Of a stretch of 64,000 bases of DNA, positions 1-64,000 are shown in pieces (the first letter of the stretch is position 1; each line of letters begins with the position of its first letter). The translations under genes and the position numbers were made by a program. Under the pieces are notes generated by a model that was given only the letters and a program-made list of their open reading frames with translations, did no database searches and was not told where the DNA came from. The DNA is from Oscillospiraceae bacterium (lineage in GTDB: Bacteria > Bacillota > Clostridia > Oscillospirales > Ruminococcaceae), in NCBI GenBank assembly GCA_021203065.1, contig JAJQBX010000021.1, positions 62,001-126,000 on the forward strand, given 5' to 3'.

Positions 1-1
1 T

Positions 2-238
2 CTAAACGTCAGTTATGCCGCAGGAAATTACTACTATGGTGGTACCGGCGGTTTGTCGGTTCTGACCGGAGTCAGCTACTGGGCTTCATATAACTGTATT
101 TCAGATATGACTATGTACAGCGACTCGTCGGGATACATTTATTACGCTCAGTGGAACAACAACACCATTTCCGTTCCTTTGGCTTTTAACAGCACATATA
201 TACAGTTCCAGAAGGGCTTGATGGTGACTTCGCTCTAA
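2..238 (+). CDS. Phage structural (tail/fibre) protein, C-terminal part
   Basis: The frame is open to the left edge of the window, so only the last 78 residues of a longer protein are seen. The visible part is rich in Gly, Tyr, Ser, Asn and Thr with alternating hydrophobic residues, which suits a beta-structured tail or fibre tip, but I recognise no named domain. The stop is followed after 14 bases by the next small phage gene, which has its own GAGGTG-type ribosome site. The function is inferred from position, directly upstream of baseplate, holin and endolysin genes. Confidence 0.6.
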   Translation, partial: LNVSYAAGNYYYGGTGGLSVLTGVSYWASYNCISDMTMYSDSSGYIYYAQWNNNTISVPLAFNSTYIQFQKGLMVTSL

Positions 239-252
239 GAGAGGTGTTTTAG

Positions 253-468
253 GTGATTAGTTTTGTAAGGTTCGATTCGCACAGCGGTATCTGGGCGAAT
301 AAAGATAAAGCTTTGGAGTACTTGTCTGCGGGATACAAGATATATACCGATGAGACCTGTGAAACAGGGCTTACTCAGGAAGAAATAGAAGCAATGGATG
401 AGACAGTTCAATGTCCACATGAATCGACTTCAACGCAAACGGTAGTCGGTCAGAACAAGGAGGATTAA
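253..468 (+). CDS. Small phage protein, unknown
   Basis: A 71-residue protein starting at GTG with an AGAGGTG ribosome site a few bases upstream. It is acidic, contains two Cys and has no membrane segment. Its place after a tail gene and 1 base before the next start marks it as part of the late phage operon. Small proteins of this size (XkdX-like) often sit here in Firmicutes prophages, but the sequence does not show a convincing XkdX match, so no function is given. Confidence 0.6.
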   Translation: MISFVRFDSHSGIWANKDKALEYLSAGYKIYTDETCETGLTQEEIEAMDETVQCPHESTSTQTVVGQNKED

Positions 469-469
469 T

Positions 470-739
470 ATGCTTGGAATAAACGCAAGAGTAGAAGATT
501 TAAGGGAAAGCCTCATTAAGACCATCAACGATGCCCAGATGCCTGCCTGCATCTTGGACTATGTCTTAACCGAAATATTGAACGATGTCAGGCTTAAGAG
601 AATGAGTGAGGTTAAGAGAGAACGGCAGAAAGACCGTGAAGATAAAGGAATCCCGACCGTTCCAAGCGTAAAGACAGAAACGGTGACTGTGGATTTGAAG
701 GGAGAACCTGAAGATGACGACAATAGTACAGGAAGCTAA
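470..739 (+). CDS. Small phage protein, unknown
   Basis: An 89-residue protein with an AAGGAGG ribosome site just before the ATG. The first half is predicted helical; the second half is highly charged (KRERQKDREDKG) and ends in an acidic tail. It overlaps the following BppU-like gene by 26 bases in another frame, a compact arrangement typical of phage tail operons. No family recognised; it may be a minor structural or chaperone protein. Confidence 0.6.
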   Translation: MLGINARVEDLRESLIKTINDAQMPACILDYVLTEILNDVRLKRMSEVKRERQKDREDKGIPTVPSVKTETVTVDLKGEPEDDDNSTGS

Positions 740-1094
740 TATGTCTCTGACCGACTCCCTTATCCCGTCATACATTCATGTGAAGCAGTACGACAACCTG
801 ACGAGAAGAATAAAGTGCGTGGTATATAACGGCGGTGTCTTAGAAGATATTGATTCGGATTCATCGGTTGAGGTCTCCTGCACACTTCCAAGCGGGAATG
901 TTCTTGTGTATACGACCGAGGATAGCTCAAATCTTCTGTACATTTCAGACGGCTGTATTTACTTCGTCATTCCATCCGCCATGACTGCGGAGGTTGGAAG
1001 AGTTCCCGTTGACGTTACGCTTACGGACGGAGATACTGCAAGGCTCGGTCTTTTCTCTTTGGCGCTTTCGGTATCGCCAACATCGAAGGAGTGA
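714..1094 (+). CDS. BppU-like baseplate upper protein, N-terminal-domain type
   Basis: A 126-residue protein with the pattern of the BppU N-terminal domain of Firmicutes phage baseplates: HVKQYDNLTRRIKC near the start, then an Ig-like beta domain with TLPSGNVLVY and a final VGRVPVDVTLTDG motif. In lactococcal-type phages this domain anchors the receptor-binding protein to the baseplate. It is clearly paralogous to the next gene (HCKQYDNLSRKVVC; GRMPVDVTITDGEG), so a tandem duplication has occurred. The start at ATG 714 gives two further in-frame ATGs; the second, MSLTDS at 741, lines up better with the paralogue and could be the true start. Confidence 0.65.
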   Translation: MTTIVQEANMSLTDSLIPSYIHVKQYDNLTRRIKCVVYNGGVLEDIDSDSSVEVSCTLPSGNVLVYTTEDSSNLLYISDGCIYFVIPSAMTAEVGRVPVDVTLTDGDTARLGLFSLALSVSPTSKE

Positions 1095-1100
1095 TGAAAC

Positions 1101-1658
1101 TTGACTGTAACATGGGAGCTTGAGCTTTCCCTTACGAACGTACTCGTTCCACCAGTTGTCCACTGCAAGCAGTACGACAATCTTTCAAGAAAGGTTGTCT
1201 GCCGTATCTTCAAAGGTTACGAAGAAGTTTTCTTGGACGAAGACTCAATAGTCAATGTTTCCGGTAAGCGTCCGGACGGAGAGATTTTTCAATACTGCTC
1301 AGATGGAGACAGTGGTGTAGTATATGTTGAAGACGGTCACGCCGTCATCTGGATTACAAATACCATGACAAGCGTCCCCGGAAGAATGCCGGTCGATGTG
1401 ACCATAACCGATGGCGAAGGCGAAATCCTCGGTATCTTTCCATTTGTACTTGCAGTAAAGAAATCTGCTGTAGACAATAAAGGTTTAACCACCGGCTCCT
1501 ATTCAGACTTCTTGGCTGAGTTCCTTGAAGGCATCATAGACTGCTACATCGATTCCGATGGTTATCTTGTAATAGTGACATCGGACGGATTGGGTTTATC
1601 TTTCATGATGGACGGTGACGGGAACATTACTATTTATTCCGGAGGTGACAGTTCATGA
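1101..1658 (+). CDS. BppU-like baseplate protein, longer paralogue
   Basis: A 185-residue protein starting at TTG, chosen because GAAGGAG lies 9 bases upstream and no in-frame ATG is near. Residues about 1-115 repeat the BppU-like fold of the gene before it (QYDNL, GRMPVDVT). The C-terminal part from about 130 has an acidic Gly-rich beta stretch (DSDGYLVIVTSDG, MDGDGNITIYSGG) that may join the next protein or form a fibre neck. It overlaps the next gene by 4 bases (ATGA), so translation is probably coupled. Confidence 0.65.
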   Translation: MTVTWELELSLTNVLVPPVVHCKQYDNLSRKVVCRIFKGYEEVFLDEDSIVNVSGKRPDGEIFQYCSDGDSGVVYVEDGHAVIWITNTMTSVPGRMPVDVTITDGEGEILGIFPFVLAVKKSAVDNKGLTTGSYSDFLAEFLEGIIDCYIDSDGYLVIVTSDGLGLSFMMDGDGNITIYSGGDSS

Positions 1659-2581
1659 GTGTATACAGGGGCGGACGAATAGTCCCGAAGCATTTTGGAG
1701 TATGGAACAGTGAGACCGAGTACGAAATGCTCGCTATAGTCCTTGAGGAAGATACCGGCGACAGCTATATTTCAAGAAAGACAGTTCCGGCGGGAACTCT
1801 CCTTTCAGATGAAGAATACTGGGCTTTATGTGCAAGGTTCTCAGACCAACTTCAAACTTACCAAGAAGAAACCGATGCCAGACTTGAAGCTCTCGAAGAC
1901 GAGACTTCAAAGGCTATAGACAGCTCATCCTCAGCATCCGAAAAGCTCATTGCTGAAACCAAAGAGGAACTTCAAGGCAACATAGACAAGCTGAGTGAGG
2001 AGCTTGAAAAATCCAAAAAGTCTAATCCTCTGTATGGAAAGAAGCTTGTGGGTATCGGCGACTACATGATGAGCGACTGGCTTCAGAAGATAGCTGACCG
2101 GAATAGCATGACGGCTACAAGCTATGGAGATTATGATTACCGCCTTTCAGATATTGCTGAGAAATACTCCGAGATGGAAGATGCCGATTACATTCTTGTC
2201 TTTGCCGGAAGTGTAGATATAGGGCTTGGTGTGGACATTGGAGATGAGGACAGCGAAGACCCGTCCGACTTCTACGGAGCTTTGAACAGTCTCTGTCAAG
2301 GACTCTTATGTAAATACCCACAAGGCAAGATAGCTTTCATCACTCCCTATGTCACCGACAGAGAAGAATCCGCTGAGACAAAGGCATATGTTGATGCCAT
2401 TGAAACAGCCTGCCGGAACAACGGCGGGATACCTGTTTTCAATAACATCTCAAGCGGCGGTTTATGTTACTGGAATGAAGCTCAAGCAGAGAAGCTCATC
2501 TCAGATGACGGTTCAACCTACAGTGACGAGGGCAACGAATGGGCGTCATGGAAGTATGAAGCTTTCATGAGAACCCTTTAG
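1655..2581 (+). CDS. Phage tail protein with degenerate SGNH-hydrolase-like domain
   Basis: A 308-residue protein. Residues 1-60 form a small N-terminal domain (YRGGRIVPKHFGVWN) as found on phage tail fibre or baseplate proteins that decorate the virion. Residues 60-125 are a Glu/Lys/Ser-rich coiled coil. Residues 125-308 resemble the GDSL/SGNH hydrolase fold that phages use to trim cell-wall carbohydrate. The block I position reads GIGDYMM, so the catalytic Ser is Tyr137; block III reads GSVDIG instead of GTND; the C-terminal DxxH is missing. The domain is therefore probably a binding module or decaying enzyme. Last gene before a terminator, so it ends the tail operon. Confidence 0.6.
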   Translation: MSVYRGGRIVPKHFGVWNSETEYEMLAIVLEEDTGDSYISRKTVPAGTLLSDEEYWALCARFSDQLQTYQEETDARLEALEDETSKAIDSSSSASEKLIAETKEELQGNIDKLSEELEKSKKSNPLYGKKLVGIGDYMMSDWLQKIADRNSMTATSYGDYDYRLSDIAEKYSEMEDADYILVFAGSVDIGLGVDIGDEDSEDPSDFYGALNSLCQGLLCKYPQGKIAFITPYVTDREESAETKAYVDAIETACRNNGGIPVFNNISSGGLCYWNEAQAEKLISDDGSTYSDEGNEWASWKYEAFMRTL

Positions 2582-2590
2582 ACCATTCAA

Positions 2591-2616
2591 GGGCTGCAAA
2601 AACAGCCCTATTTTTA
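2591..2616 (+). terminator. Rho-independent terminator after tail genes
   Basis: A GGGCTG/CAGCCC stem with an A-rich loop is followed by TATTTTTA. It lies 10 bases after the SGNH-like tail gene and separates the tail genes from the lysis cassette. Confidence 0.75.
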
Positions 2617-2648
2617 TGCCCTTTTGCATGGGCAGAAAGGAGAATGTT

Positions 2649-3065
2649 ATGGACAAGATAGCAGACTTGGTGACTGGTGAAGCGATTCTTCAGTGGCTCA
2701 TTATCTTTTTACTCTTGGCGTATTTCGTCTACAAAGAGTATCCGGAGTTCAAGAGACGTATAACCGGTGAAACCAAGAAAGAACTTAAAGAGGAAGATGC
2801 TATCGAGCGTCTTTCCAAAGTGGAACAGAGGCTTGATGACATAGACAGAAAGCTTGACAGTGATTTCAGAAGCCTTGAGCTTCTCCAAAGATGTGAGAGC
2901 GAGGATAAAGAGCTGATGAACGAATCTCTCACTGAGCGAGAAATAATCATCAGGGCTTTGCTTGCCATCATCGACGGCTTGCACCAGTTAGGGGCAAACG
3001 GTCCCACCACAGCAGCACACGAAGAGCTGACAACTTATCTATCAAAGAAAGCTCACAAGCTATAA
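2649..3065 (+). CDS. Phage membrane-anchored coiled-coil protein
   Basis: 138 residues from ATG 2649, with AAAGGAG 8 bases upstream. One membrane segment at residues 14-28 (LQWLIIFLLLAYFVY) is followed by a long charged helical stretch (KEELKEEDAIERLSKVEQRLDD) predicted to be a coiled coil. Position at the head of the lysis cassette suggests a spanin- or holin-accessory-like role, but the topology is all that can be seen. Confidence 0.6.
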   Translation: MDKIADLVTGEAILQWLIIFLLLAYFVYKEYPEFKRRITGETKKELKEEDAIERLSKVEQRLDDIDRKLDSDFRSLELLQRCESEDKELMNESLTEREIIIRALLAIIDGLHQLGANGPTTAAHEELTTYLSKKAHKL

Positions 3066-3077
3066 GGAGTGAAGACC

Positions 3078-3485
3078 GTGTTCCGGCAAAGAAAGACTGC
3101 TGAGTATTACGACCGTCAGCTTGCGGAGATGCAAAGGCGAAAAGAGCTGTACGACAAGCGGCTCGAAATCCGAACGGTCAGACGCTCCATGCGTTCATGG
3201 AAAAAGCCGACAACTACGAAGATAGTCATGGCATACATCTTCCTCAACTGCACGGCGGTTGAAATCTACTCGATGGTGGTTATGTGGAAGCTTCAGAACC
3301 TTGATGCTCTTTACTCTCTCATCACTGCGGTAGTCACGGAATCCATCTCGTTTGCCGTGTATTGCTGCAAGTCTTACAACGAAACCAAACAGGAAGAAAT
3401 AATCAAGTTGGAGAGGGACAAGATGGATTCTGCTCCGGCTGTGTGTTTAGAGGAATCGGACGATTCCGAGGAGGTATTTGGATGA
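3078..3485 (+). CDS. Phage membrane protein, two membrane segments
   Basis: About 135 residues. I prefer GTG 3078, which has TAAGGAG 9 bases upstream, over the in-frame GTG at 3069 that abuts it. A basic N-terminus is followed by two membrane segments (about residues 48-68 and 75-95) and an acidic C-terminus. It overlaps the next, holin-like gene by 4 bases (ATGA). Likely part of the lysis cassette; no family recognised. Confidence 0.6.
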   Translation: MFRQRKTAEYYDRQLAEMQRRKELYDKRLEIRTVRRSMRSWKKPTTTKIVMAYIFLNCTAVEIYSMVVMWKLQNLDALYSLITAVVTESISFAVYCCKSYNETKQEEIIKLERDKMDSAPAVCLEESDDSEEVFG

Positions 3486-3787
3486 TAACATATAGGGTAT
3501 TTTTGATGGGACTTCTCGTCTCATCCACAGTAACAGGGCTTGTCACAGAGGCAATAAAGAACATACTCAGTGAGTGCGGCAAATCCTACAAGAGCAATCT
3601 GCTCGCAGGAATTGTCGCACTTTTTGTATCCGACGGTCTTGCCGTTGGGTACACGGTGTTGATGGGAATTGTATGGACTCGTCAGATTGTTGTTATAGCG
3701 GTGGCTCTTGTTTTATGCTCTTGGCTATGCTCGATGCTGGGGTATGACAAAGTAGTTCAGGCAATCAGCCAGTTTAAGCAGGATTAA
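3482..3787 (+). CDS. Holin-like small membrane protein
   Basis: 101 residues starting at ATG 3482, within the ATGA overlap with the previous gene. Three hydrophobic segments are visible (about 5-25, 40-63, 66-88), with a short charged C-terminus (AISQFKQD). Its size, topology and position 17 bases before the endolysin are what is expected of a holin that opens the membrane for the lysin. The sequence itself is not close enough to a named holin family to assign one. Confidence 0.65.
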   Translation: MITYRVFLMGLLVSSTVTGLVTEAIKNILSECGKSYKSNLLAGIVALFVSDGLAVGYTVLMGIVWTRQIVVIAVALVLCSWLCSMLGYDKVVQAISQFKQD

Positions 3788-3804
3788 GAAAGGGGCGTTT
3801 TGCT

Positions 3805-5160
3805 ATGAGTTATTTGAGAAGCAAGGTAGTCGCTCAGGCAAAGGCATGGCTTGGGTACAAGGAAAGCGACGGGACATACAAAGAAATAATCGATGTGTAC
3901 AACAGTCATAAGCCTTTGGCTAGAGGCTATACCATGAAGTACACAGATGCTTGGTGCGCCACCTTTGTATCTGCTGTAGCAATAAAGTGCGGGTACACAG
4001 ACATCATGCCGACCGAATGTGGCTGTGAGAAGATGATTGATTTGTATCAGGCGCTCGGCTGTTGGAAAGAGGACGATTCCTATGTTCCGAACGCAGGTGA
4101 TGTAATCTTTTATGACTGGGAGGACAGCAGTTCCGGTGACAACACAGGTCATGCAGACCACGTTGGTATCGTTGAAAAGGTGTCCGGCTCGACCATAACG
4201 GTCATTGAGGGAAACTACTCCAATTCCGTGAAGAGACGTACACTACAAGTAAACGGCAAATACATTCGTGGTTTTGGACTTCCGAAGCATACCGACAGCA
4301 CGACAACCACCACATCAAGTAGCACCACTAAGAAGACGGCGGCAACTACGACCGCAAAGCCGGAAACTGTCTGGAACTATCTTCTCGGCAAGATTGGCAA
4401 TGCTTACGGTGTTGCAGGTCTGATGGGCAACCTTTATGCCGAATCTGCTTTGCTATCTGTCAACCTTCAGAACACTGGCAACACCAAATTAGGGATGACG
4501 GACGCTGAGTACACAGAGGCTGTTGATGACGGGAGCTACAGCAACTTCGTAAAAGACGGTTACGGGTATGGATTGGCACAATGGACGTATTACACCCGCA
4601 AGCAAGCACTTCTGGATTATGCTGAGGAACAGAATGCTTCCGTCGGTAATCTGGAGATGCAGCTTGATTACATCTACAAAGAGCTGTCTAAGTCAACATA
4701 CAAGACCGTACTTTCTACTTTGAAGAATGCTACCTCAGTAAAAGAAGCTTCGGATATTGTTCTCACAAAGTATGAGAAACCTGCCGACCAGTCTGATGCT
4801 GTAAAGACCAAGAGAGCTACATATGGACAGGAATACTACGACAAGTATGCAGGAACATCAAGCTCTGGGACAAGCACCACGACCGACACGTCTACAGTGA
4901 TCGAGAAGAAAGCAACCGAGTCCGCAAAGGCATACGACAAGTCTCTTGCCGGAACTTACGTTATAACCGGAAACCTCAACATGAGAAACGGTGCAGGAAC
5001 CGGCAAGTCTATATTGACGGTTCTTCCGAAAGGAACAAGCGTGAAGAATTACGGATACTATACTATGGTTAACAGTGTCAGATGGTATTCTGTTCAGGTA
5101 ACTGTGGATAACGTGAAGTACACGGGATTCTGCTGTGGGACGTATTTGAAGAAGCAGTAA
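3805..5160 (+). CDS. Three-domain phage endolysin (CHAP, tail-tip-lysozyme type, SH3)
   Basis: A 451-residue cell-wall lytic enzyme. Residues about 1-165 are a CHAP amidase/endopeptidase domain with the catalytic Cys in DAWCATFVS, His in GHADHVGIVE and an Asn in EGNYS. A Thr/Ser linker follows. Residues about 185-350 match the phage tail-tip-lysozyme type (VAGLMGNLYAESAL, GYGLAQWT), predicted to cut glycan strands. Residues about 385-451 are a bacterial SH3 binding domain (NLNMRNGAGTGKS). Having both a peptide-cutting and a glycan-cutting domain makes it a bifunctional lysin. There is no signal peptide, so export depends on the holin upstream. Ribosome site GAAAGG is close to the ATG. Confidence 0.9.
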   Translation: MSYLRSKVVAQAKAWLGYKESDGTYKEIIDVYNSHKPLARGYTMKYTDAWCATFVSAVAIKCGYTDIMPTECGCEKMIDLYQALGCWKEDDSYVPNAGDVIFYDWEDSSSGDNTGHADHVGIVEKVSGSTITVIEGNYSNSVKRRTLQVNGKYIRGFGLPKHTDSTTTTTSSSTTKKTAATTTAKPETVWNYLLGKIGNAYGVAGLMGNLYAESALLSVNLQNTGNTKLGMTDAEYTEAVDDGSYSNFVKDGYGYGLAQWTYYTRKQALLDYAEEQNASVGNLEMQLDYIYKELSKSTYKTVLSTLKNATSVKEASDIVLTKYEKPADQSDAVKTKRATYGQEYYDKYAGTSSSGTSTTTDTSTVIEKKATESAKAYDKSLAGTYVITGNLNMRNGAGTGKSILTVLPKGTSVKNYGYYTMVNSVRWYSVQVTVDNVKYTGFCCGTYLKKQ

Positions 5161-5178
5161 ACTGAATATGTTTAAAGG

Positions 5179-5214
5179 AAATCCGCCGGGGTATGTGCCT
5201 CGGCGGATTTTTTA
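5179..5214 (+). terminator. Rho-independent terminator after endolysin
   Basis: A 10-base-pair stem AAATCCGCCG / CGGCGGATTT with a 12-base loop, running into TTTTTTAT. It ends the phage late operon. Confidence 0.9.
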
Positions 5215-5240
5215 TATCGTCAAAAACTTTCACCTAGCCC

Positions 5241-5269
5241 TTGATTTACCCTCGCATTTATGGTAAGCT
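5241..5269 (+). promoter_or_regulatory. Sigma-A-type promoter for the ATPase/nuclease gene
   Basis: TTGATT, 17-base spacer, TAAGCT, about 43 bases upstream of the ATG at 5313. The same TTGATT-17-TAAACT layout is found at 13019 ahead of another accessory gene of this element. Confidence 0.55.
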
Positions 5270-5312
5270 ATAAGTGGTAGAGTAGCATTGCAATCACAAG
5301 GGGGATAGCTAT

Positions 5313-7037
5313 ATGGATAAAAAGAAATTGCCGATTGGTATAGAGGATTTTACAGAGATAATTTCTCAGGACTTTTACTATGTCGATAAGACTGGCATGA
5401 TAAAAGAACTGCTAAGCAACTGGGGCAAGGTTAATCTCTTCACCCGCCCTCGCCGCTTTGGCAAGAGTATGAACATGAGTATGCTCAAGTGCTTTTTTGA
5501 GATCGGTACAGACAAGAGCTTGTTTGACGGATTGGCTATCTCAAAGGAAACAGAGTTGTGCGAAAAGTATATGGGGCAATACCCTGTAGTCTCAGTCAGC
5601 TTCAAAGGTGTTGAGGGAAAAGATTACGAGTCAGCATTGTCACAGATGCGAAAAGTAATAGGTGACGAAGCGTCGAGACTCAGCTTTTTGAGAGATAGTG
5701 ACAATCTTTCGGAAGATGATAAGAATATGTACAGGCAACTGACCAAGGCTGAACCTTCTGGAAACAGCGTTTATTCTATTTCTGATAATGCACTTATAAG
5801 TAGCCTGAACACCTTGACTATACTTCTCCAAAAGCACTATGGTAAACAAGTTATTGTGCTGATTGATGAGTATGATGTTCCGCTTGCAAAAGCTAATCAA
5901 TTCGGATACTATGACGACATGATTATGCTTATACGAGGAATGTTCCATCAAGCTCTCAAAACCAATCCGAATCTCGAATTTGCTGTTTTGACTGGTTGTC
6001 TTCGTGTATCAAGAGAAAGTATTTTTACAGGGTTGAACAACACTAAGGTGTACTCCTTGCTTGAAGCAGAATGTGATGAACAGTTCGGATTTACGGATGA
6101 AGAAGTCAAAGAGATGTTGGCTTACTATGACCTCTCGGAGCACTATGGTACAACAAGAGAGTGGTACGATGGTTACATGGTTGGGCAAGCGAATGTATAT
6201 AATCCGTGGGACGTCATAAACTGGTGCAATCAGCTGTTGAACAACCTAGATAGAATTCCAAAATGCTACTGGGCGAATTCAAGCAGTAATGAAGAGCTAA
6301 AGAGATTCATTCAGCGAATGGGCGACGGAGTAACCAAAACACAGATTGAAAGGCTTATCTCCGGTGACACTGTTCAGAAGAAGATTGAGGAACAGCTCAC
6401 CTACGACACAATGTATGACAGCATTGAAAATATGTGGAGCTTGCTTTACGCTACTGGCTATCTCACTCAGAGTGAAACTCCGATGGGAAATGTCGTCAGG
6501 CTCGCTATCCCTAATACTGAGGTCAGGACTATATTCAGGGACTCGGTTCTGAGCATGTTTGAAAAAGAAGTCGCTCAGGACGGTGCGATGGTCACCGATT
6601 TCTGCGACGCTCTGAAAACCGGCAATGCGGAAGAAGTCGAGAAGCTGTTCAACAACTTCATGAAGAAGACTATAAGCATCAGAGATACTGCAGTCAAAAA
6701 GTCGTTCAAAGAGAGCTTCTACCACGGTTTGCTTATTGGAATTCTCAGCTACAAAGAAGGTTGGAGCGTTGACTCTAACGGCGAATCCGGCAACGGTTAC
6801 TATGACATCGCTGCTGAAATTGAGGATGAAGAGATTGGCATAATCATCGAAGTGAAGTATGCCGAGGATGCTCAGTTTGAAAGCGAATGCCAGAACGCAA
6901 TCAAGCAGATAAACGACAACGACTACACAGCAGAGCTTAAATCCGATGGCATGAGAACACTTTGGAAGTATGCGATTGCTTGCTATAAGAAAGAGTGCAA
7001 AGTCGTAGTTGAGCGTGAGGATCACGAGCCGAAGTGA
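5313..7037 (+). CDS. AAA-ATPase-like protein with C-terminal PD-(D/E)XK nuclease domain
   Basis: 574 residues, a usual length for the family. The N-terminus (IGIEDFTEIISQDFYYVDKT) and the Walker A variant RPRRFGKS (residues 45-52) identify the AAA-ATPase-like/DUF1703 family; the Walker B is VIVLIDEYD near residue 185. The C-terminal domain carries YYDIAAEI and IIIEVKYAE, the D and ExK of a PD-(D/E)XK nuclease. These proteins are widespread in gut Firmicutes and Bacteroidetes; their role is not firmly known but defence or mobile-element functions are suspected. It sits alone between two terminators with its own promoter, as a moron-like cargo gene of the prophage. Confidence 0.85.
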   Translation: MDKKKLPIGIEDFTEIISQDFYYVDKTGMIKELLSNWGKVNLFTRPRRFGKSMNMSMLKCFFEIGTDKSLFDGLAISKETELCEKYMGQYPVVSVSFKGVEGKDYESALSQMRKVIGDEASRLSFLRDSDNLSEDDKNMYRQLTKAEPSGNSVYSISDNALISSLNTLTILLQKHYGKQVIVLIDEYDVPLAKANQFGYYDDMIMLIRGMFHQALKTNPNLEFAVLTGCLRVSRESIFTGLNNTKVYSLLEAECDEQFGFTDEEVKEMLAYYDLSEHYGTTREWYDGYMVGQANVYNPWDVINWCNQLLNNLDRIPKCYWANSSSNEELKRFIQRMGDGVTKTQIERLISGDTVQKKIEEQLTYDTMYDSIENMWSLLYATGYLTQSETPMGNVVRLAIPNTEVRTIFRDSVLSMFEKEVAQDGAMVTDFCDALKTGNAEEVEKLFNNFMKKTISIRDTAVKKSFKESFYHGLLIGILSYKEGWSVDSNGESGNGYYDIAAEIEDEEIGIIIEVKYAEDAQFESECQNAIKQINDNDYTAELKSDGMRTLWKYAIACYKKECKVVVEREDHEPK

Positions 7038-7060
7038 GTGGTAGATAAATAATTTTTGTG

Positions 7061-7116
7061 AGCCCAGCAGGTTAACCCACTGTGAGTAGTGGAGATGACC
7101 GGCTGGGCTTCTTTTG
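7061..7116 (+). terminator. Terminator after ATPase/nuclease gene
   Basis: AGCCCAGC pairs with GCTGGGCT across a structured 32-base loop, followed by TCTTTT. It lies 24 bases after the stop codon. Confidence 0.75.
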
Positions 7117-7258
7117 CATATAGAAAAATCGGGGGCGGCTCTCAAACGGAACCGTAATTTTTATCTCATTTTTGGTACGAGTTTTGATTGTGCTTATCCT
7201 TTATATTATGAGAGCAAAAAAATTTATTTGGCTTTCAGTAACGAGGAGGCGATAAATA

Positions 7259-7569
7259 GTGGTAAGAAAAACAGAACAGAATAAAGAGTTTACACCCGTA
7301 ACCAAGGAAGAAGTAAGGACACTTCTAAAACAATTAGAAGAAATGAAGAGCGTGGACATCAGAACTGTAGAGAGGTCAACCCTTGTGGACATCAACACCG
7401 TTGAGATTAACACTTCGCTCCCGCCCACAGAGAGAATCGTTGATTACATTCGCCAGATCAAGAACCCATATTGTTACCTCGACCATGGCGGGTGGTAAAA
7501 GTAAGCTTTGCCGGAAAGCGGTCAATGGAGGAAGCTCTCCGCCACTATATCCGTACTGTTTGTGGATAA
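7259..7569 (+). pseudogene. Small recombinase-associated protein (DUF6870-like), frameshifted
   Basis: Starts at GTG 7259 with GAGGAGG upstream. The visible frame (79 residues) contains VDIRTVERSTLVDINTV and TERIVDYIRQIKNPYCY, which I recognise from small proteins commonly encoded just before serine recombinases in Clostridia. The frame stops at 7498, but the -1 frame from 7492 continues in register (VVKVSFAGKRSMEEALRHYI) to a stop at 7569. One missing G in the GGG at 7490-7492 would explain this. It is either a sequencing deletion or a real frameshift; the joined protein would be about 103 residues. The exact role is unknown. Confidence 0.65.
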
Positions 7570-7605
7570 CAACGAGCATAAATTCACCAATCATGATGGC
7601 TGAAT

Positions 7606-7671
7606 CTTTTGTAAAGATTGTTTGGTTTATGCCGGAGATTTCGCCAATATTAAGTTGCTATTTTACAAAAG
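7606..7671. repeat. 10-base inverted repeat upstream of the recombinase operon
   Basis: CTTTTGTAAA at 7606-7615 is perfectly complemented by TTTACAAAAG at 7662-7671, 46 bases apart. The right arm lies inside the predicted promoter spacer, so it could be an operator or a recombinase binding site. Confidence 0.5.
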
Positions 7672-7683
7672 TGACGGTAATAT
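7655..7683 (+). promoter_or_regulatory. Promoter of the serine recombinase operon
   Basis: TTGCTA, 17-base spacer, TAATAT, about 28 bases before the ATG at 7711. The segment GACGGTAATATGT (7673-7685) occurs again at 16056-16068 in front of a small accessory gene, with a matching TGGCTA 17 bases upstream. The shared sequence suggests joint control. Confidence 0.5.
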
Positions 7684-7710
7684 GTGATTGAAAAAGAGAG
7701 GAGCAGACAG

Positions 7711-9612
7711 ATGATTACAGATTTCAATCAGAGAAGAATGACAAACCACACAGTATATAGAACCGCCATCTATCTGCGCCTTTCTCGTGATGATGGAGAC
7801 AAAAACGAGAGCGATTCTATTTCCAACCAGAGAAAACTTATCTTGGACTACATCGAAAACAAGCCAGAGTTTTGTTTGGTAGATGAGTATGTTGATGACG
7901 GCTACTCTGGTTCCAATTTTGAAAGACCCGCATGGAAGCAACTCTATGAAGATTTGGAATGCGGTGCTGTCAACTGCATAGTCGTAAAAGATCTCTCCCG
8001 CTTCGGTAGAAACTATATAGAAGTCGGCAGATACCTCCAGATGATTTTTCCTGTTTTAGGTGTCCGACTTATCGCCATCAATGATAATTTTGACACGCTG
8101 AACGGATGGCAGAACGGCGACGCTCTTACCGTGCCAATGAAGAACCTCATCAACGACATCTACTGTAAGGACATCTCAAAGAAAATTACAACTCAACTTG
8201 AAGTTATGAGAAGACGTGGCGAGTGTGTATCGCCCTGCGTTCCATATGGGTACAAGAAAAATCCTAAGGATCACTCCAAAATCATTGTTGACGAAACCGT
8301 AGCAGGCAATGTGAAGCAGATTTTTGTGTGGAAGTTAGAGGGGTATAGTGACAATGCTATTGCAGACAAGTTAAACGAACAAGGCATCCTGTCTCCGTAT
8401 GAATATCAGGCATCCGTTGGCGTTCATGTGTCGGGAAATTTCAAGAAATCGGACAAGGCACAATGGGGCAGAAGATGCATATATAACATTCTACATAATG
8501 AATGGTATAAGGGCACCATGGTGCAAGGTAAGCAAAAGAAGCTCAATCATCGTTCCAAAGAAAGATTGCTTTTGCCAAAAGAGAAGTGGACGAGAGTCGA
8601 AGGAACTCATGAAGCTATTATTGAATCGGAACTTTTTGACATGATTCAAGAAATTATGGAGAAGGAAACGAGAATAGCTGGTGGTAAAACACAAGTGGAA
8701 CTACTCTCTGGTTTTTTATTCTGCGGGGAATGTGGAAGACAACTTACAATTCAGCCTTCATACAAGAATGGCAAGAAGTACAATTACTACACTTGTAAAG
8801 ATTGCAGAGATGATGGCAGAAAGACAAAATGTGTGAGTGAGCAGAAGGCATACAAAGCGATTCTCAATGCCATCCGCAAAATGGCGGAAATTGCTGTTAG
8901 AATGGAGAAGCTTATAAACGAAGCCGATGCATTGCCCGAACAGAGTAGGGAGGTAGCTCGTCTCGAAGGTCAACTTGTTCAGCTCCAAGAAGAGATGGAC
9001 AGATACGCTCGAATCAAGAGCGGACTGTATGAAGACTACAAAGCCGGCATACTGAGCAGAGAAGAGTATACGGACTATACTCAAATGTACTCGAGCAAGA
9101 TTAATTCAGCGAGAGATGCAATGCGAAATGTAGCAGAAGAACGCAGACGAGCGATTGCTAATTTCGAAGAAGCCAAGTGTAAGAGCTTCATCAAAGAGCA
9201 CAAGGAACTTAAGCTGATGAGAATCTATAGGGACGAGCAGGTCGAGATTATTAAAACCAGCGACGAAGACAAAGAGAAAGGAAAAAGACAGCCTCGCTCT
9301 GCTGAGGGCAATGATGCTTGGAAGAAGCTTCTTACTGACACTGAAACGTCAGCTATAGATGTGGTCGTAATCTATGCCGCAAGAACCGTTGCACCGACCC
9401 TTTCAGAACTCAGGCATGTAATCCAGAATTACTTCGTTCCTTGTGGCATTCGCTTTATTGATGTTGAGGCAGAATTCGATACAGCTGATGGTGACGTTGA
9501 AGCCTACTTGAAGAAAAAGAATAGCGACTTCAGATACACAGTAAAGCACAAGCCCCACAAGAAGTATAGAGACAGAAAGAGGAAAACAACATGGGACGAA
9601 GAGACCGAGTAG
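7711..9612 (+). CDS. Large serine recombinase 1 (with degenerate second resolvase-like domain)
   Basis: 633 residues from ATG 7711, chosen for GAGAGGAG 7 bases upstream. Residues about 10-150 are the resolvase catalytic domain, with the nucleophile Ser in SDSISNQR and the KDLSRFGRNY motif. A Recombinase domain follows, then a zinc ribbon (FCGECGR ... CKDC) near residue 340 and a coiled coil to about 490. Such enzymes cut and rejoin att sites by a Ser-DNA link. Unusually, the C-terminal ~130 residues repeat part of a resolvase fold: VVVIYAARTVAPTLSELRH, then GIRFIDVEAEFDTADG, which align with VVKDLSRFGRN and GVRLIAINDNFDTLNG of its own N-terminus but lack the active-site residues. Overlaps recombinase 2 by 22 bases. 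Confidence 0.9.
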   Translation: MITDFNQRRMTNHTVYRTAIYLRLSRDDGDKNESDSISNQRKLILDYIENKPEFCLVDEYVDDGYSGSNFERPAWKQLYEDLECGAVNCIVVKDLSRFGRNYIEVGRYLQMIFPVLGVRLIAINDNFDTLNGWQNGDALTVPMKNLINDIYCKDISKKITTQLEVMRRRGECVSPCVPYGYKKNPKDHSKIIVDETVAGNVKQIFVWKLEGYSDNAIADKLNEQGILSPYEYQASVGVHVSGNFKKSDKAQWGRRCIYNILHNEWYKGTMVQGKQKKLNHRSKERLLLPKEKWTRVEGTHEAIIESELFDMIQEIMEKETRIAGGKTQVELLSGFLFCGECGRQLTIQPSYKNGKKYNYYTCKDCRDDGRKTKCVSEQKAYKAILNAIRKMAEIAVRMEKLINEADALPEQSREVARLEGQLVQLQEEMDRYARIKSGLYEDYKAGILSREEYTDYTQMYSSKINSARDAMRNVAEERRRAIANFEEAKCKSFIKEHKELKLMRIYRDEQVEIIKTSDEDKEKGKRQPRSAEGNDAWKKLLTDTETSAIDVVVIYAARTVAPTLSELRHVIQNYFVPCGIRFIDVEAEFDTADGDVEAYLKKKNSDFRYTVKHKPHKKYRDRKRKTTWDEETE

Positions 9613-11297
9613 CGCAGTCTACGGAAAGATATTTAAAACGAACCCATACAACAGAATGGAAGACTGCTCTTTATGCAAGACTGTCCGATGAGAACAATGG
9701 ATTTGAGGATGATAGGTCACTTCAAAACCAAATAATGTATCTTGAAGAGTACATAGATAAACATCCTGACTTAGCTCTTGCAGACCGCTATGTGGACAAC
9801 GGCAGAAGTGGCATGAACTTTGAAAGAGCCGAGTTCCAGCGGATGATGGAAGATGTGAAAGACGGGAAGATTAATTGTATCGTCGTCAAGGATTTGTCCC
9901 GCTTCGGTAGAAACCACATAGAGGCAGGATATTACCTTGAAACCATCTTCCCTCAATTAGATATTCGCTTCATTTCCATCAACGACAATTTTGACAGTAT
10001 GGACGAATCGAAAAAAGACGGCATGATGGTGCCCCTAAAAAACATGATAAACGAAATGTATGCCAAGGACACCCAGCGAAAAGTTCTGGCAACACTCAGG
10101 GCTCAAGAAAGTAGGAATCAGAAATCCTTCACAGCAGCCCCATACGGTTATATAATCGACCCCGAATGTAAATACCATCTGCTTCCTGACCCAGAGACTG
10201 CGGATTATGTCCGACTGATCTTCAGTCTGAAAGCAGGAGGACTTGGACTGACAGCGATTGCAAATCGATTGAATCAGATAGGAGCTCCTACACCTCTTGA
10301 GCATATGAAGTCGCAAGGAAAGTATACGAATGTGCAAAACGGAGCTAAGTGGAATCACAAACTCTTGTATAGGATTATTGAAAATCGCACCTACACTGGA
10401 GCTACTGTTTACAACACTATGGGAAAAGGCGAGTATAAAGTTATTCCTAACACTCACGAAGCATTGGCGGATGAAGCAATATTTGAATCAATCAGCACAG
10501 AAATGGCTGAACGTAGCAAAATAAAGAAAGAAGAATTAAAGAAGGGCAGATCAAGAGCGGAGAAATATCCAAATATCCTGAAAGGCGTTTTCTATTGCGG
10601 AGACTGTGGCAGAGCTATGTTTTTAGATAAGACGGGTTTTACCAGAGTACTCAGAAATTTTAGGTATCGTTGCAGTAGCTACAACGATTACAAAAAAGAT
10701 GACGAAGGAGCACCACCTTGTGCGATAACAATTCATAGCGTTTCTGATCATACCGTCTACAAGTTTGTTCTTGACCAAATTCGTCTGCAACTCAAAGCCG
10801 GTTTGGAATTAGAAAAACTCGAAACTCTTCTTCAAGCAGAGACAAAGAAGAAAAAGAAAGAATCGGACGCTCAGAAAGCTCAGGAGGCAAGCATTAAGCA
10901 AAAGCTCAGAAAGCTCTATGAGGATTATGCCGATAAGATAATTACAGAAGAAGAGTACCTTGAAATTCGTGCGACTTACTTGGAGAAGCTTAAAGCTATC
11001 CAGGAACAGCCTCAATCGAGTGATACAGATTTATGGTTGGAGCTAAAGAAAAAGCTGTTTGGGGAAGAACTGGGTAGCGAAACTGTGGGAACGGTACAGC
11101 TCACCGAGCATTCGAGTGTTGAGATAGTGGCAGATGATGAGCCAGACATGGTTGAACGGCTTTTGAGAAAAGGCTTGACGAGAGAACTAGTCGAAGCAAT
11201 GGTTGAAAGGCTGGAATACAGCGTTGATGGTAGCTTTTTTATCAAGTTCAAATGTGAGGACTATGTAGAAAAGTTATTGACTATGAAAGGAGAGTGA
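9591..11297 (+). CDS. Large serine recombinase 2
   Basis: 568 residues. Catalytic resolvase domain at about 20-165 with the nucleophile Ser in DRSLQNQ and VVKDLSRFGRNHIEAG; Recombinase domain with PYGYIID and KWNHKLLYRIIENRTYTG; zinc ribbon FYCGDCGRAMF with later Cys residues (about 335-380); Lys/Glu-rich coiled coil about 405-470; and a C-terminal LTRELVEAMVERLEYS segment typical of the family end. Start ATG 9591 lies inside the end of recombinase 1, so the two are translationally coupled. Complete and apparently functional; its specific task (integration, excision or heteromer partner) cannot be read from the sequence. Confidence 0.9.
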   Translation: MGRRDRVAQSTERYLKRTHTTEWKTALYARLSDENNGFEDDRSLQNQIMYLEEYIDKHPDLALADRYVDNGRSGMNFERAEFQRMMEDVKDGKINCIVVKDLSRFGRNHIEAGYYLETIFPQLDIRFISINDNFDSMDESKKDGMMVPLKNMINEMYAKDTQRKVLATLRAQESRNQKSFTAAPYGYIIDPECKYHLLPDPETADYVRLIFSLKAGGLGLTAIANRLNQIGAPTPLEHMKSQGKYTNVQNGAKWNHKLLYRIIENRTYTGATVYNTMGKGEYKVIPNTHEALADEAIFESISTEMAERSKIKKEELKKGRSRAEKYPNILKGVFYCGDCGRAMFLDKTGFTRVLRNFRYRCSSYNDYKKDDEGAPPCAITIHSVSDHTVYKFVLDQIRLQLKAGLELEKLETLLQAETKKKKKESDAQKAQEASIKQKLRKLYEDYADKIITEEEYLEIRATYLEKLKAIQEQPQSSDTDLWLELKKKLFGEELGSETVGTVQLTEHSSVEIVADDEPDMVERLLRKGLTRELVEAMVERLEYSVDGSFFIKFKCEDYVEKLLTMKGE

Positions 11298-11301
11298 CCG
11301 A

Positions 11302-12918
11302 ATGGTCGGTTTGTACATCAGGTTATCTTTTGCGGATGATGACTTAAATGAGCGAAAGCAAGTAAGCGACAGTGTAGAGAATCAGAGAAAGCTCCTGAAC
11401 GAGTATCTTCAGGAACTGCCAGACTTGCGGACAGAGGAGACTGAAGAATTCATCGACGATGGCTACAGTGGCACCAACTTTCAAAGACCAGCATTTCAAA
11501 GAATGCTGGCTCTCATAAAAAAGAGAGTAGTGACCACAGTTATCGTCAAAGATTTTTCTCGCTTCGGTAGAAACTACGTTGAGTGTGCAGACTACTTAGA
11601 AAAGCTGTTTCCGTTCTTAGGTACACGGTTTATCTCTGTTGCAGACAACTATGACAGCGGAAGGCAAAATGAAGACCGGCAGATGGAAGTGGCGATGAAG
11701 AATATAGTCAATTCCTACTACTCGCAGGATCTTTCGCGGAAAGTCATTGCAACTTTAGATATGAAGCGAGAACGTGGAGAGATATTCTTCAACGTGCCGT
11801 TTGGTTACTTCAAAGATGAAAAGCACAAGGGTAAAGTGCTGATTGATGACGAAGCGGCAAAGATCGTGCGGCACATTTTCTCGCTCGCCTGTGAGGGTAG
11901 ACAACTTGGCGACATAGCTAAAATATTGAATAAGGAGGATGTCCCAACTATCGCTACATACAACGTAGAGCATAACGTAAGTGGCAAGATGACACCCATA
12001 GAAAAAAGCGACTACGCAGCATGGACAAATGCAAAGGTTAGAAATGTTCTGAAGAATGAGTTTTACGCGGGAACATACATCAGCCAACGTAGGAAGCAAG
12101 TAATAGCAGGGATGAAGAAAACCGTTGAAGTCAGAGACCCGATGAAAATCCCAAACAACCATCCCGCAATCGTAGACACGGAGACATTCTGGAAAGCTCA
12201 GGAGATATTTAGAACCAAGAAAGTTAATCCCAATTCCAGCAGACGTTACCCGCTTAAATCCAAAGTGTTTTGTGGCAACTGCGGTTATGCAATGGCTTAT
12301 CATGATAATGTTCATGACGACTGCCTCTTTTATTGCAATCAAGTATTGCAAACAGGGAACAATGTCGGCTGCTCCGAAGACCGTCTTCCAGAGGAACTCC
12401 TCAATGCAAGAGTCTTTACTCAGCTTAAATCCTGGATGATGCTTTTGGAGACAGCTTGCGGAAATGTAGATGAAGCAGAGCAGAAGCGTTGGCAGGGCTT
12501 ACGTTTTCTGAATGATGAAGCAGAAAAGCTGCAAACAGAGTTCAAAGCCCTGCAATCTAAGAAGCTTGAGTTTTACGAAAGCTATAGCGACGGGCAGATT
12601 GATAAAGAAACTTTTGCTGATCAAAAAGAAAAGCTCTCAGCTGAGATTGATTCAATCCGAGATGAGCTGAACAAGCTTCATGAGAAAGAATCCAAGCTCA
12701 GAAAGACCAGAAACCAAAGAAAGCCGGAACTTGATGCCTTGATGGAGAATGTCCGACTTTTCGAGAATGAGACTCATCTTACCTGCACGATGGCGGATGT
12801 TTTTGTGGAGAAAGTTATAGTCTACGACAAGTGGTGTATTGAGATAACTTGGAAGTGTGAGGATTTGGTGGAGAAGGCGTTGAATGAAGCGGGTGAAGTA
12901 GAGGAAATTGTGGGCTGA
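11302..12918 (+). CDS. Large serine recombinase 3
   Basis: 538 residues, 4 bases after recombinase 2, with AAAGGAG 9 bases upstream of the ATG. Catalytic Ser is in SDSVENQR; VIVKDFSRFGRNYVE follows (F replaces the usual L). Recombinase domain with VPFGYFKDEKHKG; zinc ribbon VFCGNCGYAMAYH and a later CNQ/CSE pair (about 325-360); coiled coil about 400-480; C-terminal MADVFVEKVIVYDKWCIEITW. Only about as similar to the two upstream enzymes as members of different subfamilies, so the triplet is not a recent duplication. The three together probably recognise the ends of this element. Confidence 0.9.
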   Translation: MVGLYIRLSFADDDLNERKQVSDSVENQRKLLNEYLQELPDLRTEETEEFIDDGYSGTNFQRPAFQRMLALIKKRVVTTVIVKDFSRFGRNYVECADYLEKLFPFLGTRFISVADNYDSGRQNEDRQMEVAMKNIVNSYYSQDLSRKVIATLDMKRERGEIFFNVPFGYFKDEKHKGKVLIDDEAAKIVRHIFSLACEGRQLGDIAKILNKEDVPTIATYNVEHNVSGKMTPIEKSDYAAWTNAKVRNVLKNEFYAGTYISQRRKQVIAGMKKTVEVRDPMKIPNNHPAIVDTETFWKAQEIFRTKKVNPNSSRRYPLKSKVFCGNCGYAMAYHDNVHDDCLFYCNQVLQTGNNVGCSEDRLPEELLNARVFTQLKSWMMLLETACGNVDEAEQKRWQGLRFLNDEAEKLQTEFKALQSKKLEFYESYSDGQIDKETFADQKEKLSAEIDSIRDELNKLHEKESKLRKTRNQRKPELDALMENVRLFENETHLTCTMADVFVEKVIVYDKWCIEITWKCEDLVEKALNEAGEVEEIVG

Positions 12919-13018
12919 GAACTAATTGAATTTTCTGAAATCATGAGAATGGAGGCGGAAAAAGGTGATAAAAAGCAAGCTACTAATAAAATGTTCTCAA
13001 AACAAGCCAAAAGAAGCC

Positions 13019-13047
13019 TTGATTAAAGGATCGATTTGTGCTAAACT
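13019..13047 (+). promoter_or_regulatory. Promoter of the AlbA-type regulator gene
   Basis: TTGATT, 17-base spacer, TAAACT, about 72 bases before the ATG at 13119. Same layout as the promoter at 5241. Confidence 0.5.
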
Positions 13048-13118
13048 AAATATACGCTAGGTTTTTGCACTCTATTCAATTTATAACAAGATGTGCAACT
13101 TGAAAAGGAGACGTTGCT

Positions 13119-14513
13119 ATGGCACTTATTAACTTAGGACCGGAAACTGAGCAGGTCGAATATAAAAAGTCAATAGGGGAACTAAAGGAAGGCATCATAT
13201 CAATTGTCTCAATCCTTAATAAGCATGGTGCAGGCGAGCTTTATTTTGGCGTCAGAAATGATGGCACCGTCATAGGGCAGGAAATTGGTGAATCTACCTT
13301 AAGAACGGTTAGTCAGGCTATAGGCAATCATATAAAGCCTCCGATATATCCCGAAATTTCTGTAAAAGAATTTGACGATTGCAAGACGGTGTATGTCAAA
13401 TTTCAAGGTGAACGACAGCCATATTTAGCATACGATAAGCCCCGTATCCGTGTTTCGGATGAGGATTTGGTCATGGATCAGGATTTATATGATGACATGC
13501 TCCGCCACAGGGATGACAAGAGAAAGTCGTGGGAAAGTCAGACATCCGCATATACTGTAGAGGATATTGACGAGGAGTCTTTCCAGAAGTATCTGATTAA
13601 GGCTAAAAAGGCTGGCAGAATCACATTTGAAACGGAAGATAAAGAGGCGGTTCTGAAAAAGCTGGATTTGATGAACGGAAAATATCTGCTGAATGCAGGT
13701 GCGGCTCTTTTTTGCGATACAGGCATAAACGAGCTTCAGATGGCAAAGTTTGCAACTGATGAACGACTTACTTTTAATGATATACGTCGGTACACCGGTT
13801 CGATAATAGACTTGGCGGATAAAGCCGAAAAATACATTCTCGATGCGATGGATTGGCGAGCAGAAATCAAAGGTCTTACTCGTGAAGAAATCCCGGAGGT
13901 ACCCGTTGCAGCAATTCGTGAAGCCATAATCAATGCGTTCGGGCACAGAGTTATAGAAGCATCGCAAAGTGTTGAGGTTGCTATCTTCAAAAGTAGAATT
14001 GAAATTTACAACTATGGAGCTTTTCCTGAACAGGTTTCGCCGGAACAGTTTGTCAGCGGAAACGAGAGACCTATTCGTCGGAATCCCTTGATTTGCAAAA
14101 CTCTGTACTTCTCAAAAGATATGGAGACGTTCGCAACGGGATTGAAACGCATCAGTGACTATTGCGTGGAAGCTAATTGCAAATTTGAATTTCAGAAAAA
14201 GCCTTATGGATTTTGCGTAGTGTTCTATAGGCGAGGCAGCTCAGACTTAGGAAGTAATACCCAAGTTGATACCCAAGTCAATACCCAAGTCGTTCCCAAG
14301 TATAATGAAGCGGGTTTATCGGAAAGGGAATTGAAAATCATTGAGTTTTGTTCTTCTCCTCGGCGTAAGGCTGAGATTGCTGAATATCTTGGGCTTAAGT
14401 CTGTAAAGAGCATAAAGTCTGAAATCGATCATTTGCTGAGCCTTGGAGTCTTAGAAAGAACCATTCCAGAAAAACCGAATAGCAGTAAACAACGGTATGT
14501 TGTTCGAAAGTGA
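13119..14513 (+). CDS. AlbA_2/Schlafen-type DNA-binding, ATP-binding protein
   Basis: 464 residues with AAAAGGAG upstream. Residues about 1-125 form the AlbA_2 (Schlafen-like) domain: ETEQVEYKKSIGELKEGI, GELYFGVRNDGTVIG and RIRVSDEDL. Residues about 200-375 are the paired HATPase_c_4-type domain (VAAIREAIINAFGHR, EIYNYGAFPEQVSPEQF). A short tandem repeat of NTQV/DTQV units links to a C-terminal winged-helix segment (RRKAEIAEYLGLKSVKSI). Members are regarded as transcriptional regulators or stress ATPases; the precise role is unknown. It is monocistronic within the mobile element, downstream of the recombinases. The usual HRDY at the HATPase N-box reads GHRV here, so ATP binding may be altered. 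Confidence 0.85.
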   Translation: MALINLGPETEQVEYKKSIGELKEGIISIVSILNKHGAGELYFGVRNDGTVIGQEIGESTLRTVSQAIGNHIKPPIYPEISVKEFDDCKTVYVKFQGERQPYLAYDKPRIRVSDEDLVMDQDLYDDMLRHRDDKRKSWESQTSAYTVEDIDEESFQKYLIKAKKAGRITFETEDKEAVLKKLDLMNGKYLLNAGAALFCDTGINELQMAKFATDERLTFNDIRRYTGSIIDLADKAEKYILDAMDWRAEIKGLTREEIPEVPVAAIREAIINAFGHRVIEASQSVEVAIFKSRIEIYNYGAFPEQVSPEQFVSGNERPIRRNPLICKTLYFSKDMETFATGLKRISDYCVEANCKFEFQKKPYGFCVVFYRRGSSDLGSNTQVDTQVNTQVVPKYNEAGLSERELKIIEFCSSPRRKAEIAEYLGLKSVKSIKSEIDHLLSLGVLERTIPEKPNSSKQRYVVRK

Positions 14514-14636
14514 GCAATAGTAGGCTTGGCTGATGAGCTTGGCTCTGGCATGAAGAAGACATAGAGAATTAGTCCGGCTGGCACACCTCACGCCATAATA
14601 TGAACTCTCCACCGGGCTATTTTCCGTATAAACCAC

Positions 14637-14673
14637 AACCGCACCTGGACATCAAATTCAAGTGCGGTTTTGC
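14637..14673 (+). terminator. Terminator between convergent AlbA-type and XRE genes
   Basis: AACCGCAC pairs with GTGCGGTT across a 17-base loop, followed by TTGCTT on the plus strand. It serves the AlbA-type gene; the XRE gene ends 34 bases further on the other strand. Confidence 0.7.
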
Positions 14674-14706
14674 TTATGCAGGATGTTGTTATATGTTCCT
14701 ATGTAG

Positions 14707-15048
14707 TCAGATACCCTGTGCCGAAAGAATCTCCTTCAGCACTTTTGCCATCTGCGTGAGAATGTACTCCTCAGTTTCATTGCAATCCAGCAGCAACTGA
14801 TGCAACTCACTGTCTGCAGTGGAAACCGAGTGTTCCAAACAATCTACAAGAATATCATCAGCTGAAACTCCAAGCGAGTTCGCAATTTTTATTAGCGAAT
14901 CCACTCCCAGCCCTGCCTTGTTATTTTCAACCATACTGATAAACTCTCTCGAAAGGTTAGCCCTTTCTGCAAGCTTTTCCTGTGAGATCCCTTTCTGCCT
15001 CCGCAAATATCCGATACGATGCCCAAGCGTTATGTAATCAATTGTCAT
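14707..15048 (-). CDS. XRE-family helix-turn-helix repressor
   Basis: 113 residues with GAGGAGG upstream of the ATG. Residues about 7-65 are a Cro/CI-type HTH (LGHRIGYLRRQKGISQEKLAERANLSREFISMVENNKAG, given here only in outline: ISQEKLAERA is helix 2 and NLSREFISMVE the recognition helix). The C-terminal half is helical and probably dimerises. It is divergent from the gene at 15215, with an inverted repeat in between that is a good candidate for its own operator, so it probably represses both directions. Confidence 0.85.
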   Translation of the reverse strand: MTIDYITLGHRIGYLRRQKGISQEKLAERANLSREFISMVENNKAGLGVDSLIKIANSLGVSADDILVDCLEHSVSTADSELHQLLLDCNETEEYILTQMAKVLKEILSAQGI

Positions 15049-15130
15049 GAATTTTTCCTCCTCTAGTTCATGCCCTGCATAAGCATTCTATTATAGCAAG
15101 CAGAGCTGACATTGGAGACGTTGCGAAGCT

Positions 15131-15165
15131 AAGTTCACATTTTTCGCCTCATGTGAAGTGAACTT
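15131..15165. promoter_or_regulatory. Candidate XRE operator (inverted repeat)
   Basis: AAGTTCAC at 15131-15138 and its exact complement GTGAACTT at 15158-15165 flank an inner ATGTGAA/TTCACAT pairing. It sits in the 166-base gap between the divergent XRE gene and the gene at 15215. Confidence 0.6.
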
Positions 15166-15214
15166 CATAGCTGATTTGTCGAAAAAGCAGTAAAATAGGG
15201 GAGAGGTGAGCGCA

Positions 15215-15850
15215 GTGAACGATTTAGATGATGCAATAAGAGGCTATTTTGGGCAGGTGGAGGTAATTGCAGAGCTTTTCAATCGCTTCGTGTTAGATGA
15301 GAACATAAATCCGTCAGGAATGTCTCCAGTAGACAAAACGCCTATTTTCAATAAGCTCAAAGATTACGGCAGTAAGCTGACCTTGGAGAATTTTCAGCAT
15401 AAATATAGAAATCTATTTTTGATGAAGACAGAAAATCTTTATTGTGCACTGTTGGTAGAAACAGAAGTGAGCAATACGTTGCCTATAAAGTTGTGTTTGT
15501 TTGAGAACGGATTGTATGCAACGCAGATAGAAACGTGGAATTGTTTGGACGACGGCGGGATGTTGCCTTGCGTAATGGCTGTATTGCATTTAAGCACAGA
15601 GCATTGCCGTTTGCGTGAAACGGCAAATGAGTCTCCATATGATTACAGTTTTTATATAATAGAGCTCGCAAACATCTCTGATGACACGATAGCTGAGCAG
15701 TCTGAAGACTTGGGCGGAGTGTTGAAGTTTGTAAAGATCAGCAATGATGCTGTGAAGAGGCAAGAGTTTCTTTCAGGTGAAGCATATGCTCTGATGGGAG
15801 ATTCAGCGAAAAGGCTTGTTCAATGCTTTTCGAATCATGTGAGCACATAA
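15215..15850 (+). CDS. Unknown protein, possibly Rpn/transposase-like
   Basis: 211 residues from GTG 15215, preferred to GTG 15206 because GGGGAGAGG ends at 15205. No signal or membrane segments. The layout (N-terminal helix, central beta stretch CALLVETEVSN, late ELANISDD and a LGGVLKFVKIS motif) recalls the Rpn/PD-(D/E)XK transposase-like family, whose members often end with such a segment, but I see no clear D...ExQ/ExK. This is a weak resemblance. Divergent from the XRE gene and probably controlled by it. TAAAAT at 15191 may be its -10 element. Confidence 0.55.
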   Translation: MNDLDDAIRGYFGQVEVIAELFNRFVLDENINPSGMSPVDKTPIFNKLKDYGSKLTLENFQHKYRNLFLMKTENLYCALLVETEVSNTLPIKLCLFENGLYATQIETWNCLDDGGMLPCVMAVLHLSTEHCRLRETANESPYDYSFYIIELANISDDTIAEQSEDLGGVLKFVKISNDAVKRQEFLSGEAYALMGDSAKRLVQCFSNHVST

Positions 15851-15923
15851 TAATGATGAAAAGAAATAGATGTGTCAGTGCCGAAGCGCGGGATGAGACT
15901 GAGCAGAAAAAGAACAATTCGAT

Positions 15924-15957
15924 AGTGGCGGAGTTCCTGTGAACCCGCCACTTTTTT
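15924..15957 (+). terminator. Rho-independent terminator
   Basis: AGTGGCGG pairs with CCGCCACT over a 13-base loop, followed by a T run (CTTTTTTG). It ends the transcript of the gene at 15215. Confidence 0.85.
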
Positions 15958-16037
15958 GTCTGTATGCTGGCACTTGCCCACAATTCCTTGCCGCATACCC
16001 CCTTAAAAATTTGTATACCTTATTCCCCACAAATGAC

Positions 16038-16066
16038 TGGCTATTTCTTTGTAAAGACGGTAATAT
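16038..16066 (+). promoter_or_regulatory. Promoter of small accessory gene, twin of the recombinase promoter
   Basis: TGGCTA, 17-base spacer, TAATAT, 45 bases before the ATG at 16112. Positions 16056-16068 repeat the recombinase promoter segment GACGGTAATATGT exactly. Confidence 0.5.
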
Positions 16067-16111
16067 GTTTATGCTGAACAGGCAAAACCAAAACGAAAGG
16101 AATATCAATCA

Positions 16112-16354
16112 ATGAACAAGATAACATTCAACCCGAATGACTTGAAAGGGATACAGAACCTCATGAAGACCTATGGTAATTCACCAGAACCGTTTTGTGG
16201 CAAGAACGAGAGCGGAGAATCAGCAACAATATCTGTTCTTCCAGATAGAATTACCGTTGTGACCACGCAAAGCAATGGGTGGAGCAGAATAAGCACCTAC
16301 TACAGCGATGGCACTGTGAAAGAGACCTACGAAAAGCGAATGCGAGATGCCTAA
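16112..16354 (+). CDS. Small accessory protein of the mobile element, unknown
   Basis: 80 residues with AAAGGAAT upstream of the ATG. Beta-rich and soluble, ending in KETYEKRMRDA. No family recognised. It shares its promoter with the recombinase operon, so it may be expressed when the element moves. A GCCCTC/GAGGGC hairpin follows 42 bases after the stop. Confidence 0.6.
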   Translation: MNKITFNPNDLKGIQNLMKTYGNSPEPFCGKNESGESATISVLPDRITVVTTQSNGWSRISTYYSDGTVKETYEKRMRDA

Positions 16355-16395
16355 AATGCATGAGATTCTCAGTCGAATTTAATCACGATACCAAC

Positions 16396-16411
16396 GCCCT
16401 CTTCGGAGGGC
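16396..16411 (+). terminator. Short hairpin after the last accessory gene
   Basis: GCCCTCTTCGGAGGGC is a perfect stem with a UUCG-like tight loop, followed by ATATTATTT. Weak T run, but its place suits a terminator. The element probably ends between here and about 16560; no clear att duplication can be seen within the window. Confidence 0.5.
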
Positions 16412-16560
16412 ATATTATTTGCCTATTTTTAGGCTACTATGGAAAGCTAATGATAATATGTACAAAAAGTTTGTTCTGCCTCTCTGAATTCACTCCCTCC
16501 CACGCTATTGCAACAAAAACCGCTGTGGAAGAGCGAACGAAGAGACAGGATGGAAGCATA

Positions 16561-17844
16561 TTGGATAACGTTTCAAACAATAAGAAAAATTTACTTATAT
16601 ATGCGCATTATTTCGGAAATGAAGATGTGGCTTCTACAGGGCAATTACTTCAGGAATTGACTGACGGCATGACAGACACTTTCAACATTACCGTCATCTG
16701 CGTCGTGCCGTCCTACTTGGGTACAGTCGAGGACAAGTACAAAACCCGGAAATTCTACTTTGAAGAGCTTAACGGCGTCAAAATCGTCCGAATCCGAGTC
16801 CCCGAGTTTGACAAAACAAAGGGCAAGAGCAGAATCAAAAACATCCTGAGCTACTTCTTCGGAGCCATGCGTGCGACCTTCAAAACCGGCAAGCAGGACT
16901 ACGTCTTCACAATCTCGCAGCCGCCGATTCTTGGAGGACTACTTGGAGTATGGGGGAAGTGGATGAAGAGGGCGAAGCTTATCTACAACATCCAAGACTT
17001 CAACCCTGAACAGACGATGAGCGTCGGCTACACCCACAACAAGGCAATCTTGGGACTAATGATGTGGCTGGACAAGTTCTCCTGCAGGCGCAGTAATCTG
17101 ATAATCACAGTCGGGCGAGACCTCGGCGAAACGATCGAAAACCGGTTCTCAAAAAGCCGGAAAGTCCCCAAATATACAATCATCAACAACTGGATTAATG
17201 AAACTGAGATATATCCACTTGAGCCCAGCAATGAGAAAGTAGCTAAGTTCAAGGAAAAGTACAATTTGATGACTAAGTACGTTTTTATGTACTCCGGAAA
17301 TATTGGTTTATACTACGATTTAGAAAATATAATAAAAGTAATTGAGAAGTTCCAAAACGTCAAAACACCTGATGGCAGGGAAGTCGTCTTCGCCTTTGTC
17401 GGAGCTGGTTCCGTCCTCGATAAACTGGTCATCTACACCCGCAAGCACCAGATGACAAACGTCGTCTTCATCCCATATCAGGATAAGGCAGACCTCAACT
17501 ACAGCCTCAACGCCGGCGATGTTCACTTCTGCGTGAATGCCAAGGGCATCAAGGGCGTCAGCTGTCCGAGCAAGTTTTATGGACTTGCTGCTGCGGGAAA
17601 ACCTGTCCTCGGAGTTCTTGAAAAAGGCTCAGAAGTTCGCTGCCTGATTGAGGAAATCGGGTGCGGCAAAGTGGTTGAGCCGGGGGATTATGCAGGCGTG
17701 GAAGATGAGGTTCGGTGGTTTATTGAGAATAGTGATAGTGATGAGCTGAAGCGGATGGGTGAGATGAATAGAGCTTATCTCGTAGAGAATCTCACGGAGA
17801 AGGTTTCGGTGGAGAAGTATAAGGAAGCAATCCTCAATACATAA
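16561..17844 (+). CDS. Glycosyltransferase family 4, WbuB-like
   Basis: About 427 residues if started at TTG 16561 (AGGATGGAAG upstream); the frame stays open leftward to 16279 but that part looks non-coding and no in-frame ATG fits. GT-B fold: N-terminal LLIYAHYFGNEDVASTGQL with QPPILGG and YNIQDFNPEQ, C-terminal VFMYSGNIGLYYDLEN, the nucleotide-binding KFYGLAAAGKPVLG and a final EEIGCGKVVEPGD. It resembles WbuB, which adds an amino-sugar such as FucNAc during O-antigen or capsule repeat-unit assembly. First gene of the polysaccharide locus, immediately beside the mobile element, which may have displaced its native promoter and start. Confidence 0.85.
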   Translation: MDNVSNNKKNLLIYAHYFGNEDVASTGQLLQELTDGMTDTFNITVICVVPSYLGTVEDKYKTRKFYFEELNGVKIVRIRVPEFDKTKGKSRIKNILSYFFGAMRATFKTGKQDYVFTISQPPILGGLLGVWGKWMKRAKLIYNIQDFNPEQTMSVGYTHNKAILGLMMWLDKFSCRRSNLIITVGRDLGETIENRFSKSRKVPKYTIINNWINETEIYPLEPSNEKVAKFKEKYNLMTKYVFMYSGNIGLYYDLENIIKVIEKFQNVKTPDGREVVFAFVGAGSVLDKLVIYTRKHQMTNVVFIPYQDKADLNYSLNAGDVHFCVNAKGIKGVSCPSKFYGLAAAGKPVLGVLEKGSEVRCLIEEIGCGKVVEPGDYAGVEDEVRWFIENSDSDELKRMGEMNRAYLVENLTEKVSVEKYKEAILNT

Positions 17845-17858
17845 AGGAAGTAAAGAAT

Positions 17859-18081
17859 ATGAGTAACTATAACATCGCCGTCGCCGGCACCGGCTACGTG
17901 GGCTTAAGCCTTGCAGTCCTTCTTGCCCAGCACAGGGAATCTGTATAATCTGTATTATTCGACCCTAGCTTATGAGGAAGCAAGAAAGTACTGTGATAAT
18001 AACGGTATTCAAATCTATAACGCTTCGAGGGGCGGTAAACTTGAAGCATTTAAAAGAGTTGATTTTGATTCTCTGTTTTGA
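17859..18081 (+). pseudogene. Chimeric remnant: UDP-sugar dehydrogenase start joined to a MptE/DUF115-like end
   Basis: ATG 17859 with GGAAG upstream starts a nucleotide-sugar dehydrogenase (YNIAVAGTGYVGLSLAVLLAQH, Rossmann GxGYVG) that breaks off after about 23 residues. From about 17930 another frame carries the end of a DUF115/MptE-like polysaccharide protein (LYNLYYSTLAYEEARKYC ... GIQIYNASRGGKLE ... FDSLF). Both parts are too short to function. This is a deletion or recombination scar in the surface locus. Confidence 0.75.
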
Positions 18082-18380
18082 AAGAAGGAATTAGTTTAAA
18101 AATTGTTGGAGTTATTCCTGTATGCTACAAATCTGTTGTTATGTTGGGAAACGACTTCAGCTTTTTTGCGGCAAGGAAAGAACAGCACTTTTATGATGTA
18201 GATGCCAATCTCGAGCGAAAGGAATCGCTGTATCAGGACTTGTCAGGATGTGCAATTGTATTGCTAGAGTATAGATCGCTTTACAGCTATGCTGTAAAAA
18301 ATGGTATAGAAATTTACAACGCAACGGAAGGCTCACTGTTAGATGAGATTCCTCAAAAGTCCTTGGACAGTTTGTTATGA
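18082..18380 (+). pseudogene. Second MptE/DUF115-like C-terminal remnant
   Basis: Open frame of about 99 residues with no good start; ATG 18141 is internal. It contains GNDFSFFAARKEQHFYDVD and ends GIEIYNATEGSLLDEIPQKS, the same C-terminal pattern as the fragment just upstream (IYNASRGGKLE). So two related genes were truncated side by side. The full-length family acts in surface glycan or flagellin-sugar pathways. Confidence 0.6.
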
Positions 18381-18424
18381 TTTAATAATAAGATAATAAT
18401 TTTCGATCATGGAGGAGATAACAA

Positions 18425-19090
18425 ATGATAATTAAAGCTTTGGTAGCTGCAAGATCAGGCTCCGTAAGAGTCAAGAACAAGAATATGCGTCCTTTTGCGG
18501 GAAGTACGCTTTTGGAACTCAAACTTCGTCAGCTCAAGCTCATCCCTAATCTTGACGGGATTATCTTGAATTCAAATGACGATGAGATGTTGGCGCTTGC
18601 AGAGAGCTTAGGATGTGAAACCGTCCGTAGAGACCCATATTATGCATCGAATACCGTTTCAATGAGCGATGTATATCGCAACATGGCTGAAAACTGTGAT
18701 TGCGATGTTATTGCATACATAAATTGCACGAACCCTTTGATCAAGGATCAGACGATAATTGATGCAATTGAGTGTTATAAGGAAATCGTGCGGGGGGGTA
18801 CTGCTTACAACTCCCTGAATTCAGCACACCTTGTTAAGGAGTTTCTTTTCTTGGATAATAAGCCGGTCAATTATGATTTGCAGCATCAGCCAAGAAGTCA
18901 GGATCTTCCCGATTATTATGCACTGAATTTTGCAATTAGCATTATTTCAAGAGAGCTCATGATTGAAGGAAAGAATGTTGTAGGATCAAAGCCGTACATC
19001 TATGGCATAGATGAGGTAGAGGCAACTGACATTGACAACCCAATAGATTTCGAATTTGCGGAGTATGTGTATACGCATAGGAACGATTAG
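18425..19090 (+). CDS. CMP-sugar (acylneuraminate-type) cytidylyltransferase
   Basis: 221 residues, GGAGGAG upstream. Nucleotidyltransferase motifs are at the N-terminus (ALVAARSGSVRVKNKNMRPF), with CETVRRDPYYAS and VIAYINCTNPLI around residues 60-105 and a C-terminal AISIISREL region. The NeuA-type family transfers CMP from CTP to a nonulosonic or similar acid to activate it for capsule synthesis. The exact sugar is not evident because no sialic/legionaminic synthase gene is left nearby. It may be an orphan after loss of its partners. Confidence 0.8.
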   Translation: MIIKALVAARSGSVRVKNKNMRPFAGSTLLELKLRQLKLIPNLDGIILNSNDDEMLALAESLGCETVRRDPYYASNTVSMSDVYRNMAENCDCDVIAYINCTNPLIKDQTIIDAIECYKEIVRGGTAYNSLNSAHLVKEFLFLDNKPVNYDLQHQPRSQDLPDYYALNFAISIISRELMIEGKNVVGSKPYIYGIDEVEATDIDNPIDFEFAEYVYTHRND

Positions 19091-19160
19091 TTTTTGCAAC
19101 CTCTGATACTTCCGCAGATATGATTATAAAAAATAGTATGATTTGATTTGTGGAGGAAAT

Positions 19161-19601
19161 ATGAAAACCGTAGCCATAGTCCCAATGAAGCTTAATAACC
19201 GTCGGCTTCCACGGAAGAACACAAAGTGCTTTACAAACGGCAAGCCGCTCTGCTACTACATTCTCTCGACGCTTCTTGCTGTTGATGATGTGGATGAAGT
19301 ATATGTATATTGTAGCAATCCAGATATTCAGGAGTTTATCCCGGATGGAGTAAAACATTTTGAATCATTGGATTCCGTTTGGCGAATGAAGGTTGACCCT
19401 GAATTACCATTACGGCATAATAAGGGAGCTATAAGTTCTGCCTTATGTAGTAATTTGCAAAAAAGACAAGATTTCTTTGCAAATATTAAAGTTGGAAACT
19501 CTTTTGATCATTGTGCCAATATTGCAATAGGTGAAAATGGAATAAAGGGTGTAGTCCTGAAACTATATAGAAAAGTCAAAAGTAGGTTCGTTAATTTATG
19601 A
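19161..19601 (+). pseudogene. Truncated cytidylyltransferase fused to an unrelated tail
   Basis: ATG 19161 has TGGAGG upstream. Residues 1-75 are a second NeuA-type cytidylyltransferase start (KTVAIVPMKLNNRRLPRKN, GKPLCYYILSTLL). At about residue 78 the sequence changes to another origin (LPLRHNKGAISSALCSNL ... IAIGENGIKG), probably the end of another surface-locus gene. The catalytic domain is incomplete, so the product is probably inactive. It may still be translated. Confidence 0.65.
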
Positions 19602-19614
19602 AGGTAAAATATCT

Positions 19615-21075
19615 ATGGCTAGTTTGAGAAAGAATTTTTTATATCAAACAGGGTATCAAATAATTGCAACTGCATTGCCGCTGATTACTTCACCCTATAT
19701 TTCAAGGGTGCTTGGTGCGGAACAGTTGGGAACGTATAGCTATGTCTCAACTATTGCTAATTATTTTAGCGTTGTGGCTGCTGCTGGAATAGTATCGTAT
19801 GGCACAAGGGAGGTCGCTAAACGAAAAAACGAACAAAAGACCGCTAGCGAGTTTTATTCTGAATTAAGGAAACTTCAGTTATTACTATCGGGCATTGTCA
19901 GTATAGTATATATAGCCTTTGTTCTTCTGTTTGTAGATGAATATAAATTTGTCTACTTTACTCAGTTGTTGCTGATAATAAACAGTGGCTTTGACATTTC
20001 ATGGCTTTTTAACGGAGAAGAAGAATTTAAAAGCGTAGTAATAAAAAATCTTGTAGTCAAGCTGATTTCGCTCGTAGGGATATTTACGTTAGTTCATTCC
20101 CCATCTGATATGCCGATATATGCCTTGCTAATAGCGGGGTCTGTATTGTTCGGAAACTTGACCCTTTTTCGCAGTAAAAGGAAATATGTTGTAAAAGCTG
20201 ATGTAAGTTTAAAACAGTCTCTCACACATCTTGCGCCTTCAATGCTACTATTTGTGCCTTCGATCGGCATGACTTTGTATCATCAAATGGATAAGACCAT
20301 GTTAGGTTTGATGAGTACGTATACACAGGTGGGTTATTATTATAATGCAGATAAAATTGTAAATATTTTAATTGGCGTTATATCTGGCTTTGGAACCGTT
20401 TCTCTGCCCAGGATAACCACTTTGCTTGCAGAACAAAAGATGGATGAATACGAAAACTTGGTTGAAAAATCCTTTCATATTATTATGTTTTCGTGTTCTG
20501 CTATTGCTTTTGGTATTACGGCGGTTTCCAGCGAGTTTACGCCTTGGTTTTTTGGAGAAGAATACCTTCCAAGTGTACAATTAGTTTCTGCATTATCAAT
20601 GGTTATTTTCTTTAAATCGTGGTCCACTATTTCGAGAAATGATTATCTTATCCCCCAAAATAAGAACTCAGTGTATATTTCCTCTGTGTTCCTTGGCGTT
20701 ATAGTTAATGTTATTGTTAATTATATCATGATTAAAAGATATGATGCTATGGGAGCCGTGATTGGAACACTGGTAGCAGAAGCTTTTGTTAGCATTTATC
20801 AATTTATTATTATGAATCGTGAGGTACATGTATTTCGCATGTTAGCGAGAACAGCCATGTATCCAGCATTCGGTATGGTTATGCTTATTGTTGTGAGGGT
20901 GATCGCTAACATTTTGAACTATGGCTATTTTGCTGATTTGATTATTGAAGTGACTGTCGGAGCTATTGCATACCTGACCTTGTGTTTTGCATACTGGAAA
21001 ATAAGGAAGGATAAGTTCATATTTCCGATAGTTAATGACTATCTTAGAAAAATCTTTCGTAGAAAAGATTCGTGA
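19615..21075 (+). CDS. Polysaccharide flippase (Wzx/RfbX type)
   Basis: 486 residues with 12-14 hydrophobic segments spread over the whole length. The N-terminus (NFLYQTGYQIIATALPLITSPY, then RVLGAEQLGTYSY) is typical of the MOP/Wzx family that flips lipid-linked repeat units across the membrane. Intact. Its codon use is AT-rich like the rest of this locus. Confidence 0.9.
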   Translation: MASLRKNFLYQTGYQIIATALPLITSPYISRVLGAEQLGTYSYVSTIANYFSVVAAAGIVSYGTREVAKRKNEQKTASEFYSELRKLQLLLSGIVSIVYIAFVLLFVDEYKFVYFTQLLLIINSGFDISWLFNGEEEFKSVVIKNLVVKLISLVGIFTLVHSPSDMPIYALLIAGSVLFGNLTLFRSKRKYVVKADVSLKQSLTHLAPSMLLFVPSIGMTLYHQMDKTMLGLMSTYTQVGYYYNADKIVNILIGVISGFGTVSLPRITTLLAEQKMDEYENLVEKSFHIIMFSCSAIAFGITAVSSEFTPWFFGEEYLPSVQLVSALSMVIFFKSWSTISRNDYLIPQNKNSVYISSVFLGVIVNVIVNYIMIKRYDAMGAVIGTLVAEAFVSIYQFIIMNREVHVFRMLARTAMYPAFGMVMLIVVRVIANILNYGYFADLIIEVTVGAIAYLTLCFAYWKIRKDKFIFPIVNDYLRKIFRRKDS

Positions 21076-21123
21076 GATTGTCAATATTTGGCTTGGAAGA
21101 AAATAATTTTATGGTGAGATGTG

Positions 21124-21744
21124 ATGTTTCAATTTTTAGTAAGAATGGTGAAGTATATCGGAGGACGAATACTTGAGTATGCTCCTTATGCTACCCTTAT
21201 AGGAATTCTTTTTTTCATATTGTACACTGGTATTTCTTCCGTTGCAAAAAGGAAAAGTCTTACTCAGTCTATATATGAGGAGAAGATTGTCATTAAGAGT
21301 CTATTTGTAGTCTGCCTTTCTGCTGTGCTGATGGACACATTGCTTTTTCGACCTTATTTCGAGAATCCGCTGAGTAATGTTCTTGGAAATTGGTGGCTAG
21401 TATCATTTAAAAATGGATGGCTTAATAACGATTCGATACTGAATATCGTTCTTTTCATGCCAGTTACTTTTCTGTTTACCGCAGGTTGGAACGAACAATT
21501 GGAACGGAGAATCGGCTTACACTTAAGAAGTGCTTTTGCTTTTTCGGGCGTATTTTCGTTTGTACTTTCTCTTTTGATTGAGACATCACAGCTAATTTTT
21601 CATAGAGGGACATTTCAACTTACTGATTTAGTGTACAATACACTCGGAGGCTGCCTTGGCGGAATGATATATTGGTGTGCAAGACGAGAGCGCGATAATC
21701 GCTCACATAAACATGACATTAGTCATAGAGAGTATGGAATGTAG
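21124..21744 (+). CDS. VanZ-like membrane protein
   Basis: 206 residues from ATG 21124 (GGTGAG upstream). Four to five membrane segments and the VanZ pattern: NIVLFMPVTFLF, then SLLIETSQLIFHRGTFQLTD and YNTLGGCLGG near the end. VanZ proteins affect teicoplanin sensitivity or envelope glycan handling; here it sits among surface polysaccharide genes, so the role is likely related to that envelope. Confidence 0.8.
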   Translation: MFQFLVRMVKYIGGRILEYAPYATLIGILFFILYTGISSVAKRKSLTQSIYEEKIVIKSLFVVCLSAVLMDTLLFRPYFENPLSNVLGNWWLVSFKNGWLNNDSILNIVLFMPVTFLFTAGWNEQLERRIGLHLRSAFAFSGVFSFVLSLLIETSQLIFHRGTFQLTDLVYNTLGGCLGGMIYWCARRERDNRSHKHDISHREYGM

Positions 21745-21756
21745 GAGTTTTTTAAA

Positions 21757-22890
21757 ATGCAAGTTTCAGCTGCTGTAATTCTTTTACTCCGTTCAGCGTT
21801 GACGGGGGAACAATTGAGTATGGAATGTCGGGAAAGTATAAGCTCGTTGCTTTCTGATCCGGCTTTATTTACTCTTTCTTTAAAGCATAGTGTTGCAAAT
21901 GTAGTTTCGGTAGGTCTCTTCAACAACGGTTTCAATGTTGAAAGCACGAAATTCGAGCAGGTAGAGCTGCAGGCTGCTATCAGTGATGCACAGACAGAAG
22001 CGGATTTTGAATCCATTAAGACTGTATTCCAAAGACACCATATAGATTTCATTCCTTTGAAAGGCGTTGTGCTGAAGCAATATTACCCAGACACAGCAAT
22101 GCGAACCTGTGGTGATATTGATATTCTTATCCATAAAGAGGACACAGAAAGAGCGGTAGATGCTTTAGTAAAAGAATGTGGTTTTATCTCACAAAGCTAC
22201 AATCACCATGATGTGGCTTTGACTTCTGAGGCGGGCGTTACGCTTGAACTGCATTTCTCGCTTGAATATGATGTGGAGAATTTAGATGCTGTTCTTGCCA
22301 GAGCGTGGGAATATGCTGTGAAAGTAGATGGGTCTGAGTACAGATTTGCCGATGACTTCTTTTTCTTCTTTATTTTGTCCCACTTAGCACATCACTTTTA
22401 TCCATATGGTTGCGGAATTCGGTTCTTTATGGATCTGTGGATTATTCGCCACAGAATGGGGCTAGAGTTCAATGATGCGGTTAAGGAACTTTGCAGGCAA
22501 GCTGGTATAGAGAAGTTTTCAGAAGCAGCTTTACAGTTATCTGAAACTTGGTTCAGCGGGTTAGAACACAGTGAGTTGACCAAGGCAATGGAAGAATACA
22601 TCTTTGCTTGTGGCACTTTTGGCAACACAGATAATGTTGCTGCAGTGGGAGGAGAGAAAAAGAAAGGTCGGCTGATGTATAACCTCAGGCGGATGCTCCT
22701 TCCATATGAAAAGCTGAAATTAATTTATCCTGAGATGAAACCTATACAATTCCCGGTTTACGAAATCAAGCGTTGGGTGAAACTTTTAGATAGAGGACTG
22801 AGTCGCAGAAGGTCAATGTCCAAGAAATCCATCTCAGATGAGAAAAAAGAAAAAGTTCAACAGCTGATGGAACAATTAGAAATAAGGTAG
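21757..22890 (+). CDS. Nucleotidyltransferase family protein (NTP_transf_5 type)
   Basis: 377 residues. The centre has FIPLKGVVLKQYYPDTAMRT followed by GDIDILIHKED, the GxxxK and DxD motif of the uncharacterised nucleotidyltransferase family found in capsule/exopolysaccharide loci, then LELHFSLEYD. A Lys-rich C-terminus ends the protein. It follows the VanZ gene by 12 bases. Substrate unknown. Confidence 0.8.
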   Translation: MQVSAAVILLLRSALTGEQLSMECRESISSLLSDPALFTLSLKHSVANVVSVGLFNNGFNVESTKFEQVELQAAISDAQTEADFESIKTVFQRHHIDFIPLKGVVLKQYYPDTAMRTCGDIDILIHKEDTERAVDALVKECGFISQSYNHHDVALTSEAGVTLELHFSLEYDVENLDAVLARAWEYAVKVDGSEYRFADDFFFFFILSHLAHHFYPYGCGIRFFMDLWIIRHRMGLEFNDAVKELCRQAGIEKFSEAALQLSETWFSGLEHSELTKAMEEYIFACGTFGNTDNVAAVGGEKKKGRLMYNLRRMLLPYEKLKLIYPEMKPIQFPVYEIKRWVKLLDRGLSRRRSMSKKSISDEKKEKVQQLMEQLEIR

Positions 22891-22915
22891 CTGAAAATTT
22901 GGAGATGAAAAATAG

Positions 22916-23171
22916 TGGCTTATACATTGGATTCATGCAGTTGGTACAAATACACTGAAGATATTAGTCCTTCGTTTGGTCATATACAAGATCACTAGAA
23001 GAACTTAATGATGAATTTATTCTTGATATTGACTTAGATTTTTTCATTGAGCCGTTTGACTTCTACAGTGAACTCGGAGAGCAGATGAGGCAACTAGTAA
23101 AAAAAGCAAAGGTAATAACTATTGCTACTGAACCGGATTTCTTCGAAAAGTGCAAAATTGATGCAGGCTAG
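22916..23171 (+). pseudogene. Remnant of a UPF0489 (peptide-arginase-like) gene
   Basis: Two short frames: 22916-22999 (AYTLDSCSWYKYTEDISP) and 22985-23171 (EELNDEFILDIDLDFFIEPF ... VITIATEPDFF). DIDLDFF is the metal-binding motif region of UPF0489 proteins, some of which are RiPP peptide arginases. The upstream catalytic half is missing, so this is a broken copy at the end of the surface locus. Confidence 0.55.
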
Positions 23172-23301
23172 ACCCCGCAAAAATCAGTGATGGTACGATA
23201 GCTGAACTACCAGAATCTCATCATTGGCAATTCCCCTCCACCCCTCGCCGCAACCATTTTTCCGCCACAAATCTGCCAAATTCGTCATCATTAAAAAATT
23301 A

Positions 23302-23330
23302 TTGACAATCATAAGAAAGTGTGCTAAAAT
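23302..23330 (+). promoter_or_regulatory. Near-consensus promoter without a downstream gene
   Basis: TTGACA, exact 17-base spacer, TAAAAT. No credible coding frame follows within 300 bases; instead hairpins and T-rich stretches are found at 23360-23460. Confidence 0.65.
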
Positions 23331-23336
23331 TGAAGC

Positions 23337-23400
23337 GTCAGGTGTTGATATGCCTGAATCTGCGGGGGGTAGTGCCTCCGGCACACTTTATTTTTATGTT
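23337..23400 (+). ncRNA. Candidate small RNA in the gap before the GTPase operon
   Basis: Starts 6-7 bases after the -10 element. A GTGCC/GGCAC hairpin at about 23373-23386 is followed by TTTATTTTTATG, like a terminator, giving a transcript of about 60 bases. A second G/C-rich region before CTTTTTATTTCC at about 23450 may be a back-up terminator. This is the main content of the 774-base gap 22890-23664 besides the UPF0489 remnant. No known RNA family was recognised. Confidence 0.35.
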
Positions 23401-23663
23401 ATGCCGGCTTCACACCCACTTGTAAACCTCCGACACTATATGTGCGCGGGGGCTTTTTATTTCCTCTTTAGTAGCTACCAAGCGCACTGAAGGGGATTTT
23501 TTGATTTTACCCGACAATAGTGGCTTTACTTTAATAGTTTTAATGCGCAATGAGCGATTGCGATAAATATTATTTTCATCCAAAAATGCAGGTTGAATGT
23601 CCGATTTTGACGAAAAACGAAAAACCCTGTTTTATTGTAGTATGATATACGCAAAGGACAGTG

Positions 23664-25523
23664 ATGCTGATGTACGAAATATCTGACAGCATAGAAGCCA
23701 TAGGCGGCATTATCGATGAGCTGCCTGTTGATGCCGACAAGGTTTCAGATTTCAGAAAGCAATACCAGAAAATATCGCTCCGAAGCAGAAATCCCAACTT
23801 CTATCTCTCAGCGATAGGCGATTTCAGTTCCGGCAAGAGCACCCTTATCAACACCCTCATCGGTCAGAAGCTTCTGAAGGTCGCATTTGCCGCAACGACG
23901 GCAGTTCCGACGTATATTTACAGAGGAAGCGGAGACCAAGTGGCAGTCAGAGCCAAGTGCGATAATGGCGAATGCTACGAAATCACTTCTGACGACGGCG
24001 TAAGGGATTTTGAGGAGGAATTCGGAGTCAGGCTTCCCGAAGAACTTGACGACAGGATTTCTCTTCTGACAGCCGACAAGGACCTTTCGCCGAGAATCAG
24101 AGAGGTTGACATCGAGCTGCCGGACGGCTCTCTTTCAGGCGGTCTTTGCATAATCGATACGCCCGGAGTCAATCCCGGAGCCGATTACACCGGGGCTCAC
24201 GCTGAAATCACCAAGAATATCCTCAACGAGGTTGCGGACGCAATAATCGTTCTCTTCCCGGCTGATCAGGCGTATACCCAGTCGTTTGATGAGTTTCTGA
24301 AGGCTAATGCGGAATACTTTATCAAGGACGCAATCTTCGTGGTGACTATGATGGACCGAGTCGACGAAGAGGAAAGAGACGAAGTAATCCAGTTCGTCAA
24401 GGGAAATCTTCGGAGCAACTTCCATCTTGAGAATCCGCAGGTTCTTTCCTGCTCCGCAATGATGGCTGGAAGAGATCCATTCTGGAAAGAGGATTTCGCC
24501 AAGTTTGAGCGAGACCTCATGCAAAGGCTTGCCGACAACCGCAAGCGGATAGTCACCGAACGATTGGCGAAGCTTTCAGATGAACTCCTCGACTCCATCC
24601 AGAGCGAGGTTGCTACCAGCAAGTGTAGCTTCGAGCAAAGGCTCACAGTCCTCGAAAGCCACTCCGTTCCGAAGCTTGACTCACTTCTTGCCGACAGCGT
24701 AGCCGAGGCGGCAGGGAAGCTGACAGACATAAAATCAAGGCACGACGACGTGTTCATGAATAACAAGATGTACCTTGAGAGTAAAATAATGTACAAAGTC
24801 AGCACTTCGCTGAATTCCTGCACTACGAGGTCGGATATAACCAAGTATGTCAAAGGCTCAATGACGCTCGACATCGAGGAAGCCTGCCGTGACGTTTACA
24901 ACACTTCCGGAAAGTTCACAGGCGAGCTTAATGAAACACTCAACTCCGCAATCGTCGGAATGATTGAAGACCTGAGGACATATTACGGCGAGATCGGCGG
25001 AATTCTGGCAGAAGACACCTCGCTCGCAGCGTCTGAGGAGCGTGCAGCCATAGCCGACAAGTTTGAGGGTCTTGACAGCCTGATCGGCAATTATGAGACC
25101 AAAATAGACGCTGCTATATCCGTCGGAGGCGCAGGTCTTGCCGTACTTGTCTTTGGTCCTGCCGGAGCGATAGCTGGAGGTCTTGTAGCACTTGTAGCAG
25201 GAGATCGGCTCTTCGTCGGCTCAACACGTGACAAGGTAAAAGCCTCCGTTTCGGAGAGAGCTCCCGAGATTTCGGAGTCGGTCATTCAGGGGCTTTGCGA
25301 CAAAATGCAGTCGGATTATACCGAAGCCATGACCGAGCTTCAGGTAAAAAAGAGAGCTTTCTTGGAGCAATACCAGCCGGTCTACGAACAGCTTGAAAAA
25401 CAGCTTAATGACGAAAAGCGGGAGCTGACGAGGAAAATACAGCTCAGCGAACAAATCCAGAACAGAATAACAGTAGTATTGTCAGAGTTAAACCAGATTC
25501 AAGGAGGAATCATTGATGAATGA
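23664..25523 (+). CDS. Dynamin-like GTPase 1
   Basis: 619 residues from ATG 23664 (AAAGGA upstream; ATG 23670 is also possible). GTPase motifs: G1 GDFSSGKST (about 52-60), G2 Thr in AATTAVPT, G3 DTPG (about 165-168), and G4-like TMMDRVD (about 229). A long helical stalk region follows, with a hydrophobic paddle-like segment at about 480-515 (VGGAGLAVLVFGPAGAIAGG) expected to insert in the membrane, then a C-terminal helical return (ELQVKKRAFLEQYQ). This is the bacterial dynamin-like architecture; such proteins bind and reshape membranes. It overlaps GTPase 2 by 8 bases (ATGAATGA), implying stoichiometric production. Confidence 0.85.
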   Translation: MLMYEISDSIEAIGGIIDELPVDADKVSDFRKQYQKISLRSRNPNFYLSAIGDFSSGKSTLINTLIGQKLLKVAFAATTAVPTYIYRGSGDQVAVRAKCDNGECYEITSDDGVRDFEEEFGVRLPEELDDRISLLTADKDLSPRIREVDIELPDGSLSGGLCIIDTPGVNPGADYTGAHAEITKNILNEVADAIIVLFPADQAYTQSFDEFLKANAEYFIKDAIFVVTMMDRVDEEERDEVIQFVKGNLRSNFHLENPQVLSCSAMMAGRDPFWKEDFAKFERDLMQRLADNRKRIVTERLAKLSDELLDSIQSEVATSKCSFEQRLTVLESHSVPKLDSLLADSVAEAAGKLTDIKSRHDDVFMNNKMYLESKIMYKVSTSLNSCTTRSDITKYVKGSMTLDIEEACRDVYNTSGKFTGELNETLNSAIVGMIEDLRTYYGEIGGILAEDTSLAASEERAAIADKFEGLDSLIGNYETKIDAAISVGGAGLAVLVFGPAGAIAGGLVALVAGDRLFVGSTRDKVKASVSERAPEISESVIQGLCDKMQSDYTEAMTELQVKKRAFLEQYQPVYEQLEKQLNDEKRELTRKIQLSEQIQNRITVVLSELNQIQGGIIDE

Positions 25524-27069
25524 AAAAATTTACGACATGCTGAACGAGCTTGCAGACAAGGCAGGATGTTCAGCGGAAAAGGAAGCCTACAACGAGGTCC
25601 GCACAATGATGCAGGAAAGCTCCATAAAGCAGTATGCAATCCTTGGCGATGTCAATTCCGGTAAGAGCACGATAATCAACGCCCTTGCAGGAGAAAAGAT
25701 ACTTCCTGCAACAGTGATGGCAAACGAGCACGACAACGTAGCTTTCGTCGAGTCGGGCGAGCACCAGTGCCGCTGGGTTGAACTGGCTCTTGAGGCATAT
25801 GCGGGAGGAAAGACAGCCGACGTTAAGTCTCCTCTTTGGTTCATGGATGCGGCTGTCTATGTCTTCTCAGCCACCGCTCCGTTCTCACAGCAGGATGTCG
25901 ACGCCATCAGGGCATGTATCGCCCATGGAGTGCCCTGCTCGCTGGTTGTCGGAAAGATAGACGTGGTTGATGAGGCGGAGAGAAGCGAGGTCATCTCTTA
26001 TGTCAGAGCTCAGGCTGAGCGTTTCTTCGGAACGGATTCGGTAATTATAATCAACGCTAAAGATACCGAAGCCACAAAGCAGGCGATTCTTGGCGAATTT
26101 GCCTCCGCAGAGGATAGCCGTGACATCCGTGAGTATATGCTGGCGGTGAGCTATGCAAGAACGCTCAAGGAAAATATCACGAAAAAATATGAGGAGGCAA
26201 AGAAAAATATGCAGGCAGTTACCAACAAGGAAGCCAAGACCAAGCAGGATATTCTGGGCAGGAAGATTGTGTGGGACGGAATCGAGCTTGAAATCGAGTC
26301 CCGCAAGATGAGGCTCATTGAGGATATGTCGGTTGAAATGAACCGCCTTTACTCCGAGTGCATCGCTCATCTCACCGACAGCGCAATGCAGGCTAAGTCC
26401 CCGAAGGATTGGTGGGAGAAGTCGCTCGAGGATGAGTTCGGAAGAGAAATCACCAGCATTTCAAACCAGATTGACAGAATGATCTGCTACCGTGTCGCAG
26501 GAGACAGAGACTGGCTCGTCCACACCGTTGAGGAGAAATTCGGCTCACAGCTTTCAATCGATACCTCCAATACCAAGGCGCAGCTTGAAAGTGCCATGTT
26601 CGGTCTGGCTCCCGAAAAGCTGAACGACGTCAGCAAGGGAAAGAATATCGCAATAGCAGGCTTGGCTGTCTCATCGGTTGCCCTTTGCGCAGTTTTAGCC
26701 TACCCGGTAATCACAATGCACGCCGTCAACATCCTTTCGTGGGCAGTAGCTGGAGTTGCAGTAGCGGGAACAGGCTTCTGGACATTCATGGAGACAAAGA
26801 AGGACCTTGGCGAGAAGCATGAGTGCCTCAAGTCTGAAATCGCAAGATACATCCTTGGAAGCCGTGATGACAACATCGAAATCCTGAAAAAGAATATCGA
26901 GTACGGCTATGACAACATGAACATCTCCATTCAGGATCTCGAGATGGCAACCACCAAAGCACCCGCAAGCAAGGACGACAAGAAGACCTATGAGGACTTT
27001 AAGACCTTATCCGATTTGAATCGCAATTGCGATGAAATAGTAAACTCGCTTCTTTCCGAAGCAAAATAA
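25516..27069 (+). CDS. Dynamin-like GTPase 2 with degenerate G3
   Basis: 517 residues from ATG 25516 (AAGGAGG upstream). G1 GDVNSGKST (about 44-52) and G4 VVGKIDVVD (about 145-153) are intact. The region that should hold G3 DxPG reads ADVKSPLWFMDAAVYVF, with no DxxG, and the G domain is shorter than in its neighbours. A helical stalk follows, then two hydrophobic segments at about 375-420 (IAIAGLAVSSVALCAVLAY, ILSWAVAGVAVAG). It probably binds nucleotide but hydrolyses it poorly, acting as the partner subunit of a heteromer, as in tandem pairs such as Campylobacter DLP1/DLP2. 21 bases separate it from GTPase 3. Confidence 0.8.
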   Translation: MNEKIYDMLNELADKAGCSAEKEAYNEVRTMMQESSIKQYAILGDVNSGKSTIINALAGEKILPATVMANEHDNVAFVESGEHQCRWVELALEAYAGGKTADVKSPLWFMDAAVYVFSATAPFSQQDVDAIRACIAHGVPCSLVVGKIDVVDEAERSEVISYVRAQAERFFGTDSVIIINAKDTEATKQAILGEFASAEDSRDIREYMLAVSYARTLKENITKKYEEAKKNMQAVTNKEAKTKQDILGRKIVWDGIELEIESRKMRLIEDMSVEMNRLYSECIAHLTDSAMQAKSPKDWWEKSLEDEFGREITSISNQIDRMICYRVAGDRDWLVHTVEEKFGSQLSIDTSNTKAQLESAMFGLAPEKLNDVSKGKNIAIAGLAVSSVALCAVLAYPVITMHAVNILSWAVAGVAVAGTGFWTFMETKKDLGEKHECLKSEIARYILGSRDDNIEILKKNIEYGYDNMNISIQDLEMATTKAPASKDDKKTYEDFKTLSDLNRNCDEIVNSLLSEAK

Positions 27070-27090
27070 AATAACAGAGGAGATACGATT

Positions 27091-29202
27091 ATGAACACAG
27101 CAGTATTCAAGGAAACAGTAACCCAGCTTGACGAACAGCTCGACAAGCTTCTTGCGATAGCTGAGAGCACCGGCACTCAGCAGGACGTAGTGGAGCAGGT
27201 TCTTGAACTCAAGGAGAAGAATCAGGGCAAGGACTTCAAGGTTCTCGTAATGGGAGAATTCTCCACCGGCAAGTCGACGATGATAAATGCGCTCATCGGC
27301 GAGCCTATTCTTCCCGAAAAGGCAGTCACAGCGACAGCCATCATCACAGAAATCAAGTATGGCGAAGAGAAGAAAGCCGTCATCTATCCCATCCCCGGCA
27401 AGTGGAAGGGCGGAGACGAGCCGTTTGAAGTGCCGGTGACAGAATTAAAGAAGTATCTTCTTATCAACCACAACATCAAGGACGCCAAGGAAACTCAGGA
27501 GGAAATAAACCACCTCATCAACGGCGTCGAGGACAGGGAAGAGGACTCCCATCAGGAGGGCAACGTCATCGCTTCTCCGTTCGAAAGAGCTGAGATATTC
27601 CTGCCTCTTGACATCCTCAAGGACGGCGTCGAGATTATCGACTCTCCCGGTCTTAACGACCCTGCAAGCCACGGTGACATCACCCATAACTATCTCCCGA
27701 ATGCTCATGCAATCATCTTCTGCATGAGCGGTCACAGGGCATACTCCCTCACGGAAAAGGAGACCCTTGAAAAGCTGAATTCGATGAGATACACCACCCC
27801 GATATTCGTGGTTACATATTTCGACCAGATCTGCGCCAATATCGATGACGGCGATAGAGAGCCCGAGGAAGTGGAGCATGAAATCGATCAGTTCAAGAGA
27901 ACCGTCTGCGCAGACATTTCAAAGCACACAGACCTTGTGAATGAGCAGTACACCTCGCTTCTCGGCGGCAACGGAATCTTCTTCGTCTCTTCACGTGACG
28001 CAAAGAAAGCCAAGCACTCCGATCCTTGGAACGACGAGCTCTACGAGCAGTCAGGCTACAAGGCATTCGAGAGCTATCTGAGCGACTACTTGGTCAAGTG
28101 CAAAGGCAGCGAGCTTTCAAAGATGATTGTCGAGGGCATAAGAGTTGCCGGCGTCGAAGCCACCAGAAGCCTCAACGAACAGTATAATGCCGCCGACCTT
28201 TCGCTCGAGGAATTTGAGCAGAGGATGGAGGAGGTTCAGGCTAAGATGGAGTCTGCCAAAGCTCAGGCTGACCTCTTCGTAAAGAGCTTCGATATTGAAC
28301 TCAGTAAGGTTTTGTCCGACCTCAAGACCACCTGCCGTCAGCTCCCAAAGGACGCCTATGCTCAGGTTGACAGCTGGAAGAGCTCCTACAAGTGCTCTGT
28401 AAAGCAGGAGGTTCTTCACCCGAAGAGAACTGCAGAAGCCATCGCAAAGGAATTTGAGATGCATATGCAGAACCAGTACGAGAGCTTTGCACTCGAGTGG
28501 TCAGAAAACGTTCTCAAGCCGGAAGTAACCGAGAAGATGAAGAAAATCGGCGAGAAGCTCGAGGGCAGAGCAAAGGACCTCGATGCCACCATCAACGACA
28601 TCAAGACCGGTCTTAACCTGACCCATTCCTCTCCCGACGAGCTCAGCTCCACAACCTCCAAGGTTGTATCTGTCATCTATGGCTTGCTTACGTTCGATGT
28701 AATCGGAGCAAGCTCCGGTGCTGCAGTCGGAATGAGCGGTCTCATTCAGGGAATTGCGGCTAATATCGGCATAAATCTCGTAGTTATGGCTATTCTCGGA
28801 TCTACTGTCGGTCTTCCGGGTCTTCCGATTGTTATCGCCGGTGAGATTGTTCAGATTCTTATTTCCGGAACAAGAAACAAGGAGATCATCAAGAAGAAGG
28901 TCTGCAACAAGATTGTCGAGCAGTATAAGAAGGTTCTTTCTGAGCCGCAGGAAGTGGACAAGCTTGTAGACAACATGTATTCTCAGCTTCAGGAGCAGTT
29001 CGCCACTCTCAGCGATGGTGCCAAGAAAGCGACATTCTCAGACATCGAGAAAATCCAGCTCGAGTCCGAGCAGCTCCTCGAAGACAAGAAGAACGGTGAG
29101 CAGGCAATCAACGAGCGTAAGGAGAACATCCAGAAGTGGATTTCGGAAATCAACGAAATCGTCGAAACCTCCTACAACATCCGCAACAACTCATTGGCAT
29201 AA
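27091..29202 (+). CDS. Dynamin-like GTPase 3
   Basis: 703 residues, GAGGAG upstream. A full bacterial dynamin-like protein: G1 GEFSTGKST (55-63), G2 Thr in AVTATAII, G3 DSPG (184-187), G4-like VVTYFDQI (241-248). The insert at about 105-165 is Lys/Glu-rich. The stalk has long heptad-like helices (about 370-420), and the hydrophobic paddle spans about 540-600 (SGAAVGMSGLIQGI, LPIVIAGEIVQILISG). The longest and best-conserved of the three and probably the main membrane-active subunit. A strong hairpin follows before the regulator gene. Confidence 0.9.
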   Translation: MNTAVFKETVTQLDEQLDKLLAIAESTGTQQDVVEQVLELKEKNQGKDFKVLVMGEFSTGKSTMINALIGEPILPEKAVTATAIITEIKYGEEKKAVIYPIPGKWKGGDEPFEVPVTELKKYLLINHNIKDAKETQEEINHLINGVEDREEDSHQEGNVIASPFERAEIFLPLDILKDGVEIIDSPGLNDPASHGDITHNYLPNAHAIIFCMSGHRAYSLTEKETLEKLNSMRYTTPIFVVTYFDQICANIDDGDREPEEVEHEIDQFKRTVCADISKHTDLVNEQYTSLLGGNGIFFVSSRDAKKAKHSDPWNDELYEQSGYKAFESYLSDYLVKCKGSELSKMIVEGIRVAGVEATRSLNEQYNAADLSLEEFEQRMEEVQAKMESAKAQADLFVKSFDIELSKVLSDLKTTCRQLPKDAYAQVDSWKSSYKCSVKQEVLHPKRTAEAIAKEFEMHMQNQYESFALEWSENVLKPEVTEKMKKIGEKLEGRAKDLDATINDIKTGLNLTHSSPDELSSTTSKVVSVIYGLLTFDVIGASSGAAVGMSGLIQGIAANIGINLVVMAILGSTVGLPGLPIVIAGEIVQILISGTRNKEIIKKKVCNKIVEQYKKVLSEPQEVDKLVDNMYSQLQEQFATLSDGAKKATFSDIEKIQLESEQLLEDKKNGEQAINERKENIQKWISEINEIVETSYNIRNNSLA

Positions 29203-29211
29203 TAAAATCTG

Positions 29212-29247
29212 CCCAAGGCACCCGGCTTCCGGGCTGGGTGCCTCGGG
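29212..29247 (+). other. Intercistronic hairpin between GTPase 3 and LytTR gene
   Basis: CCCAAGGCACCC pairs with GGGTGCCTCGGG with one mismatch around a 12-base centre. No T run follows, so it is more likely an mRNA-stabilising or partial attenuation structure than a full terminator. Confidence 0.6.
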
Positions 29248-29263
29248 GAAAACGGTGATTACT

Positions 29264-29983
29264 ATGGATATTTCGGTCTGCGTATATAGCACAGATAAAA
29301 ACGAAGCGGAAAACCTGCAACGATATATCGCTGCAGTTCTGTTCAATGCGGACTATCGGTCGAGGGTCATGTCCTGTTCGACCGATTCGGTATTGAGAAG
29401 CGTGACGATGAAATATCCATTTGTTGATATTCTCTTCCTGCCGGCGACCGCATCCGGAATCAGCTTCGGCGAAGAGCTGAGAAAGGTCAACCGCACAACA
29501 ACGATAGTGTTTGTGTCCGACGACGACAGGAACGTTTTCCGGGCTTTCCGCTCACTTCCTATAGCATACCTTATCAACAACCATGACAAAAAACAGCTTT
29601 CTGAGGCGATTTTAAGAGCCGCTTCGTGGGCGATGGCAGGAAAATCCGTCTTTTACCACGAATCGAGAACCCAGATACTTCAGCTTAAATACAGAGATAT
29701 AGACTACTTCGAAAGTGAATATCGCATTGTTCACATCCATAAGTCGGATGGCGAGTGCGAGACGATAACTGCAAAGCTCGATGAGGTCGAAGCCATGCTT
29801 CCCGCAAACATCTTCTGCAGATGCCATCAGAGCTATTTAGTAAACATTGAAAACATAGACAGATTCAATAAGTCTGACAAGACGGTAATTTTTAAGTCGG
29901 GTGCAATAGTTTTCTCAAGCAAGGCACGGTACCAGACCCTGATAGATGCACTGAAGGGAGATGCGATTTGTGAAACCGTTTGA
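29264..29983 (+). CDS. LytTR DNA-binding regulator with degenerate receiver domain
   Basis: 239 residues from ATG 29264; GTG 29255 is an alternative. Residues about 1-125 have the receiver-domain pattern, but the phosphoacceptor strand reads FVDILFLPATASG, so the Asp at the end of beta-3 is Pro. The conserved Thr/Lys end is also weak (YLINNHDKK). Residues about 130-235 are a LytTR domain (ILQLKYRDIDYFESEYRIV, CRCHQSYLVNIENI), which binds direct repeats. A regulator that is not switched by phosphorylation, probably for this operon. Overlaps the next gene by 14-23 bases. Confidence 0.85.
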   Translation: MDISVCVYSTDKNEAENLQRYIAAVLFNADYRSRVMSCSTDSVLRSVTMKYPFVDILFLPATASGISFGEELRKVNRTTTIVFVSDDDRNVFRAFRSLPIAYLINNHDKKQLSEAILRAASWAMAGKSVFYHESRTQILQLKYRDIDYFESEYRIVHIHKSDGECETITAKLDEVEAMLPANIFCRCHQSYLVNIENIDRFNKSDKTVIFKSGAIVFSSKARYQTLIDALKGDAICETV

Positions 29984-30599
29984 AATTACGAATAAAAAAG
30001 ATGAACTGAAGAACGCAAATGGCGAGATTATCGGAATTCTTCCTGTGCCGACAGACGAAATGCTCGAGGGGCTCAGAATACAGACGGTAAACGGTTCTGG
30101 CATGGAAAGACTTAGCGTCATAACAAACATAGAAGAGGATGAGACAGAGGAGGATGAGGGCTGGCAGTTCAGCGAAATCCCTGCCGATGTCACCCGGCTC
30201 ACCGTTGAGAGAATAATGCATGAGCTTGCCGGAGAGGGCTGGTTTGGCTTCAACAAGGAGGACGGCTACAGCATCTCTGACATAATTGAGCTTCTCTCGG
30301 AAAGGACCTTTGTCCAGCTTTCCGAACTCACCCTTGCAAACATAAGAGCCTGCCTTGGCTCGGGCGGAAAGGTTATTGCATATTTTCCTGACCTCGTGTG
30401 GAGGGAATATTTCGGTCAGCTCCCGACACTTCCGAGCGAAGTCTTGGGAATGAGGGTGGTCGAGATAGCAGAAATAGACAACAACGACGAAATCACTGTC
30501 AACGACCTTTCAGATGCCGACGGAGAGGGAAAGAGAATCGACAAAGGCTCTTTCGAATGGCTCTCCAAGGACGGCTGGATGCTGGAGGTGTACAAATGA
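29970..30599 (+). CDS. C39-peptidase-like protein lacking catalytic residues
   Basis: 209 residues from GTG 29970 (AAGGGAG 9 bases upstream; ATG 29961 is also in frame). The second half has the layout of C39-like peptidases: IRACLGSGGKVIAYFP, then GMRVVEIAEIDNNDEITVND, GEGKRIDKGSFEWL and WMLEV. In active members His precedes the VVV strand and Cys opens the domain; here the His place is Met-Arg and no aligned Cys is seen. If the fold call is right it would be a pseudo-peptidase, perhaps a peptide-binding subunit. Overlaps the next gene by 4 bases (ATGA). Confidence 0.5.
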   Translation: MKPFEITNKKDELKNANGEIIGILPVPTDEMLEGLRIQTVNGSGMERLSVITNIEEDETEEDEGWQFSEIPADVTRLTVERIMHELAGEGWFGFNKEDGYSISDIIELLSERTFVQLSELTLANIRACLGSGGKVIAYFPDLVWREYFGQLPTLPSEVLGMRVVEIAEIDNNDEITVNDLSDADGEGKRIDKGSFEWLSKDGWMLEVYK

Positions 30600-31060
30600 A
30601 TAATTACACCGATTTCAAGGAATGGCTGAGCGCAGTGAGATATTCCCGCAATGTCAGTATGCTCATTCCGATGGAAGCATGTATGGGCTATCCGGTCGCC
30701 GTAAAGCAGGGTGAAGAGTTCATCCTCCCGTTTTTCCGGGTTGCCTCAACCAAGAACATTGACAGGCTTTCACCGCCATTCTGCTACATAAGAATCAGCT
30801 ATCCCTCCGGGGTGATACTGACATATAACAACCTAAGAACTCTTCCCGACTGGGAAGATGTCGATTGGAACAGTACTCTTGACAACACCGATAGCGGTGA
30901 AAGAACGCCGAAGCTTGACCGTTACTACCGGGCACTTTCCGGCTGCTCATCTGCGCCGCCGGATAATGAACAGCTTGACCGGTTGCTTCTTGGCAGCCTC
31001 AGCCAGCCGCTTTCAGAATGGTACGAAAAACTTATTGCGGAAGCAAAAAAATACAGATAA
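30596..31060 (+). CDS. Unknown protein of the GTPase/HerA operon
   Basis: 154 residues; start ATG 30596 in the ATGA overlap with the gene before, GGAGG upstream. Soluble, mixed alpha/beta with a Pro-rich centre (DRLSPPFCYIRISYPSG) and a helical end (SEWYEKLIAEAKKY). No family recognised. Its tight coupling to both neighbours makes it an integral part of the system. Confidence 0.7.
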   Translation: MNNYTDFKEWLSAVRYSRNVSMLIPMEACMGYPVAVKQGEEFILPFFRVASTKNIDRLSPPFCYIRISYPSGVILTYNNLRTLPDWEDVDWNSTLDNTDSGERTPKLDRYYRALSGCSSAPPDNEQLDRLLLGSLSQPLSEWYEKLIAEAKKYR

Positions 31061-31073
31061 GGGGAGTTTAGTC

Positions 31074-31802
31074 ATGAAGATTATTGAGCTATTCATCAGA
31101 CCGTTTGCAAAAGAAAACGAAGTAAAAACCAAGCTGATTGTGAATAACAGGAGCAAAAAAGAAGAGATAACCAGCAAGGACAACCGACTGACAAGCCTTG
31201 TCGTCAATCAGCCGATGAGAAAGTGGCTGACTCCCTACAAGAAGAAGCTGTTCGTGTGGGAGGGCTTCCTGCCGGAGATAATCGAGGAGTTCAACGACAG
31301 CTCCCTGAGCTTCGTATTCCACGGCTGTAAAGCGGACTACGCCATTTTCAAAAAGACAATCTGCGAACAGCAGGAAAAAATCAACCGCAACGGTGAAACG
31401 GCGCATGTCGAATTTGCAAAATTCAGAGAGGATAAGTGGAGTCCCGACGGCGGCATGGAAATCCTGACAGAAAGCCTTGACACAATGCGTTCTGTAGCCG
31501 AAGACTGGAGCGACGACGACCTGATAGATAAGATAGATGAACTGAAAGCCGAAATTGGCGGGCAAAGCGTCAGACCAGTTCCCGATGATACTGCAATCCA
31601 TGAGGTTACCAAGGCTTTGCTCGAAGAATACGGAAGCGAAGACCCAAGCGAAATCGAAAAATCCTGCTATCTATATGCATTTCCCGATGCGGCAGAAAAG
31701 GTATACGGTATATGGTTGAGCTTCGCCGACCGCAGTACAAACGAAAAATTGGCTGACATCCCCGCAAAGATTGAAGCCGTATTTGAAGATAAGAAAGGAT
31801 GA
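31074..31802 (+). CDS. Unknown protein preceding the HerA-like ATPase
   Basis: 242 residues with AGGGGAG upstream of ATG 31074. No membrane segments. The N-terminal 140 residues are beta/alpha (KLIVNNRSKKEEI, LSFVFHGCKADYAIF), and the C-terminal 100 are acidic helices (ALLEEYGSEDPSEIEKSCYL). It overlaps the ATPase gene by 4 bases (ATGA), so it may be the dedicated partner of that ATPase. No nuclease or protease motif is visible. Confidence 0.7.
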   Translation: MKIIELFIRPFAKENEVKTKLIVNNRSKKEEITSKDNRLTSLVVNQPMRKWLTPYKKKLFVWEGFLPEIIEEFNDSSLSFVFHGCKADYAIFKKTICEQQEKINRNGETAHVEFAKFREDKWSPDGGMEILTESLDTMRSVAEDWSDDDLIDKIDELKAEIGGQSVRPVPDDTAIHEVTKALLEEYGSEDPSEIEKSCYLYAFPDAAEKVYGIWLSFADRSTNEKLADIPAKIEAVFEDKKG

Positions 31803-34800
31803 ATACCAGTATGAGCGAGAAAAATGAGTTAGCCCTGCAGGAGCCAAAGAATACCGAAATAACCCCAAACGATGAGAAATTGGCAGTTGCGCTCAATACA
31901 GCGGACACGCTTATCCGGATGAAGTATCTTTCTGAGCTTGACAAGATGGAAATCGTTCCTCTTTCAAAGAAGGAAATGGCTATAGCTCCCGAATCAAAGG
32001 TCCGCCTTTACCACATAGGTTGCCTTACCTATGACGAAAAGGAGAGCATCTCCGACAAGCTTTCCGGAGTGTTCAATTCTATTGCCGGCTACGACGCCAC
32101 AGCTGTATTTCTTCTCAGGCATGACGGAACAAAGACAGACCTATACATGGGCACTGCCTGCGACGACCCGCAGAAGGTTCAGCTTGCTTCAAGAACATTT
32201 TCCCGTGCCCTTTCCGGCAATTTCCCCGGCTGTATTTCCGAAAGCAAAACCGAATCGGAGGTCAAGGAGCTTCTTGACGAGGTGATGGACTATGGCAGTG
32301 ACGACCCGCTGGCTGTAGCCTCCATTTCGAGCATCGCTTCAACAAGAGGCGATGGCGAGACCTATCTTCAGGGAATGGAAAAGCTGGTCGACGGCATGAA
32401 CGGAGTGCCTTTCAACCTTGTAATTCTGGCGTCAGCTCTGTCGCCGCAGACCATCTCTTCGGTCAAGAACGGATATGAGAACTTGTATACAGAGTTAGTT
32501 CCGTTCCACAAGATGAGCGCATCGCTATCTGACACCGACAGCGAGAGCTTCTCCCGTGCAATAGGTGAATCTGTTTCTCAGACGGTCACCAAGTCGCAGG
32601 GAACAAGCGAAAATCAGTCGGACACCACCGGCATGTCACGCACTCTCACAAGAACCAAGCAGGATGAGAAGTCCAAGAAGGACAAGGCAGTTGACATCTT
32701 TGCGGCGGTTGCAGGTGTTGCCGGCTCTATTGCAGGTGCAGTAGTAGGTACGGCGTTCGAACAACCGTTTGTCGGTTCGTCAATAGGCAGCAACATTGGC
32801 GGAACTATAGGCAAAGCGGCACAGACAATGATCCAGTCGCCCGGCGGAAGCAGTTCAGAGGGTACTTCGGATAATTCGAGCATTTCAATCAGCAAGGGCA
32901 AGAATTATAACGAGAGCGAAGCAAAGGGCAAGACTGACACCACAACCGATACCATGGGCGACACCCATTCAACCGGACGGACAATGCAGTATTCGATGGA
33001 GAATCGGACGGTTGGCAGTCTTCTCTCCTCAATCGATGTCCATATCGACCGCCTCACCGCATGTGAGGGCAACGGTGCATTCCAGTGTGCCGCATATCTG
33101 ATGGCGGCGGACCAGCCAGCCGCAGTAATGGGAGCAAGCCTCTACCGTTCTCTTCTCACAGGCTCTTCTCCCGAAGCGAGCGTGTCATACGTCAACGTAT
33201 GGCAGGATCATGACGACACAAGAAAGCTCTGCGACTACTTCAAGCATATGAAGCATCCACGCTTCTCAAGCGGCAACGAGCTCTTGGGAGAAGTCACTGC
33301 GACGACAACCACCTCTTCGATGGAGCTTCCCCTGCACTTTGCTTGGCCGAGAAAATCCCTCCCCGGTCTGATGGTGGCATCCCATGCGGAGTTTTCACGT
33401 GACATTATAAAGCGTTCTGAGGACGACAAGGGCGTCGAAATCGGCAACATCACCCACATGGGCAGTGTGAGCGACACGAAAGTCAGCCTGTCCCTTGGCG
33501 AGCTGAGAAAGCACACATTCATTGCCGGTCAGCCCGGCTCAGGAAAGTCAAACTTCTGCTATGTCCTCCTTGACAGACTTTCAAAGCAGGGTGTGCACTT
33601 CTTGGTTGTTGAGCCTGCAAAGGGCGAATATTCGACAGTATTCGGCGGCAGGGAGGATGTCAACGTATACGGAACCAACTCTAAATATGCTCCTCTTCTC
33701 TCGATAAACCCGTTTGCATTCCCCGACGGAATCGATGTCCTTGAGCATATGGACAGGATAATCGAGGTATTCAACGCAAGCTGGCCGATGTATGCCGCCA
33801 TGCCTGCAATTCTCAAGGATGCACTTGAACAGGTCTATGTCGAATGTGGCTGGGATCTTCTTTCAAGCACATGCTCATACTATCCGCCCAAGTTCCCGAC
33901 ATTTACTGACCTCCTTAACATACTCCCGAGAGTAATCAGGGAGGCGGCGTACTCGGAGGAAGTAACAAGTAACTATGTTGGTTCACTTGTCACCCGTGTC
34001 AAGTCGATGACAAACGGCATCTGCGGACAGATATTCTGCTCCGAAGAAATAGACAATAAAAAGCTCTTCGATGAGAATACAATCATCGACATAAGTAGGA
34101 TCGGCTCTGGCGAAACAAAGGCACTGATAATGGGTATTCTCATCATCCGGCTTCAGGAGCACCGTTCCTGCAACAGAGACGGTATAAATCAGGAGCTTAA
34201 GCATGTAACGCTTCTTGAAGAGGCTCACCACCTTTTACGTGCAACATCCGGAGCACAGTCGATGGAGAGTGCCAACGTCCGTGGAATGTCGGTTGAAATT
34301 CTCACCAATGCAATAGCCGAAATGAGAACCTATGGCGAGGGCTTCATTATCGCCGACCAGACCCCGTCAATCATGTCGGAAGCTGTAATCAGCAATACCG
34401 GTTCAAAGATCATCTTCCGCCTGCCGAATATCAGGGACAGAACCCCCGTCAGCGAGGCAGTTTCCCTCAACTCCTCTCAGGTCGAGGAGATAGCAAGACT
34501 CGACACCGGTGTGGCGGTTGTCCACCAGAGCGGATGGCTGAGCCCTGTTCTTTGCAAGATCGACCTCTTCCCGCCGGAGAGCTATTGCCCTCTCGACTAT
34601 CACCCGACAGAAGTTCCAAAGGAGTTTTTGTTAAGAGCAAGAGGCATCTTCTTTGAGCTGCTCCTTTCAAAAAATATGAAAACTGACCCACCGTCGGAGC
34701 AGTTCTGCCTTGACGCAATCAGATTCCTTGGAATGAGTCTGTACCAGAGCGACAAGAAAATGGCATCTCTCATCAAGGGCTACTTGGGTTCCGGCAGTAT

Positions 34801-35059
34801 GGACGCATGGAGCTCGTTTGACGAGCTGTGCCGGGTTGTGAAAGATACTCTGAATACGGACAAGCTCTTCACCCCGTTCCCGAGCGATCCTGTAGAATGG
34901 GACAAGAAAGCAAGGGAGTATCTTTCAGGCTGCCTCGATGCATCCGGCAACACGGTTGACACTCTTCTTGCCACCCTGATAATGAGCAGGAATGCTACCA
35001 ACCCCCGGGCAAAGCAATTCTTCTTCAAATGGCGCAGCAGGGAAAAGTCATCCGACTAA
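31799..35059 (+). CDS. HerA/DUF87-type ATP-binding protein, 1086 residues
   Basis: A large ATPase; start at ATG 31799 in the ATGA overlap (ATG 31811 is also possible). Walker A GQPGSGKSN (577-585) and Walker B VTLLEEAHH (803-811), followed by IIADQTPS and the sensor region IIFRLPNIRDR, give a HerA/VirB4-like motor. The N-terminal 270 residues are a separate alpha/beta domain (YHIGCLTYDEKES; SRALSGNFPGC). Residues about 300-345 are a Gly/Ala-rich hydrophobic stretch that could cross or touch the membrane, flanked by Ser/Thr-rich segments. The C-terminal 200 residues are helical. HerA motors usually pair with a nuclease or effector; here the linked genes are GTPases and a metallopeptidase-like protein, so its load may be protein or membrane-associated DNA. 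Confidence 0.9.
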   Translation: MNTSMSEKNELALQEPKNTEITPNDEKLAVALNTADTLIRMKYLSELDKMEIVPLSKKEMAIAPESKVRLYHIGCLTYDEKESISDKLSGVFNSIAGYDATAVFLLRHDGTKTDLYMGTACDDPQKVQLASRTFSRALSGNFPGCISESKTESEVKELLDEVMDYGSDDPLAVASISSIASTRGDGETYLQGMEKLVDGMNGVPFNLVILASALSPQTISSVKNGYENLYTELVPFHKMSASLSDTDSESFSRAIGESVSQTVTKSQGTSENQSDTTGMSRTLTRTKQDEKSKKDKAVDIFAAVAGVAGSIAGAVVGTAFEQPFVGSSIGSNIGGTIGKAAQTMIQSPGGSSSEGTSDNSSISISKGKNYNESEAKGKTDTTTDTMGDTHSTGRTMQYSMENRTVGSLLSSIDVHIDRLTACEGNGAFQCAAYLMAADQPAAVMGASLYRSLLTGSSPEASVSYVNVWQDHDDTRKLCDYFKHMKHPRFSSGNELLGEVTATTTTSSMELPLHFAWPRKSLPGLMVASHAEFSRDIIKRSEDDKGVEIGNITHMGSVSDTKVSLSLGELRKHTFIAGQPGSGKSNFCYVLLDRLSKQGVHFLVVEPAKGEYSTVFGGREDVNVYGTNSKYAPLLSINPFAFPDGIDVLEHMDRIIEVFNASWPMYAAMPAILKDALEQVYVECGWDLLSSTCSYYPPKFPTFTDLLNILPRVIREAAYSEEVTSNYVGSLVTRVKSMTNGICGQIFCSEEIDNKKLFDENTIIDISRIGSGETKALIMGILIIRLQEHRSCNRDGINQELKHVTLLEEAHHLLRATSGAQSMESANVRGMSVEILTNAIAEMRTYGEGFIIADQTPSIMSEAVISNTGSKIIFRLPNIRDRTPVSEAVSLNSSQVEEIARLDTGVAVVHQSGWLSPVLCKIDLFPPESYCPLDYHPTEVPKEFLLRARGIFFELLLSKNMKTDPPSEQFCLDAIRFLGMSLYQSDKKMASLIKGYLGSGSMDAWSSFDELCRVVKDTLNTDKLFTPFPSDPVEWDKKAREYLSGCLDASGNTVDTLLATLIMSRNATNPRAKQFFFKWRSREKSSD

Positions 35060-35183
35060 AAATGCGCCTTGAAGTGCCGAAAATACAGAAATCCGGTTTT
35101 ATTATGTCGGATCGTGCTATACTCTGTACATCACAAGCAAGCAAAACCACATTCAAATACAAAATCTATTGGAGGTAAAAACA

Positions 35184-35492
35184 ATGACTACCAACGAAAT
35201 CATCAACACATTAGCAGAAGACAAGAAGCTTGACCGTGTTCAGCTTGAAAAGGCAGCTCCCAAAATAGATGCCCTTTCACCCGACATCAAGGAGGCTCTT
35301 GAGAACTGGATCAGTACCGACGTTATCGAAAGCCCCACCTACTCCGGCTACGACGTAAACGCCATCCTCAAAGCTCAGCCGTTTATGACCGTGTTCGGCG
35401 CATATCTCTCCCTCGACTGGCTGAGAAGAGACCCGAAAACCGCCCAGAAAGCTCTTTCACGCAAGACAACCGTGTTGAGAGTCGACAAGTAA
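35184..35492 (+). CDS. Small protein, unknown
   Basis: 102 residues with TTGGAGG upstream of ATG 35184. All-helical prediction, Lys/Asp-rich, with LDWLRRDPKTAQKAL near the end. TATACT at 35118 may be a -10 element, so this gene may start a second transcript covering the metallopeptidase/radical-SAM part. It has no Cys and so is not an obvious Cys-rich substrate of the maturase. Confidence 0.7.
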   Translation: MTTNEIINTLAEDKKLDRVQLEKAAPKIDALSPDIKEALENWISTDVIESPTYSGYDVNAILKAQPFMTVFGAYLSLDWLRRDPKTAQKALSRKTTVLRVDK

Positions 35493-35534
35493 CCGGCAAT
35501 CCGGCGTTAAGTTAAAATACAGGAGGTTAATATA

Positions 35535-36449
35535 ATGTTTGATTTAGGCAGTATTTTTGGTAACATATTCCCGTTAATCGGATTAGCCAAATATTTCGGC
35601 GGTAAGGATGATGTGACAGAAATCCACAACGACGAAGGTATCGAGTACAGCAAAGAAGAGCTTGAAAGGGTAAGCGATGTTTCGGACGTCATGGGCGAGG
35701 TGTTCACCGACGATATAATCTCAAATTGGGAGAACTTAAGCGATGATGAAAGAATAGGCTATATTAACGAGTACTTGGATAAAGCCGGAGAAACCCTCGG
35801 CATCGAGGTCGGAGATGTAATTATCGAAGATTTGCAGGCGAAGTATGGCGAAGGCACAATGGGCATGAACAACGGCGACGGCAACGTTTATATCGACATC
35901 ACCCGTCTTGATGACCTTGAGGATTTGCTGACAACCACCACCCATGAGATGCGGCATCAGTTCCAGAAAGAGGTCATGGAAAATCCTGACGCATTCCCGG
36001 GCATTTCTGATGAGACAATCGAACAGTGGGAGTATGAATATTCCAATTACATAAAGCCGGGTTACGATTATGAGGGCTACTACAATCAGGCTATCGAGGC
36101 TGATGCAAGAGCGTTTGCTGACGAGGTTGTTTCTGATTTCCTGATCGATAAGGGCGTGGAAGAGCTGTCTGTGGAAGCTCCCGATTCCCCGGAGGCATTT
36201 GAAGCTGAAATGGAAACCGACGCAGATGAAGCGATGGCTTTGTCGGATGAGGTCGCAGATGCTTCTTTTGAAGCCGATTCTGAGACGAATTTAGAGCAGG
36301 CAGAAAACCTTGATGGAAGTAACAACTCCGATGTCGGTGTTTCTGTCGACGACGGACTCAACAAGGGCGAAACCACCGAAACATTCTCAAACGGTGCATG
36401 TGACAAGCTTTGCCTCAAGTGCAAGGTTGAAGTCGGATTCCGCACCTGA
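35535..36449 (+). CDS. HExRH metallopeptidase-like protein with C-terminal Cys tail
   Basis: 304 residues, AGGAGG upstream. A short hydrophobic N-terminus (LGSIFGNIFPLIGLAKYF) is followed by a domain with TTHEMRHQFQ (HEMRH 137-141) and AIEADARAFADE (Glu188), the zinc-binding pattern seen in toxin-like metallopeptidase domains of Firmicutes polymorphic toxins and phages. Residues 205-285 are acidic and disordered. The last 18 residues contain three Cys (GACDKLCLKC, C-x3-C-x2-C) after a Gly-Ala step. The radical-SAM maturase starts in the overlapping TGATG, so I infer that the Cys tail is its substrate. That link is a hypothesis. Confidence 0.75.
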   Translation: MFDLGSIFGNIFPLIGLAKYFGGKDDVTEIHNDEGIEYSKEELERVSDVSDVMGEVFTDDIISNWENLSDDERIGYINEYLDKAGETLGIEVGDVIIEDLQAKYGEGTMGMNNGDGNVYIDITRLDDLEDLLTTTTHEMRHQFQKEVMENPDAFPGISDETIEQWEYEYSNYIKPGYDYEGYYNQAIEADARAFADEVVSDFLIDKGVEELSVEAPDSPEAFEAEMETDADEAMALSDEVADASFEADSETNLEQAENLDGSNNSDVGVSVDDGLNKGETTETFSNGACDKLCLKCKVEVGFRT

Positions 36450-37818
36450 TGGCTGCCATGGATAACGAGTCACGCTCTGTTCATCCGGTTGTGTTCCGTT
36501 CCTCGTCTGGTCGGTACTACGCCTATGACCCGTTTACGAACAGAATCCTGACCATAGACTCTTCGAAATATCAGGGCGTCGATGAAGCAACCGCCGCCCA
36601 AGATATTCTGAGATACTTGGAGGAAAGCGGAATCTGTAAGACAGGAAACTTTTCCGGTGCAAAGTGGAAGAACCCGACAGCCTCCGGCGTCAGAACCAAG
36701 CCGAACACGCTGGTGCTGCAGCTGAGCTGCAGATGCAATCTTGCATGTGAATACTGTATTTATTCAGGAAACTACAGTCACATGCAGGAGCATCATGACG
36801 AAGATATGTCGACTGAAACCCTCATCCGCAGTATCGACTATTTCGCAGAAAATTCTGCGGATGAGGGAAAGCTCAAGATAGCTTTCTATGGCGGGGAAGC
36901 ACTCCTCTGCTTCGACAAAATCAGGAGTGCCGTCAGCTATGCAAGAAAGAAAATGCCTAGGCGTCAGCTCCTGTTCTCAATTTCCACCAACGGCACAACG
37001 CTTACGCCCGAGGTTGTCAGATGGCTTGGTGACAATCCGGATGCAAAGGCGACCATCACCATAAACGGCTATGACCACGACCGCTACAGAAAGACGATAA
37101 GCGGCAAGGGAAGCCTGAAAATAATCATAGACAGGCTTGAGTACATCAAGGCTAACTATCCCGACGTCTGGCGTAACCAGATCAGCTGTATAGCAAATAA
37201 GGTTTCGGACTCTGAGAACGAAGCCATCATGGACTATTACAAGGAGCATGTAGGCATGCCTCCGGAAGCTGTCACAAAAATCCGTGAGGACATGGGAAAC
37301 GAGAAGATTGCGGATATACTTTCAGGCGACCATTTCGGTTCGCAAGGCTCTGATCTGTATGAAAGATACGTAACCGGCTCGGATCCGTTTGTCGATGCTT
37401 TCTATGACCCGAAGGTGTTCGTCATCCATGACAGAAGATTATATTCCGGCGACGACTTTGCATATGTCCCGAGCTGTGTTCCTACTGCTACAAGGATATT
37501 TGTCCGTGCCGGAACATCTGCGAGCGTGTAAGCGACCAGCTCTGTATCGGCGGCATTGACTCTGGATTTGATGAGCCGAAGCTTCAAAGCCTTTGTCAGG
37601 AGTTCACGCAGTTTGTCGGGCGCAACTGCCTTGACTGCTGGGCACAGCGGCTATGTGCGTTCTGCTATCAGGATGTCATCGACGAAAACGGCAACATGAT
37701 TGAAAGCTTTCCGGAAGCATGGTGCGAAAACTCCCGGAAAGGGGCAGTTGAGAGCTTGGTGCTCTACTGCGATCTTGCAGAAAATCGTTACAGCCATCTG
37801 GGAGAGCTCAACCCCTGA
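36449..37818 (+). pseudogene. Radical SAM/SPASM peptide maturase, single frameshift
   Basis: Frame 1 runs 36449-37531. It has an N-terminal peptide-recognition-like part (HPVVFRSSSGRYYAYDP) and the radical-SAM motif C96-x3-C100-x2-C103 in CRCNLACEYC, with a further Cys94, then FYGGEALL. After about 37465 the -1 frame continues a Cys-rich SPASM domain (CPELCSYCYKDICPCRNIC; NCLDCWAQRLCAFC) to a stop at 37818; these ligate auxiliary 4Fe-4S clusters. Restoring one C in CCC at 37468-37470 gives about 456 residues, a usual length for Cys-rich-peptide maturases (CcpM-like). If the frameshift is real the enzyme lacks its auxiliary clusters and is probably inactive; a sequencing deletion is at least as likely. 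Confidence 0.8.
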
Positions 37819-37853
37819 TGGCATGAAAACCAATATCTAAGGAGGAAATTATT

Positions 37854-38408
37854 ATGGCATTTTGCGGAGGATGCGGAGCAAAGGTTGAAGAGGGCATGAA
37901 GTTCTGCCCCGAATGTGGCAAGAGTCTTATCAAGACTGAGCCGGTGCAGGATGAAGCAGTCAGCGAGAAGCCCGAAACCACTGAGCAAGAGGTCAGGACT
38001 CCCGAGGCTGAAAGTTCTGCGGCTGAGACTCCAGAGGTCAGGACCCCGGAGGTTAATACAACAACGAAGCCTGAAATTCAGGAGGACGGAATAAAGAAGT
38101 ACAGGGTTCATATTTCCCGTCCGTCAAGCTTCGTCGGCTGTGCCATGGCACTCAGAATTCACATTGACGGCAATCAAAAGGAATATGTGCTGAAAAGCGG
38201 TGAATCAATGGATGTAGCTCTGACAGCCGGCACCCATTCTATAGAAGTCGGCATGACCGCCGTTTTCAAGAAGACCAAAGCCACGTTCACAGTTTATTCC
38301 AACAGAAAGCTCACCTGCCGCCTGAACCTCAAAGGCACCGCCACCAACGGTCTCCTCTCCGGACCGGCAATCATTGAGGACGAAAAGGGCAAGAGGATTT
38401 CGTACTGA
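37854..38408 (+). CDS. Zinc-ribbon protein with C-terminal beta domain
   Basis: 184 residues, AAGGAGG upstream. N-terminal zinc ribbon FCGGCGAKVEEGMKFCPECG (two CxxC pairs, residues 4-23). The middle (about 30-80) is Pro/Glu/Thr-rich linker with repeats of ETPEVRTPEV type. The C-terminal 100 residues form a beta domain (VHISRPSSFVGCAMALRIHI, GTHSIEVGM) resembling PEGA-like surface or scaffold domains. Probably an adaptor for the operon products. Confidence 0.75.
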   Translation: MAFCGGCGAKVEEGMKFCPECGKSLIKTEPVQDEAVSEKPETTEQEVRTPEAESSAAETPEVRTPEVNTTTKPEIQEDGIKKYRVHISRPSSFVGCAMALRIHIDGNQKEYVLKSGESMDVALTAGTHSIEVGMTAVFKKTKATFTVYSNRKLTCRLNLKGTATNGLLSGPAIIEDEKGKRISY

Positions 38409-38550
38409 GCTCTTACCCACAGCATCGGCAGTCACGATCCCCGAAAGACAATTCTCACCGAGGAAGAATTTGTGTCTGAGCTTATGAAGCTGCGGGGTTG
38501 CCTGAATAGGCATGAGTGATTTTATCCTGAAACATATTGAGGTGAAAAAT

Positions 38551-38859
38551 ATGGTCGAAATAAAGGCGAAAATTGACGATCTGGATTATGCGAATATCAT
38601 CAAGGTTGCTTTCCCGATTATCAAGAAAAAAGCGGAGAGTGAGACAGCGGCTTGGGCAATGGTGGTAAGAAGCATCAACGAGCCGGACGAGAGTACAATC
38701 AAGAGCCTTCTTGGTCTTATTCCCGACAGTGTAAAGGACAAGCTCGTCCTGATGGCACTTGAAAGGTATAAAGAAGAAATCCCCACAGCCCTCACCTCCT
38801 TGGCAGCATCCAAGGGGCTTAAGCTTAATGTCAGGGATGTGAGTATCAGTTTGAAGTAG
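38551..38859 (+). CDS. Small helical protein, unknown
   Basis: 102 residues from ATG 38551 with GAGGTG 6 bases upstream; the in-frame ATG at 38512 lacks a ribosome site. Amphipathic helices (IIKVAFPIIKKKAESETAAWAM) and a final beta-like LKLNVRDVSISLK. No family recognised. The 140 bases before it hold a short open stretch (TILTEEEFVSELMKLRG) without a start, perhaps a gene remnant. Last gene of the cluster. Confidence 0.65.
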   Translation: MVEIKAKIDDLDYANIIKVAFPIIKKKAESETAAWAMVVRSINEPDESTIKSLLGLIPDSVKDKLVLMALERYKEEIPTALTSLAASKGLKLNVRDVSISLK

Positions 38860-38903
38860 GCTGATGATGTTACAACCGGAATGTTCAAATCTCGCAAAAG
38901 GAC

Positions 38904-38932
38904 TTGATTTATTGCGTATTCTGTGGTACAAT
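38904..38932 (+). promoter_or_regulatory. Promoter of the Rpn-like gene
   Basis: TTGATT, exact 17-base spacer, TACAAT, 31 bases before the ATG at 38964. It shows that the nuclease gene is a separate transcription unit from the GTPase/HerA cluster. Confidence 0.7.
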
Positions 38933-38963
38933 AAAAATACAACAGGAGAAGAGAGGCAATGAA

Positions 38964-39824
38964 ATGGGCGATGGCGGACATAACTATTCAGAAGTAATAC
39001 GAAAGGGTGCAGAAGAGATTTTAAAGCAGAATCTGTTCAGCGACACACTTGCATCGATTGCACTTGAGGATATTGGTGCATGTCAGCATGTTGTCAGAAC
39101 AATTCTCGGCAGAGACGACATCGAAATCATAAGCGTAAAAGGACAATATCGGTTTCTGAACATCACTTCAAAAGACACTATTCTGGACGCATATGCTCAG
39201 GATAGCACAGGTCGGCTGATAAATATCGAAATCCAGCGCAGAGACACTATTGACCACGCAAGAAGAATCCGGTATTATGGCTCGATGATAGACAAGAGTG
39301 TTCTGGATAAGGGAGCTTATTACGATGAGCTTCCGGATGTGTATATTATCTACATCAGCGAGACGGATTTACTGGGTGTAGGTGAAGCTGTGTATCCGGT
39401 AACGAAAACACTTGGAAAATCCGGAATCCCATATGATGATGGTAACTATGTAGTATTTGCGAATGCCACTGTTGATGACGGCAGTGAAGTTGCAAAACTC
39501 ATGCAGTATTTTAAGAAAGCAGACCCGGACGATATGAGTCAGGGCGATTTATCAAAACGAATTCATTATTTGAAATGTGAAAAAGGAGGCAATGACGAAA
39601 TGTGCAAAGTGGCAGAAGATCTTTATAACAAGGGGATTGAACAAGGCATTGAGCAAGGAATGGAGAAAGGAATTGAGCAAGGCATTGAACAAGGTCAGGC
39701 TGAGAAAGCTAAGACTATGGCAATTAGTTTACACGAATCGGGTGTAGCTGAGGATTTGATTGCCAAAGCTGCCAACGTCAGCGTCGAGCTTGTCAGAAAG
39801 TGGCTTGGGCTCTCGGTGGCTTGA
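38964..39824 (+). CDS. Rpn-family PD-(D/E)XK recombination-promoting nuclease/putative transposase
   Basis: 286 residues from ATG 38964. The N-terminal domain has the PD-(D/E)XK core: DAYAQDSTGRLINIEIQRRD (D and ExQ, the Rpn variant), preceded by SDTLASIALED. After LPDVYIIYISETDLLG comes a helical part, and at about 225-245 a string of GIEQG/GMEKG repeats typical of these proteins. A helical C-terminus (VSVELVRKWLGLSV) ends it. Rpn proteins nick DNA and promote recombination; copies are common and often multiple in Clostridia genomes. Confidence 0.85.
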   Translation: MGDGGHNYSEVIRKGAEEILKQNLFSDTLASIALEDIGACQHVVRTILGRDDIEIISVKGQYRFLNITSKDTILDAYAQDSTGRLINIEIQRRDTIDHARRIRYYGSMIDKSVLDKGAYYDELPDVYIIYISETDLLGVGEAVYPVTKTLGKSGIPYDDGNYVVFANATVDDGSEVAKLMQYFKKADPDDMSQGDLSKRIHYLKCEKGGNDEMCKVAEDLYNKGIEQGIEQGMEKGIEQGIEQGQAEKAKTMAISLHESGVAEDLIAKAANVSVELVRKWLGLSVA

Positions 39825-39867
39825 TTCCACTTGCGTAAATTTCACTTCGTAAAAAAGAATATCTATC

Positions 39868-39937
39868 AACCCGGCAGATGTCATTCTCCTGTGCTTCATC
39901 ATAGCGAGAAAGGCATCACGTCGGGTTTTTCTTTTTT
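39868..39937 (+). terminator. Terminator after Rpn-like gene
   Basis: AACCCG pairs with CGGGTT, with further internal pairing (TTCTC/GAGAA and GATG/CATC-type segments), then TTTTCTTTTTTAT. Confidence 0.75.
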
Positions 39938-40067
39938 ATGTTTCCAAAAATCGTCCGTGATCAAAAATAAACAACCATTCCTAATTTACCCCTTGCAACC
40001 AACCTCCAATTGGAGTATAATAGAATGTGGTTTGGTGGGCTTACTGTGATTAATGGAGGCGGTTGTG

Positions 40068-41378
40068 ATGAAAAGAATAATTCTTTGCATCTTGGCTTGC
40101 CTGATGCTTACCGGCTGTGAGGCGTTCACATTTTCGGTGGACGAGCTGCTGACCGCTCCGAGCATTTCCGACGAGCAGGCGGCTTTAAAGCAGGCTCTTT
40201 ATGACAATGTCGGTCAGTCGGTGACGCTTGCCTATCCTCAGTCGGGCGATTATCGTTCAGCGTTCGTAATAACCGACCTCGACGGCGATGGCAATGACGA
40301 GGCGCTCGTCTTCTATACAGCTTCAAGCGCAACGGCTTCCGCAACGGGCGAGAATGTCCGTGTTGCGGTTTTCGACAAGGATTCTGACGGCGACTGGCAT
40401 GCGATGTATGAGGTCGCAGGCGGCGGCTCTTCGGTAGACACAGTTATAGTAACAAGCTATGGCGAAGTCACAGACATAGTCATCGGCTATGGCACATCGG
40501 TTCACGACGAGTCTGTCGTCAGCATCTACAGATATGAAAACGGTATTCTCCGCTCAACCTACGACGGTTGGTATACCGAGATGATAAGCGCAGATATTGA
40601 CCTTTGCGGAACTGACGAGATAGTCCTCTTCAAAAAGTCTGGCACATCGGTCTCTGTGGGAGTCATCAAGTCGAGTGACGGACTTAGCTATGTAACCGCC
40701 GAAAGGATGCTCACAACCAGTGTTTCGTCGATTTCAAACTACGTCTGCGGAATCCTCTATGGCGAAACGGGCGCACTGTTTATAGACGTAACCGACGAGG
40801 ATGGCTATCTTCTTACAGAGGTGGTCTATCTTGTGGGAGACACTCTCACATGCCTTTCCTCTCAGGACAGTGAGCTTTTGTGGATAACCGAGAGAACCGG
40901 AGGCTACCTTTCGATGGATTATGACGGCGACGGAGTCGTGGAAATCCCGACACTCGGGCTCTTTTCCGGATATTCCTCCGGAAGCGGTGTTGAATACATG
41001 GTTAACTGGCTTAGCTACAGCGAAGAGGAATCGGGCTTCACCGAGGAATCAAGCACCTATTACAGCCTTTCTGACACCTATGTCTTCAAGCTCCCGAGCA
41101 GGTGGACAAACTTTGTTTCAGTCATCCGAGACAGCGACACCGGCGAGATAACATTTGTAGAGTATGACAGAACCGCCGACAGCCTTGAGGATATGACGAA
41201 GCTTCTGAGTATCATATCAGTAAGCTCCCGGAGTGTGGAGACCTATCTTGACGACGGCTATACACTCGTCACCGAAACGGACAGCATGGCGTATCTTTAC
41301 AAAAAGCTTGCTTCGGAGGACGAGCCGCTATTATTGACATCTGACGAGATTTCAGATAATCTCTATATTATAGAATAA
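40068..41378 (+). CDS. Lipoprotein with repeat-like beta structure (VCBS/FG-GAP-like)
   Basis: 436 residues from ATG 40068 (GGAGG upstream). Lipobox CLMLTGC at about residues 11-17 marks it as a membrane-anchored lipoprotein. Repeats with DLDGDGNDEALVFY and DYDGDGVVEIP resemble Ca-binding FG-GAP/VCBS loops, so a beta-propeller is likely. It is 20 bases upstream of a two-component system and probably in one operon, so it may sense or report an envelope condition. No enzyme motif seen. Confidence 0.75.
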   Translation: MKRIILCILACLMLTGCEAFTFSVDELLTAPSISDEQAALKQALYDNVGQSVTLAYPQSGDYRSAFVITDLDGDGNDEALVFYTASSATASATGENVRVAVFDKDSDGDWHAMYEVAGGGSSVDTVIVTSYGEVTDIVIGYGTSVHDESVVSIYRYENGILRSTYDGWYTEMISADIDLCGTDEIVLFKKSGTSVSVGVIKSSDGLSYVTAERMLTTSVSSISNYVCGILYGETGALFIDVTDEDGYLLTEVVYLVGDTLTCLSSQDSELLWITERTGGYLSMDYDGDGVVEIPTLGLFSGYSSGSGVEYMVNWLSYSEEESGFTEESSTYYSLSDTYVFKLPSRWTNFVSVIRDSDTGEITFVEYDRTADSLEDMTKLLSIISVSSRSVETYLDDGYTLVTETDSMAYLYKKLASEDEPLLLTSDEISDNLYIIE

Positions 41379-41397
41379 GAATGAAGGAGAATTGTGC

Positions 41398-42102
41398 ATG
41401 AAGCGTGTTTTGGTCTGCGAGGACGAGGATTCGATAAGGGAATTTGTTGTACTTAACCTGAAAAGAAGCGGCTATGACGTCGTCGATGTCAATTGCGGAG
41501 AGGACGCTGTAAAGGCTTTCGACGAAGCCGGCGGCGATTTCGATGCGGCACTACTTGATATTATGATGCCCGGAATGGACGGCTTCGCTGTCTGCAAAAT
41601 TCTTCGTGAAAAGAGTGCGAAGATAGGAATAATCATGCTCTCCGCCAAGAGTCAGGAGATGGACAAGGTTTCCTCTCTCATGATGGGCGCAGACGATTAT
41701 ATCACAAAGCCGTTTTCGATTTCCGAGCTTGTAGCCCGTGTCGATGCCATCTGCCGAAGAGTGAGTCTTATGGATTCGACTAAACCCGACAAGGGCGAGG
41801 AGATAACCTCCGGACCGTTTGTAATAAACTTAAAGAGCCGTGTCCTTCTCAAAAACGGCAAGCCGGTTGATCTGACGCAGGTCGAATACCAGATAATGGA
41901 GTTCTTCCTCAAAAACCAGAATACAGCCCTTGACCGTATGACCATCTTAAAGCAGATATGGGGCGAGAACTACTACGGCGAGGAAAAGATAGTCGACGTA
42001 AATATCCGAAGAATAAGAATGAAGATAGAGGACGAGCCCAGCAACCCCAAATACATAATCACTATCTGGGGCTATGGCTACAAATGGAGCTCCGGCGAAT
42101 GA
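41398..42102 (+). CDS. OmpR/PhoB-type response regulator
   Basis: 234 residues from ATG 41398 (AGGAG upstream). Receiver domain with acidic pair CEDED, phosphoacceptor Asp in LLDIMMPGMDG, and ITKPFS Lys; C-terminal winged helix with VEYQIMEFFLKNQ, VNIRRIRMKIEDEP and IWGYGYKW. It is followed 13 bases later by its histidine kinase. Controls transcription, probably of its own operon and envelope genes. Confidence 0.92.
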   Translation: MKRVLVCEDEDSIREFVVLNLKRSGYDVVDVNCGEDAVKAFDEAGGDFDAALLDIMMPGMDGFAVCKILREKSAKIGIIMLSAKSQEMDKVSSLMMGADDYITKPFSISELVARVDAICRRVSLMDSTKPDKGEEITSGPFVINLKSRVLLKNGKPVDLTQVEYQIMEFFLKNQNTALDRMTILKQIWGENYYGEEKIVDVNIRRIRMKIEDEPSNPKYIITIWGYGYKWSSGE

Positions 42103-42115
42103 GAGTTGAGCGTTG

Positions 42116-43528
42116 ATGCTGAAAAAAAGGATACATGGTAGTATAACCGGCAGATGGCTTGTCAACTCGATGGGCATAGTTTTAGCTGTGCTTCTCGTTG
42201 TTGATGTGCTTGCGCTCGTCATTTTCAGTAATTACTATGCCAACGCTGCCGAGCAGAATCTGACCACAAAGCTTGAGTCGGTAATATCTCCGTTGTCGAG
42301 GTATCAGACAGCCTCCGGTCTTGCAAGCGAAATAGAATCCACCGTTACCGAATTTGATGAGAAAGAAAAGTATGAGCTTATAGCTATAAGCACTTCGGGA
42401 GAGGTTCTCCTCACGAGCTCCGGCTTTGAACCGTCAGATTGGCTGGACCTCGGCGGCTATGAAAAGGCACTTGATTCCTCCGACGGCGAATATTGCGAAA
42501 CTCTGACCCTTTCGAGCGGCGAAAAGGTCATGTGCTACACCGTCATCCTCTCGTCAAATCAGAGCGAATACGGTGCGCTGATGCTTTTAACATCAATAGA
42601 TCTTATAGACAACCAGATTTTCAGAATAGGCGTCGTTCTGAGCATATCACTTCTTGCGATAATTCTTCTCATGCTCTTTGCTGGACTGTCCTTTGTCCGT
42701 TCAATAGTAGTCCCTGTCCGGCAGATGTGCGATATTTCGAAAAAATACGCCGAGGGCGATTTCAGAGAGCGCATAGACCCGAAGACCTCCGACGAAATAG
42801 GTGAGCTCGCCGAGTCGATAAACTACATGGCAACCGAGCTCGAAAACTCAGATAAAGTAAAAAACGAATTCATATCTTCGGTATCGCATGAACTCCGGAC
42901 ACCTCTGACAGCTATAAAAGGCTGGAGCGAAACGGCACTTGAGATGTCCGATGATCCGGAAACAATCCAGAAAGCCATGAAGGTAATCACCGGCGAGACG
43001 GAGCGTCTTTCCGAAATGGTCGAAGAGCTTCTCGACTTCTCCCGTATCGAGGACGGCAGATTCACCCTCAACCGTGAGACCTGCGATATACTCGCCGAGC
43101 TCGGCGAAGCGGTCTTAATCTACGGTGAGCGGGCAAAATCACTTGGAATCAAGCTTGAATACTTTGAGCCGGAAATGCTTCCGTTCGTCTATGGCGACCG
43201 GGCAAGGCTCAGACAGGTTTTCATAAATATAATCGACAACGCCGTGAAGTATACGAACTCCGGCGGAACAGTCTCAGTAGAGGCTTTTGAAAAGAATAAA
43301 GAAATAGTAGTCCTGATTTCGGACACCGGTGTGGGAATCGCACCTCAGGATTTGCCGAAAGTAAAGACGAAATTCTATAAAGCCAATCACACACGCCGTG
43401 GCTCAGGCATTGGCTTGGCAGTCGCCAACGAAATCGTCGAGATGCACGGTGGGAACTTAACCATAAACAGCGAACTCGGCAAGGGCACGACAGTTCGCAT
43501 AACCCTGCCGATTACGGAACAATTTTAA
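42116..43528 (+). CDS. Sensor histidine kinase
   Basis: 470 residues from ATG 42116. Two membrane segments (about 18-38 and 168-190) frame an extracellular sensor domain of about 130 residues. HAMP follows (VPVRQMCDISKKYAEGDF), then HisKA with SSVSHELRTPLTAIKGW and HATPase with N-box FINIIDNAVKYTN, G1 DTGVGI and GSGIGLAV. The partner of the upstream response regulator. The start is in a short spacing after the regulator gene. Confidence 0.93.
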   Translation: MLKKRIHGSITGRWLVNSMGIVLAVLLVVDVLALVIFSNYYANAAEQNLTTKLESVISPLSRYQTASGLASEIESTVTEFDEKEKYELIAISTSGEVLLTSSGFEPSDWLDLGGYEKALDSSDGEYCETLTLSSGEKVMCYTVILSSNQSEYGALMLLTSIDLIDNQIFRIGVVLSISLLAIILLMLFAGLSFVRSIVVPVRQMCDISKKYAEGDFRERIDPKTSDEIGELAESINYMATELENSDKVKNEFISSVSHELRTPLTAIKGWSETALEMSDDPETIQKAMKVITGETERLSEMVEELLDFSRIEDGRFTLNRETCDILAELGEAVLIYGERAKSLGIKLEYFEPEMLPFVYGDRARLRQVFINIIDNAVKYTNSGGTVSVEAFEKNKEIVVLISDTGVGIAPQDLPKVKTKFYKANHTRRGSGIGLAVANEIVEMHGGNLTINSELGKGTTVRITLPITEQF

Positions 43529-43530
43529 AA

Positions 43531-43561
43531 TGTACAATTGTACAATGTACAATGTACAATG
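43531..43561. repeat. TGTACAAT simple tandem repeat
   Basis: Four TGTACAAT-type units in 31 bases right after the kinase stop codon. A GC-rich GTCGCC/GGCGAC hairpin follows at about 43566-43582 and may act as part of a terminator-like structure. Confidence 0.7.
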
Positions 43562-43618
43562 ATTGTGTCGCCTGCGGCGACGGATTTTGGTGGATAAACC
43601 ACTGAATTGGAGGTTACA

Positions 43619-44587
43619 ATGAGCAAAAAAACACAGACAAAAAACGAGCCTGAATTCAAGTCGAAAATCGGCGGTCAGGCACTTATAGAGGGAGTAATGA
43701 TGCGTGGCGTCGATACTGAGGCTATGGCAGTAAGACTCCCTAACGGCGAAATCGAGGTTGAACAGTGGGAGCTCAAGCCGGCTAAATGGTATCGCAAGGT
43801 GCCGTTTATCCGTGGCTGTGTCAACATGGTCGTAAGCTTTGTCGACGGCTACAAGTGCCTCTCAAAATCGGCTGACAAGTCGATGGAGGGGCTTGAGGAG
43901 GAAGAGCCCTCAAAGTTCGAAAAGTGGCTCACAGACAAGTTCGGCGACAAGCTGATGAATGCAGTCATGGTTGTTGCAACCGTCTTGGGAGTACTCTTGG
44001 CACTCTTACTCTTCATGTATCTTCCCGCACTCATCACAAAGGGGCTTTCGCTTCTCATCCCCGGACTCGACGGGCTGGCATTTGTAAAGAATCTCATCGA
44101 GGGCATAATCAAGATAGCAATATTCGTGGCTTATCTCTGGGCAACAAGCCTTCTTTCGGACATGAAGCGCACCTATCAGTACCATGGAGCCGAGCACAAG
44201 ACCATCTTCTGCTATGAGCACGGGCTCGACCTGACCGTTGAGAACGTAAGGATGCAGAAGAGATTCCACCCGAGATGCGGAACTTCGTTCACATTCTTAG
44301 TGCTTTTCATCTCGATATTCGTATTTTCAATCTTCCAAGTTCCGTGGGGTAAGCTTATACTGAGAGTCGGAATAAAGATACTTCTTCTCCCGATTATTGT
44401 AGCCATCGCCTATGAGCTCATCAGGCTTGCGGGTCGTTATGACAACATCTTCACGAAGATTATTTCCGCACCCGGACTCTGGATTCAGAGACTTACGACA
44501 AAAGAGCCTGACGACAGCCAGATTGAAGTGGCAATCGCCGCATTCAAGCCCTGCATTCCTGAGGACAGGGAAAGGGACAGATGGTAA
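43619..44587 (+). CDS. DUF1385 family membrane protein
   Basis: 322 residues from ATG 43619 (TTGGAGG upstream). The family signature is clear: KIGGQALIEGVMMRG at the N-terminus and TYQYHGAEHKTIFCYE near residue 185, then HPRCGTSFTFLV. Four or so membrane segments (about 115-145, 165-185, 220-260). Function unknown, but it is conserved in Firmicutes next to prmC, with which it overlaps here by 7 bases; translation is coupled. Confidence 0.9.
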   Translation: MSKKTQTKNEPEFKSKIGGQALIEGVMMRGVDTEAMAVRLPNGEIEVEQWELKPAKWYRKVPFIRGCVNMVVSFVDGYKCLSKSADKSMEGLEEEEPSKFEKWLTDKFGDKLMNAVMVVATVLGVLLALLLFMYLPALITKGLSLLIPGLDGLAFVKNLIEGIIKIAIFVAYLWATSLLSDMKRTYQYHGAEHKTIFCYEHGLDLTVENVRMQKRFHPRCGTSFTFLVLFISIFVFSIFQVPWGKLILRVGIKILLLPIIVAIAYELIRLAGRYDNIFTKIISAPGLWIQRLTTKEPDDSQIEVAIAAFKPCIPEDRERDRW

Positions 44588-45462
44588 GCTCTCTTTACGA
44601 GCAGGCTTTGTCCGCCCTCAAATCGGGAGGAATTGAAGACTCGTCTTTTGAAGCAGATGTACTTTTTGAGGAGATTTTCGGCAGAGATTTCAGGCTTAAG
44701 CTCTTGACCGGTCAGCTCGACCGCCCCGAAACAGAAGCCGAAGCAGGAAAGCTCCACGAAATGCTTGAAAGGCGTCTTTCTGGCGAGCCATTACAATACA
44801 TCGTCGGCAGGTGGGACTTCTACCGTGGCGAGTTTTCGGTTGGCGAGGGAGTCCTCATTCCCCGTCAGGACACCGAAACCCTTGTAGAATCGGCATTTGC
44901 GCTTGTCAAAGGCATCAAAAACCCGAGGATATTGGATCTCTGCGCCGGCACAGGCTGTATAGCGATAACTCTTAGTGAGCTCTTGCCAGATTCAGAGGTA
45001 CATGCCGTCGAATTCTACGACGAAGCTTACAGGTATCTCGAAAAGAATATTTCAGAACACGGCAGCCACGTCATCCCGCATAAGCTTGACGTCCTGAGCG
45101 AAGAGTCAGCGAAGCAGTTCACCTCTTTTGATCTGATAACCTGCAACCCGCCATACTTAACCAGCTCAGACATGGCAAATCTCCAACCCGAAGTCAGCCA
45201 CGAACCGGAAACAGCCCTTTTCGGCGGCAAAGATGGTCTTGATTTCTACAGAGCGATTCCGGTTATTTGGAAACCAGCTATCAAAGCCGGTGGCTATATA
45301 GCTTTCGAAATCGGAGCTACGCAGGGAGAAGCGGTGAAAGAGATTTTGGAAGCTTTGGGCTACAGCGACGTGCGAATTATAAAAGATTTGTGTGGGAAAG
45401 ATAGGGTGGTCACAGCAAAGCTTCAACATGTGAATTGTGTCACCACTGGTGACACACTTTAA
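44581..45462 (+). CDS. prmC: Peptide chain release factor N5-glutamine methyltransferase
   Basis: 293 residues. PrmC methylates the Gln of the GGQ motif in RF1 and RF2. Visible: N-terminal helical domain with PLQYIVGRWDFYRGEF, Rossmann SAM motif LDLCAGTGCIAI at about 118-130, and catalytic NPPY in LITCNPPYLTSSDM. The start overlaps the DUF1385 stop. The last ten codons lie in a palindrome (see 45437-45455). Confidence 0.93.
   Translation: MVSSLYEQALSALKSGGIEDSSFEADVLFEEIFGRDFRLKLLTGQLDRPETEAEAGKLHEMLERRLSGEPLQYIVGRWDFYRGEFSVGEGVLIPRQDTETLVESAFALVKGIKNPRILDLCAGTGCIAITLSELLPDSEVHAVEFYDEAYRYLEKNISEHGSHVIPHKLDVLSEESAKQFTSFDLITCNPPYLTSSDMANLQPEVSHEPETALFGGKDGLDFYRAIPVIWKPAIKAGGYIAFEIGATQGEAVKEILEALGYSDVRIIKDLCGKDRVVTAKLQHVNCVTTGDTL
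45437..45455. repeat. 19-base palindrome at the end of prmC
   Basis: GTGTCACCACTGGTGACAC is symmetrical apart from the central base. A related one, GTGTCAACACTGTTGACAC, lies at 45780-45798 inside the next gene. The first is 49 bases upstream of the DUF1016 ATG and may be an operator. Confidence 0.5.
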
Positions 45463-45503
45463 CTGGCAAAGTATTATATTAAACAGGTAGGAGGGTTGAC
45501 AAG

Positions 45504-46505
45504 ATGGACGAGTTGGCACAGTATGATAGTCAATTTCAGAAAGTTGTGGAGATTATTGAGTCTTCCAGAGAAAATGCCTATCGCAAAGTAAATGCAGAAC
45601 TCATTTCGATGTACTATGAAATAGGCAAGTTTATCAGTTCAGAATCGAATAATGGAGGCTCTATTGTGCCGAAATTGGCAGATTTTTTTGCTGAAAGCTA
45701 TCCTACATTAAAAGGCTTCAACCGTCGTGGACTCTATAGAATGAAGCAATTTTACGAGCTCTACAAGGATGAAAAAAGAGTGTCAACACTGTTGACACAA
45801 TTAAGCTGGTCGAATAATTTGAAAATCATGTCAGCCTGCAAGTCCATGGATGAGCGAATTTTCTATATGAATATGTGCATCAAGGATCGTCTCTCTAAAA
45901 GAGAGTTGGAAAGACAGATTGACAGTGGTTACTATGAGAGATACATGCTGTCAAAAAGACCATTGACACCAGCCATCGAGGAATCAAAAAATGCGACGGG
46001 AAACATTTTTCTCGATAGCTATGTACTTGATTTCCTTGATGTTCCGGATGTGGTTTCTGAACATGATTTGCAAAAGTCGATTATCAGAAATCTGAAAGAC
46101 TTCATTCTTGAAATTGGCAGGGATTTTACGTTTATCGGAGAAGAATATCGGGTGCAGGTTGGTAATCATGATTACTATATTGATTTACTGTTCTATCATC
46201 GGGGGCTTTCTTGCCTTGCAGCGTTTGAATTGAAGATAGGGGAATTCAAGCCGGAATATGTTGGAAAAATGAATCTCTATCTTGAGGCTCTTGACCGTGA
46301 TGTCAAGAAAGACAACGAAAACCCAAGTGTTGGAATTATTCTTTGTGCCAGTAAAGATGATGAGGTTGTGGAGTTTACTCTCAGCCGTAGTCTGTCTCCA
46401 ACAATGGTGTCGGAGTACAATTTAAAACTCATAGATAAAAGTCTGTTGCAGAAGAAGCTGAAAGAGTATATTGAATTGGCGGATTTGAGAGCAGATGAGG
46501 ATTGA
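45504..46505 (+). CDS. DUF1016/YhcG-type PD-(D/E)XK nuclease
   Basis: 333 residues, AGGAGGG upstream. N-terminal DUF1016 domain (NAYRKVNAELISMYYEIG, STLLTQLSWSNNLKIM) and C-terminal nuclease domain with DYYIDLLFYHRGLSC, AAFELKIGEFKPEY (D and ExK) and VGIILCASKDDE. Members occur as stand-alone genes in many bacteria and in restriction or defence-like contexts. Here it sits between prmC and recA, both core genes, so it is probably an insertion of mobile origin. No second-gene partner is next to it. Confidence 0.9.
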   Translation: MDELAQYDSQFQKVVEIIESSRENAYRKVNAELISMYYEIGKFISSESNNGGSIVPKLADFFAESYPTLKGFNRRGLYRMKQFYELYKDEKRVSTLLTQLSWSNNLKIMSACKSMDERIFYMNMCIKDRLSKRELERQIDSGYYERYMLSKRPLTPAIEESKNATGNIFLDSYVLDFLDVPDVVSEHDLQKSIIRNLKDFILEIGRDFTFIGEEYRVQVGNHDYYIDLLFYHRGLSCLAAFELKIGEFKPEYVGKMNLYLEALDRDVKKDNENPSVGIILCASKDDEVVEFTLSRSLSPTMVSEYNLKLIDKSLLQKKLKEYIELADLRADED

Positions 46506-46550
46506 TTTGTAAAAAATCCCCCGAAGTCCCCTTTTTAGTACTATAAAAGC

Positions 46551-46579
46551 TTTACAAAACAACTCTGGTAGTGTATAAT
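46551..46579 (+). promoter_or_regulatory. recA promoter
   Basis: TTTACA, 17-base spacer, TATAAT. A palindrome GGTACAAAAGTACC follows at 46589-46602. The usual Firmicutes LexA box (GAAC-N4-GTTC) is not seen. Confidence 0.75.
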
Positions 46580-46631
46580 ATAGAAAACGGTACAAAAGTA
46601 CCAAATACAAATTAGAAACGAGGAAAACGAT

Positions 46632-47816
46632 ATGGCAATGAAGAAGACTGCTGAGAAAAAGGCTGTGCCTGCTGAGCCGCAGAATCAGGAGGAGAAAAAG
46701 AAAGCTCTTGAAACCGCAATAGCGCAGATAGAGAAGACCTATGGTGCAGGTGCTGTTATGCGCCTCGGGCAGAACTCCACTCTCAACGTCGAGTCTATAC
46801 CGACTGGTTCGATGACCCTTGACTTGGCTTTGGGAATCGGCGGCGTCCCGAGAGGAAGAATTGTCGAGATTTTCGGTCCGGAAAGCTCCGGAAAGACAAC
46901 TGTTGCACTCTCCATTATTGCCGAGGCTCAGAAGCTTGGCGGCGAAGTGGCGTTTATCGATGTCGAGCATGCTTTAGACCCGACCTATGCGGCGGCCCTC
47001 GGCGTAGACATAGATTCGATGCTGGTATCTCAGCCGGACAGCGGCGAGCAGGCTCTTGAAATTGCCGAAGCTCTCGTCCGTTCGGGAGCTATTGACGTTA
47101 TAGTTCTCGACTCTGTGGCGGCTATGGTCACAAAGGCTGAGATTGACGGCGAAATGGGCGACACCCATGTTGGACAGCTTGCCCGGCTCATGTCTCAGGC
47201 GATGAGAAAGCTCACCTCCGTTATTTCAAAATCCAACTGCGTCGCAATCTTCATCAACCAGATCCGTGAGAAGATAGGCGTAATCTATGGCAACCCGGAG
47301 ACCACCCCGGGCGGTCGAGCCCTCAAGTTCTATGCCTCCGTGAGAATCGACGTCCGCAAGGGCGAAGCCATCAAGAACGGCTCTGAGGTAATAGGAAACA
47401 GAACCAGATGTAAAGTTGTAAAGAATAAAGTTGCGCCTCCCTTTAAGGAAGCAGAGTTTGATATGATTTTCGGAAAAGGCATTTCCCGAATCGGCGAGGT
47501 TGTCGACGTCGCAGTTGAGCTCGATATAATCCATAAATCTGGCGCATGGTTCAGCTATAATGGCGAAAAGATAGGGCAGGGAAGAGAGAAGACGAAAGAA
47601 TATCTTCTCAGTCACCCCGACGTCATGCAGGAGGTCGAGGACAGAATCAAGGAAGAGCGGAATAAGGTTTCGATGCTCTCAAACAAGAACAAGAAAGAAG
47701 CCGCCCTCCGTGAAGCCGCCGACACCGCACAGGCGGTCGAACCTCCGAAATCAACTCCGTCCGTAATTGTAGAGCCGGACGACGAAGATTTTGAGGAATT
47801 CACCCCGGCAGAATAA
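46632..47816 (+). CDS. recA: RecA recombinase
   Basis: 394 residues. Forms filaments on single-stranded DNA and drives strand exchange and the SOS response. Walker [10 protein letters not shown] (about 76-84), Walker B-type [13 protein letters not shown]1/L2 region around QIREKIG and [10 protein letters not shown]. Its long acidic C-terminal tail ([12 protein letters not shown]) is usual. recX follows after a palindromic repeat element, so the two are probably transcribed together. Confidence 0.97.
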
Positions 47817-47830
47817 CGACGCTTTGCGTC

Positions 47831-47950
47831 GCCCTCTCAGTCAGCCTTACGGCTGACAGCTCCCCCAAAGGGGGAGCCGAGATTTGCGGGAGGGTTACTA
47901 CTTGGCTCTCCCTCTGGGAGAGCTGGCGCACGAAGTGCGACTGAGAGGGC
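47831..47950. repeat. MITE-like palindromic repeat between recA and recX
   Basis: Perfect 12-base terminal inverted repeats GCCCTCTCAGTC / GACTGAGAGGGC enclose 120 bases with inner hairpins (GTCAGCC/GGCTGAC and GCTCCCCC/GGGGGAGC). A shortened relative is at 54121-54172. It is non-coding and of a type common in gut Clostridia; it can be transposed in trans. Confidence 0.75.
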
Positions 47951-47969
47951 GCGACCGAAGGGAGCGAAA

Positions 47970-48596
47970 ATGCCCACAATAACATCAATCGAAAAATACA
48001 AAGGCAATACCATGCGTGTTGACCTCGACGAAAGCGATCCGCTCTTCATCAACGTCGATGTCCTGAACGAGTATCACCTCCAGAAAGACATGACGCTTCC
48101 CGAGTCTGCGATTGAGGAGATTATCCACTCGAACGATTTCAGACGGGCAAAAGAGCGAGCACTCTATCTTCTGGATGAGCGGGACTACTCCTACATCGAG
48201 CTCTATAAGAAGCTTGAGAGAAATTATAGCGAGGACATCTGCCTTGAGGTCTGCAACCGCCTTTCCGAAATCGGCTGTATCAATGACCGCAGATATTCGG
48301 AGAGACTTGCCGAGCACTACTGCGTCACAAAACGCTTCGGACTTCGGCGTGCCCGGGAGGAAATGCGCAAGCGTGGCATCTCAAATGATCTTATAACAGA
48401 AGCACTCTATCCGTATGAGGACACAGTTCAGGAGCGGATAGCGGAGCTGATAGAAAAGAAATACGCAAGGTATCTCACTGACGAAAAAGGGACTGAGAAG
48501 GTCAAGGCGGCACTTGTCCGCCAAGGCTACTCTTTTTCGGAGGTGAACCGAGCCTTAGCAGAATATGAAGACGAAATGGAAGAGGGAGAAGAGTAA
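47970..48596 (+). CDS. recX: Regulatory protein RecX
   Basis: 208 residues. Modulates RecA filaments. Helical repeats with ERALYLLDERDYSYIELYKKL, RLSEIGCINDRRYSERLAE and RYLTDEKGTEKVKAALVRQGYS are typical. Directly follows recA and is adjacent to rimO (the stop codon meets the rimO ATG). Confidence 0.9.
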   Translation: MPTITSIEKYKGNTMRVDLDESDPLFINVDVLNEYHLQKDMTLPESAIEEIIHSNDFRRAKERALYLLDERDYSYIELYKKLERNYSEDICLEVCNRLSEIGCINDRRYSERLAEHYCVTKRFGLRRAREEMRKRGISNDLITEALYPYEDTVQERIAELIEKKYARYLTDEKGTEKVKAALVRQGYSFSEVNRALAEYEDEMEEGEE

Positions 48597-49928
48597 ATGG
48601 CAGTCACTGTCGGAATAGTGTCTTTAGGCTGTGCCAAGAACATGCTCGATGCCGAGCACATGGCTTATAACTTAAGGGAAGAGGGGTTTGAGCTCCAGCC
48701 GGACGCCGCACTTGCGGATGTCGCAGTAATAAACACCTGCGGCTTCATCGAGTCGGCGAAGCAGGAGGCGATTGAGACAATCCTCGAATTCGTCGCCCTG
48801 AAAGATGAGAAGAGAATCAAGGCAATAATCGTCACCGGCTGTCTTGCAGAAAGATACCGTGAGGAAATCCTGAAAGAGATTCCCGAGGTCGATGCAGTTC
48901 TTGGCATCGGCGCAAATGAGCTTCTTGGGGAGACAATCCGCAAGGTTCTCTTCGGTGAAAATGGCATCGAAATGTATGGCGACAAGTATTCGCTGATAAT
49001 CGGCGGCAGAAGAATCGTCTCAACCGAAACCTATGCCTACATAAAGATCGCCGAGGGCTGCAGCAACCACTGCACATTCTGCGCTATTCCTCAGATTCGG
49101 GGCAAATTCCGCTCGAGACCGATGGAAAGCATCATCGACGAAGCAAAATGGCTTGCCAAGGTCGGCTATCGTGAGATAATTCTGATAGCGCAGGACACTT
49201 CCCGCTACGGCGAGGACCTCTATGGCACTCAGAAGCTTGCCGAGCTCTTAAAAGAGCTTTGTAAGATAGATGGCTTAAAGTGGATAAGAACCCTTTATTG
49301 CTATCCGGAAAGAATCACCGACGAGCTCATCGACGTCGTTGCAACCGAGCCGAAGTGCGTCAAATACTTCGACATCCCGATCCAGCACTGCTGTGACAGA
49401 GTCTTGAAGAGGATGAACCGCCGTTCATCTGAGGCTGAAATAAGGGAGCTTGTTAAAAAGCTCCGTGAAAGAATTCCGAATGTAATCATAAGGACAACTC
49501 TTCTCACCGGCTTCCCGGGCGAAACGGAGGAGGAATTCGGTAAGCTCTGCGAATTCGTCAAGGAGATGAGATTCGACCGCCTCGGCTGCTTTGCCTACTC
49601 TCAGGAGGAGGGAACAGCCGCCGCCAAGCTCGACGGTCAGCTTGACGAGGACGAAAAGAACCGCCGTGCCGAAATAATCACCCAAGAGCAGATGCTTGTA
49701 AGCGACAGTCTGACCGCAGAAATGCTCGGGCGTGTTTATGAAGTGGTAGTCGAGGGCTACGATAGATATGCCGAATGCTGGTTTGGAAGAAGTGCTGGCG
49801 AAGTCCCCGAAATTGACGGAAAGATATTCTTTACTTCTTCAATTCCCCTTAAGGTCGGCGATTATCAGTATGTCAAGATCACCGATACAATGGACTATGA
49901 CCCTATTGGCGAAGTGGTACTGAATTAA
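48597..49928 (+). CDS. rimO: Ribosomal protein uS12 methylthiotransferase RimO
   Basis: 443 residues. Radical SAM enzyme that methylthiolates Asp of ribosomal protein S12. N-terminal MTTase domain with GCAKNMLDAEHM and NTCGF; radical SAM motif C155-x3-C159-x2-C162 in EGCSNHCTFC; C-terminal TRAM domain near YEVVVEGYD. The stop codon lies at the edge of a TTAATGCGTAATT repeat. Confidence 0.95.
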   Translation: MAVTVGIVSLGCAKNMLDAEHMAYNLREEGFELQPDAALADVAVINTCGFIESAKQEAIETILEFVALKDEKRIKAIIVTGCLAERYREEILKEIPEVDAVLGIGANELLGETIRKVLFGENGIEMYGDKYSLIIGGRRIVSTETYAYIKIAEGCSNHCTFCAIPQIRGKFRSRPMESIIDEAKWLAKVGYREIILIAQDTSRYGEDLYGTQKLAELLKELCKIDGLKWIRTLYCYPERITDELIDVVATEPKCVKYFDIPIQHCCDRVLKRMNRRSSEAEIRELVKKLRERIPNVIIRTTLLTGFPGETEEEFGKLCEFVKEMRFDRLGCFAYSQEEGTAAAKLDGQLDEDEKNRRAEIITQEQMLVSDSLTAEMLGRVYEVVVEGYDRYAECWFGRSAGEVPEIDGKIFFTSSIPLKVGDYQYVKITDTMDYDPIGEVVLN

Positions 49929-49952
49929 TGCGTAATTAAATAGGAGCGTAAT

Positions 49953-50522
49953 ATGAACCTACCTAATAAACTGACTCTTATGAGAGTGATCCTGATCCCA
50001 TTCTTCGTTCTTTTCGCACTGTGGGAGTTTTCGGGCGTGAACCTGTTTGTTGCACTCATAATTTTTGCGGTCGCATCTATAACCGACATGCTTGACGGCA
50101 AAATTGCACGTTCACGAAATCTCATCACAAATTTCGGGAAGTTTTTAGATCCGCTCGCTGATAAAGCCCTCGTCATGGCGGCTTTACTCGTCTTTGTCGA
50201 CAAGGACTGGGTCAGCTCAGTTCCCGTAATGCTGATTCTCTTCAGAGAATTCATGGTTTCGGCTCTCCGGCTTGTGGTCAGATCGGGCGACGGAACGGTG
50301 GTGGCGGCAGGCTGGCTCGGAAAGGTCAAGACCGCATTCACAATGGTCGCAATAGTTGTGACGCTCTTCCTGCATGGGCTTATGGCAGTCGGCGTGGGGC
50401 TCGACGGCACAGCTGTCAGTATTATTGACAACATCCTTGTCTGGATAGCTGCAATTTTAACGGCAGTTTCAGGAGCACAGTATCTGTGGGCTTACCGCAG
50501 TGTGATAGACACAAACGAATAA
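49953..50522 (+). CDS. pgsA: CDP-diacylglycerol-glycerol-3-phosphate 3-phosphatidyltransferase
   Basis: 189 residues with four or five membrane segments. The CDP-alcohol phosphotransferase motif is complete: DMLDGKIARSRNLITNFGKFLD, with DG-x2-AR-x8-G-x3-D-x3-D. It makes phosphatidylglycerophosphate for membrane lipid. Usual neighbour of rimO in Clostridia. Confidence 0.95.
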   Translation: MNLPNKLTLMRVILIPFFVLFALWEFSGVNLFVALIIFAVASITDMLDGKIARSRNLITNFGKFLDPLADKALVMAALLVFVDKDWVSSVPVMLILFREFMVSALRLVVRSGDGTVVAAGWLGKVKTAFTMVAIVVTLFLHGLMAVGVGLDGTAVSIIDNILVWIAAILTAVSGAQYLWAYRSVIDTNE

Positions 50523-50544
50523 TTTCTACGAAGGAGACACCAAA

Positions 50545-51690
50545 ATGAAACGATTTTCATTCAAAAGACTTCTGGCAATTCTGACTGTACTTGTTATCTG
50601 CCTCGCAGTGTTCACCGCCTGCGGTTCTACAGAGCATGCCCACTCAGGCGACAACGCTGAAACGCTTTCGATTTCAGCAAGTGATCTCATAACCGACATG
50701 GGGCTTGGCTGGAATCTGGGAAACACTTTTGACTCTACAGGCGACTCCGAAACCTCATGGGGCAATCCATACACGACCGAAGAGATGATCGACACCATCG
50801 CCGAGCTTGGCTTCAAAACCATCCGAATCCCCGTTTCATGGAGCTATCACTGCGACGAGGATTATAATATCGACGAAGACTGGCTCGAAAGGGTTCAGGA
50901 GGTAGTCGACTGGGCGCTTGATAATGATATGTATGTCATCCTCAATTCCCATCACGACAACGACGTTTATTATCCCTCTGCTGATAACCACGACGAAGCG
51001 GTCAACTATATAACAAAAATCTGGACTCAGATTGCCGAATACTTCAAGGACTACGATCAGCACCTCATCTTTGAGCCGATGAACGAGCCAAGACTTTCGG
51101 GAACTGACTACGAGTGGTACTATTCCGAATGGGTTACTGACTGTCAGGATGCCCTGACAACCATCATGGACTGCAATCAGGCGTTTGTTGACACTGTTCG
51201 AGCGGCAGGAGGCTACAACGAGTCAAGATACCTGATGGTTTCCACCTATGCGGCTTCTCCCGATGCTGCACTTTCGGACGACTTCACACTTCCCGATGAC
51301 CCGAGCGACAAGCTTCTCCTCACCGTTCACATGTACACGCCCTACAATCTCGCCATGAGCGACAGCTACGCCTACACCGAATTCGACGAATCCTGTGAGA
51401 GCGATATTGATTACTACATCGACGCTCTCTATGAGAAGTTCGTCGCCAACGGCACCTACGTAATAATCGGCGAGATGGGCTGCACCAACAAGGACAACCA
51501 GTCTGCCCGTGAAGCATGGGCTGAATACTTCGTCTCGAAAGCGAAAGAATCTGGCATGGTCTGCGTCGTCTGGGACAACAACTACATCGATGCTGGCAAC
51601 GAAGCCTATGGTCTCTTCGACCGGGAAAACTTAGAAATCTTCGACGACTGCCTCGATTACTATAATGGTCTCATGGCGGGGTTGGAGTAA
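50545..51690 (+). CDS. GH5-family endoglucanase-like lipoprotein
   Basis: 381 residues. N-terminal signal with lipobox LAVFTAC (Cys at about 27) anchors it outside the membrane. Glycoside hydrolase 5 motifs: GWNLGNTFD, TIRIPVSW, ILNSHHDN, acid/base Glu in FEPMNEPRLSG and nucleophile Glu in IIGEMGCTNKD. Breaks beta-1,4-glucans, probably cellulose or similar. It has no carbohydrate-binding module or dockerin, so it acts at the cell surface. Followed by a strong terminator. Confidence 0.92.
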   Translation: MKRFSFKRLLAILTVLVICLAVFTACGSTEHAHSGDNAETLSISASDLITDMGLGWNLGNTFDSTGDSETSWGNPYTTEEMIDTIAELGFKTIRIPVSWSYHCDEDYNIDEDWLERVQEVVDWALDNDMYVILNSHHDNDVYYPSADNHDEAVNYITKIWTQIAEYFKDYDQHLIFEPMNEPRLSGTDYEWYYSEWVTDCQDALTTIMDCNQAFVDTVRAAGGYNESRYLMVSTYAASPDAALSDDFTLPDDPSDKLLLTVHMYTPYNLAMSDSYAYTEFDESCESDIDYYIDALYEKFVANGTYVIIGEMGCTNKDNQSAREAWAEYFVSKAKESGMVCVVWDNNYIDAGNEAYGLFDRENLEIFDDCLDYYNGLMAGLE

Positions 51691-51692
51691 AC

Positions 51693-51735
51693 AAAATAAC
51701 GTCTCACGCAAGTTACGTGGGACGTTTTATTTTGA
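51693..51735 (+). terminator. Terminator after GH5 gene
   Basis: AAAATAACGTC pairs with GACGTTTTATTTT, with an inner CACG/CGTG. Its symmetry suggests use from both strands, for the GH5 gene and the convergent queA. Confidence 0.85.
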
Positions 51736-51772
51736 TTACGCATTACGAATTAAGCATTACGCATTAATAATT
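51736..51772. repeat. TTACGCATTACGAATTAAG repeat at the end of queA
   Basis: A short A/T-rich repeat that supplies the queA stop codon. The inverted relative lies at 54073-54107, where it abuts the asd stop; a third short piece (TTAATGCGTAATT) starts at the rimO stop (49926). Confidence 0.7.
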
Positions 51773-52809
51773 ATCATCGCATCCCCAAAGCTGAAGAACC
51801 TATACCTCTCCTCCACGGCGCACTTATACGCCGCCATGGTCTTGTCCTTGCCTAAGAATGCTGAGACGAGCATGATGAGGGTGCTTTCTGGGAGATGGAA
51901 GTTGGTGATAAGACCGTCTATCGCTTTGAACTGGTAGCCGGGGTAGATGAAGATGTCGGTGTTGTCGTCGTCAGGTCTTATTTCGCCGCCAAACTTGGTC
52001 GCGACGCTCTCAAGAGTCCGGCAGGAGGTCGTCCCGACGGCTATGACCCTGCCGCCGCTTGCTTTGGTATCGTTAATAAGCTTAGCTGTTTCCGGCGGGA
52101 GGTCGTAGTGCTCAGAGTGCATCTTGTGCTCAGTGATGTTTTCCTCCTTGACCGGTCGGAAAGTCCCGAGTCCCACATGAAGCGTGACTTTCCCGATATT
52201 GATGCCAGCCGCCTTTATCTCCTCAAGCTGTTCAGTGGTGAAGTGAAGCCCGGCAGTCGGAGCGGCGGCTGAGCCCACCTCGTTCGAGTAGACCGTCTGG
52301 TATCTCTCGTTGTTCTCGAGTTTTTCTTTTATGTAAGGTGGGAGCGGCATCTGCCCTATTTCGTCAAGAACCGTGTAGATGCTGCCATCGCAGGAAAACT
52401 TGGCAAGCCGGTTACCGTCCTCGAAAACGTCGATAATCTCCGCTGTGAGCTTTCCTCCGCCAAAAATAAACTTTGTGCCTATCTTAGCTTTCTTCCCGGG
52501 ACGGCAGAGAATCTCCCACACCATGTTCTCTTTCTGCTCAAGGAGGAGAAATTCTATAAAAGTGCCGTTATCCGCCTTTTCGCCATAGATTCTTGCAGGA
52601 AGAACCCTCGAATCGTTGACGATGAGGGTGTCACCTTTTCTCAGATACTTACATAGATTGTAGAAGTGATCGTGCGTGATGTCGCCGGTCTTGCGGTCAA
52701 TAACCATCAGCCGGGAAGAGTTTCTCGGCTCAACGGGAGTCTGGGCGATGAGCTCCTCCGGCAGGTCGTAATTAAAGTCGCTTGTCTTTAAGCTAAGTTC
52801 ATCTGTCAT
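51757..52809 (-). CDS. queA: tRNA preQ1(34) S-adenosylmethionine ribosyltransferase-isomerase
   Basis: 350 residues, starting at [12 protein letters not shown] (ATG complement ending at 52809); the frame extends 36 residues upstream without a ribosome site. QueA moves the ribose of SAM to preQ1 in tRNA during queuosine synthesis. Motifs: [43 protein letters not shown] and a final [16 protein letters not shown]. The C-terminal 5 codons and stop come from an inserted repeat. Convergent with the GH5 gene; divergent from asd. Confidence 0.95.
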
Positions 52810-52852
52810 GATTTCAGTGCTTCTTTCAAATAAAATTTGGTATATTTTAAGG

Positions 52853-52881
52853 TTGACGGATTCGGAAAGCCGTTGTATAAT
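52853..52881 (+). promoter_or_regulatory. Promoter of the asd-dapA-dapB genes
   Basis: TTGACG, exact 17-base spacer, TATAAT. The 5' leader to the ATG is about 110 bases. It is A/T-rich, with no lysine riboswitch or T-box recognised. Confidence 0.8.
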
Positions 52882-52996
52882 ATACTGAGTGTAGATTGAG
52901 GTATTACATACCCGCACCTGACATTATATATCAACCGGGCGATTTTTTCAATACCTATTTGAATTGCCTTGGAGATTAAGGAGTTTGAGCTTACAT

Positions 52997-54076
52997 ATGA
53001 AAAAGTATAAAGTAGGAGTAATCGGTGCCACAGGAATGGTAGGGCAGAGGTTCATAACGCTTCTTGCTGATCATCCGTGGTTTGATATTGAGGTCTTGGC
53101 GGCATCGCCGAAATCGGCAGGAAAGCCCTATAGCGAGGCTGTCGGCTCTCGCTGGCTGATGCAAACCCCGATTCCCGATTGTGCCAAGGATATAGTCGTC
53201 ATGGACGCTACCGCAGATAAGGAGAAAATAGCCTCGATGGTCGACTTCGTCTTCTGCGCTGTTGATATGAAGAAGGACGAGATCAAGGCTTTGGAGGAGG
53301 CTTACGCCAAGCTCGAGTGCCCTGTTGTTTCGAACAACTCCGCAAACCGCTTCACCCCCGATGTCCCGATGGTCATCCCTGAGGTAAACCCCGAGCATAT
53401 CGAGATAATCGATGCCCAAAGAAAGCGTCTTGGCACAAAGCGTGGCTTCATCGCCGTCAAGTCCAACTGCTCAATCCAGAGCTATGTTCCCGCACTGACA
53501 CCGCTTAGAAAATACGGCATCACCGAGGTTTTGGCGTGCACCTATCAGGCGATCTCCGGAGCAGGCAAGACCTTTGACACATGGACAGAAATGGTCGACA
53601 ACCTCATCCCCTATATCGGCGGCGAGGAGGAAAAGAGCGAGCAGGAGCCCCTCAAGGTCTGGGGACATATCGAGGGCGACGAAATAGTCTGCACGACTGA
53701 GCCCTCCATCACAACCCAATGCCTTAGAGTTCCCGTTTCCGACGGTCACACCGCCGCAGTGTTCGTAAGATTTCGCAGTAAGCCCTCAAAGGAAGAGATT
53801 TTGGAGGCTTGGAAGAGCTTCTCCGGCGTTCCGCAGGAGCTTCAGCTTCCGTCCGCTCCGAAGCAGTTCCTTAACTATTTCGAAGAGCCCGACCGCCCGC
53901 AGGTCAAGCTTGACAGAGACCGTGAGGGCGGCATGGCAATCTCGATGGGCAGACTCCGTGAAGACACCCAGTATGACTACAAATTCGTCTGCATCTCGCA
54001 TAACACCCTCCGTGGTGCCGCCGGCGGCGGAGTTCTGATGGCAGAGCTCTTGGCAGCAAAGGGATATTTTGATTAA
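52997..54076 (+). CDS. asd: Aspartate-semialdehyde dehydrogenase
   Basis: 359 residues from ATG 52997. Reduces aspartyl phosphate to aspartate semialdehyde. N-terminal GVIGATGMVGQRF (NADP), SNNSANRF, and the active-site Cys in KSNCSIQSYVPAL (about 158); catalytic His region near ISHNTLRGAAGG at the end. First gene of the lysine/DAP branch; the stop codon touches a repeat. Confidence 0.95.
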   Translation: MKKYKVGVIGATGMVGQRFITLLADHPWFDIEVLAASPKSAGKPYSEAVGSRWLMQTPIPDCAKDIVVMDATADKEKIASMVDFVFCAVDMKKDEIKALEEAYAKLECPVVSNNSANRFTPDVPMVIPEVNPEHIEIIDAQRKRLGTKRGFIAVKSNCSIQSYVPALTPLRKYGITEVLACTYQAISGAGKTFDTWTEMVDNLIPYIGGEEEKSEQEPLKVWGHIEGDEIVCTTEPSITTQCLRVPVSDGHTAAVFVRFRSKPSKEEILEAWKSFSGVPQELQLPSAPKQFLNYFEEPDRPQVKLDRDREGGMAISMGRLREDTQYDYKFVCISHNTLRGAAGGGVLMAELLAAKGYFD

Positions 54077-54172
54077 TGCGTAATTCTTAATTCGTAATGC
54101 GTAATTATGGGTCAGCACAACAAGGTTCCCCTTATTAAGGGGAGCTGTCAGCCAAAGGCTGACTGAGAGGTT
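54073..54172. repeat. Composite of two repeat families between asd and dapA
   Basis: 54073-54107 is the inverted relative of the repeat at 51736. 54121-54172 is a shortened copy of the recA-recX palindromic element (CCCCTTATTAAGGGG and GTCAGCC/GGCTGAC). Confidence 0.7.
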
Positions 54173-54189
54173 CCGAAAGGAGAGATAAT

Positions 54190-55077
54190 GTGAAGAAGTT
54201 ATTATTCACCGGCGCAGCCACCGCCATTATAACCCCATTCAAGCCGAATGGCGAGATAGATCTTGAGAAGTATCGTGAGCTTATCGAGTTCCAGATTTCC
54301 GAGGGAATTGACGCCATAGTCGCTGTCGGGACTACCGGCGAGAATGCCGTTCTTTCGGGCGAGGAGCACAGGGCTCTTATGAAGTGCGCCGTCGAGACGG
54401 CAGGTGGCAGAGTCCCCGTGATATGCTCGACCGGCTCTAACGACACAGAATACTGCATCGGCACTTCTACAGCCGCCGAGGAGGCGGGTGCTGACGGGCT
54501 TCTTCTGGTCACTCCCTACTACAACAAGTGCACCCAGAACGGTCTTATCAGGCACTATGAGAGGATTCTCTCTAAAGTCAGCCTCCCTGCAATTGTCTAC
54601 AATGTCCCGTCAAGAACCGGCTTCAATATCAGTGCCAAGACCTATAAGGAGCTCTCGAAGCACCCCCAGATAGTCGGCACAAAGGAAGCAAGCGGCAATA
54701 TGGCTCTTGCTATGGAGATTCGTGCCCAGTGCGGCGACGATATGCCCCTTTATAGCGGCAACGACGATATAACCGTTCCAATGATGGCGATAGGCGGCAA
54801 GGGAGTAATTTCTGTTCTTTCAAACATCCTGCCAAAGACCACCCACGAAATCTGCAGGCTCTGCTTGGATAAGGATTTCGACAAGGCGAGCGAGCTTGCT
54901 TTCAGGTATTTAGACCTCACCAACGCCCTCTTCAGCGAGGTAAATCCGATCCCGGTAAAGGCGGCTATGAATATGATGGGAATGTCTGTCGGAGGATGCA
55001 GATTGCCGCTTTGTGAAATGGGTTCAGAGAATAAAGAAAAGCTAAGAGAGATACTTCTTGAGCACGGACTTATATAG
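54190..55077 (+). CDS. dapA: 4-hydroxy-tetrahydrodipicolinate synthase
   Basis: 295 residues, start GTG 54190 with AAAGGAGAG upstream. Condenses pyruvate and aspartate semialdehyde. TIM barrel with GTTGENAVLSGEEH, catalytic Tyr in IVYNVPSRTG and Schiff-base Lys in GTKEASG (about 160). Follows asd; 19 bases precede dapB. Confidence 0.97.
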   Translation: MKKLLFTGAATAIITPFKPNGEIDLEKYRELIEFQISEGIDAIVAVGTTGENAVLSGEEHRALMKCAVETAGGRVPVICSTGSNDTEYCIGTSTAAEEAGADGLLLVTPYYNKCTQNGLIRHYERILSKVSLPAIVYNVPSRTGFNISAKTYKELSKHPQIVGTKEASGNMALAMEIRAQCGDDMPLYSGNDDITVPMMAIGGKGVISVLSNILPKTTHEICRLCLDKDFDKASELAFRYLDLTNALFSEVNPIPVKAAMNMMGMSVGGCRLPLCEMGSENKEKLREILLEHGLI

Positions 55078-55096
55078 AAAAGAGAGGATTGATCAA

Positions 55097-55861
55097 ATGG
55101 TCAGCGCAGTAATAAGCGGTTGCTTCGGAAAAATGGGCAGGGTTGTCGCAGACGTTATTTCAAAAAGAGATGATATAGAAACGGTCGCAGGAGTTGACAA
55201 GGTAATCCCGGGGAATATGTCCTTTGAAACGGTCACTGACCTGAAAGACCTCACCTGCAAGCCGGACGTCATAATCGACTTTTCCCACCCGTCGGCACTG
55301 CCGGGGCTTCTTGACTACGCAAAAACTAATGGCACAGCACTTGTCTTGGCAACCACCGGTTACAGCGAGCAGGACATCTCGGATATTAAATCCGCATCCT
55401 CAATAGTCCCGATTTTCTTCACTGCAAATATGTCTATAGGAATCAATCTTCTCAGTGCACTCGCAAAAAAAGCCGCCACCATCCTTGGCGACGGATATGA
55501 TATAGAGATTGTTGAGAAGCACCACAACCAGAAGATAGATGCCCCAAGCGGCACTGCGCTGATGCTTGCCGACTCGATAAACGAGGCGAGGGAAGAGGAG
55601 TATCACTACATATACGACCGCCACAGCCAGCGTAAAAAGCGTGACAAGACAGAAATTGGCATCCACTCTGTTCGAGGCGGAACGATAGTAGGCGAGCACG
55701 AGATTATCTTCGCCGGACGTGACGAAGTAATAACCCTTTCCCATTCAGCCGCATCAAAAGAGGTCTTCGCCGTCGGAGCGGTAAACGCCGCAGTTTTCCT
55801 TGCGGGAAAGCCTGCAGGAATGTATTCAATGCAGGATCTTATAGAAGCCTCGAATAGCTGA
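55097..55861 (+). CDS. dapB: 4-hydroxy-tetrahydrodipicolinate reductase
   Basis: 254 residues from ATG 55097. NAD(P)H-binding GCFGKMGRVV at the N-terminus, DFSHPSA, and the catalytic EKHHNQKIDAPSGTA, plus the C-terminal FAVGAVNAAVFL. Completes the asd-dapA-dapB series; the next enzyme, DapL, is encoded at 62.7 kb on the other strand. Confidence 0.96.
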   Translation: MVSAVISGCFGKMGRVVADVISKRDDIETVAGVDKVIPGNMSFETVTDLKDLTCKPDVIIDFSHPSALPGLLDYAKTNGTALVLATTGYSEQDISDIKSASSIVPIFFTANMSIGINLLSALAKKAATILGDGYDIEIVEKHHNQKIDAPSGTALMLADSINEAREEEYHYIYDRHSQRKKRDKTEIGIHSVRGGTIVGEHEIIFAGRDEVITLSHSAASKEVFAVGAVNAAVFLAGKPAGMYSMQDLIEASNS

Positions 55862-55872
55862 TATTCATAAAA

Positions 55873-55910
55873 AATCCCGACTCAGGAGTTTCCCGGGTCG
55901 GGTATTTTTA
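55873..55910. terminator. Bidirectional terminator between dapB and TetR gene
   Basis: ATCCCGAC pairs with GTCGGGTAT; A-rich before and T-rich after, so it works for dapB (+) and the TetR gene (-). Confidence 0.85.
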
Positions 55911-56474
55911 TTACCTTACTGGGGCTAAGCTGCAAATCAGGTCGGCGACCTCGGATGGGGTTGCCGCCAAGTTGCCGGAAAGCCACGAGTATGTCAGATA
56001 GTACAAGCCGCCTTGATAGAAGTTCTCCCAAAGCTTTTTCTGCTCGTCAGAGAGCTCCTTGGGCGCATGCTCCTCTGCAAAGCTCTTGTCCATCGTTATA
56101 TTGAACAGCTTTTCGGAGAAATCCTTGAGGATATACTTGCTGTTCATGAATAGTAAAAATGCCGATTTGTTTTCCTTGAGGTATACACATATTGCCTCGA
56201 CCTGTTCACGGATGGTAAAGCTTCTCGTCTTATCCATCTTGTTGAGCAACGCCTTTATGTCCTCAACCTTTTCGTCCTCAATCTCGGTGAGAACCTCGTA
56301 CTGACTGTTGTAGTGGTGATAGAATGTTGAACGGTTTACATGTGCCGTCTCGCAAAGTTCAGTGATGGTTATCTTTTCTATGCTTTTCACTTCAAGAAGC
56401 TGTAAAAGAGCATCGCTGATTAGTTTCTTGGTAACCATTACCCGACGGTTGCCTTTTGATGATTTGTAGGTCAT
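55911..56474 (-). CDS. TetR-family transcriptional regulator
   Basis: 187 residues; ATG complement at 56472-56474 with GAGGATA upstream. N-terminal HTH (ITITELCETAHVNRSTFYHHY) and C-terminal TetR_C-like ligand domain (NKSAFLLFMNSKYILKDF). Divergent from a small membrane protein; the space holds an inverted repeat GGACAAA...TTTGTCC that may be its operator. Confidence 0.88.
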   Translation of the reverse strand: MTYKSSKGNRRVMVTKKLISDALLQLLEVKSIEKITITELCETAHVNRSTFYHHYNSQYEVLTEIEDEKVEDIKALLNKMDKTRSFTIREQVEAICVYLKENKSAFLLFMNSKYILKDFSEKLFNITMDKSFAEEHAPKELSDEQKKLWENFYQGGLYYLTYSWLSGNLAATPSEVADLICSLAPVR

Positions 56475-56538
56475 TATATCCTCGCTTTCTTTAAATTGTC
56501 TATATCAAAAACAATATATTCTGCCTTGCTGATTTTTG

Positions 56539-56591
56539 GGACAAACAATACCAATTTGTCCGTTGCAAAATCAACACATGTATATTATACT
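56539..56591 (+). promoter_or_regulatory. Promoter with inverted repeat, likely TetR operator
   Basis: GGACAAA (56539-56545) and TTTGTCC (56555-56561) are followed by a promoter TTGCAA-17-TATACT (56563-56591). A further GGACAAAT lies at about 56623. This suggests repression of the small membrane gene. Confidence 0.6.
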
Positions 56592-56655
56592 TGTCTCAGA
56601 AAGAAAAGTCAACGGCTTTTCTTTGGACAAATCTCAAATTACGGGAGGATTTTCT

Positions 56656-56864
56656 ATGAAACAAAAATTATCTGGAAGCCTGCACTTGTCAATGCCGCTG
56701 TAACACTCGTCTGCGCAATTATCATCATCAGTGTTTCTGCTTCAAGTGCCGTCTGGATGGTAATCGGCATTTCCCTCATCGTTCAGGCTGTTCTCGACTT
56801 AGTGACCACATTCTTCCCCGGGAAGAAAAAGGACGATGGCGTTGTAGTCGAGCCCAATGAATAA
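56656..56864 (+). pseudogene. Small two-segment membrane protein, single frameshift at the start
   Basis: ATG 56656 (GGGAGG upstream) reads MKQK and then leaves frame at AAAAA (56663-56667). With one more A the frame continues IIWKPALVNAAVTLVCAIIII ... VWMVIGISLIVQAVLDLV and ends FFPGKKKDDG to 56864, about 69 residues with two membrane segments. The coding part is clean, so a sequencing deletion is likely. Probably the target of the adjacent TetR regulator, like small stress or efflux accessory proteins. Confidence 0.65.
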
Positions 56865-56896
56865 TCGCATTTTCTTCTCTTAAGACTCCTTATAGA

Positions 56897-56928
56897 AAAG
56901 CACCGCTTGAAATCTCAGGCGGTGCTTT
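56897..56928. terminator. Bidirectional terminator
   Basis: AAAGCACCGC pairs perfectly with GCGGTGCTTT over a 12-base loop, between the small membrane gene (+) and the Mrp gene (-). Confidence 0.85.
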
Positions 56929-56941
56929 GATTATGCTGTAT

Positions 56942-57775
56942 TCAGTCCTCAATTGCCCTGAAAATCATGTCGGCAGCAGGCTTAATCGGCTCGCAGTCGT
57001 AGCTTTCAATCTCGCCCTTGTCGCAAAGAGCGGAGATTTCCGGGTCAAACGGAAGCCTTGCAAGAAGCCCTATGTGGTTCTCCTCAGCTATTTTAGCCGT
57101 GTGGCTCTCGCCGAAGACCTTTATCTCCTCGCCACAGCAGGGGCACTTCACATAGCTCATATTCTCGACAATTCCGAGAATCGGGACTCCCATCATCTCA
57201 GCCATGTTGACAGCCTTTGAGACTATCATCCCGACCAGCTCCTGCGGGGAAGTGACGATTACGATTCCGTCAAGCCGTATTGACTGGAAGACGGTCAGGG
57301 GAACATCTCCCGTTCCCGGAGGCATGTCTACAAACATGTAGTCTACCTCGCCCCAGTTGACCTCGTTCCAGAACTGCTTGACAGCTCCTGCGATGATAGG
57401 ACCACGCCATACAACCGGCTGAGTCTCATCATCCAGAAGCAGATTGGTCGAGACAATCTTTATTCCGGTTTTCGAAACTGAGGGGTTGATGTATTTGCCA
57501 TCGGTAGTGAGCTGACTGGTAACTCCGAAAGCCCTCGGAATAGACGGACCGGTGATGTCGGCATCGAGTATAGCCGTTTTGTTTCCAAGTTTTTCCGATT
57601 CGGATGCTAAAAGCGAAGTAACGAGCGATTTTCCGACGCCGCCCTTGCCGCTTACAACTCCGATTACTTTTTTGATGTTTGAAAATTCGTTAGCCGAAAC
57701 GTGCATGTCCTGCGGTGCTGTTCTTTCCGAACAGTTCTGCGAGCAGGACGAGCAATCGTGACTGCATTCCGCCAT
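56942..57775 (-). CDS. Mrp/NBP35-type iron-sulfur carrier ATPase
   Basis: 277 residues. The N-terminus has a Cys motif (CSHDCSSCSQNC), then the deviant Walker A VVSGKGGVGKSLV, DADITGPS, DMPPGTGDV and the CxxC YVKCPCCGEE near residue 215. It carries 4Fe-4S clusters to target proteins. Expressed on its own between two terminators. Confidence 0.93.
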   Translation of the reverse strand: MAECSHDCSSCSQNCSERTAPQDMHVSANEFSNIKKVIGVVSGKGGVGKSLVTSLLASESEKLGNKTAILDADITGPSIPRAFGVTSQLTTDGKYINPSVSKTGIKIVSTNLLLDDETQPVVWRGPIIAGAVKQFWNEVNWGEVDYMFVDMPPGTGDVPLTVFQSIRLDGIVIVTSPQELVGMIVSKAVNMAEMMGVPILGIVENMSYVKCPCCGEEIKVFGESHTAKIAEENHIGLLARLPFDPEISALCDKGEIESYDCEPIKPAADMIFRAIED

Positions 57776-57827
57776 TATAAATTACCTCCGATTGATGTGT
57801 TTTGTATTGAATATTGCTTTTCAGCAG

Positions 57828-59006
57828 TTATTCGCTTTCAAGCTCGCTGTTTTCTGCGCTCTCAGCTTCTCCTGCTTCGTATTCAGAAGTGGTGTCGTCC
57901 TCAGTAGTGTCGCTTGAAGAAGCAACCCCCGTTCCCTCGCTGAGGGTAACCGTTACTATAAATCCGTCAACATTGTTTCCGGAAATCTCGTAAGGATAAG
58001 CGGTTTCGCCGTCGTCCATAAGCGGGACATAGATGGTAGTGGTGTCAGAATCGGACATTGGCACATAGTAGATGATATACTGCGCACCGTCGTCGGCATT
58101 CACAAGAAGGAAGCCGGTGTCGATGGTGTAGTTCTTGATATATGAGATATATTCCTCAAGGCACATGTCATTTTCATACATAACCTGCGCATGCGGAATT
58201 CCTACATATCTGAAATGCCAAGGCTCGTTGTCGATAAGAGTTATAGATTCCTTGCCCTCCGGGTAACGGTTGATGATGCCATACTTGTAGCAGTTCTCCA
58301 TAATCCACTCATAGTCGCCCTCGCCGTCGAAGTCGCTGTAGGAGCTTCCGTTGTAGGTGGTGAAGTCGACCGCCAGACCGGTGTGGTGCTCACTGTAGCC
58401 AGCCTTTGCAACGAGAGTTGAGGAATCCTCGCCGGTTGAGGCAAGCTCTTCTTCGTAAAGCTCCTGCTGATAGTCAAACGAGCGATAGCCGCTTCTGACC
58501 ATGACATAGTTGTTGCCGGTGGCATTGTAGAAGTCAAGGAACATTTCGTTAAGAGCCTCCACCGTTTCGGGAAGAACGCTAACGCTGTTGTCGCTGACCT
58601 TGTATGCGCTGTTCTTGTAGCCGTAAACAGTGACTAAATCTTCCTCGTTGACTTCGTTGAGAAGAGCGATATTGTTGTTGACAAGGATCAATGTTCCCGT
58701 TCCCAGCTCATCAGAAGAAACGGTCACAGAAGTAAACAGGTAGGAGCTCTGCTGAGTTGGGTCAGACGAAGTGCTCGCCTCCGGGTCAGCCTCCTCCTCA
58801 ATTATGTCGGTTGTACTTCCTCCGGAATTTCCCTCCGTATCGCTGTTCTCTTCGTCGCTCTTTTTCTTCGAAGAAGAGGAGCAGGAAACGCAGATAATAG
58901 CAATGATAATAAGAATAATCGCCAAGATCAGGGCAAGATTCCCATATCTTATCCTTGAGGCTTTCTTCTTGAATGTCAGATAGTCAATCCTTTTTCCTTT
59001 TTTCAT
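57828..59006 (-). CDS. D-alanyl-D-alanine carboxypeptidase, VanY type
   Basis: 392 residues from the ATG at 59004-59006 (AAGGACGG upstream). One N-terminal membrane segment (LALILAIILIIIAIICV) followed by a Ser/Glu-rich linker. The VanY zinc peptidase domain has SGYRSFDYQQELYEEEL, SEHHTGLAVDF (SxHxxGxAxD) and EPWHFRYVG. It trims D-Ala from peptidoglycan stem peptides. The acidic Ser/Thr-rich tail (after about 350) is low complexity. Confidence 0.92.
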   Translation of the reverse strand: MKKGKRIDYLTFKKKASRIRYGNLALILAIILIIIAIICVSCSSSSKKKSDEENSDTEGNSGGSTTDIIEEEADPEASTSSDPTQQSSYLFTSVTVSSDELGTGTLILVNNNIALLNEVNEEDLVTVYGYKNSAYKVSDNSVSVLPETVEALNEMFLDFYNATGNNYVMVRSGYRSFDYQQELYEEELASTGEDSSTLVAKAGYSEHHTGLAVDFTTYNGSSYSDFDGEGDYEWIMENCYKYGIINRYPEGKESITLIDNEPWHFRYVGIPHAQVMYENDMCLEEYISYIKNYTIDTGFLLVNADDGAQYIIYYVPMSDSDTTTIYVPLMDDGETAYPYEISGNNVDGFIVTVTLSEGTGVASSSDTTEDDTTSEYEAGEAESAENSELESE

Positions 59007-59137
59007 GTGGTACCGTCCTTTCCGATCCAGCGCATGCTTCATCTCTGAACAAGCTATTGATATGCTTATGTATATGATAGCACATTTCCCGCAAAAAATA
59101 AAGACGTTTTTCGCAATATTGAGAGATTTTTCGACCA

Positions 59138-59180
59138 AAAATCAGGCTGCCGCAGATTTGACTCCGCAGCAGCCTGATTT
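59138..59180 (-). terminator. Terminator of the SASP gene
   Basis: AAATCAGGCTGC pairs with GCAGCCTGATTT; on the minus strand it runs into TTTTT. It lies 57 bases after the stop codon. Confidence 0.85.
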
Positions 59181-59236
59181 CAAGAGAGTTGTCTATAAAA
59201 ACTCCAGTTTAAAAAAGCGTTAAGATAAGCAATCGC

Positions 59237-59425
59237 TTACTTTACAGAACCGGTCTTGTAGGCGTCGATCATCTTTTTGACCATCTGACCGCCGACGGAA
59301 CCTGCTTCACGGGAAGTGAGGTCACCGTTGTAACCGTTCTTAAGATTAACTCCGACCTCGTTGGCAGCTTCAATCTTGAACTTTTCAAGAGTCTGTCTGC
59401 CCTGATCGCTTGTAATACCCTTCAT
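59237..59425 (-). CDS. Alpha/beta-type small acid-soluble spore protein
   Basis: 62 residues, start with AAAAGGAG upstream. It binds spore DNA and protects it; the germination protease site is within FKIEAANEVG. The family signature NLKNGYNGDLTSREAGSVGG is clear. This shows that the organism can form endospores. Its promoter should be sigma-G dependent. Confidence 0.93.
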   Translation of the reverse strand: MKGITSDQGRQTLEKFKIEAANEVGVNLKNGYNGDLTSREAGSVGGQMVKKMIDAYKTGSVK

Positions 59426-59575
59426 ATTATATCTCCTTTTTTGATCTGCACCATCAGCCAGAGCTCCTGCCCGGACCTCGGTGCAATTCTTACAAACAAA
59501 AAACTTAATTCGTGCTTGCAAGGATATTATTTGCGAAGTGAGTAGCGATATTAGTGGTAAATTTTTTTGAAGCTC

Positions 59576-59690
59576 CGCCAATCGCCGGATAAATTTTCCG
59601 CCAAATAGCCGAACGATTTTCCGCCAAATAACCGAATAAAATCTCGCCAAATGCCGGAAAAATTTTTCGCCAAATGCCGGAAAAGTATTA
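59576..59690. repeat. Five tandem 23-base repeats
   Basis: Units begin at 59576, 59599, 59622, 59645 and 59668, each 23 bases, with the form CGCCAAAT-n2-CCGRA-n-AA-n-TTTT. They lie in the 388-base gap between the divergent SASP and fic genes. The rest of that gap has the fic operator and SASP 5' region. Confidence 0.8.
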
Positions 59691-59733
59691 GCGGTGGCTA
59701 ACTTAAATTGGAATAACCACTGTCATTTGCAAC

Positions 59734-59798
59734 TCTTATTTCATTTTATCTTGACAAAATGAAATAAGAAGCGTATACTATAGTTGTTATTTCATTTT
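59734..59798 (+). promoter_or_regulatory. fic promoter with overlapping operator
   Basis: Promoter TTGACA (59751-59756), 17-base spacer, TATACT (59774-59779). A perfect 14-base inverted repeat, TCTTATTTCATTTT (59734-59747) and AAAATGAAATAAGA (59756-59769), covers the -35 element, and a third TTATTTCATTTT lies at 59787-59798. A repressor binding here would block RNA polymerase. Confidence 0.8.
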
Positions 59799-59812
59799 GA
59801 GGAGGAACAATA

Positions 59813-60955
59813 ATGGGCAACCGTTCAGGATATTTTAGAACAAATCTTTCCGGAGAGATGGCGTATAAGTCGTTCGTTCCTGCACCACTGCCGCCAAATC
59901 CGCCGATAGAATTATCTGCGGATGCAGTAAATATACTCGTGCAGGCTAATAAATCTCTTGCAGTATTGGATAGTGTTTCCAAACACATTCCGAATATCAA
60001 TCTGTTTGTATCGATGTATGTTCGCAAGGAGGCTTTGATGTCCTCCCAGATTGAAGGAACTCAGGCGACACTTGAGGATGTCCTTGACCCGACGATAGAT
60101 GCCAATACCAACAGAGATGTCAAAGACGTCGTCAACTATATCAAAGCCACAGAGTTTGCAGTAGGCAGGCTTCATGATTTGCCGCTTTGCAATCGTCTTA
60201 TAAAAGAGACGCATGCCGTTCTTATGGAGGGAGTCAGAGGTCAGGAAAGAAATCCGGGTGAGTTCCGCACGTCCCAGAACTGGATAGGCGGGCAGGGAAG
60301 CACTCTTAAGAATGCCCGTTATATACCGCCGATGCCCCTTGATATGAACGAAGCGATGTCTGATTTGGAAAAATATATAAATGCTGAGGATGAAACAGAC
60401 ATACTTATCCGCACGGCGTTGATACATTATCAGTTTGAAACAATTCATCCGTTCTTAGATGGCAACGGGCGAGTCGGAAGACTTCTTATAACGCTGTTTC
60501 TGATGGAGAAAAAACTGCTCACAATTCCCGCATTGTATATCTCCTACTTTTTGAAGAAGAATCGTGTCGAATACTACGATCGGCTTGCCGAAGTCCGAAC
60601 GAATGGGAATTATGAGCAATGGATTAAGTTCTTTTTGCTGGCGGTTATTGAATCCGCCGATGATGCAGTTGCAACGATTGAAAAGCTGACAACACTTCAC
60701 AATGCCAATACTGAAGCTGTTTCCGGTATGGGCAGAGCGTCGAAAAATGCTATGCTTCTGTTTGACTATATTGAAGCCAACCCAATTATAGAGATTACAA
60801 AGACCGCTGAAAGCCTTGGTCTTTCATATGGTGCAGTTTCCGGACTCGTAAATCGCTTTATCAAAATGGGAATTCTGGAAATTACATCTGAGGCTAAAAG
60901 AAATCGCACATTCTCCTATAAAGCTTATCTTGATATTCTGAGAGATGGCACCTGA
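59813..60955 (+). CDS. Fic-domain AMP-transferase with C-terminal winged helix
   Basis: 380 residues, GAGGAGG upstream. N-terminal Fic_N with the inhibitory helix motif SSQIEGTQ (77-84), whose Glu blocks the ATP site; the Fic core HPFLDGNGRVGR at 212-223 is complete. The C-terminal ~80 residues are a winged helix (IIEITKTAESLGLSYGAV). Class II Fic proteins attach AMP to target proteins when relieved of inhibition. The promoter's palindromes fit autoregulation by the DNA-binding end. Confidence 0.93.
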   Translation: MGNRSGYFRTNLSGEMAYKSFVPAPLPPNPPIELSADAVNILVQANKSLAVLDSVSKHIPNINLFVSMYVRKEALMSSQIEGTQATLEDVLDPTIDANTNRDVKDVVNYIKATEFAVGRLHDLPLCNRLIKETHAVLMEGVRGQERNPGEFRTSQNWIGGQGSTLKNARYIPPMPLDMNEAMSDLEKYINAEDETDILIRTALIHYQFETIHPFLDGNGRVGRLLITLFLMEKKLLTIPALYISYFLKKNRVEYYDRLAEVRTNGNYEQWIKFFLLAVIESADDAVATIEKLTTLHNANTEAVSGMGRASKNAMLLFDYIEANPIIEITKTAESLGLSYGAVSGLVNRFIKMGILEITSEAKRNRTFSYKAYLDILRDGT

Positions 60956-60956
60956 C

Positions 60957-62132
60957 CTACCACCCCAACCACTCTCTGATAAACTCGCTGAGGCTCTCCG
61001 CCGCTTTCTGCTGAGAGGTGGCACTTGGATGCCAGTCTGCACCGTAGCCGTCGGATGAGCTCTGGACGTCGAATTCAAAGCTTGTCACTTTTTCGTCTCC
61101 GGTTTCGGTGACATATTCGCTGACAGCCTCCTCAACCATCGGATAGAGCTCGTTGCCCATGATTCCGAGGGCACAGATGATGTAGGCGTCGGGGTTATTC
61201 TCCCTTACCTGTTTGATGAATTCGATATATGCGGTCTTGTATTCTTCCTGCTTTTCAGAATCAGAGCCGGTGTAGCTATAGTCGTTCGTTCCGAGGTTAA
61301 TTACAACGAGGTCGACAGGATTACTGTCAAAGTCCCATTCAACCGAGTCGGGAGTGACTCCGTCAACAGTTCCCGAGCCTGAGCCGAAGCACTCGTAGTA
61401 GTCGGACATGACTCCCCACGACTGAATAGTTCCGTCTGAGGTGTAGCCTGAGATGATTCCGTGTCCGCTCTTGGAAACGAGGCTGTAGTCGGCGTCAAGA
61501 AGCTGAGCAGTCAGGTAGGCATACGACTTGGTGGCGTTTTCTGTACGTGTAGAGAATGAGGAATTCTGATCCTCAGCATCGACGCCGTAGCCGCAGGTTA
61601 TGGAGTCGCCGATAAATTCAATAGTGTGCTCCTTGTCGGCTGTCGGCTTTATTGCGCCGTAAGCCTCAACCTCAATAGAGCCGATAACGCAGGTCGAGTT
61701 CCCCGTTTCGGAGAGCTTGACTATTCTTATTGTGCAGTCCTCGGCTTCTTCGCTTTCAAAAACGGTGAATGTGGTCGACTCCTCCATGAGCATTTCGTCG
61801 ACAACGAGTTCATCGTTGACGTAAATAGCGATTCTCGGAACGCTGTTCCAGTCCTCACTGTTAATAGTGTCGTCGCCTAAGAGCGTGATAGTGGCAGAAG
61901 TACCGTTAAAGGTGAACTCAGCTCCCGAACCGGAATAGGCGAGCCAGAGACCACTTTCGGTCTCCTCAGTTCTGCCAAGCTTCTTCACATATTTTTCTGT
62001 TGGAATAAAGCTGTTCACGCTGAGCACATCCTCGTCAATTTCGATTTCGTCTTCCGCACTGCTACCGCAACCGGTCAGACACAAGCTCAGCATCATAATG
62101 CTGAGAAGTACTGCAATAATTCGCTTCACCAT
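60957..62132 (-). CDS. SGNH-type carbohydrate esterase lipoprotein (CE2-like)
   Basis: 391 residues. Signal peptide with lipobox LCLTGC. An N-terminal jelly-roll domain (GSGAEFTFNGTSATITLLGDD) followed by SGNH motifs GDSITCGYG, INLGTNDYS and DWHPSATSQ. This two-part layout is that of CE2 acetyl-xylan/acetyl-hemicellulose esterases of gut Firmicutes. Catalytic Ser, Asn, Asp and His are present, in contrast to the phage protein at 1655. It overlaps the nitroreductase gene by 7 bases. Confidence 0.88.
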   Translation of the reverse strand: MVKRIIAVLLSIMMLSLCLTGCGSSAEDEIEIDEDVLSVNSFIPTEKYVKKLGRTEETESGLWLAYSGSGAEFTFNGTSATITLLGDDTINSEDWNSVPRIAIYVNDELVVDEMLMEESTTFTVFESEEAEDCTIRIVKLSETGNSTCVIGSIEVEAYGAIKPTADKEHTIEFIGDSITCGYGVDAEDQNSSFSTRTENATKSYAYLTAQLLDADYSLVSKSGHGIISGYTSDGTIQSWGVMSDYYECFGSGSGTVDGVTPDSVEWDFDSNPVDLVVINLGTNDYSYTGSDSEKQEEYKTAYIEFIKQVRENNPDAYIICALGIMGNELYPMVEEAVSEYVTETGDEKVTSFEFDVQSSSDGYGADWHPSATSQQKAAESLSEFIREWLGW

Positions 62133-62647
62133 TTGTTAAAATGCACCCTGCTTTCTTCGTAAGTAATCTTGTCGTCCGGCTTTTCCTCTGCGGGATAGCC
62201 AAGAGCTATTATTGAAAGGGGAACGATTTCATCCGGAAGCTTCATGAGCTCACGGACGTTTGCGACCTTGTCCTCCTGCGGATAAGTCCCCAGCCAGACT
62301 GCTCCCAAGCCCATTGCGCTTGCGGCAAGGATGATGTTCTGAGTGGCGATTGAGGCGTCCTCAATCCAGTAGTCGGGGGCTCTTGAAAATGCCCTCTCAA
62401 GGTCTCCGCAGACGATAATTGCCGCTGCCGCATCGGGGAGCATGCCTGCTGCTCTTCCGTTGCAGTGGGAGAGATCTCGGAGAAGCTCCTTATCGTCAAC
62501 CACGATAAAAGCCCAGTCCCTTGAATTGACGCATGTAGGACCGGACATCCCGCATTCAAGGAGCTTGTGCATCGTCTCAGAGTCAATCTTCTCATCAGTG
62601 TACTTTCTTATACTTCTTCTTTTGAGTATGTTTTCAACTGCTTCCAT
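62126..62647 (-). CDS. Nitroreductase family protein
   Basis: 173 residues. FMN oxidoreductase fold: ILKRRSIRKYTDEKID at the N-terminus, CGMSGPTCVNSRDWAFIVV, and ASAMGLGAVWLGTYP near residue 115. Length suits the small FMN nitroreductases. Substrate unknown. Translationally coupled to the esterase gene downstream. Confidence 0.92.
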   Translation of the reverse strand: MEAVENILKRRSIRKYTDEKIDSETMHKLLECGMSGPTCVNSRDWAFIVVDDKELLRDLSHCNGRAAGMLPDAAAAIIVCGDLERAFSRAPDYWIEDASIATQNIILAASAMGLGAVWLGTYPQEDKVANVRELMKLPDEIVPLSIIALGYPAEEKPDDKITYEESRVHFNKW

Positions 62648-62678
62648 TTTCCGTTACTTCCTGTTCGTAAATTTATGC

Positions 62679-63860
62679 TTACTTCCCAAGCATTTTCTTA
62701 AGTCTTCTCATAGCCTCTTCGGTGTTCTCGTGGGTTGAGAATGATGTAAGGCGGATATAGCCCTTGCCGTTTTTGCCGAAGCCCTCTCCGGGAGTGCCGA
62801 CGACGTTCGCCTCTTCGAGAAGCTTGTCAAAGAACTCCCAAGACCCGAGCCCTCCGGGGCATCTGAGCCAGATATAGGGCGAATTCTTTCCGCCGAAATA
62901 CTTGATTCCGCACTCGTCGAGGGCGGTCATCATAATCTTGGCGTTCTCCTGATAGTAGGCGATGTTCTCCCTGACGCCTTTCTGACCCTTGGGGGTGAAG
63001 ACGGCATTTGCGCCGCACTGGACGATGTAGGAAACGCCGTTGAACTTGGTCGACTGACGCCTGAGCCAGAGCTTATTGAGGTTTTCGTCAAAGTGAAGCT
63101 CTTTCGGGACGATGGTATATCCGCAACGTGTTCCGGTGAAGCCTGCGGTCTTCGAGAGCGAGCAGATCTCGATAACGCACTTCTTCGCATCCTCAACCTC
63201 ATAAGCTGTGTGCGGGACATCCGGGTCGGTGATAAACGCCTCATAAGCCGAATCGAGGAGTATCACAGCCTTTTTTGCAAGCGCATAGTCAACCCACTCC
63301 TTAAGCTGAGCCCTTGTATAAGCCGCACCGGTCGGGTTGTTAGGGGAGCAGAGATATATTATATCTGCGTCAACCGCATAGTCGGGCATCGGGAGAAAAT
63401 CGTTTCCCTCGGTGGCGTCGGCATAGACAATCTTTCTTCCAGCCAAGATGTTTGTATCGACATAGACGGGATATACAGGATCAGTTACAAGAACAGTATT
63501 GTCTGAGTCGAAGAGATCGAGGATATTGCCAAGATCAGTTTTAGCACCCTCAGAAACGAACACCTCTTCCGTCTCGAGGTCAACTCCGAAGCCCTTGTAG
63601 TATCCGCAAATGCTTTCACAGAGGAAATCATAGCCTCTGTACTCTCCGTAGCCCTTGAAAGTCTCCCTGACTCCCATCTCGGAAACAGCCTTGTGCATGG
63701 CGTCGGTGACCGCCTCGCAAAGCGGCAGGGTGACATCACCGATACCCATCTTGATAATCTCCGCCTCAGGGTGCTCATGCGAGTACTTGGCCGTCCTCTC
63801 CGCAACCTCCGCAAAGAGATAATTCTGCTCTATCTTGTAAAAATTTTTATTTGCTTTCAT
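62679..63860 (-). CDS. dapL: LL-diaminopimelate aminotransferase
   Basis: 393 residues. PLP aminotransferase class I that converts tetrahydrodipicolinate directly to LL-DAP, bypassing the acyl intermediates. FKGYGEYRGYDFLCESI, LCSPNNPTGAAYT, PLP Lys in SLSKTAGFTGTRCGY and C-terminal GKGYIRLTSF. Together with asd, dapA, dapB here and a probable dapF just upstream it completes the short DAP route. AGGAGG ribosome site before the ATG. Confidence 0.95.
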   Translation of the reverse strand: MKANKNFYKIEQNYLFAEVAERTAKYSHEHPEAEIIKMGIGDVTLPLCEAVTDAMHKAVSEMGVRETFKGYGEYRGYDFLCESICGYYKGFGVDLETEEVFVSEGAKTDLGNILDLFDSDNTVLVTDPVYPVYVDTNILAGRKIVYADATEGNDFLPMPDYAVDADIIYLCSPNNPTGAAYTRAQLKEWVDYALAKKAVILLDSAYEAFITDPDVPHTAYEVEDAKKCVIEICSLSKTAGFTGTRCGYTIVPKELHFDENLNKLWLRRQSTKFNGVSYIVQCGANAVFTPKGQKGVRENIAYYQENAKIMMTALDECGIKYFGGKNSPYIWLRCPGGLGSWEFFDKLLEEANVVGTPGEGFGKNGKGYIRLTSFSTHENTEEAMRRLKKMLGK

Positions 63861-63890
63861 GTTATCCTCCTATTGTAGGGGCTGGATACA

Positions 63891-63910
63891 CAAGTTCGCT
63901 AGCGAACTTG
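63891..63910. repeat. Perfect 20-base palindrome
   Basis: CAAGTTCGCTAGCGAACTTG is fully symmetrical. It lies between dapL and the partial gene upstream. Could form a hairpin terminator for the upstream gene; on the minus strand only a weak T run follows. Confidence 0.7.
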
Positions 63911-63926
63911 CCCGCCTGTTTTTTCG

Positions 63927-64000
63927 TCAGTCTATATACCCTTCAAACGCAAACTCCGCTCCGCCACGCATCTTAATATCATAGTCAGGCGAGCAGGTGA
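63927..64000 (-). CDS. End of a gene, probably diaminopimelate epimerase
   Basis: The minus-strand frame is open from the window edge and ends at 63927. The final residues DYDIKMRGGAEFAFEGYID resemble the C-terminus of DapF (a strand, then GxAEFxFEG). dapF-dapL adjacency is common in bacteria with the aminotransferase route, so dapF is likely, but only 23 residues are visible. Confidence 0.5.
   Translation of the reverse strand, partial: TCSPDYDIKMRGGAEFAFEGYID

Follow-up and report, generated by a model that had tools for sequence, protein, structure and literature searches.

The window, a 64,000-nucleotide stretch of a contig from an Oscillospiraceae bacterium, carries between positions 23664 and 38859 a run of forward-strand genes for dynamin-like proteins, a LytTR-domain regulator, a HerA-like ATPase, a metallopeptidase-like protein with an HExRH motif, a radical-SAM protein and several small proteins (Table 1). 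A first-pass annotation of the same DNA had named most of these genes, and open reading frames and Pfam matches bear them out, including the LytTR regulator, the HerA-type ATPase (DUF87) and the zinc-ribbon protein. Genes within the run overlap as had been reported, by 1 to 23 bases rather than 1 to 8: the LytTR and u212 genes share 23 bases, and dyn1 and dyn2 share 11, or 8 if the other start codon is used. The product of u212, previously described as a C39-like pseudo-peptidase, had no match in Pfam, NCBIfam or PADLOC. The zinc-ribbon protein gave no tblastn match in loci L024-L026, and an Rfam scan of positions 21000-42000 returned nothing at gathering score.

Table 1. Genes at positions 23664-38859 of the window. 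L-numbers denote loci compared with the window.
Feature	Positions	Strand	Matches and remarks
dyn1, dynamin-like GTPase, 619 aa	23664..25523	+	Dynamin_N 3.6e-19; P-loop and DTPG; hydrophobic segment from residue 493
dyn2, dynamin-like protein, 518 aa	25513..27069	+	Dynamin_N 1.8e-6, P-loop region only; lacks D[ST]PG
dyn3, dynamin-like GTPase, 703 aa	27091..29202	+	Dynamin_N 7.1e-28; bacterial dynamin-like protein 2j68 5.2e-30
LytTR-domain regulator, 241 aa	29258..29983	+	LytTR 4.8e-18; same position in L024, L025, L028, L041
u212, accessory protein without family match	29961..30599	+	homologues in L024, L025, L028, weak in L041
u155, accessory protein, no family match above cut-off	30593..31060	+	homologues in L024, L025, L028
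u243, immediately 5' of ATPase	31071..31802	+	homologues equally placed in 8 further loci
HerA-like ATPase, 1086 aa	31799..35059	+	DUF87 1.1e-11, residues 546-681
u102, probable cognate immunity protein of HExRH cargo	35184..35492	+	assigned by linkage only
HExRH metallopeptidase-like cargo, 304 aa	35535..36449	+	acidic linker; Cys-bearing C-terminal tail
Radical-SAM core, CcpM-like maturase, frameshift-shortened	36449..37531	+	Radical_SAM 2.7e-15; TIGR04068 1.7e-50, under its cut-off
Radical-SAM protein, C-terminal part, other frame	37534..37815	+	C-terminal ends match in L024 (1.4e-14) and L026 (2e-17)
Zinc-ribbon protein, membership uncertain	37854..38408	+	Zn_Ribbon_1 1.4e-6
u115, small protein, possibly system member	38512..38859	+	homologues 3' of ATPase in L028, L029; cluster member in L025

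All three dynamin-like proteins match Dynamin_N, but the earlier description of three GTPases holds fully for two of them: dyn1 and dyn3 have both the P-loop and the switch motifs, whereas dyn2 lacks the G3 motif D[ST]PG, which is missing from all eight members of its cluster. Weak PADLOC matches, from a database without cut-offs, were to LeoBC and LeoA for dyn1 (8e-14), LeoBC for dyn3 (2.4e-23) and LeoBC alone for dyn2 (9.4e-8). The N-terminal half of the ATPase matches no family, and the protein also has a glycine-zipper-like hydrophobic stretch beginning at residue 298 and the HerA core; the Walker A glycine and lysine columns and the EEAH motif are invariant over 63 aligned rows. Against NF042943, the model for HerA anti-phage ATPases, the window protein scores 58 bits, below the cut-off of 800.

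A scan with the ATPase as query gave 464 relatives, of which the best 80 loci were compared, so that the sample favours close ATPases. A dynamin-like gene lies 5' of the ATPase in 56 of the 62 loci that have at least 5 kb upstream, and two or more such genes in 54 of them (window included), as scored with a profile derived from the dynamin clusters of these very loci; Pfam dynamin checks covered the window's three proteins and members of clusters c13 and c23. The order three dynamins, u243, ATPase, u102, HExRH is kept in L024, L025 and L026, the last of which lacks the LytTR, u212 and u155 genes. The layout seen most frequently across these 80 has two dynamins, then a small hydrophobic protein and the ATPase, followed by one toxin gene and one immunity gene; the window's set of three dynamins with LytTR and radical-SAM genes is a local variant. 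Since gene order is conserved in L024-L026 and the core recurs in 56 of 62 loci, the co-occurrence of dynamins and ATPase is not due to chance, and a chance neighbourhood is ruled out. The first-pass annotation had proposed a single system, to be given up if the GTPases proved independent of the HerA part; conserved co-occurrence was found, which supports the proposal.

Comparison of the loci thus shows a conserved module of dynamins (usually two, in the window three) and HerA-like ATPase, followed by what are, from their family matches, exchangeable toxin and immunity genes. The first downstream protein has at least 95 residues in 78 of the 80 loci; L035, L060, L086 and L101 were left out of the chosen set of 74, which L024-L027 and L068 entered by their second gene. 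Colicin-DNase (34) and LHH nuclease (9) families lead this set, with non-specific endonuclease (4) and glutamine-deamidase toxin (3) behind them. Immunity families in the gene after the toxin were SUKH (31), DUF6985 (11) and YezG-like (1), counted in 62 of 70 second-downstream proteins (L024-L027, L029, L061, L067 and L074 left out; another gene substituted in L060, L068 and L101). Closely related ATPases can carry different cassettes, as in L034 (LHH) and L055 (NS_2), with ATPases 63% identical, L046 (Colicin-DNase) and L061 (glutamine-deamidase), 64% identical, and L087 (cluster c15, provisionally REase-like) and L091 (Colicin-DNase), 71% identical; a quick ATPase tree with 56 labelled rows calls for no fewer than 19 switches of toxin class. 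The classes used for the swaps, the tree and the N-terminal comparison below are cluster labels, two of them provisional: c15 'REase', whose representative had sub-cut-off matches only, and c28 'C39' (E 0.016).

The N-terminal regions of 52 cargo proteins from seven toxin classes were compared against shuffled sequences. Between toxins of different class whose ATPases are at least 55% identical, the score exceeded that of every one of 20 shuffles in 13 of 26 pairs (about 1.2 expected), in contrast to 31 of 395 pairs where the ATPases are less than 38% identical (18.8 expected). Toxin N-termini therefore follow ATPase lineage, and by this comparison toxins with unrelated catalytic domains have similar N-terminal regions where their ATPases are close. 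We rest the claim on the lineage-matched comparison because the single fixed motif that we considered, hxx[LMA][DN]xP[ILFVM], occurs in a minority of toxins and was chosen after inspection of the sequences, although it is enriched (15 of 74 toxins, against a shuffle mean of 0.37 and maximum of 3, and 1 of 62 immunity-side proteins). In the family as a whole, toxin domains vary while the N-terminal region is held in common and an immunity gene adjoins, the features by which polymorphic toxins are recognised. A Sec-like hydrophobic stretch was absent from the first 60 residues of all 74 cargo proteins, and the 10 Pfam families that these proteins matched (E 0.001) include no trafficking domain of the secretion modes listed by Zhang et al.; WXG100 and LXG gave no match among these or the window proteins scanned.

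The window's own cargo looks like an exchangeable toxin of this kind. Its HExRH and ExDARA residues are invariant across five aligned rows. The N-terminus of the window protein matches no other toxin, and the link runs through relatives in three other loci, each of which has an N-terminal region in common with a nuclease-type toxin of its own operon (0 of 1000 shuffles reach the score in each locus). HExRH contexts were opened in 14 matching genomes, with seven further matching genomes left out, and a u102-like gene adjoins the HExRH gene in 10 of 10 ATPase-linked loci seen and in 0 of 9 others. It is because of the toxin N-terminal region in its relatives and this constant neighbour that the HExRH protein resembles cargo; by the same linkage u102 is probably its immunity protein. 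Viral contigs gave 39 pattern matches to the HExRH family, with no relative among them, and a PDB search with the HExRH alignment gave a single hit (E 0.38), judged to be chance.

The radical-SAM gene had been listed as that of a radical SAM/SPASM maturase; its domain match stands, but a frameshift breaks the frame, which ends at 37531 and continues in another frame to about 37815. Searched alone, the C-terminal piece matches the relatives in L024 (34%) and L026 (35%) at their C-terminal ends, and it has no Pfam match. Neither the window core (172 bits) nor the uninterrupted L024 and L026 proteins (229 and 235) reach the 500-bit cut-off of TIGR04068 (CcpM). A radical-SAM gene was found in 4 of 81 loci. 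Among the 10 HExRH/ATPase loci, it occurs together with the Cys-bearing tail in four and neither was found in six, although the L159 contig stops 1,352 bases past HExRH and a radical-SAM gene further on would escape. The suggestion that the effector is matured by the radical-SAM enzyme agrees with this co-variation, within a small sub-lineage.

We consider it probable that these genes form a polymorphic toxin system on its own, undescribed dynamin-HerA chassis. Of the first-pass proposal of a defence or contact-dependent device, the contact-dependent part fits better, since what follows the ATPase gene is a toxin-immunity pair that can be exchanged. Among the observations that count against the toxin system, about one third of the 74 downstream proteins fall outside the four main toxin families, the ATPase relatives in L118 and L120 have toxin and immunity genes and no recognised dynamin, L115 and L119 have a dynamin and no recognised toxin, and no surface or outer-membrane component was noticed. 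Delivery to rivals is putative. The toxin would be made in the cytoplasm and bound there to its immunity protein. About 45-85 residues at the toxin's N-terminus would dock on a ring-forming ATPase, which would strip and pump it. By tethering, budding or fusing membrane, the dynamins would let it out of the cell, either within a vesicle or at a site of contact, and into rivals without the immunity protein. In the window version the cargo would be the HExRH protein, with u102 as its likely immunity protein, and the maturase would have introduced cross-links into the Cys-bearing tail, which might serve stability or entry into the target; the window cargo may now be unmodified, since the maturase gene is frameshifted in the assembly.

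More tentatively, and with rather less confidence than in the toxin system itself, we propose an undescribed class of secretion. Its ring ATPase, of HerA type, would load exchangeable toxins through a short N-terminal docking region, and dynamins would carry them across membranes. In some lineages the C-terminal tail would be made RiPP-like, by a radical-SAM enzyme in the window lineage or by an MbnB/TglH-type enzyme on cyanobacterial plasmids (L145, L146), giving a protein toxin with a modified peptide tip. If true, this would be a toxin-delivery chassis made of dynamins; it would assign a definite role to bacterial dynamin pairs, for which few functions have been established, and would add protein toxins that bear enzymatically modified tails.

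Intracellular abortive phage defence, in which dynamins and ATPase would sense damage or phage DNA and free the toxin from its immunity protein in the same cell, is the main rival and strikes us as clearly less probable. It would accord with top PADLOC matches to LeoA/LeoBC for the dynamins and to HerA models for the ATPase, although these matches are weak and without cut-offs; with cluster-c4 (WYL-like) genes 5' in 26 of 55 loci, one c4 member having matched WYL; and with McrC-type genes beside L143 and csm6 in L144. SUKH and DUF6985 partners and repeated swaps of toxin class are, however, typical of polymorphic toxins, and L162 and L163 stack two toxin-immunity pairs. Under defence too, a dynamin-HerA sensor bearing an effector-immunity cassette that can be exchanged would have no precedent known to us. 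In favour of defence, HerA-like ATPases paired with sirtuin or endoDNase genes appear in predicted conflict systems, in the part of that account drawn on here (PMC9503650).

It is much less probable that the HExRH and radical-SAM genes are a RiPP or bacteriocin cluster of their own, adjoining a dynamin-HerA cluster unrelated to it. The maturase does belong with a family named for Cys-rich peptides (TIGR04068), and its rarity among the loci would suit such a cluster, but HExRH-u102 stands by related ATPases in all 10 loci, six of them without a radical-SAM match, HExRH relatives carry the N-terminal region of other cargo in three loci, and the one-base overlap of the HExRH and radical-SAM genes leaves no space between them for a precursor gene. 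Least probable of all, and hardly credible, is a general membrane-repair or vesicle system with toxins inserting alongside as passengers. In its favour, membranes are tethered in vitro by a pair of bacterial dynamins, according to the portion of PMC6104087 used, and the dynamins of L040 and L049 belong to a divergent cluster with none found in L060. Against it, the overlap between the ATPase gene and the gene that follows is exactly 4 bases in 24 of 79 loci, the two touch or overlap in 47, and toxin N-termini track ATPase lineage.

Among known systems, the polymorphic toxins share with the favoured toxin system an N-terminal trafficking region, an exchangeable C-terminal toxin domain and an adjacent immunity gene, often SUKH; the sections of Zhang et al. 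(2012, PMC3482391) on which we draw list eight or more modes of secretion, and neither dynamins nor such a HerA-like ATPase figure in any of them. The cargo proteins of the dynamin-HerA system are, by comparison, small. LeoABC and Eleos, the latter with a role in defence, likewise have several dynamin-like proteins per operon, and the profile matches to the window are long though weak. As a precedent for the toxin system, LeoABC dynamins affect vesicle release, and LeoA has been tied to vesicle-associated toxin release, as stated in the relevant part of PMC4159319. The window-type dynamins differ in that a HerA-like ATPase and toxin-immunity genes go with them. In Type VII secretion (YueA/EssC-type) an FtsK-HerA superfamily ATPase also serves polymorphic toxins, with LXG or WXG domains (PMC3482391, in part). 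The dynamin-HerA system departs from it in having dynamins and, in the proteins scanned, no WXG or LXG match. The Type VII ATPase has three ATPase cores, against one in the HerA-like ATPase. In HerA with sirtuin or endoDNase a DNase gene also adjoins a HerA-like ATPase, although the excerpt used of PMC9503650 presents two-gene systems, whereas in the dynamin-HerA loci the ATPase is accompanied by dynamins, by an immunity gene and by effectors that can be exchanged. CcpM and PapB maturases resemble the window in pairing a radical-SAM/SPASM enzyme with a Cys-bearing tail; here the enzyme probably acts on the tail of a metallopeptidase-like protein of about 300 residues, not on a short peptide, and the radical-SAM scores of the dynamin-HerA loci fall under the equivalog cut-offs.

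The gene system is apparently undescribed and occurs in several phyla. ATPase relatives are found in Bacillota, spirochaetes, fusobacteria and gammaproteobacteria, and also on plasmids typed as conjugative, and annotated plasmids of Escherichia coli, Lactococcus cremoris and Treponema saccharophilum have a matching layout. L111 is probably the same locus as L059. The operon DNA of L104 had a megablast match in one of 5,426 E. coli genomes, its own.

A scan of 84,980 species genomes for the HerA-like ATPase found 464 relatives. The best 80 of the 464, taken as loci (L-numbers), come by record titles from Clostridia, Bacilli, Negativicutes, Brachyspira, Treponema, Leptotrichia and gammaproteobacteria; with the window they make 81 loci, 62 of them with at least 5 kb of upstream sequence. 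A same-strand upstream dynamin-like gene is present in 56 of these 62 loci, and at least two in 54, as counted with a dynamin profile built from the dynamin clusters of the same loci. Two exceptions, L040 and L049, carry upstream a member of the divergent protein cluster c13 that the overlap rule of the count missed, and one c13 member is Dynamin_N by Pfam; no upstream dynamin was found in L060, L072, L078 and L100. The first-pass annotation had proposed that the cluster is one system, and this co-occurrence across several phyla bears it out: gene order argues that the dynamins, the ATPase and the downstream genes are a single system, present in several phyla.

The commonest order is dynamin, dynamin, small hydrophobic protein, ATPase, toxin and immunity gene, with or without a WYL-like regulator in front. 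A c2-type small protein lies upstream of the ATPase in 52 of 75 loci, and 56 of 63 c2 proteins reach the membrane-segment hydrophobicity threshold, against only 27 of 63 rows for the ATPase hydrophobic stretch. Cluster c4 is represented upstream in 26 of 55 loci, one of its members matching WYL. Few sampled genomes carry the ATPase: 13/295 in a sample of the order (E 1e-20) and 8/398 in a sample of the phylum (E 1e-60), own genome included in both. Eight order-sample loci outside the window have at least 40% identity (L111-L118; L111 and L059 are probably one locus); seven have a recognised dynamin and seven a recognised toxin. The annotation of an Escherichia coli TW10590 plasmid lists two dynamins, a hypothetical protein, an ATP-binding protein, an HNH/ENDO VII nuclease and an SMI1/KNR4 protein, and annotated plasmids of Lactococcus cremoris and Treponema saccharophilum have a similar layout. 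On Ruminococcus albus pRUMAL01 the ATPase is followed by a 515-residue protein with no match above cut-off. An Exiguobacterium plasmid (L143, 280-12057) carries UvrD-type helicase and PD-(D/E)XK genes, a 658-residue protein (dynamin profile match 2.7e-21, its start resembling u243 by eye), the ATPase, a WHH toxin and a SUKH gene; McrC-type genes lie nearby.

Features of the window, in order along the sequence
Feature	Position	Strand	Remark
Phage-like genes	1101-5160		
Three large serine-recombinase-like ORFs	7684-12918		in a row; read from translations
Promoter-like match (11/12), then terminator-like hairpin	23302-23384		match about 330 bases 5' of dyn1; scan matches only
dyn1, dyn2, dyn3 (dynamin-like proteins)	from 23664	+	first genes of the cluster
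LytTR regulator; small unknowns u212, u155, u243	between dynamins and ATPase	+	
HerA-like ATPase	after u243	+	1,086 aa
u102	after ATPase	+	102 aa
HExRH protein	after u102	+	304 aa
Radical-SAM gene	after HExRH	+	first frame ends at 37531; other-frame piece to about 37815
Zinc-ribbon protein, then u115	end of cluster	+	u115, 115 aa
Rpn family PD-(D/E)XK nuclease/transposase gene	38964-39824		directly 3' of cluster

In the window, P-loop and DTPG/DSPG motifs can be read in dyn1 and dyn3, and dyn3 has a 5.2e-30 match to 2j68, a dynamin-like protein of bacteria; a DTPG/DSPG-type motif is absent from dyn2 and from all eight members of its cluster. The three dynamins and the ATPase each contain a strongly hydrophobic stretch. 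The window ATPase belongs to a side branch of nine (SH-aLRT 99), identical to the nine loci with u243. A frameshift (a mutation or an assembly error) interrupts the radical-SAM gene: after the stop, a piece in another frame matches the C-termini of radical-SAM relatives. The recombinase-like and phage-like genes suggest mobile DNA upstream, and genes similar to the Rpn gene occur in L052, L054, L056 and L097.

Among 74 proteins encoded 3' of the ATPase, a hand-chosen set with some rows dropped or replaced, 34 match Colicin-DNase and 33 match WHH, largely the same proteins judging by shared cluster; others match LHH (9), DNA/RNA non-specific endonuclease (4), glutamine-deamidase toxin (3) and HNH (2). 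The 62 second downstream proteins, chosen in the same way, match the overlapping families SUKH_6 (31) and SMI1_KNR4 (31), DUF6985 (11) and a YezG-like immunity family (1). These matches predict that the genes downstream of the ATPase are toxins and immunity proteins, together a cassette. A Sec-like hydrophobic stretch was found in the first 60 residues of none of the 74 cargo proteins.

Closely related ATPases can carry different cassettes: LHH vs NS_2 in L034 and L055 (ATPases 63% identical), Colicin-DNase vs glutamine-deamidase in L046 and L061 (64%), Colicin-DNase vs LHH in L044 and L063 (59%), and a provisional REase-like class vs Colicin-DNase in L087 and L091 (71%). Toxin class is unchanged in many close pairs, and a quick tree of 63 ATPases, 56 of its rows labelled, requires at least 19 switches of class; the comparison indicates that the chassis of dynamins and ATPase stays the same while its cassettes are swapped. 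The first 60 residues of toxins of different classes were compared, each pair against 20 shuffles; the pairs, which are not independent, beat all 20 shuffles in 13/26 cases at ATPase identity of at least 55% (about 1.2 expected), 33/128 at 45-55% (6.1 expected), 43/404 at 38-45% (19.2 expected) and 31/395 below 38% (18.8 expected). The best pair, L061 (glutamine-deamidase) and L072 (NS_2), scores 95 over 45 residues, the highest of its 20 shuffles reaching 29. From this likeness at close ATPases, a putative docking region seems to track the chassis while the toxin domain changes.

HerA ATPases form substrate-pumping rings. In a polymorphic toxin system built on this chassis, the ATPase would strip and pump the cargo, and the dynamins would shape or join membranes so that it can exit. 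The module, the cassettes and the similar N-termini can be read from the sequences themselves; the main rival to delivery is a suicide device inside the cell, directed against phages. Membrane tethering in vitro is reported for a pair of bacterial dynamins (PMC6104087), and LeoA is tied to toxin release via vesicles, leo deletions cutting two vesicle markers by half (PMC4159319). The parts consulted of Zhang et al. 2012 (PMC3482391) name at least eight delivery systems for polymorphic toxins, none found to be like the dynamin-HerA arrangement. Within the literature searched, which leaves most subscription papers and preprints outside, no paper combined dynamin, HerA and polymorphic toxin, or dynamin, HNH endonuclease and toxin-immunity, and the system is undescribed within that scope; by title and abstract, dynamin with polymorphic toxin gave only Neisseria meningitidis papers, and radical SAM with polymorphic toxin and RiPP only a paper unrelated by its title.

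Cassettes also lie by related ATPases with no recognised dynamin, as in L118 and in L120 (LHH, SUKH and a TNT-domain protein), so that the more fundamental link may be that between ATPase and cassette, with dynamins the commonest partner. L135 (5070-13332) is a chassis variant without recognised dynamins; besides the ATPase, HExRH and u102 it has two proteins that by eye resemble Hsp70 and a small one like a zinc ribbon. The distant ATPases of L110, L119, L122 and L123 have no recognised cassette; that of L110, a second one in the window's own genome (contig C15, 6051-11410), is followed by 164- and 634-residue proteins with no recognised toxin.

The HExRH protein occupies the position of toxins in other loci. 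Its HExRH and ExDARA residues, kept in five aligned rows, are as a motif reading consistent with a zinc metallopeptidase; in Pfam it has only sub-cut-off matches, to DUF3920 and DUF7167. In L138, L162 and L163, all from other genomes, the operon holds a further cargo gene, and HExRH is encoded two genes downstream of it, one small gene intervening; the partner is HNH-type by eye in L138 and L162 and an NS_2 profile match in L163. The two cargoes share an N-terminal region within the first 85 residues (scores 96, 88 and 67; shuffle maxima 63, 60 and 50; 0/1000 shuffles each), and their remainders are less alike (24, 30 and 42). The window's own HExRH N-terminus matched no other toxin. A u102-like gene adjoins HExRH in 10/10 ATPase-linked cases (window, L024-L027, L135, L138, L159, L162 and L163; profile E-values of 1.7e-25 to 3.9e-5 in the last five) and in 0/9 loci where an HExRH-like protein is not linked to the ATPase (L136, L137, L139-L142, L160, L161 and L164); on this linkage we take u102 to be the putative immunity protein.

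Across the 81 loci and 28 further stretches, radical-SAM profile matches are confined to the window, L024, L025 and L026, with none in L159-L164, and these are also the four loci in which HExRH has both an acidic linker and a tail bearing cysteines. For the six remaining HExRH proteins linked to an ATPase, no such tail and no radical-SAM gene turned up, within the limit that the L159 contig ends 1,352 bases beyond HExRH. At least two cysteines occur in the last 35 residues of 13/74 cargo proteins, so C-terminal cysteines are not rare by themselves, and because the four tail-bearing proteins form one clade the association represents about one origin. The radical-SAM protein of L025, whose cargo tail differs, best matches PapB; those of L024 and L026 best match CcpM. 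In the window the HExRH and radical-SAM genes overlap by one base, leaving no precursor gene between them. We infer that the cargo tail is enzymatically modified. A separate parallel to this arrangement is a cyanobacterial set of ATPase, Cys-tailed metallopeptidase-like protein and DUF692 enzyme. On a Planktothrix plasmid (L145, 11887-14345) a protein with a HEIGH motif and a Cys-rich tail (PF15890 and PF07737, both below cut-off) lies three genes 3' of a related HerA-like ATPase, and the following gene encodes an MbnB/TglH/ChrH enzyme (DUF692, PF05114 at 2.9e-26). An Anabaena plasmid (L146, 11891-15261), counted with it as one case, carries a close copy in which a further gene separates the cargo from the DUF692 gene.
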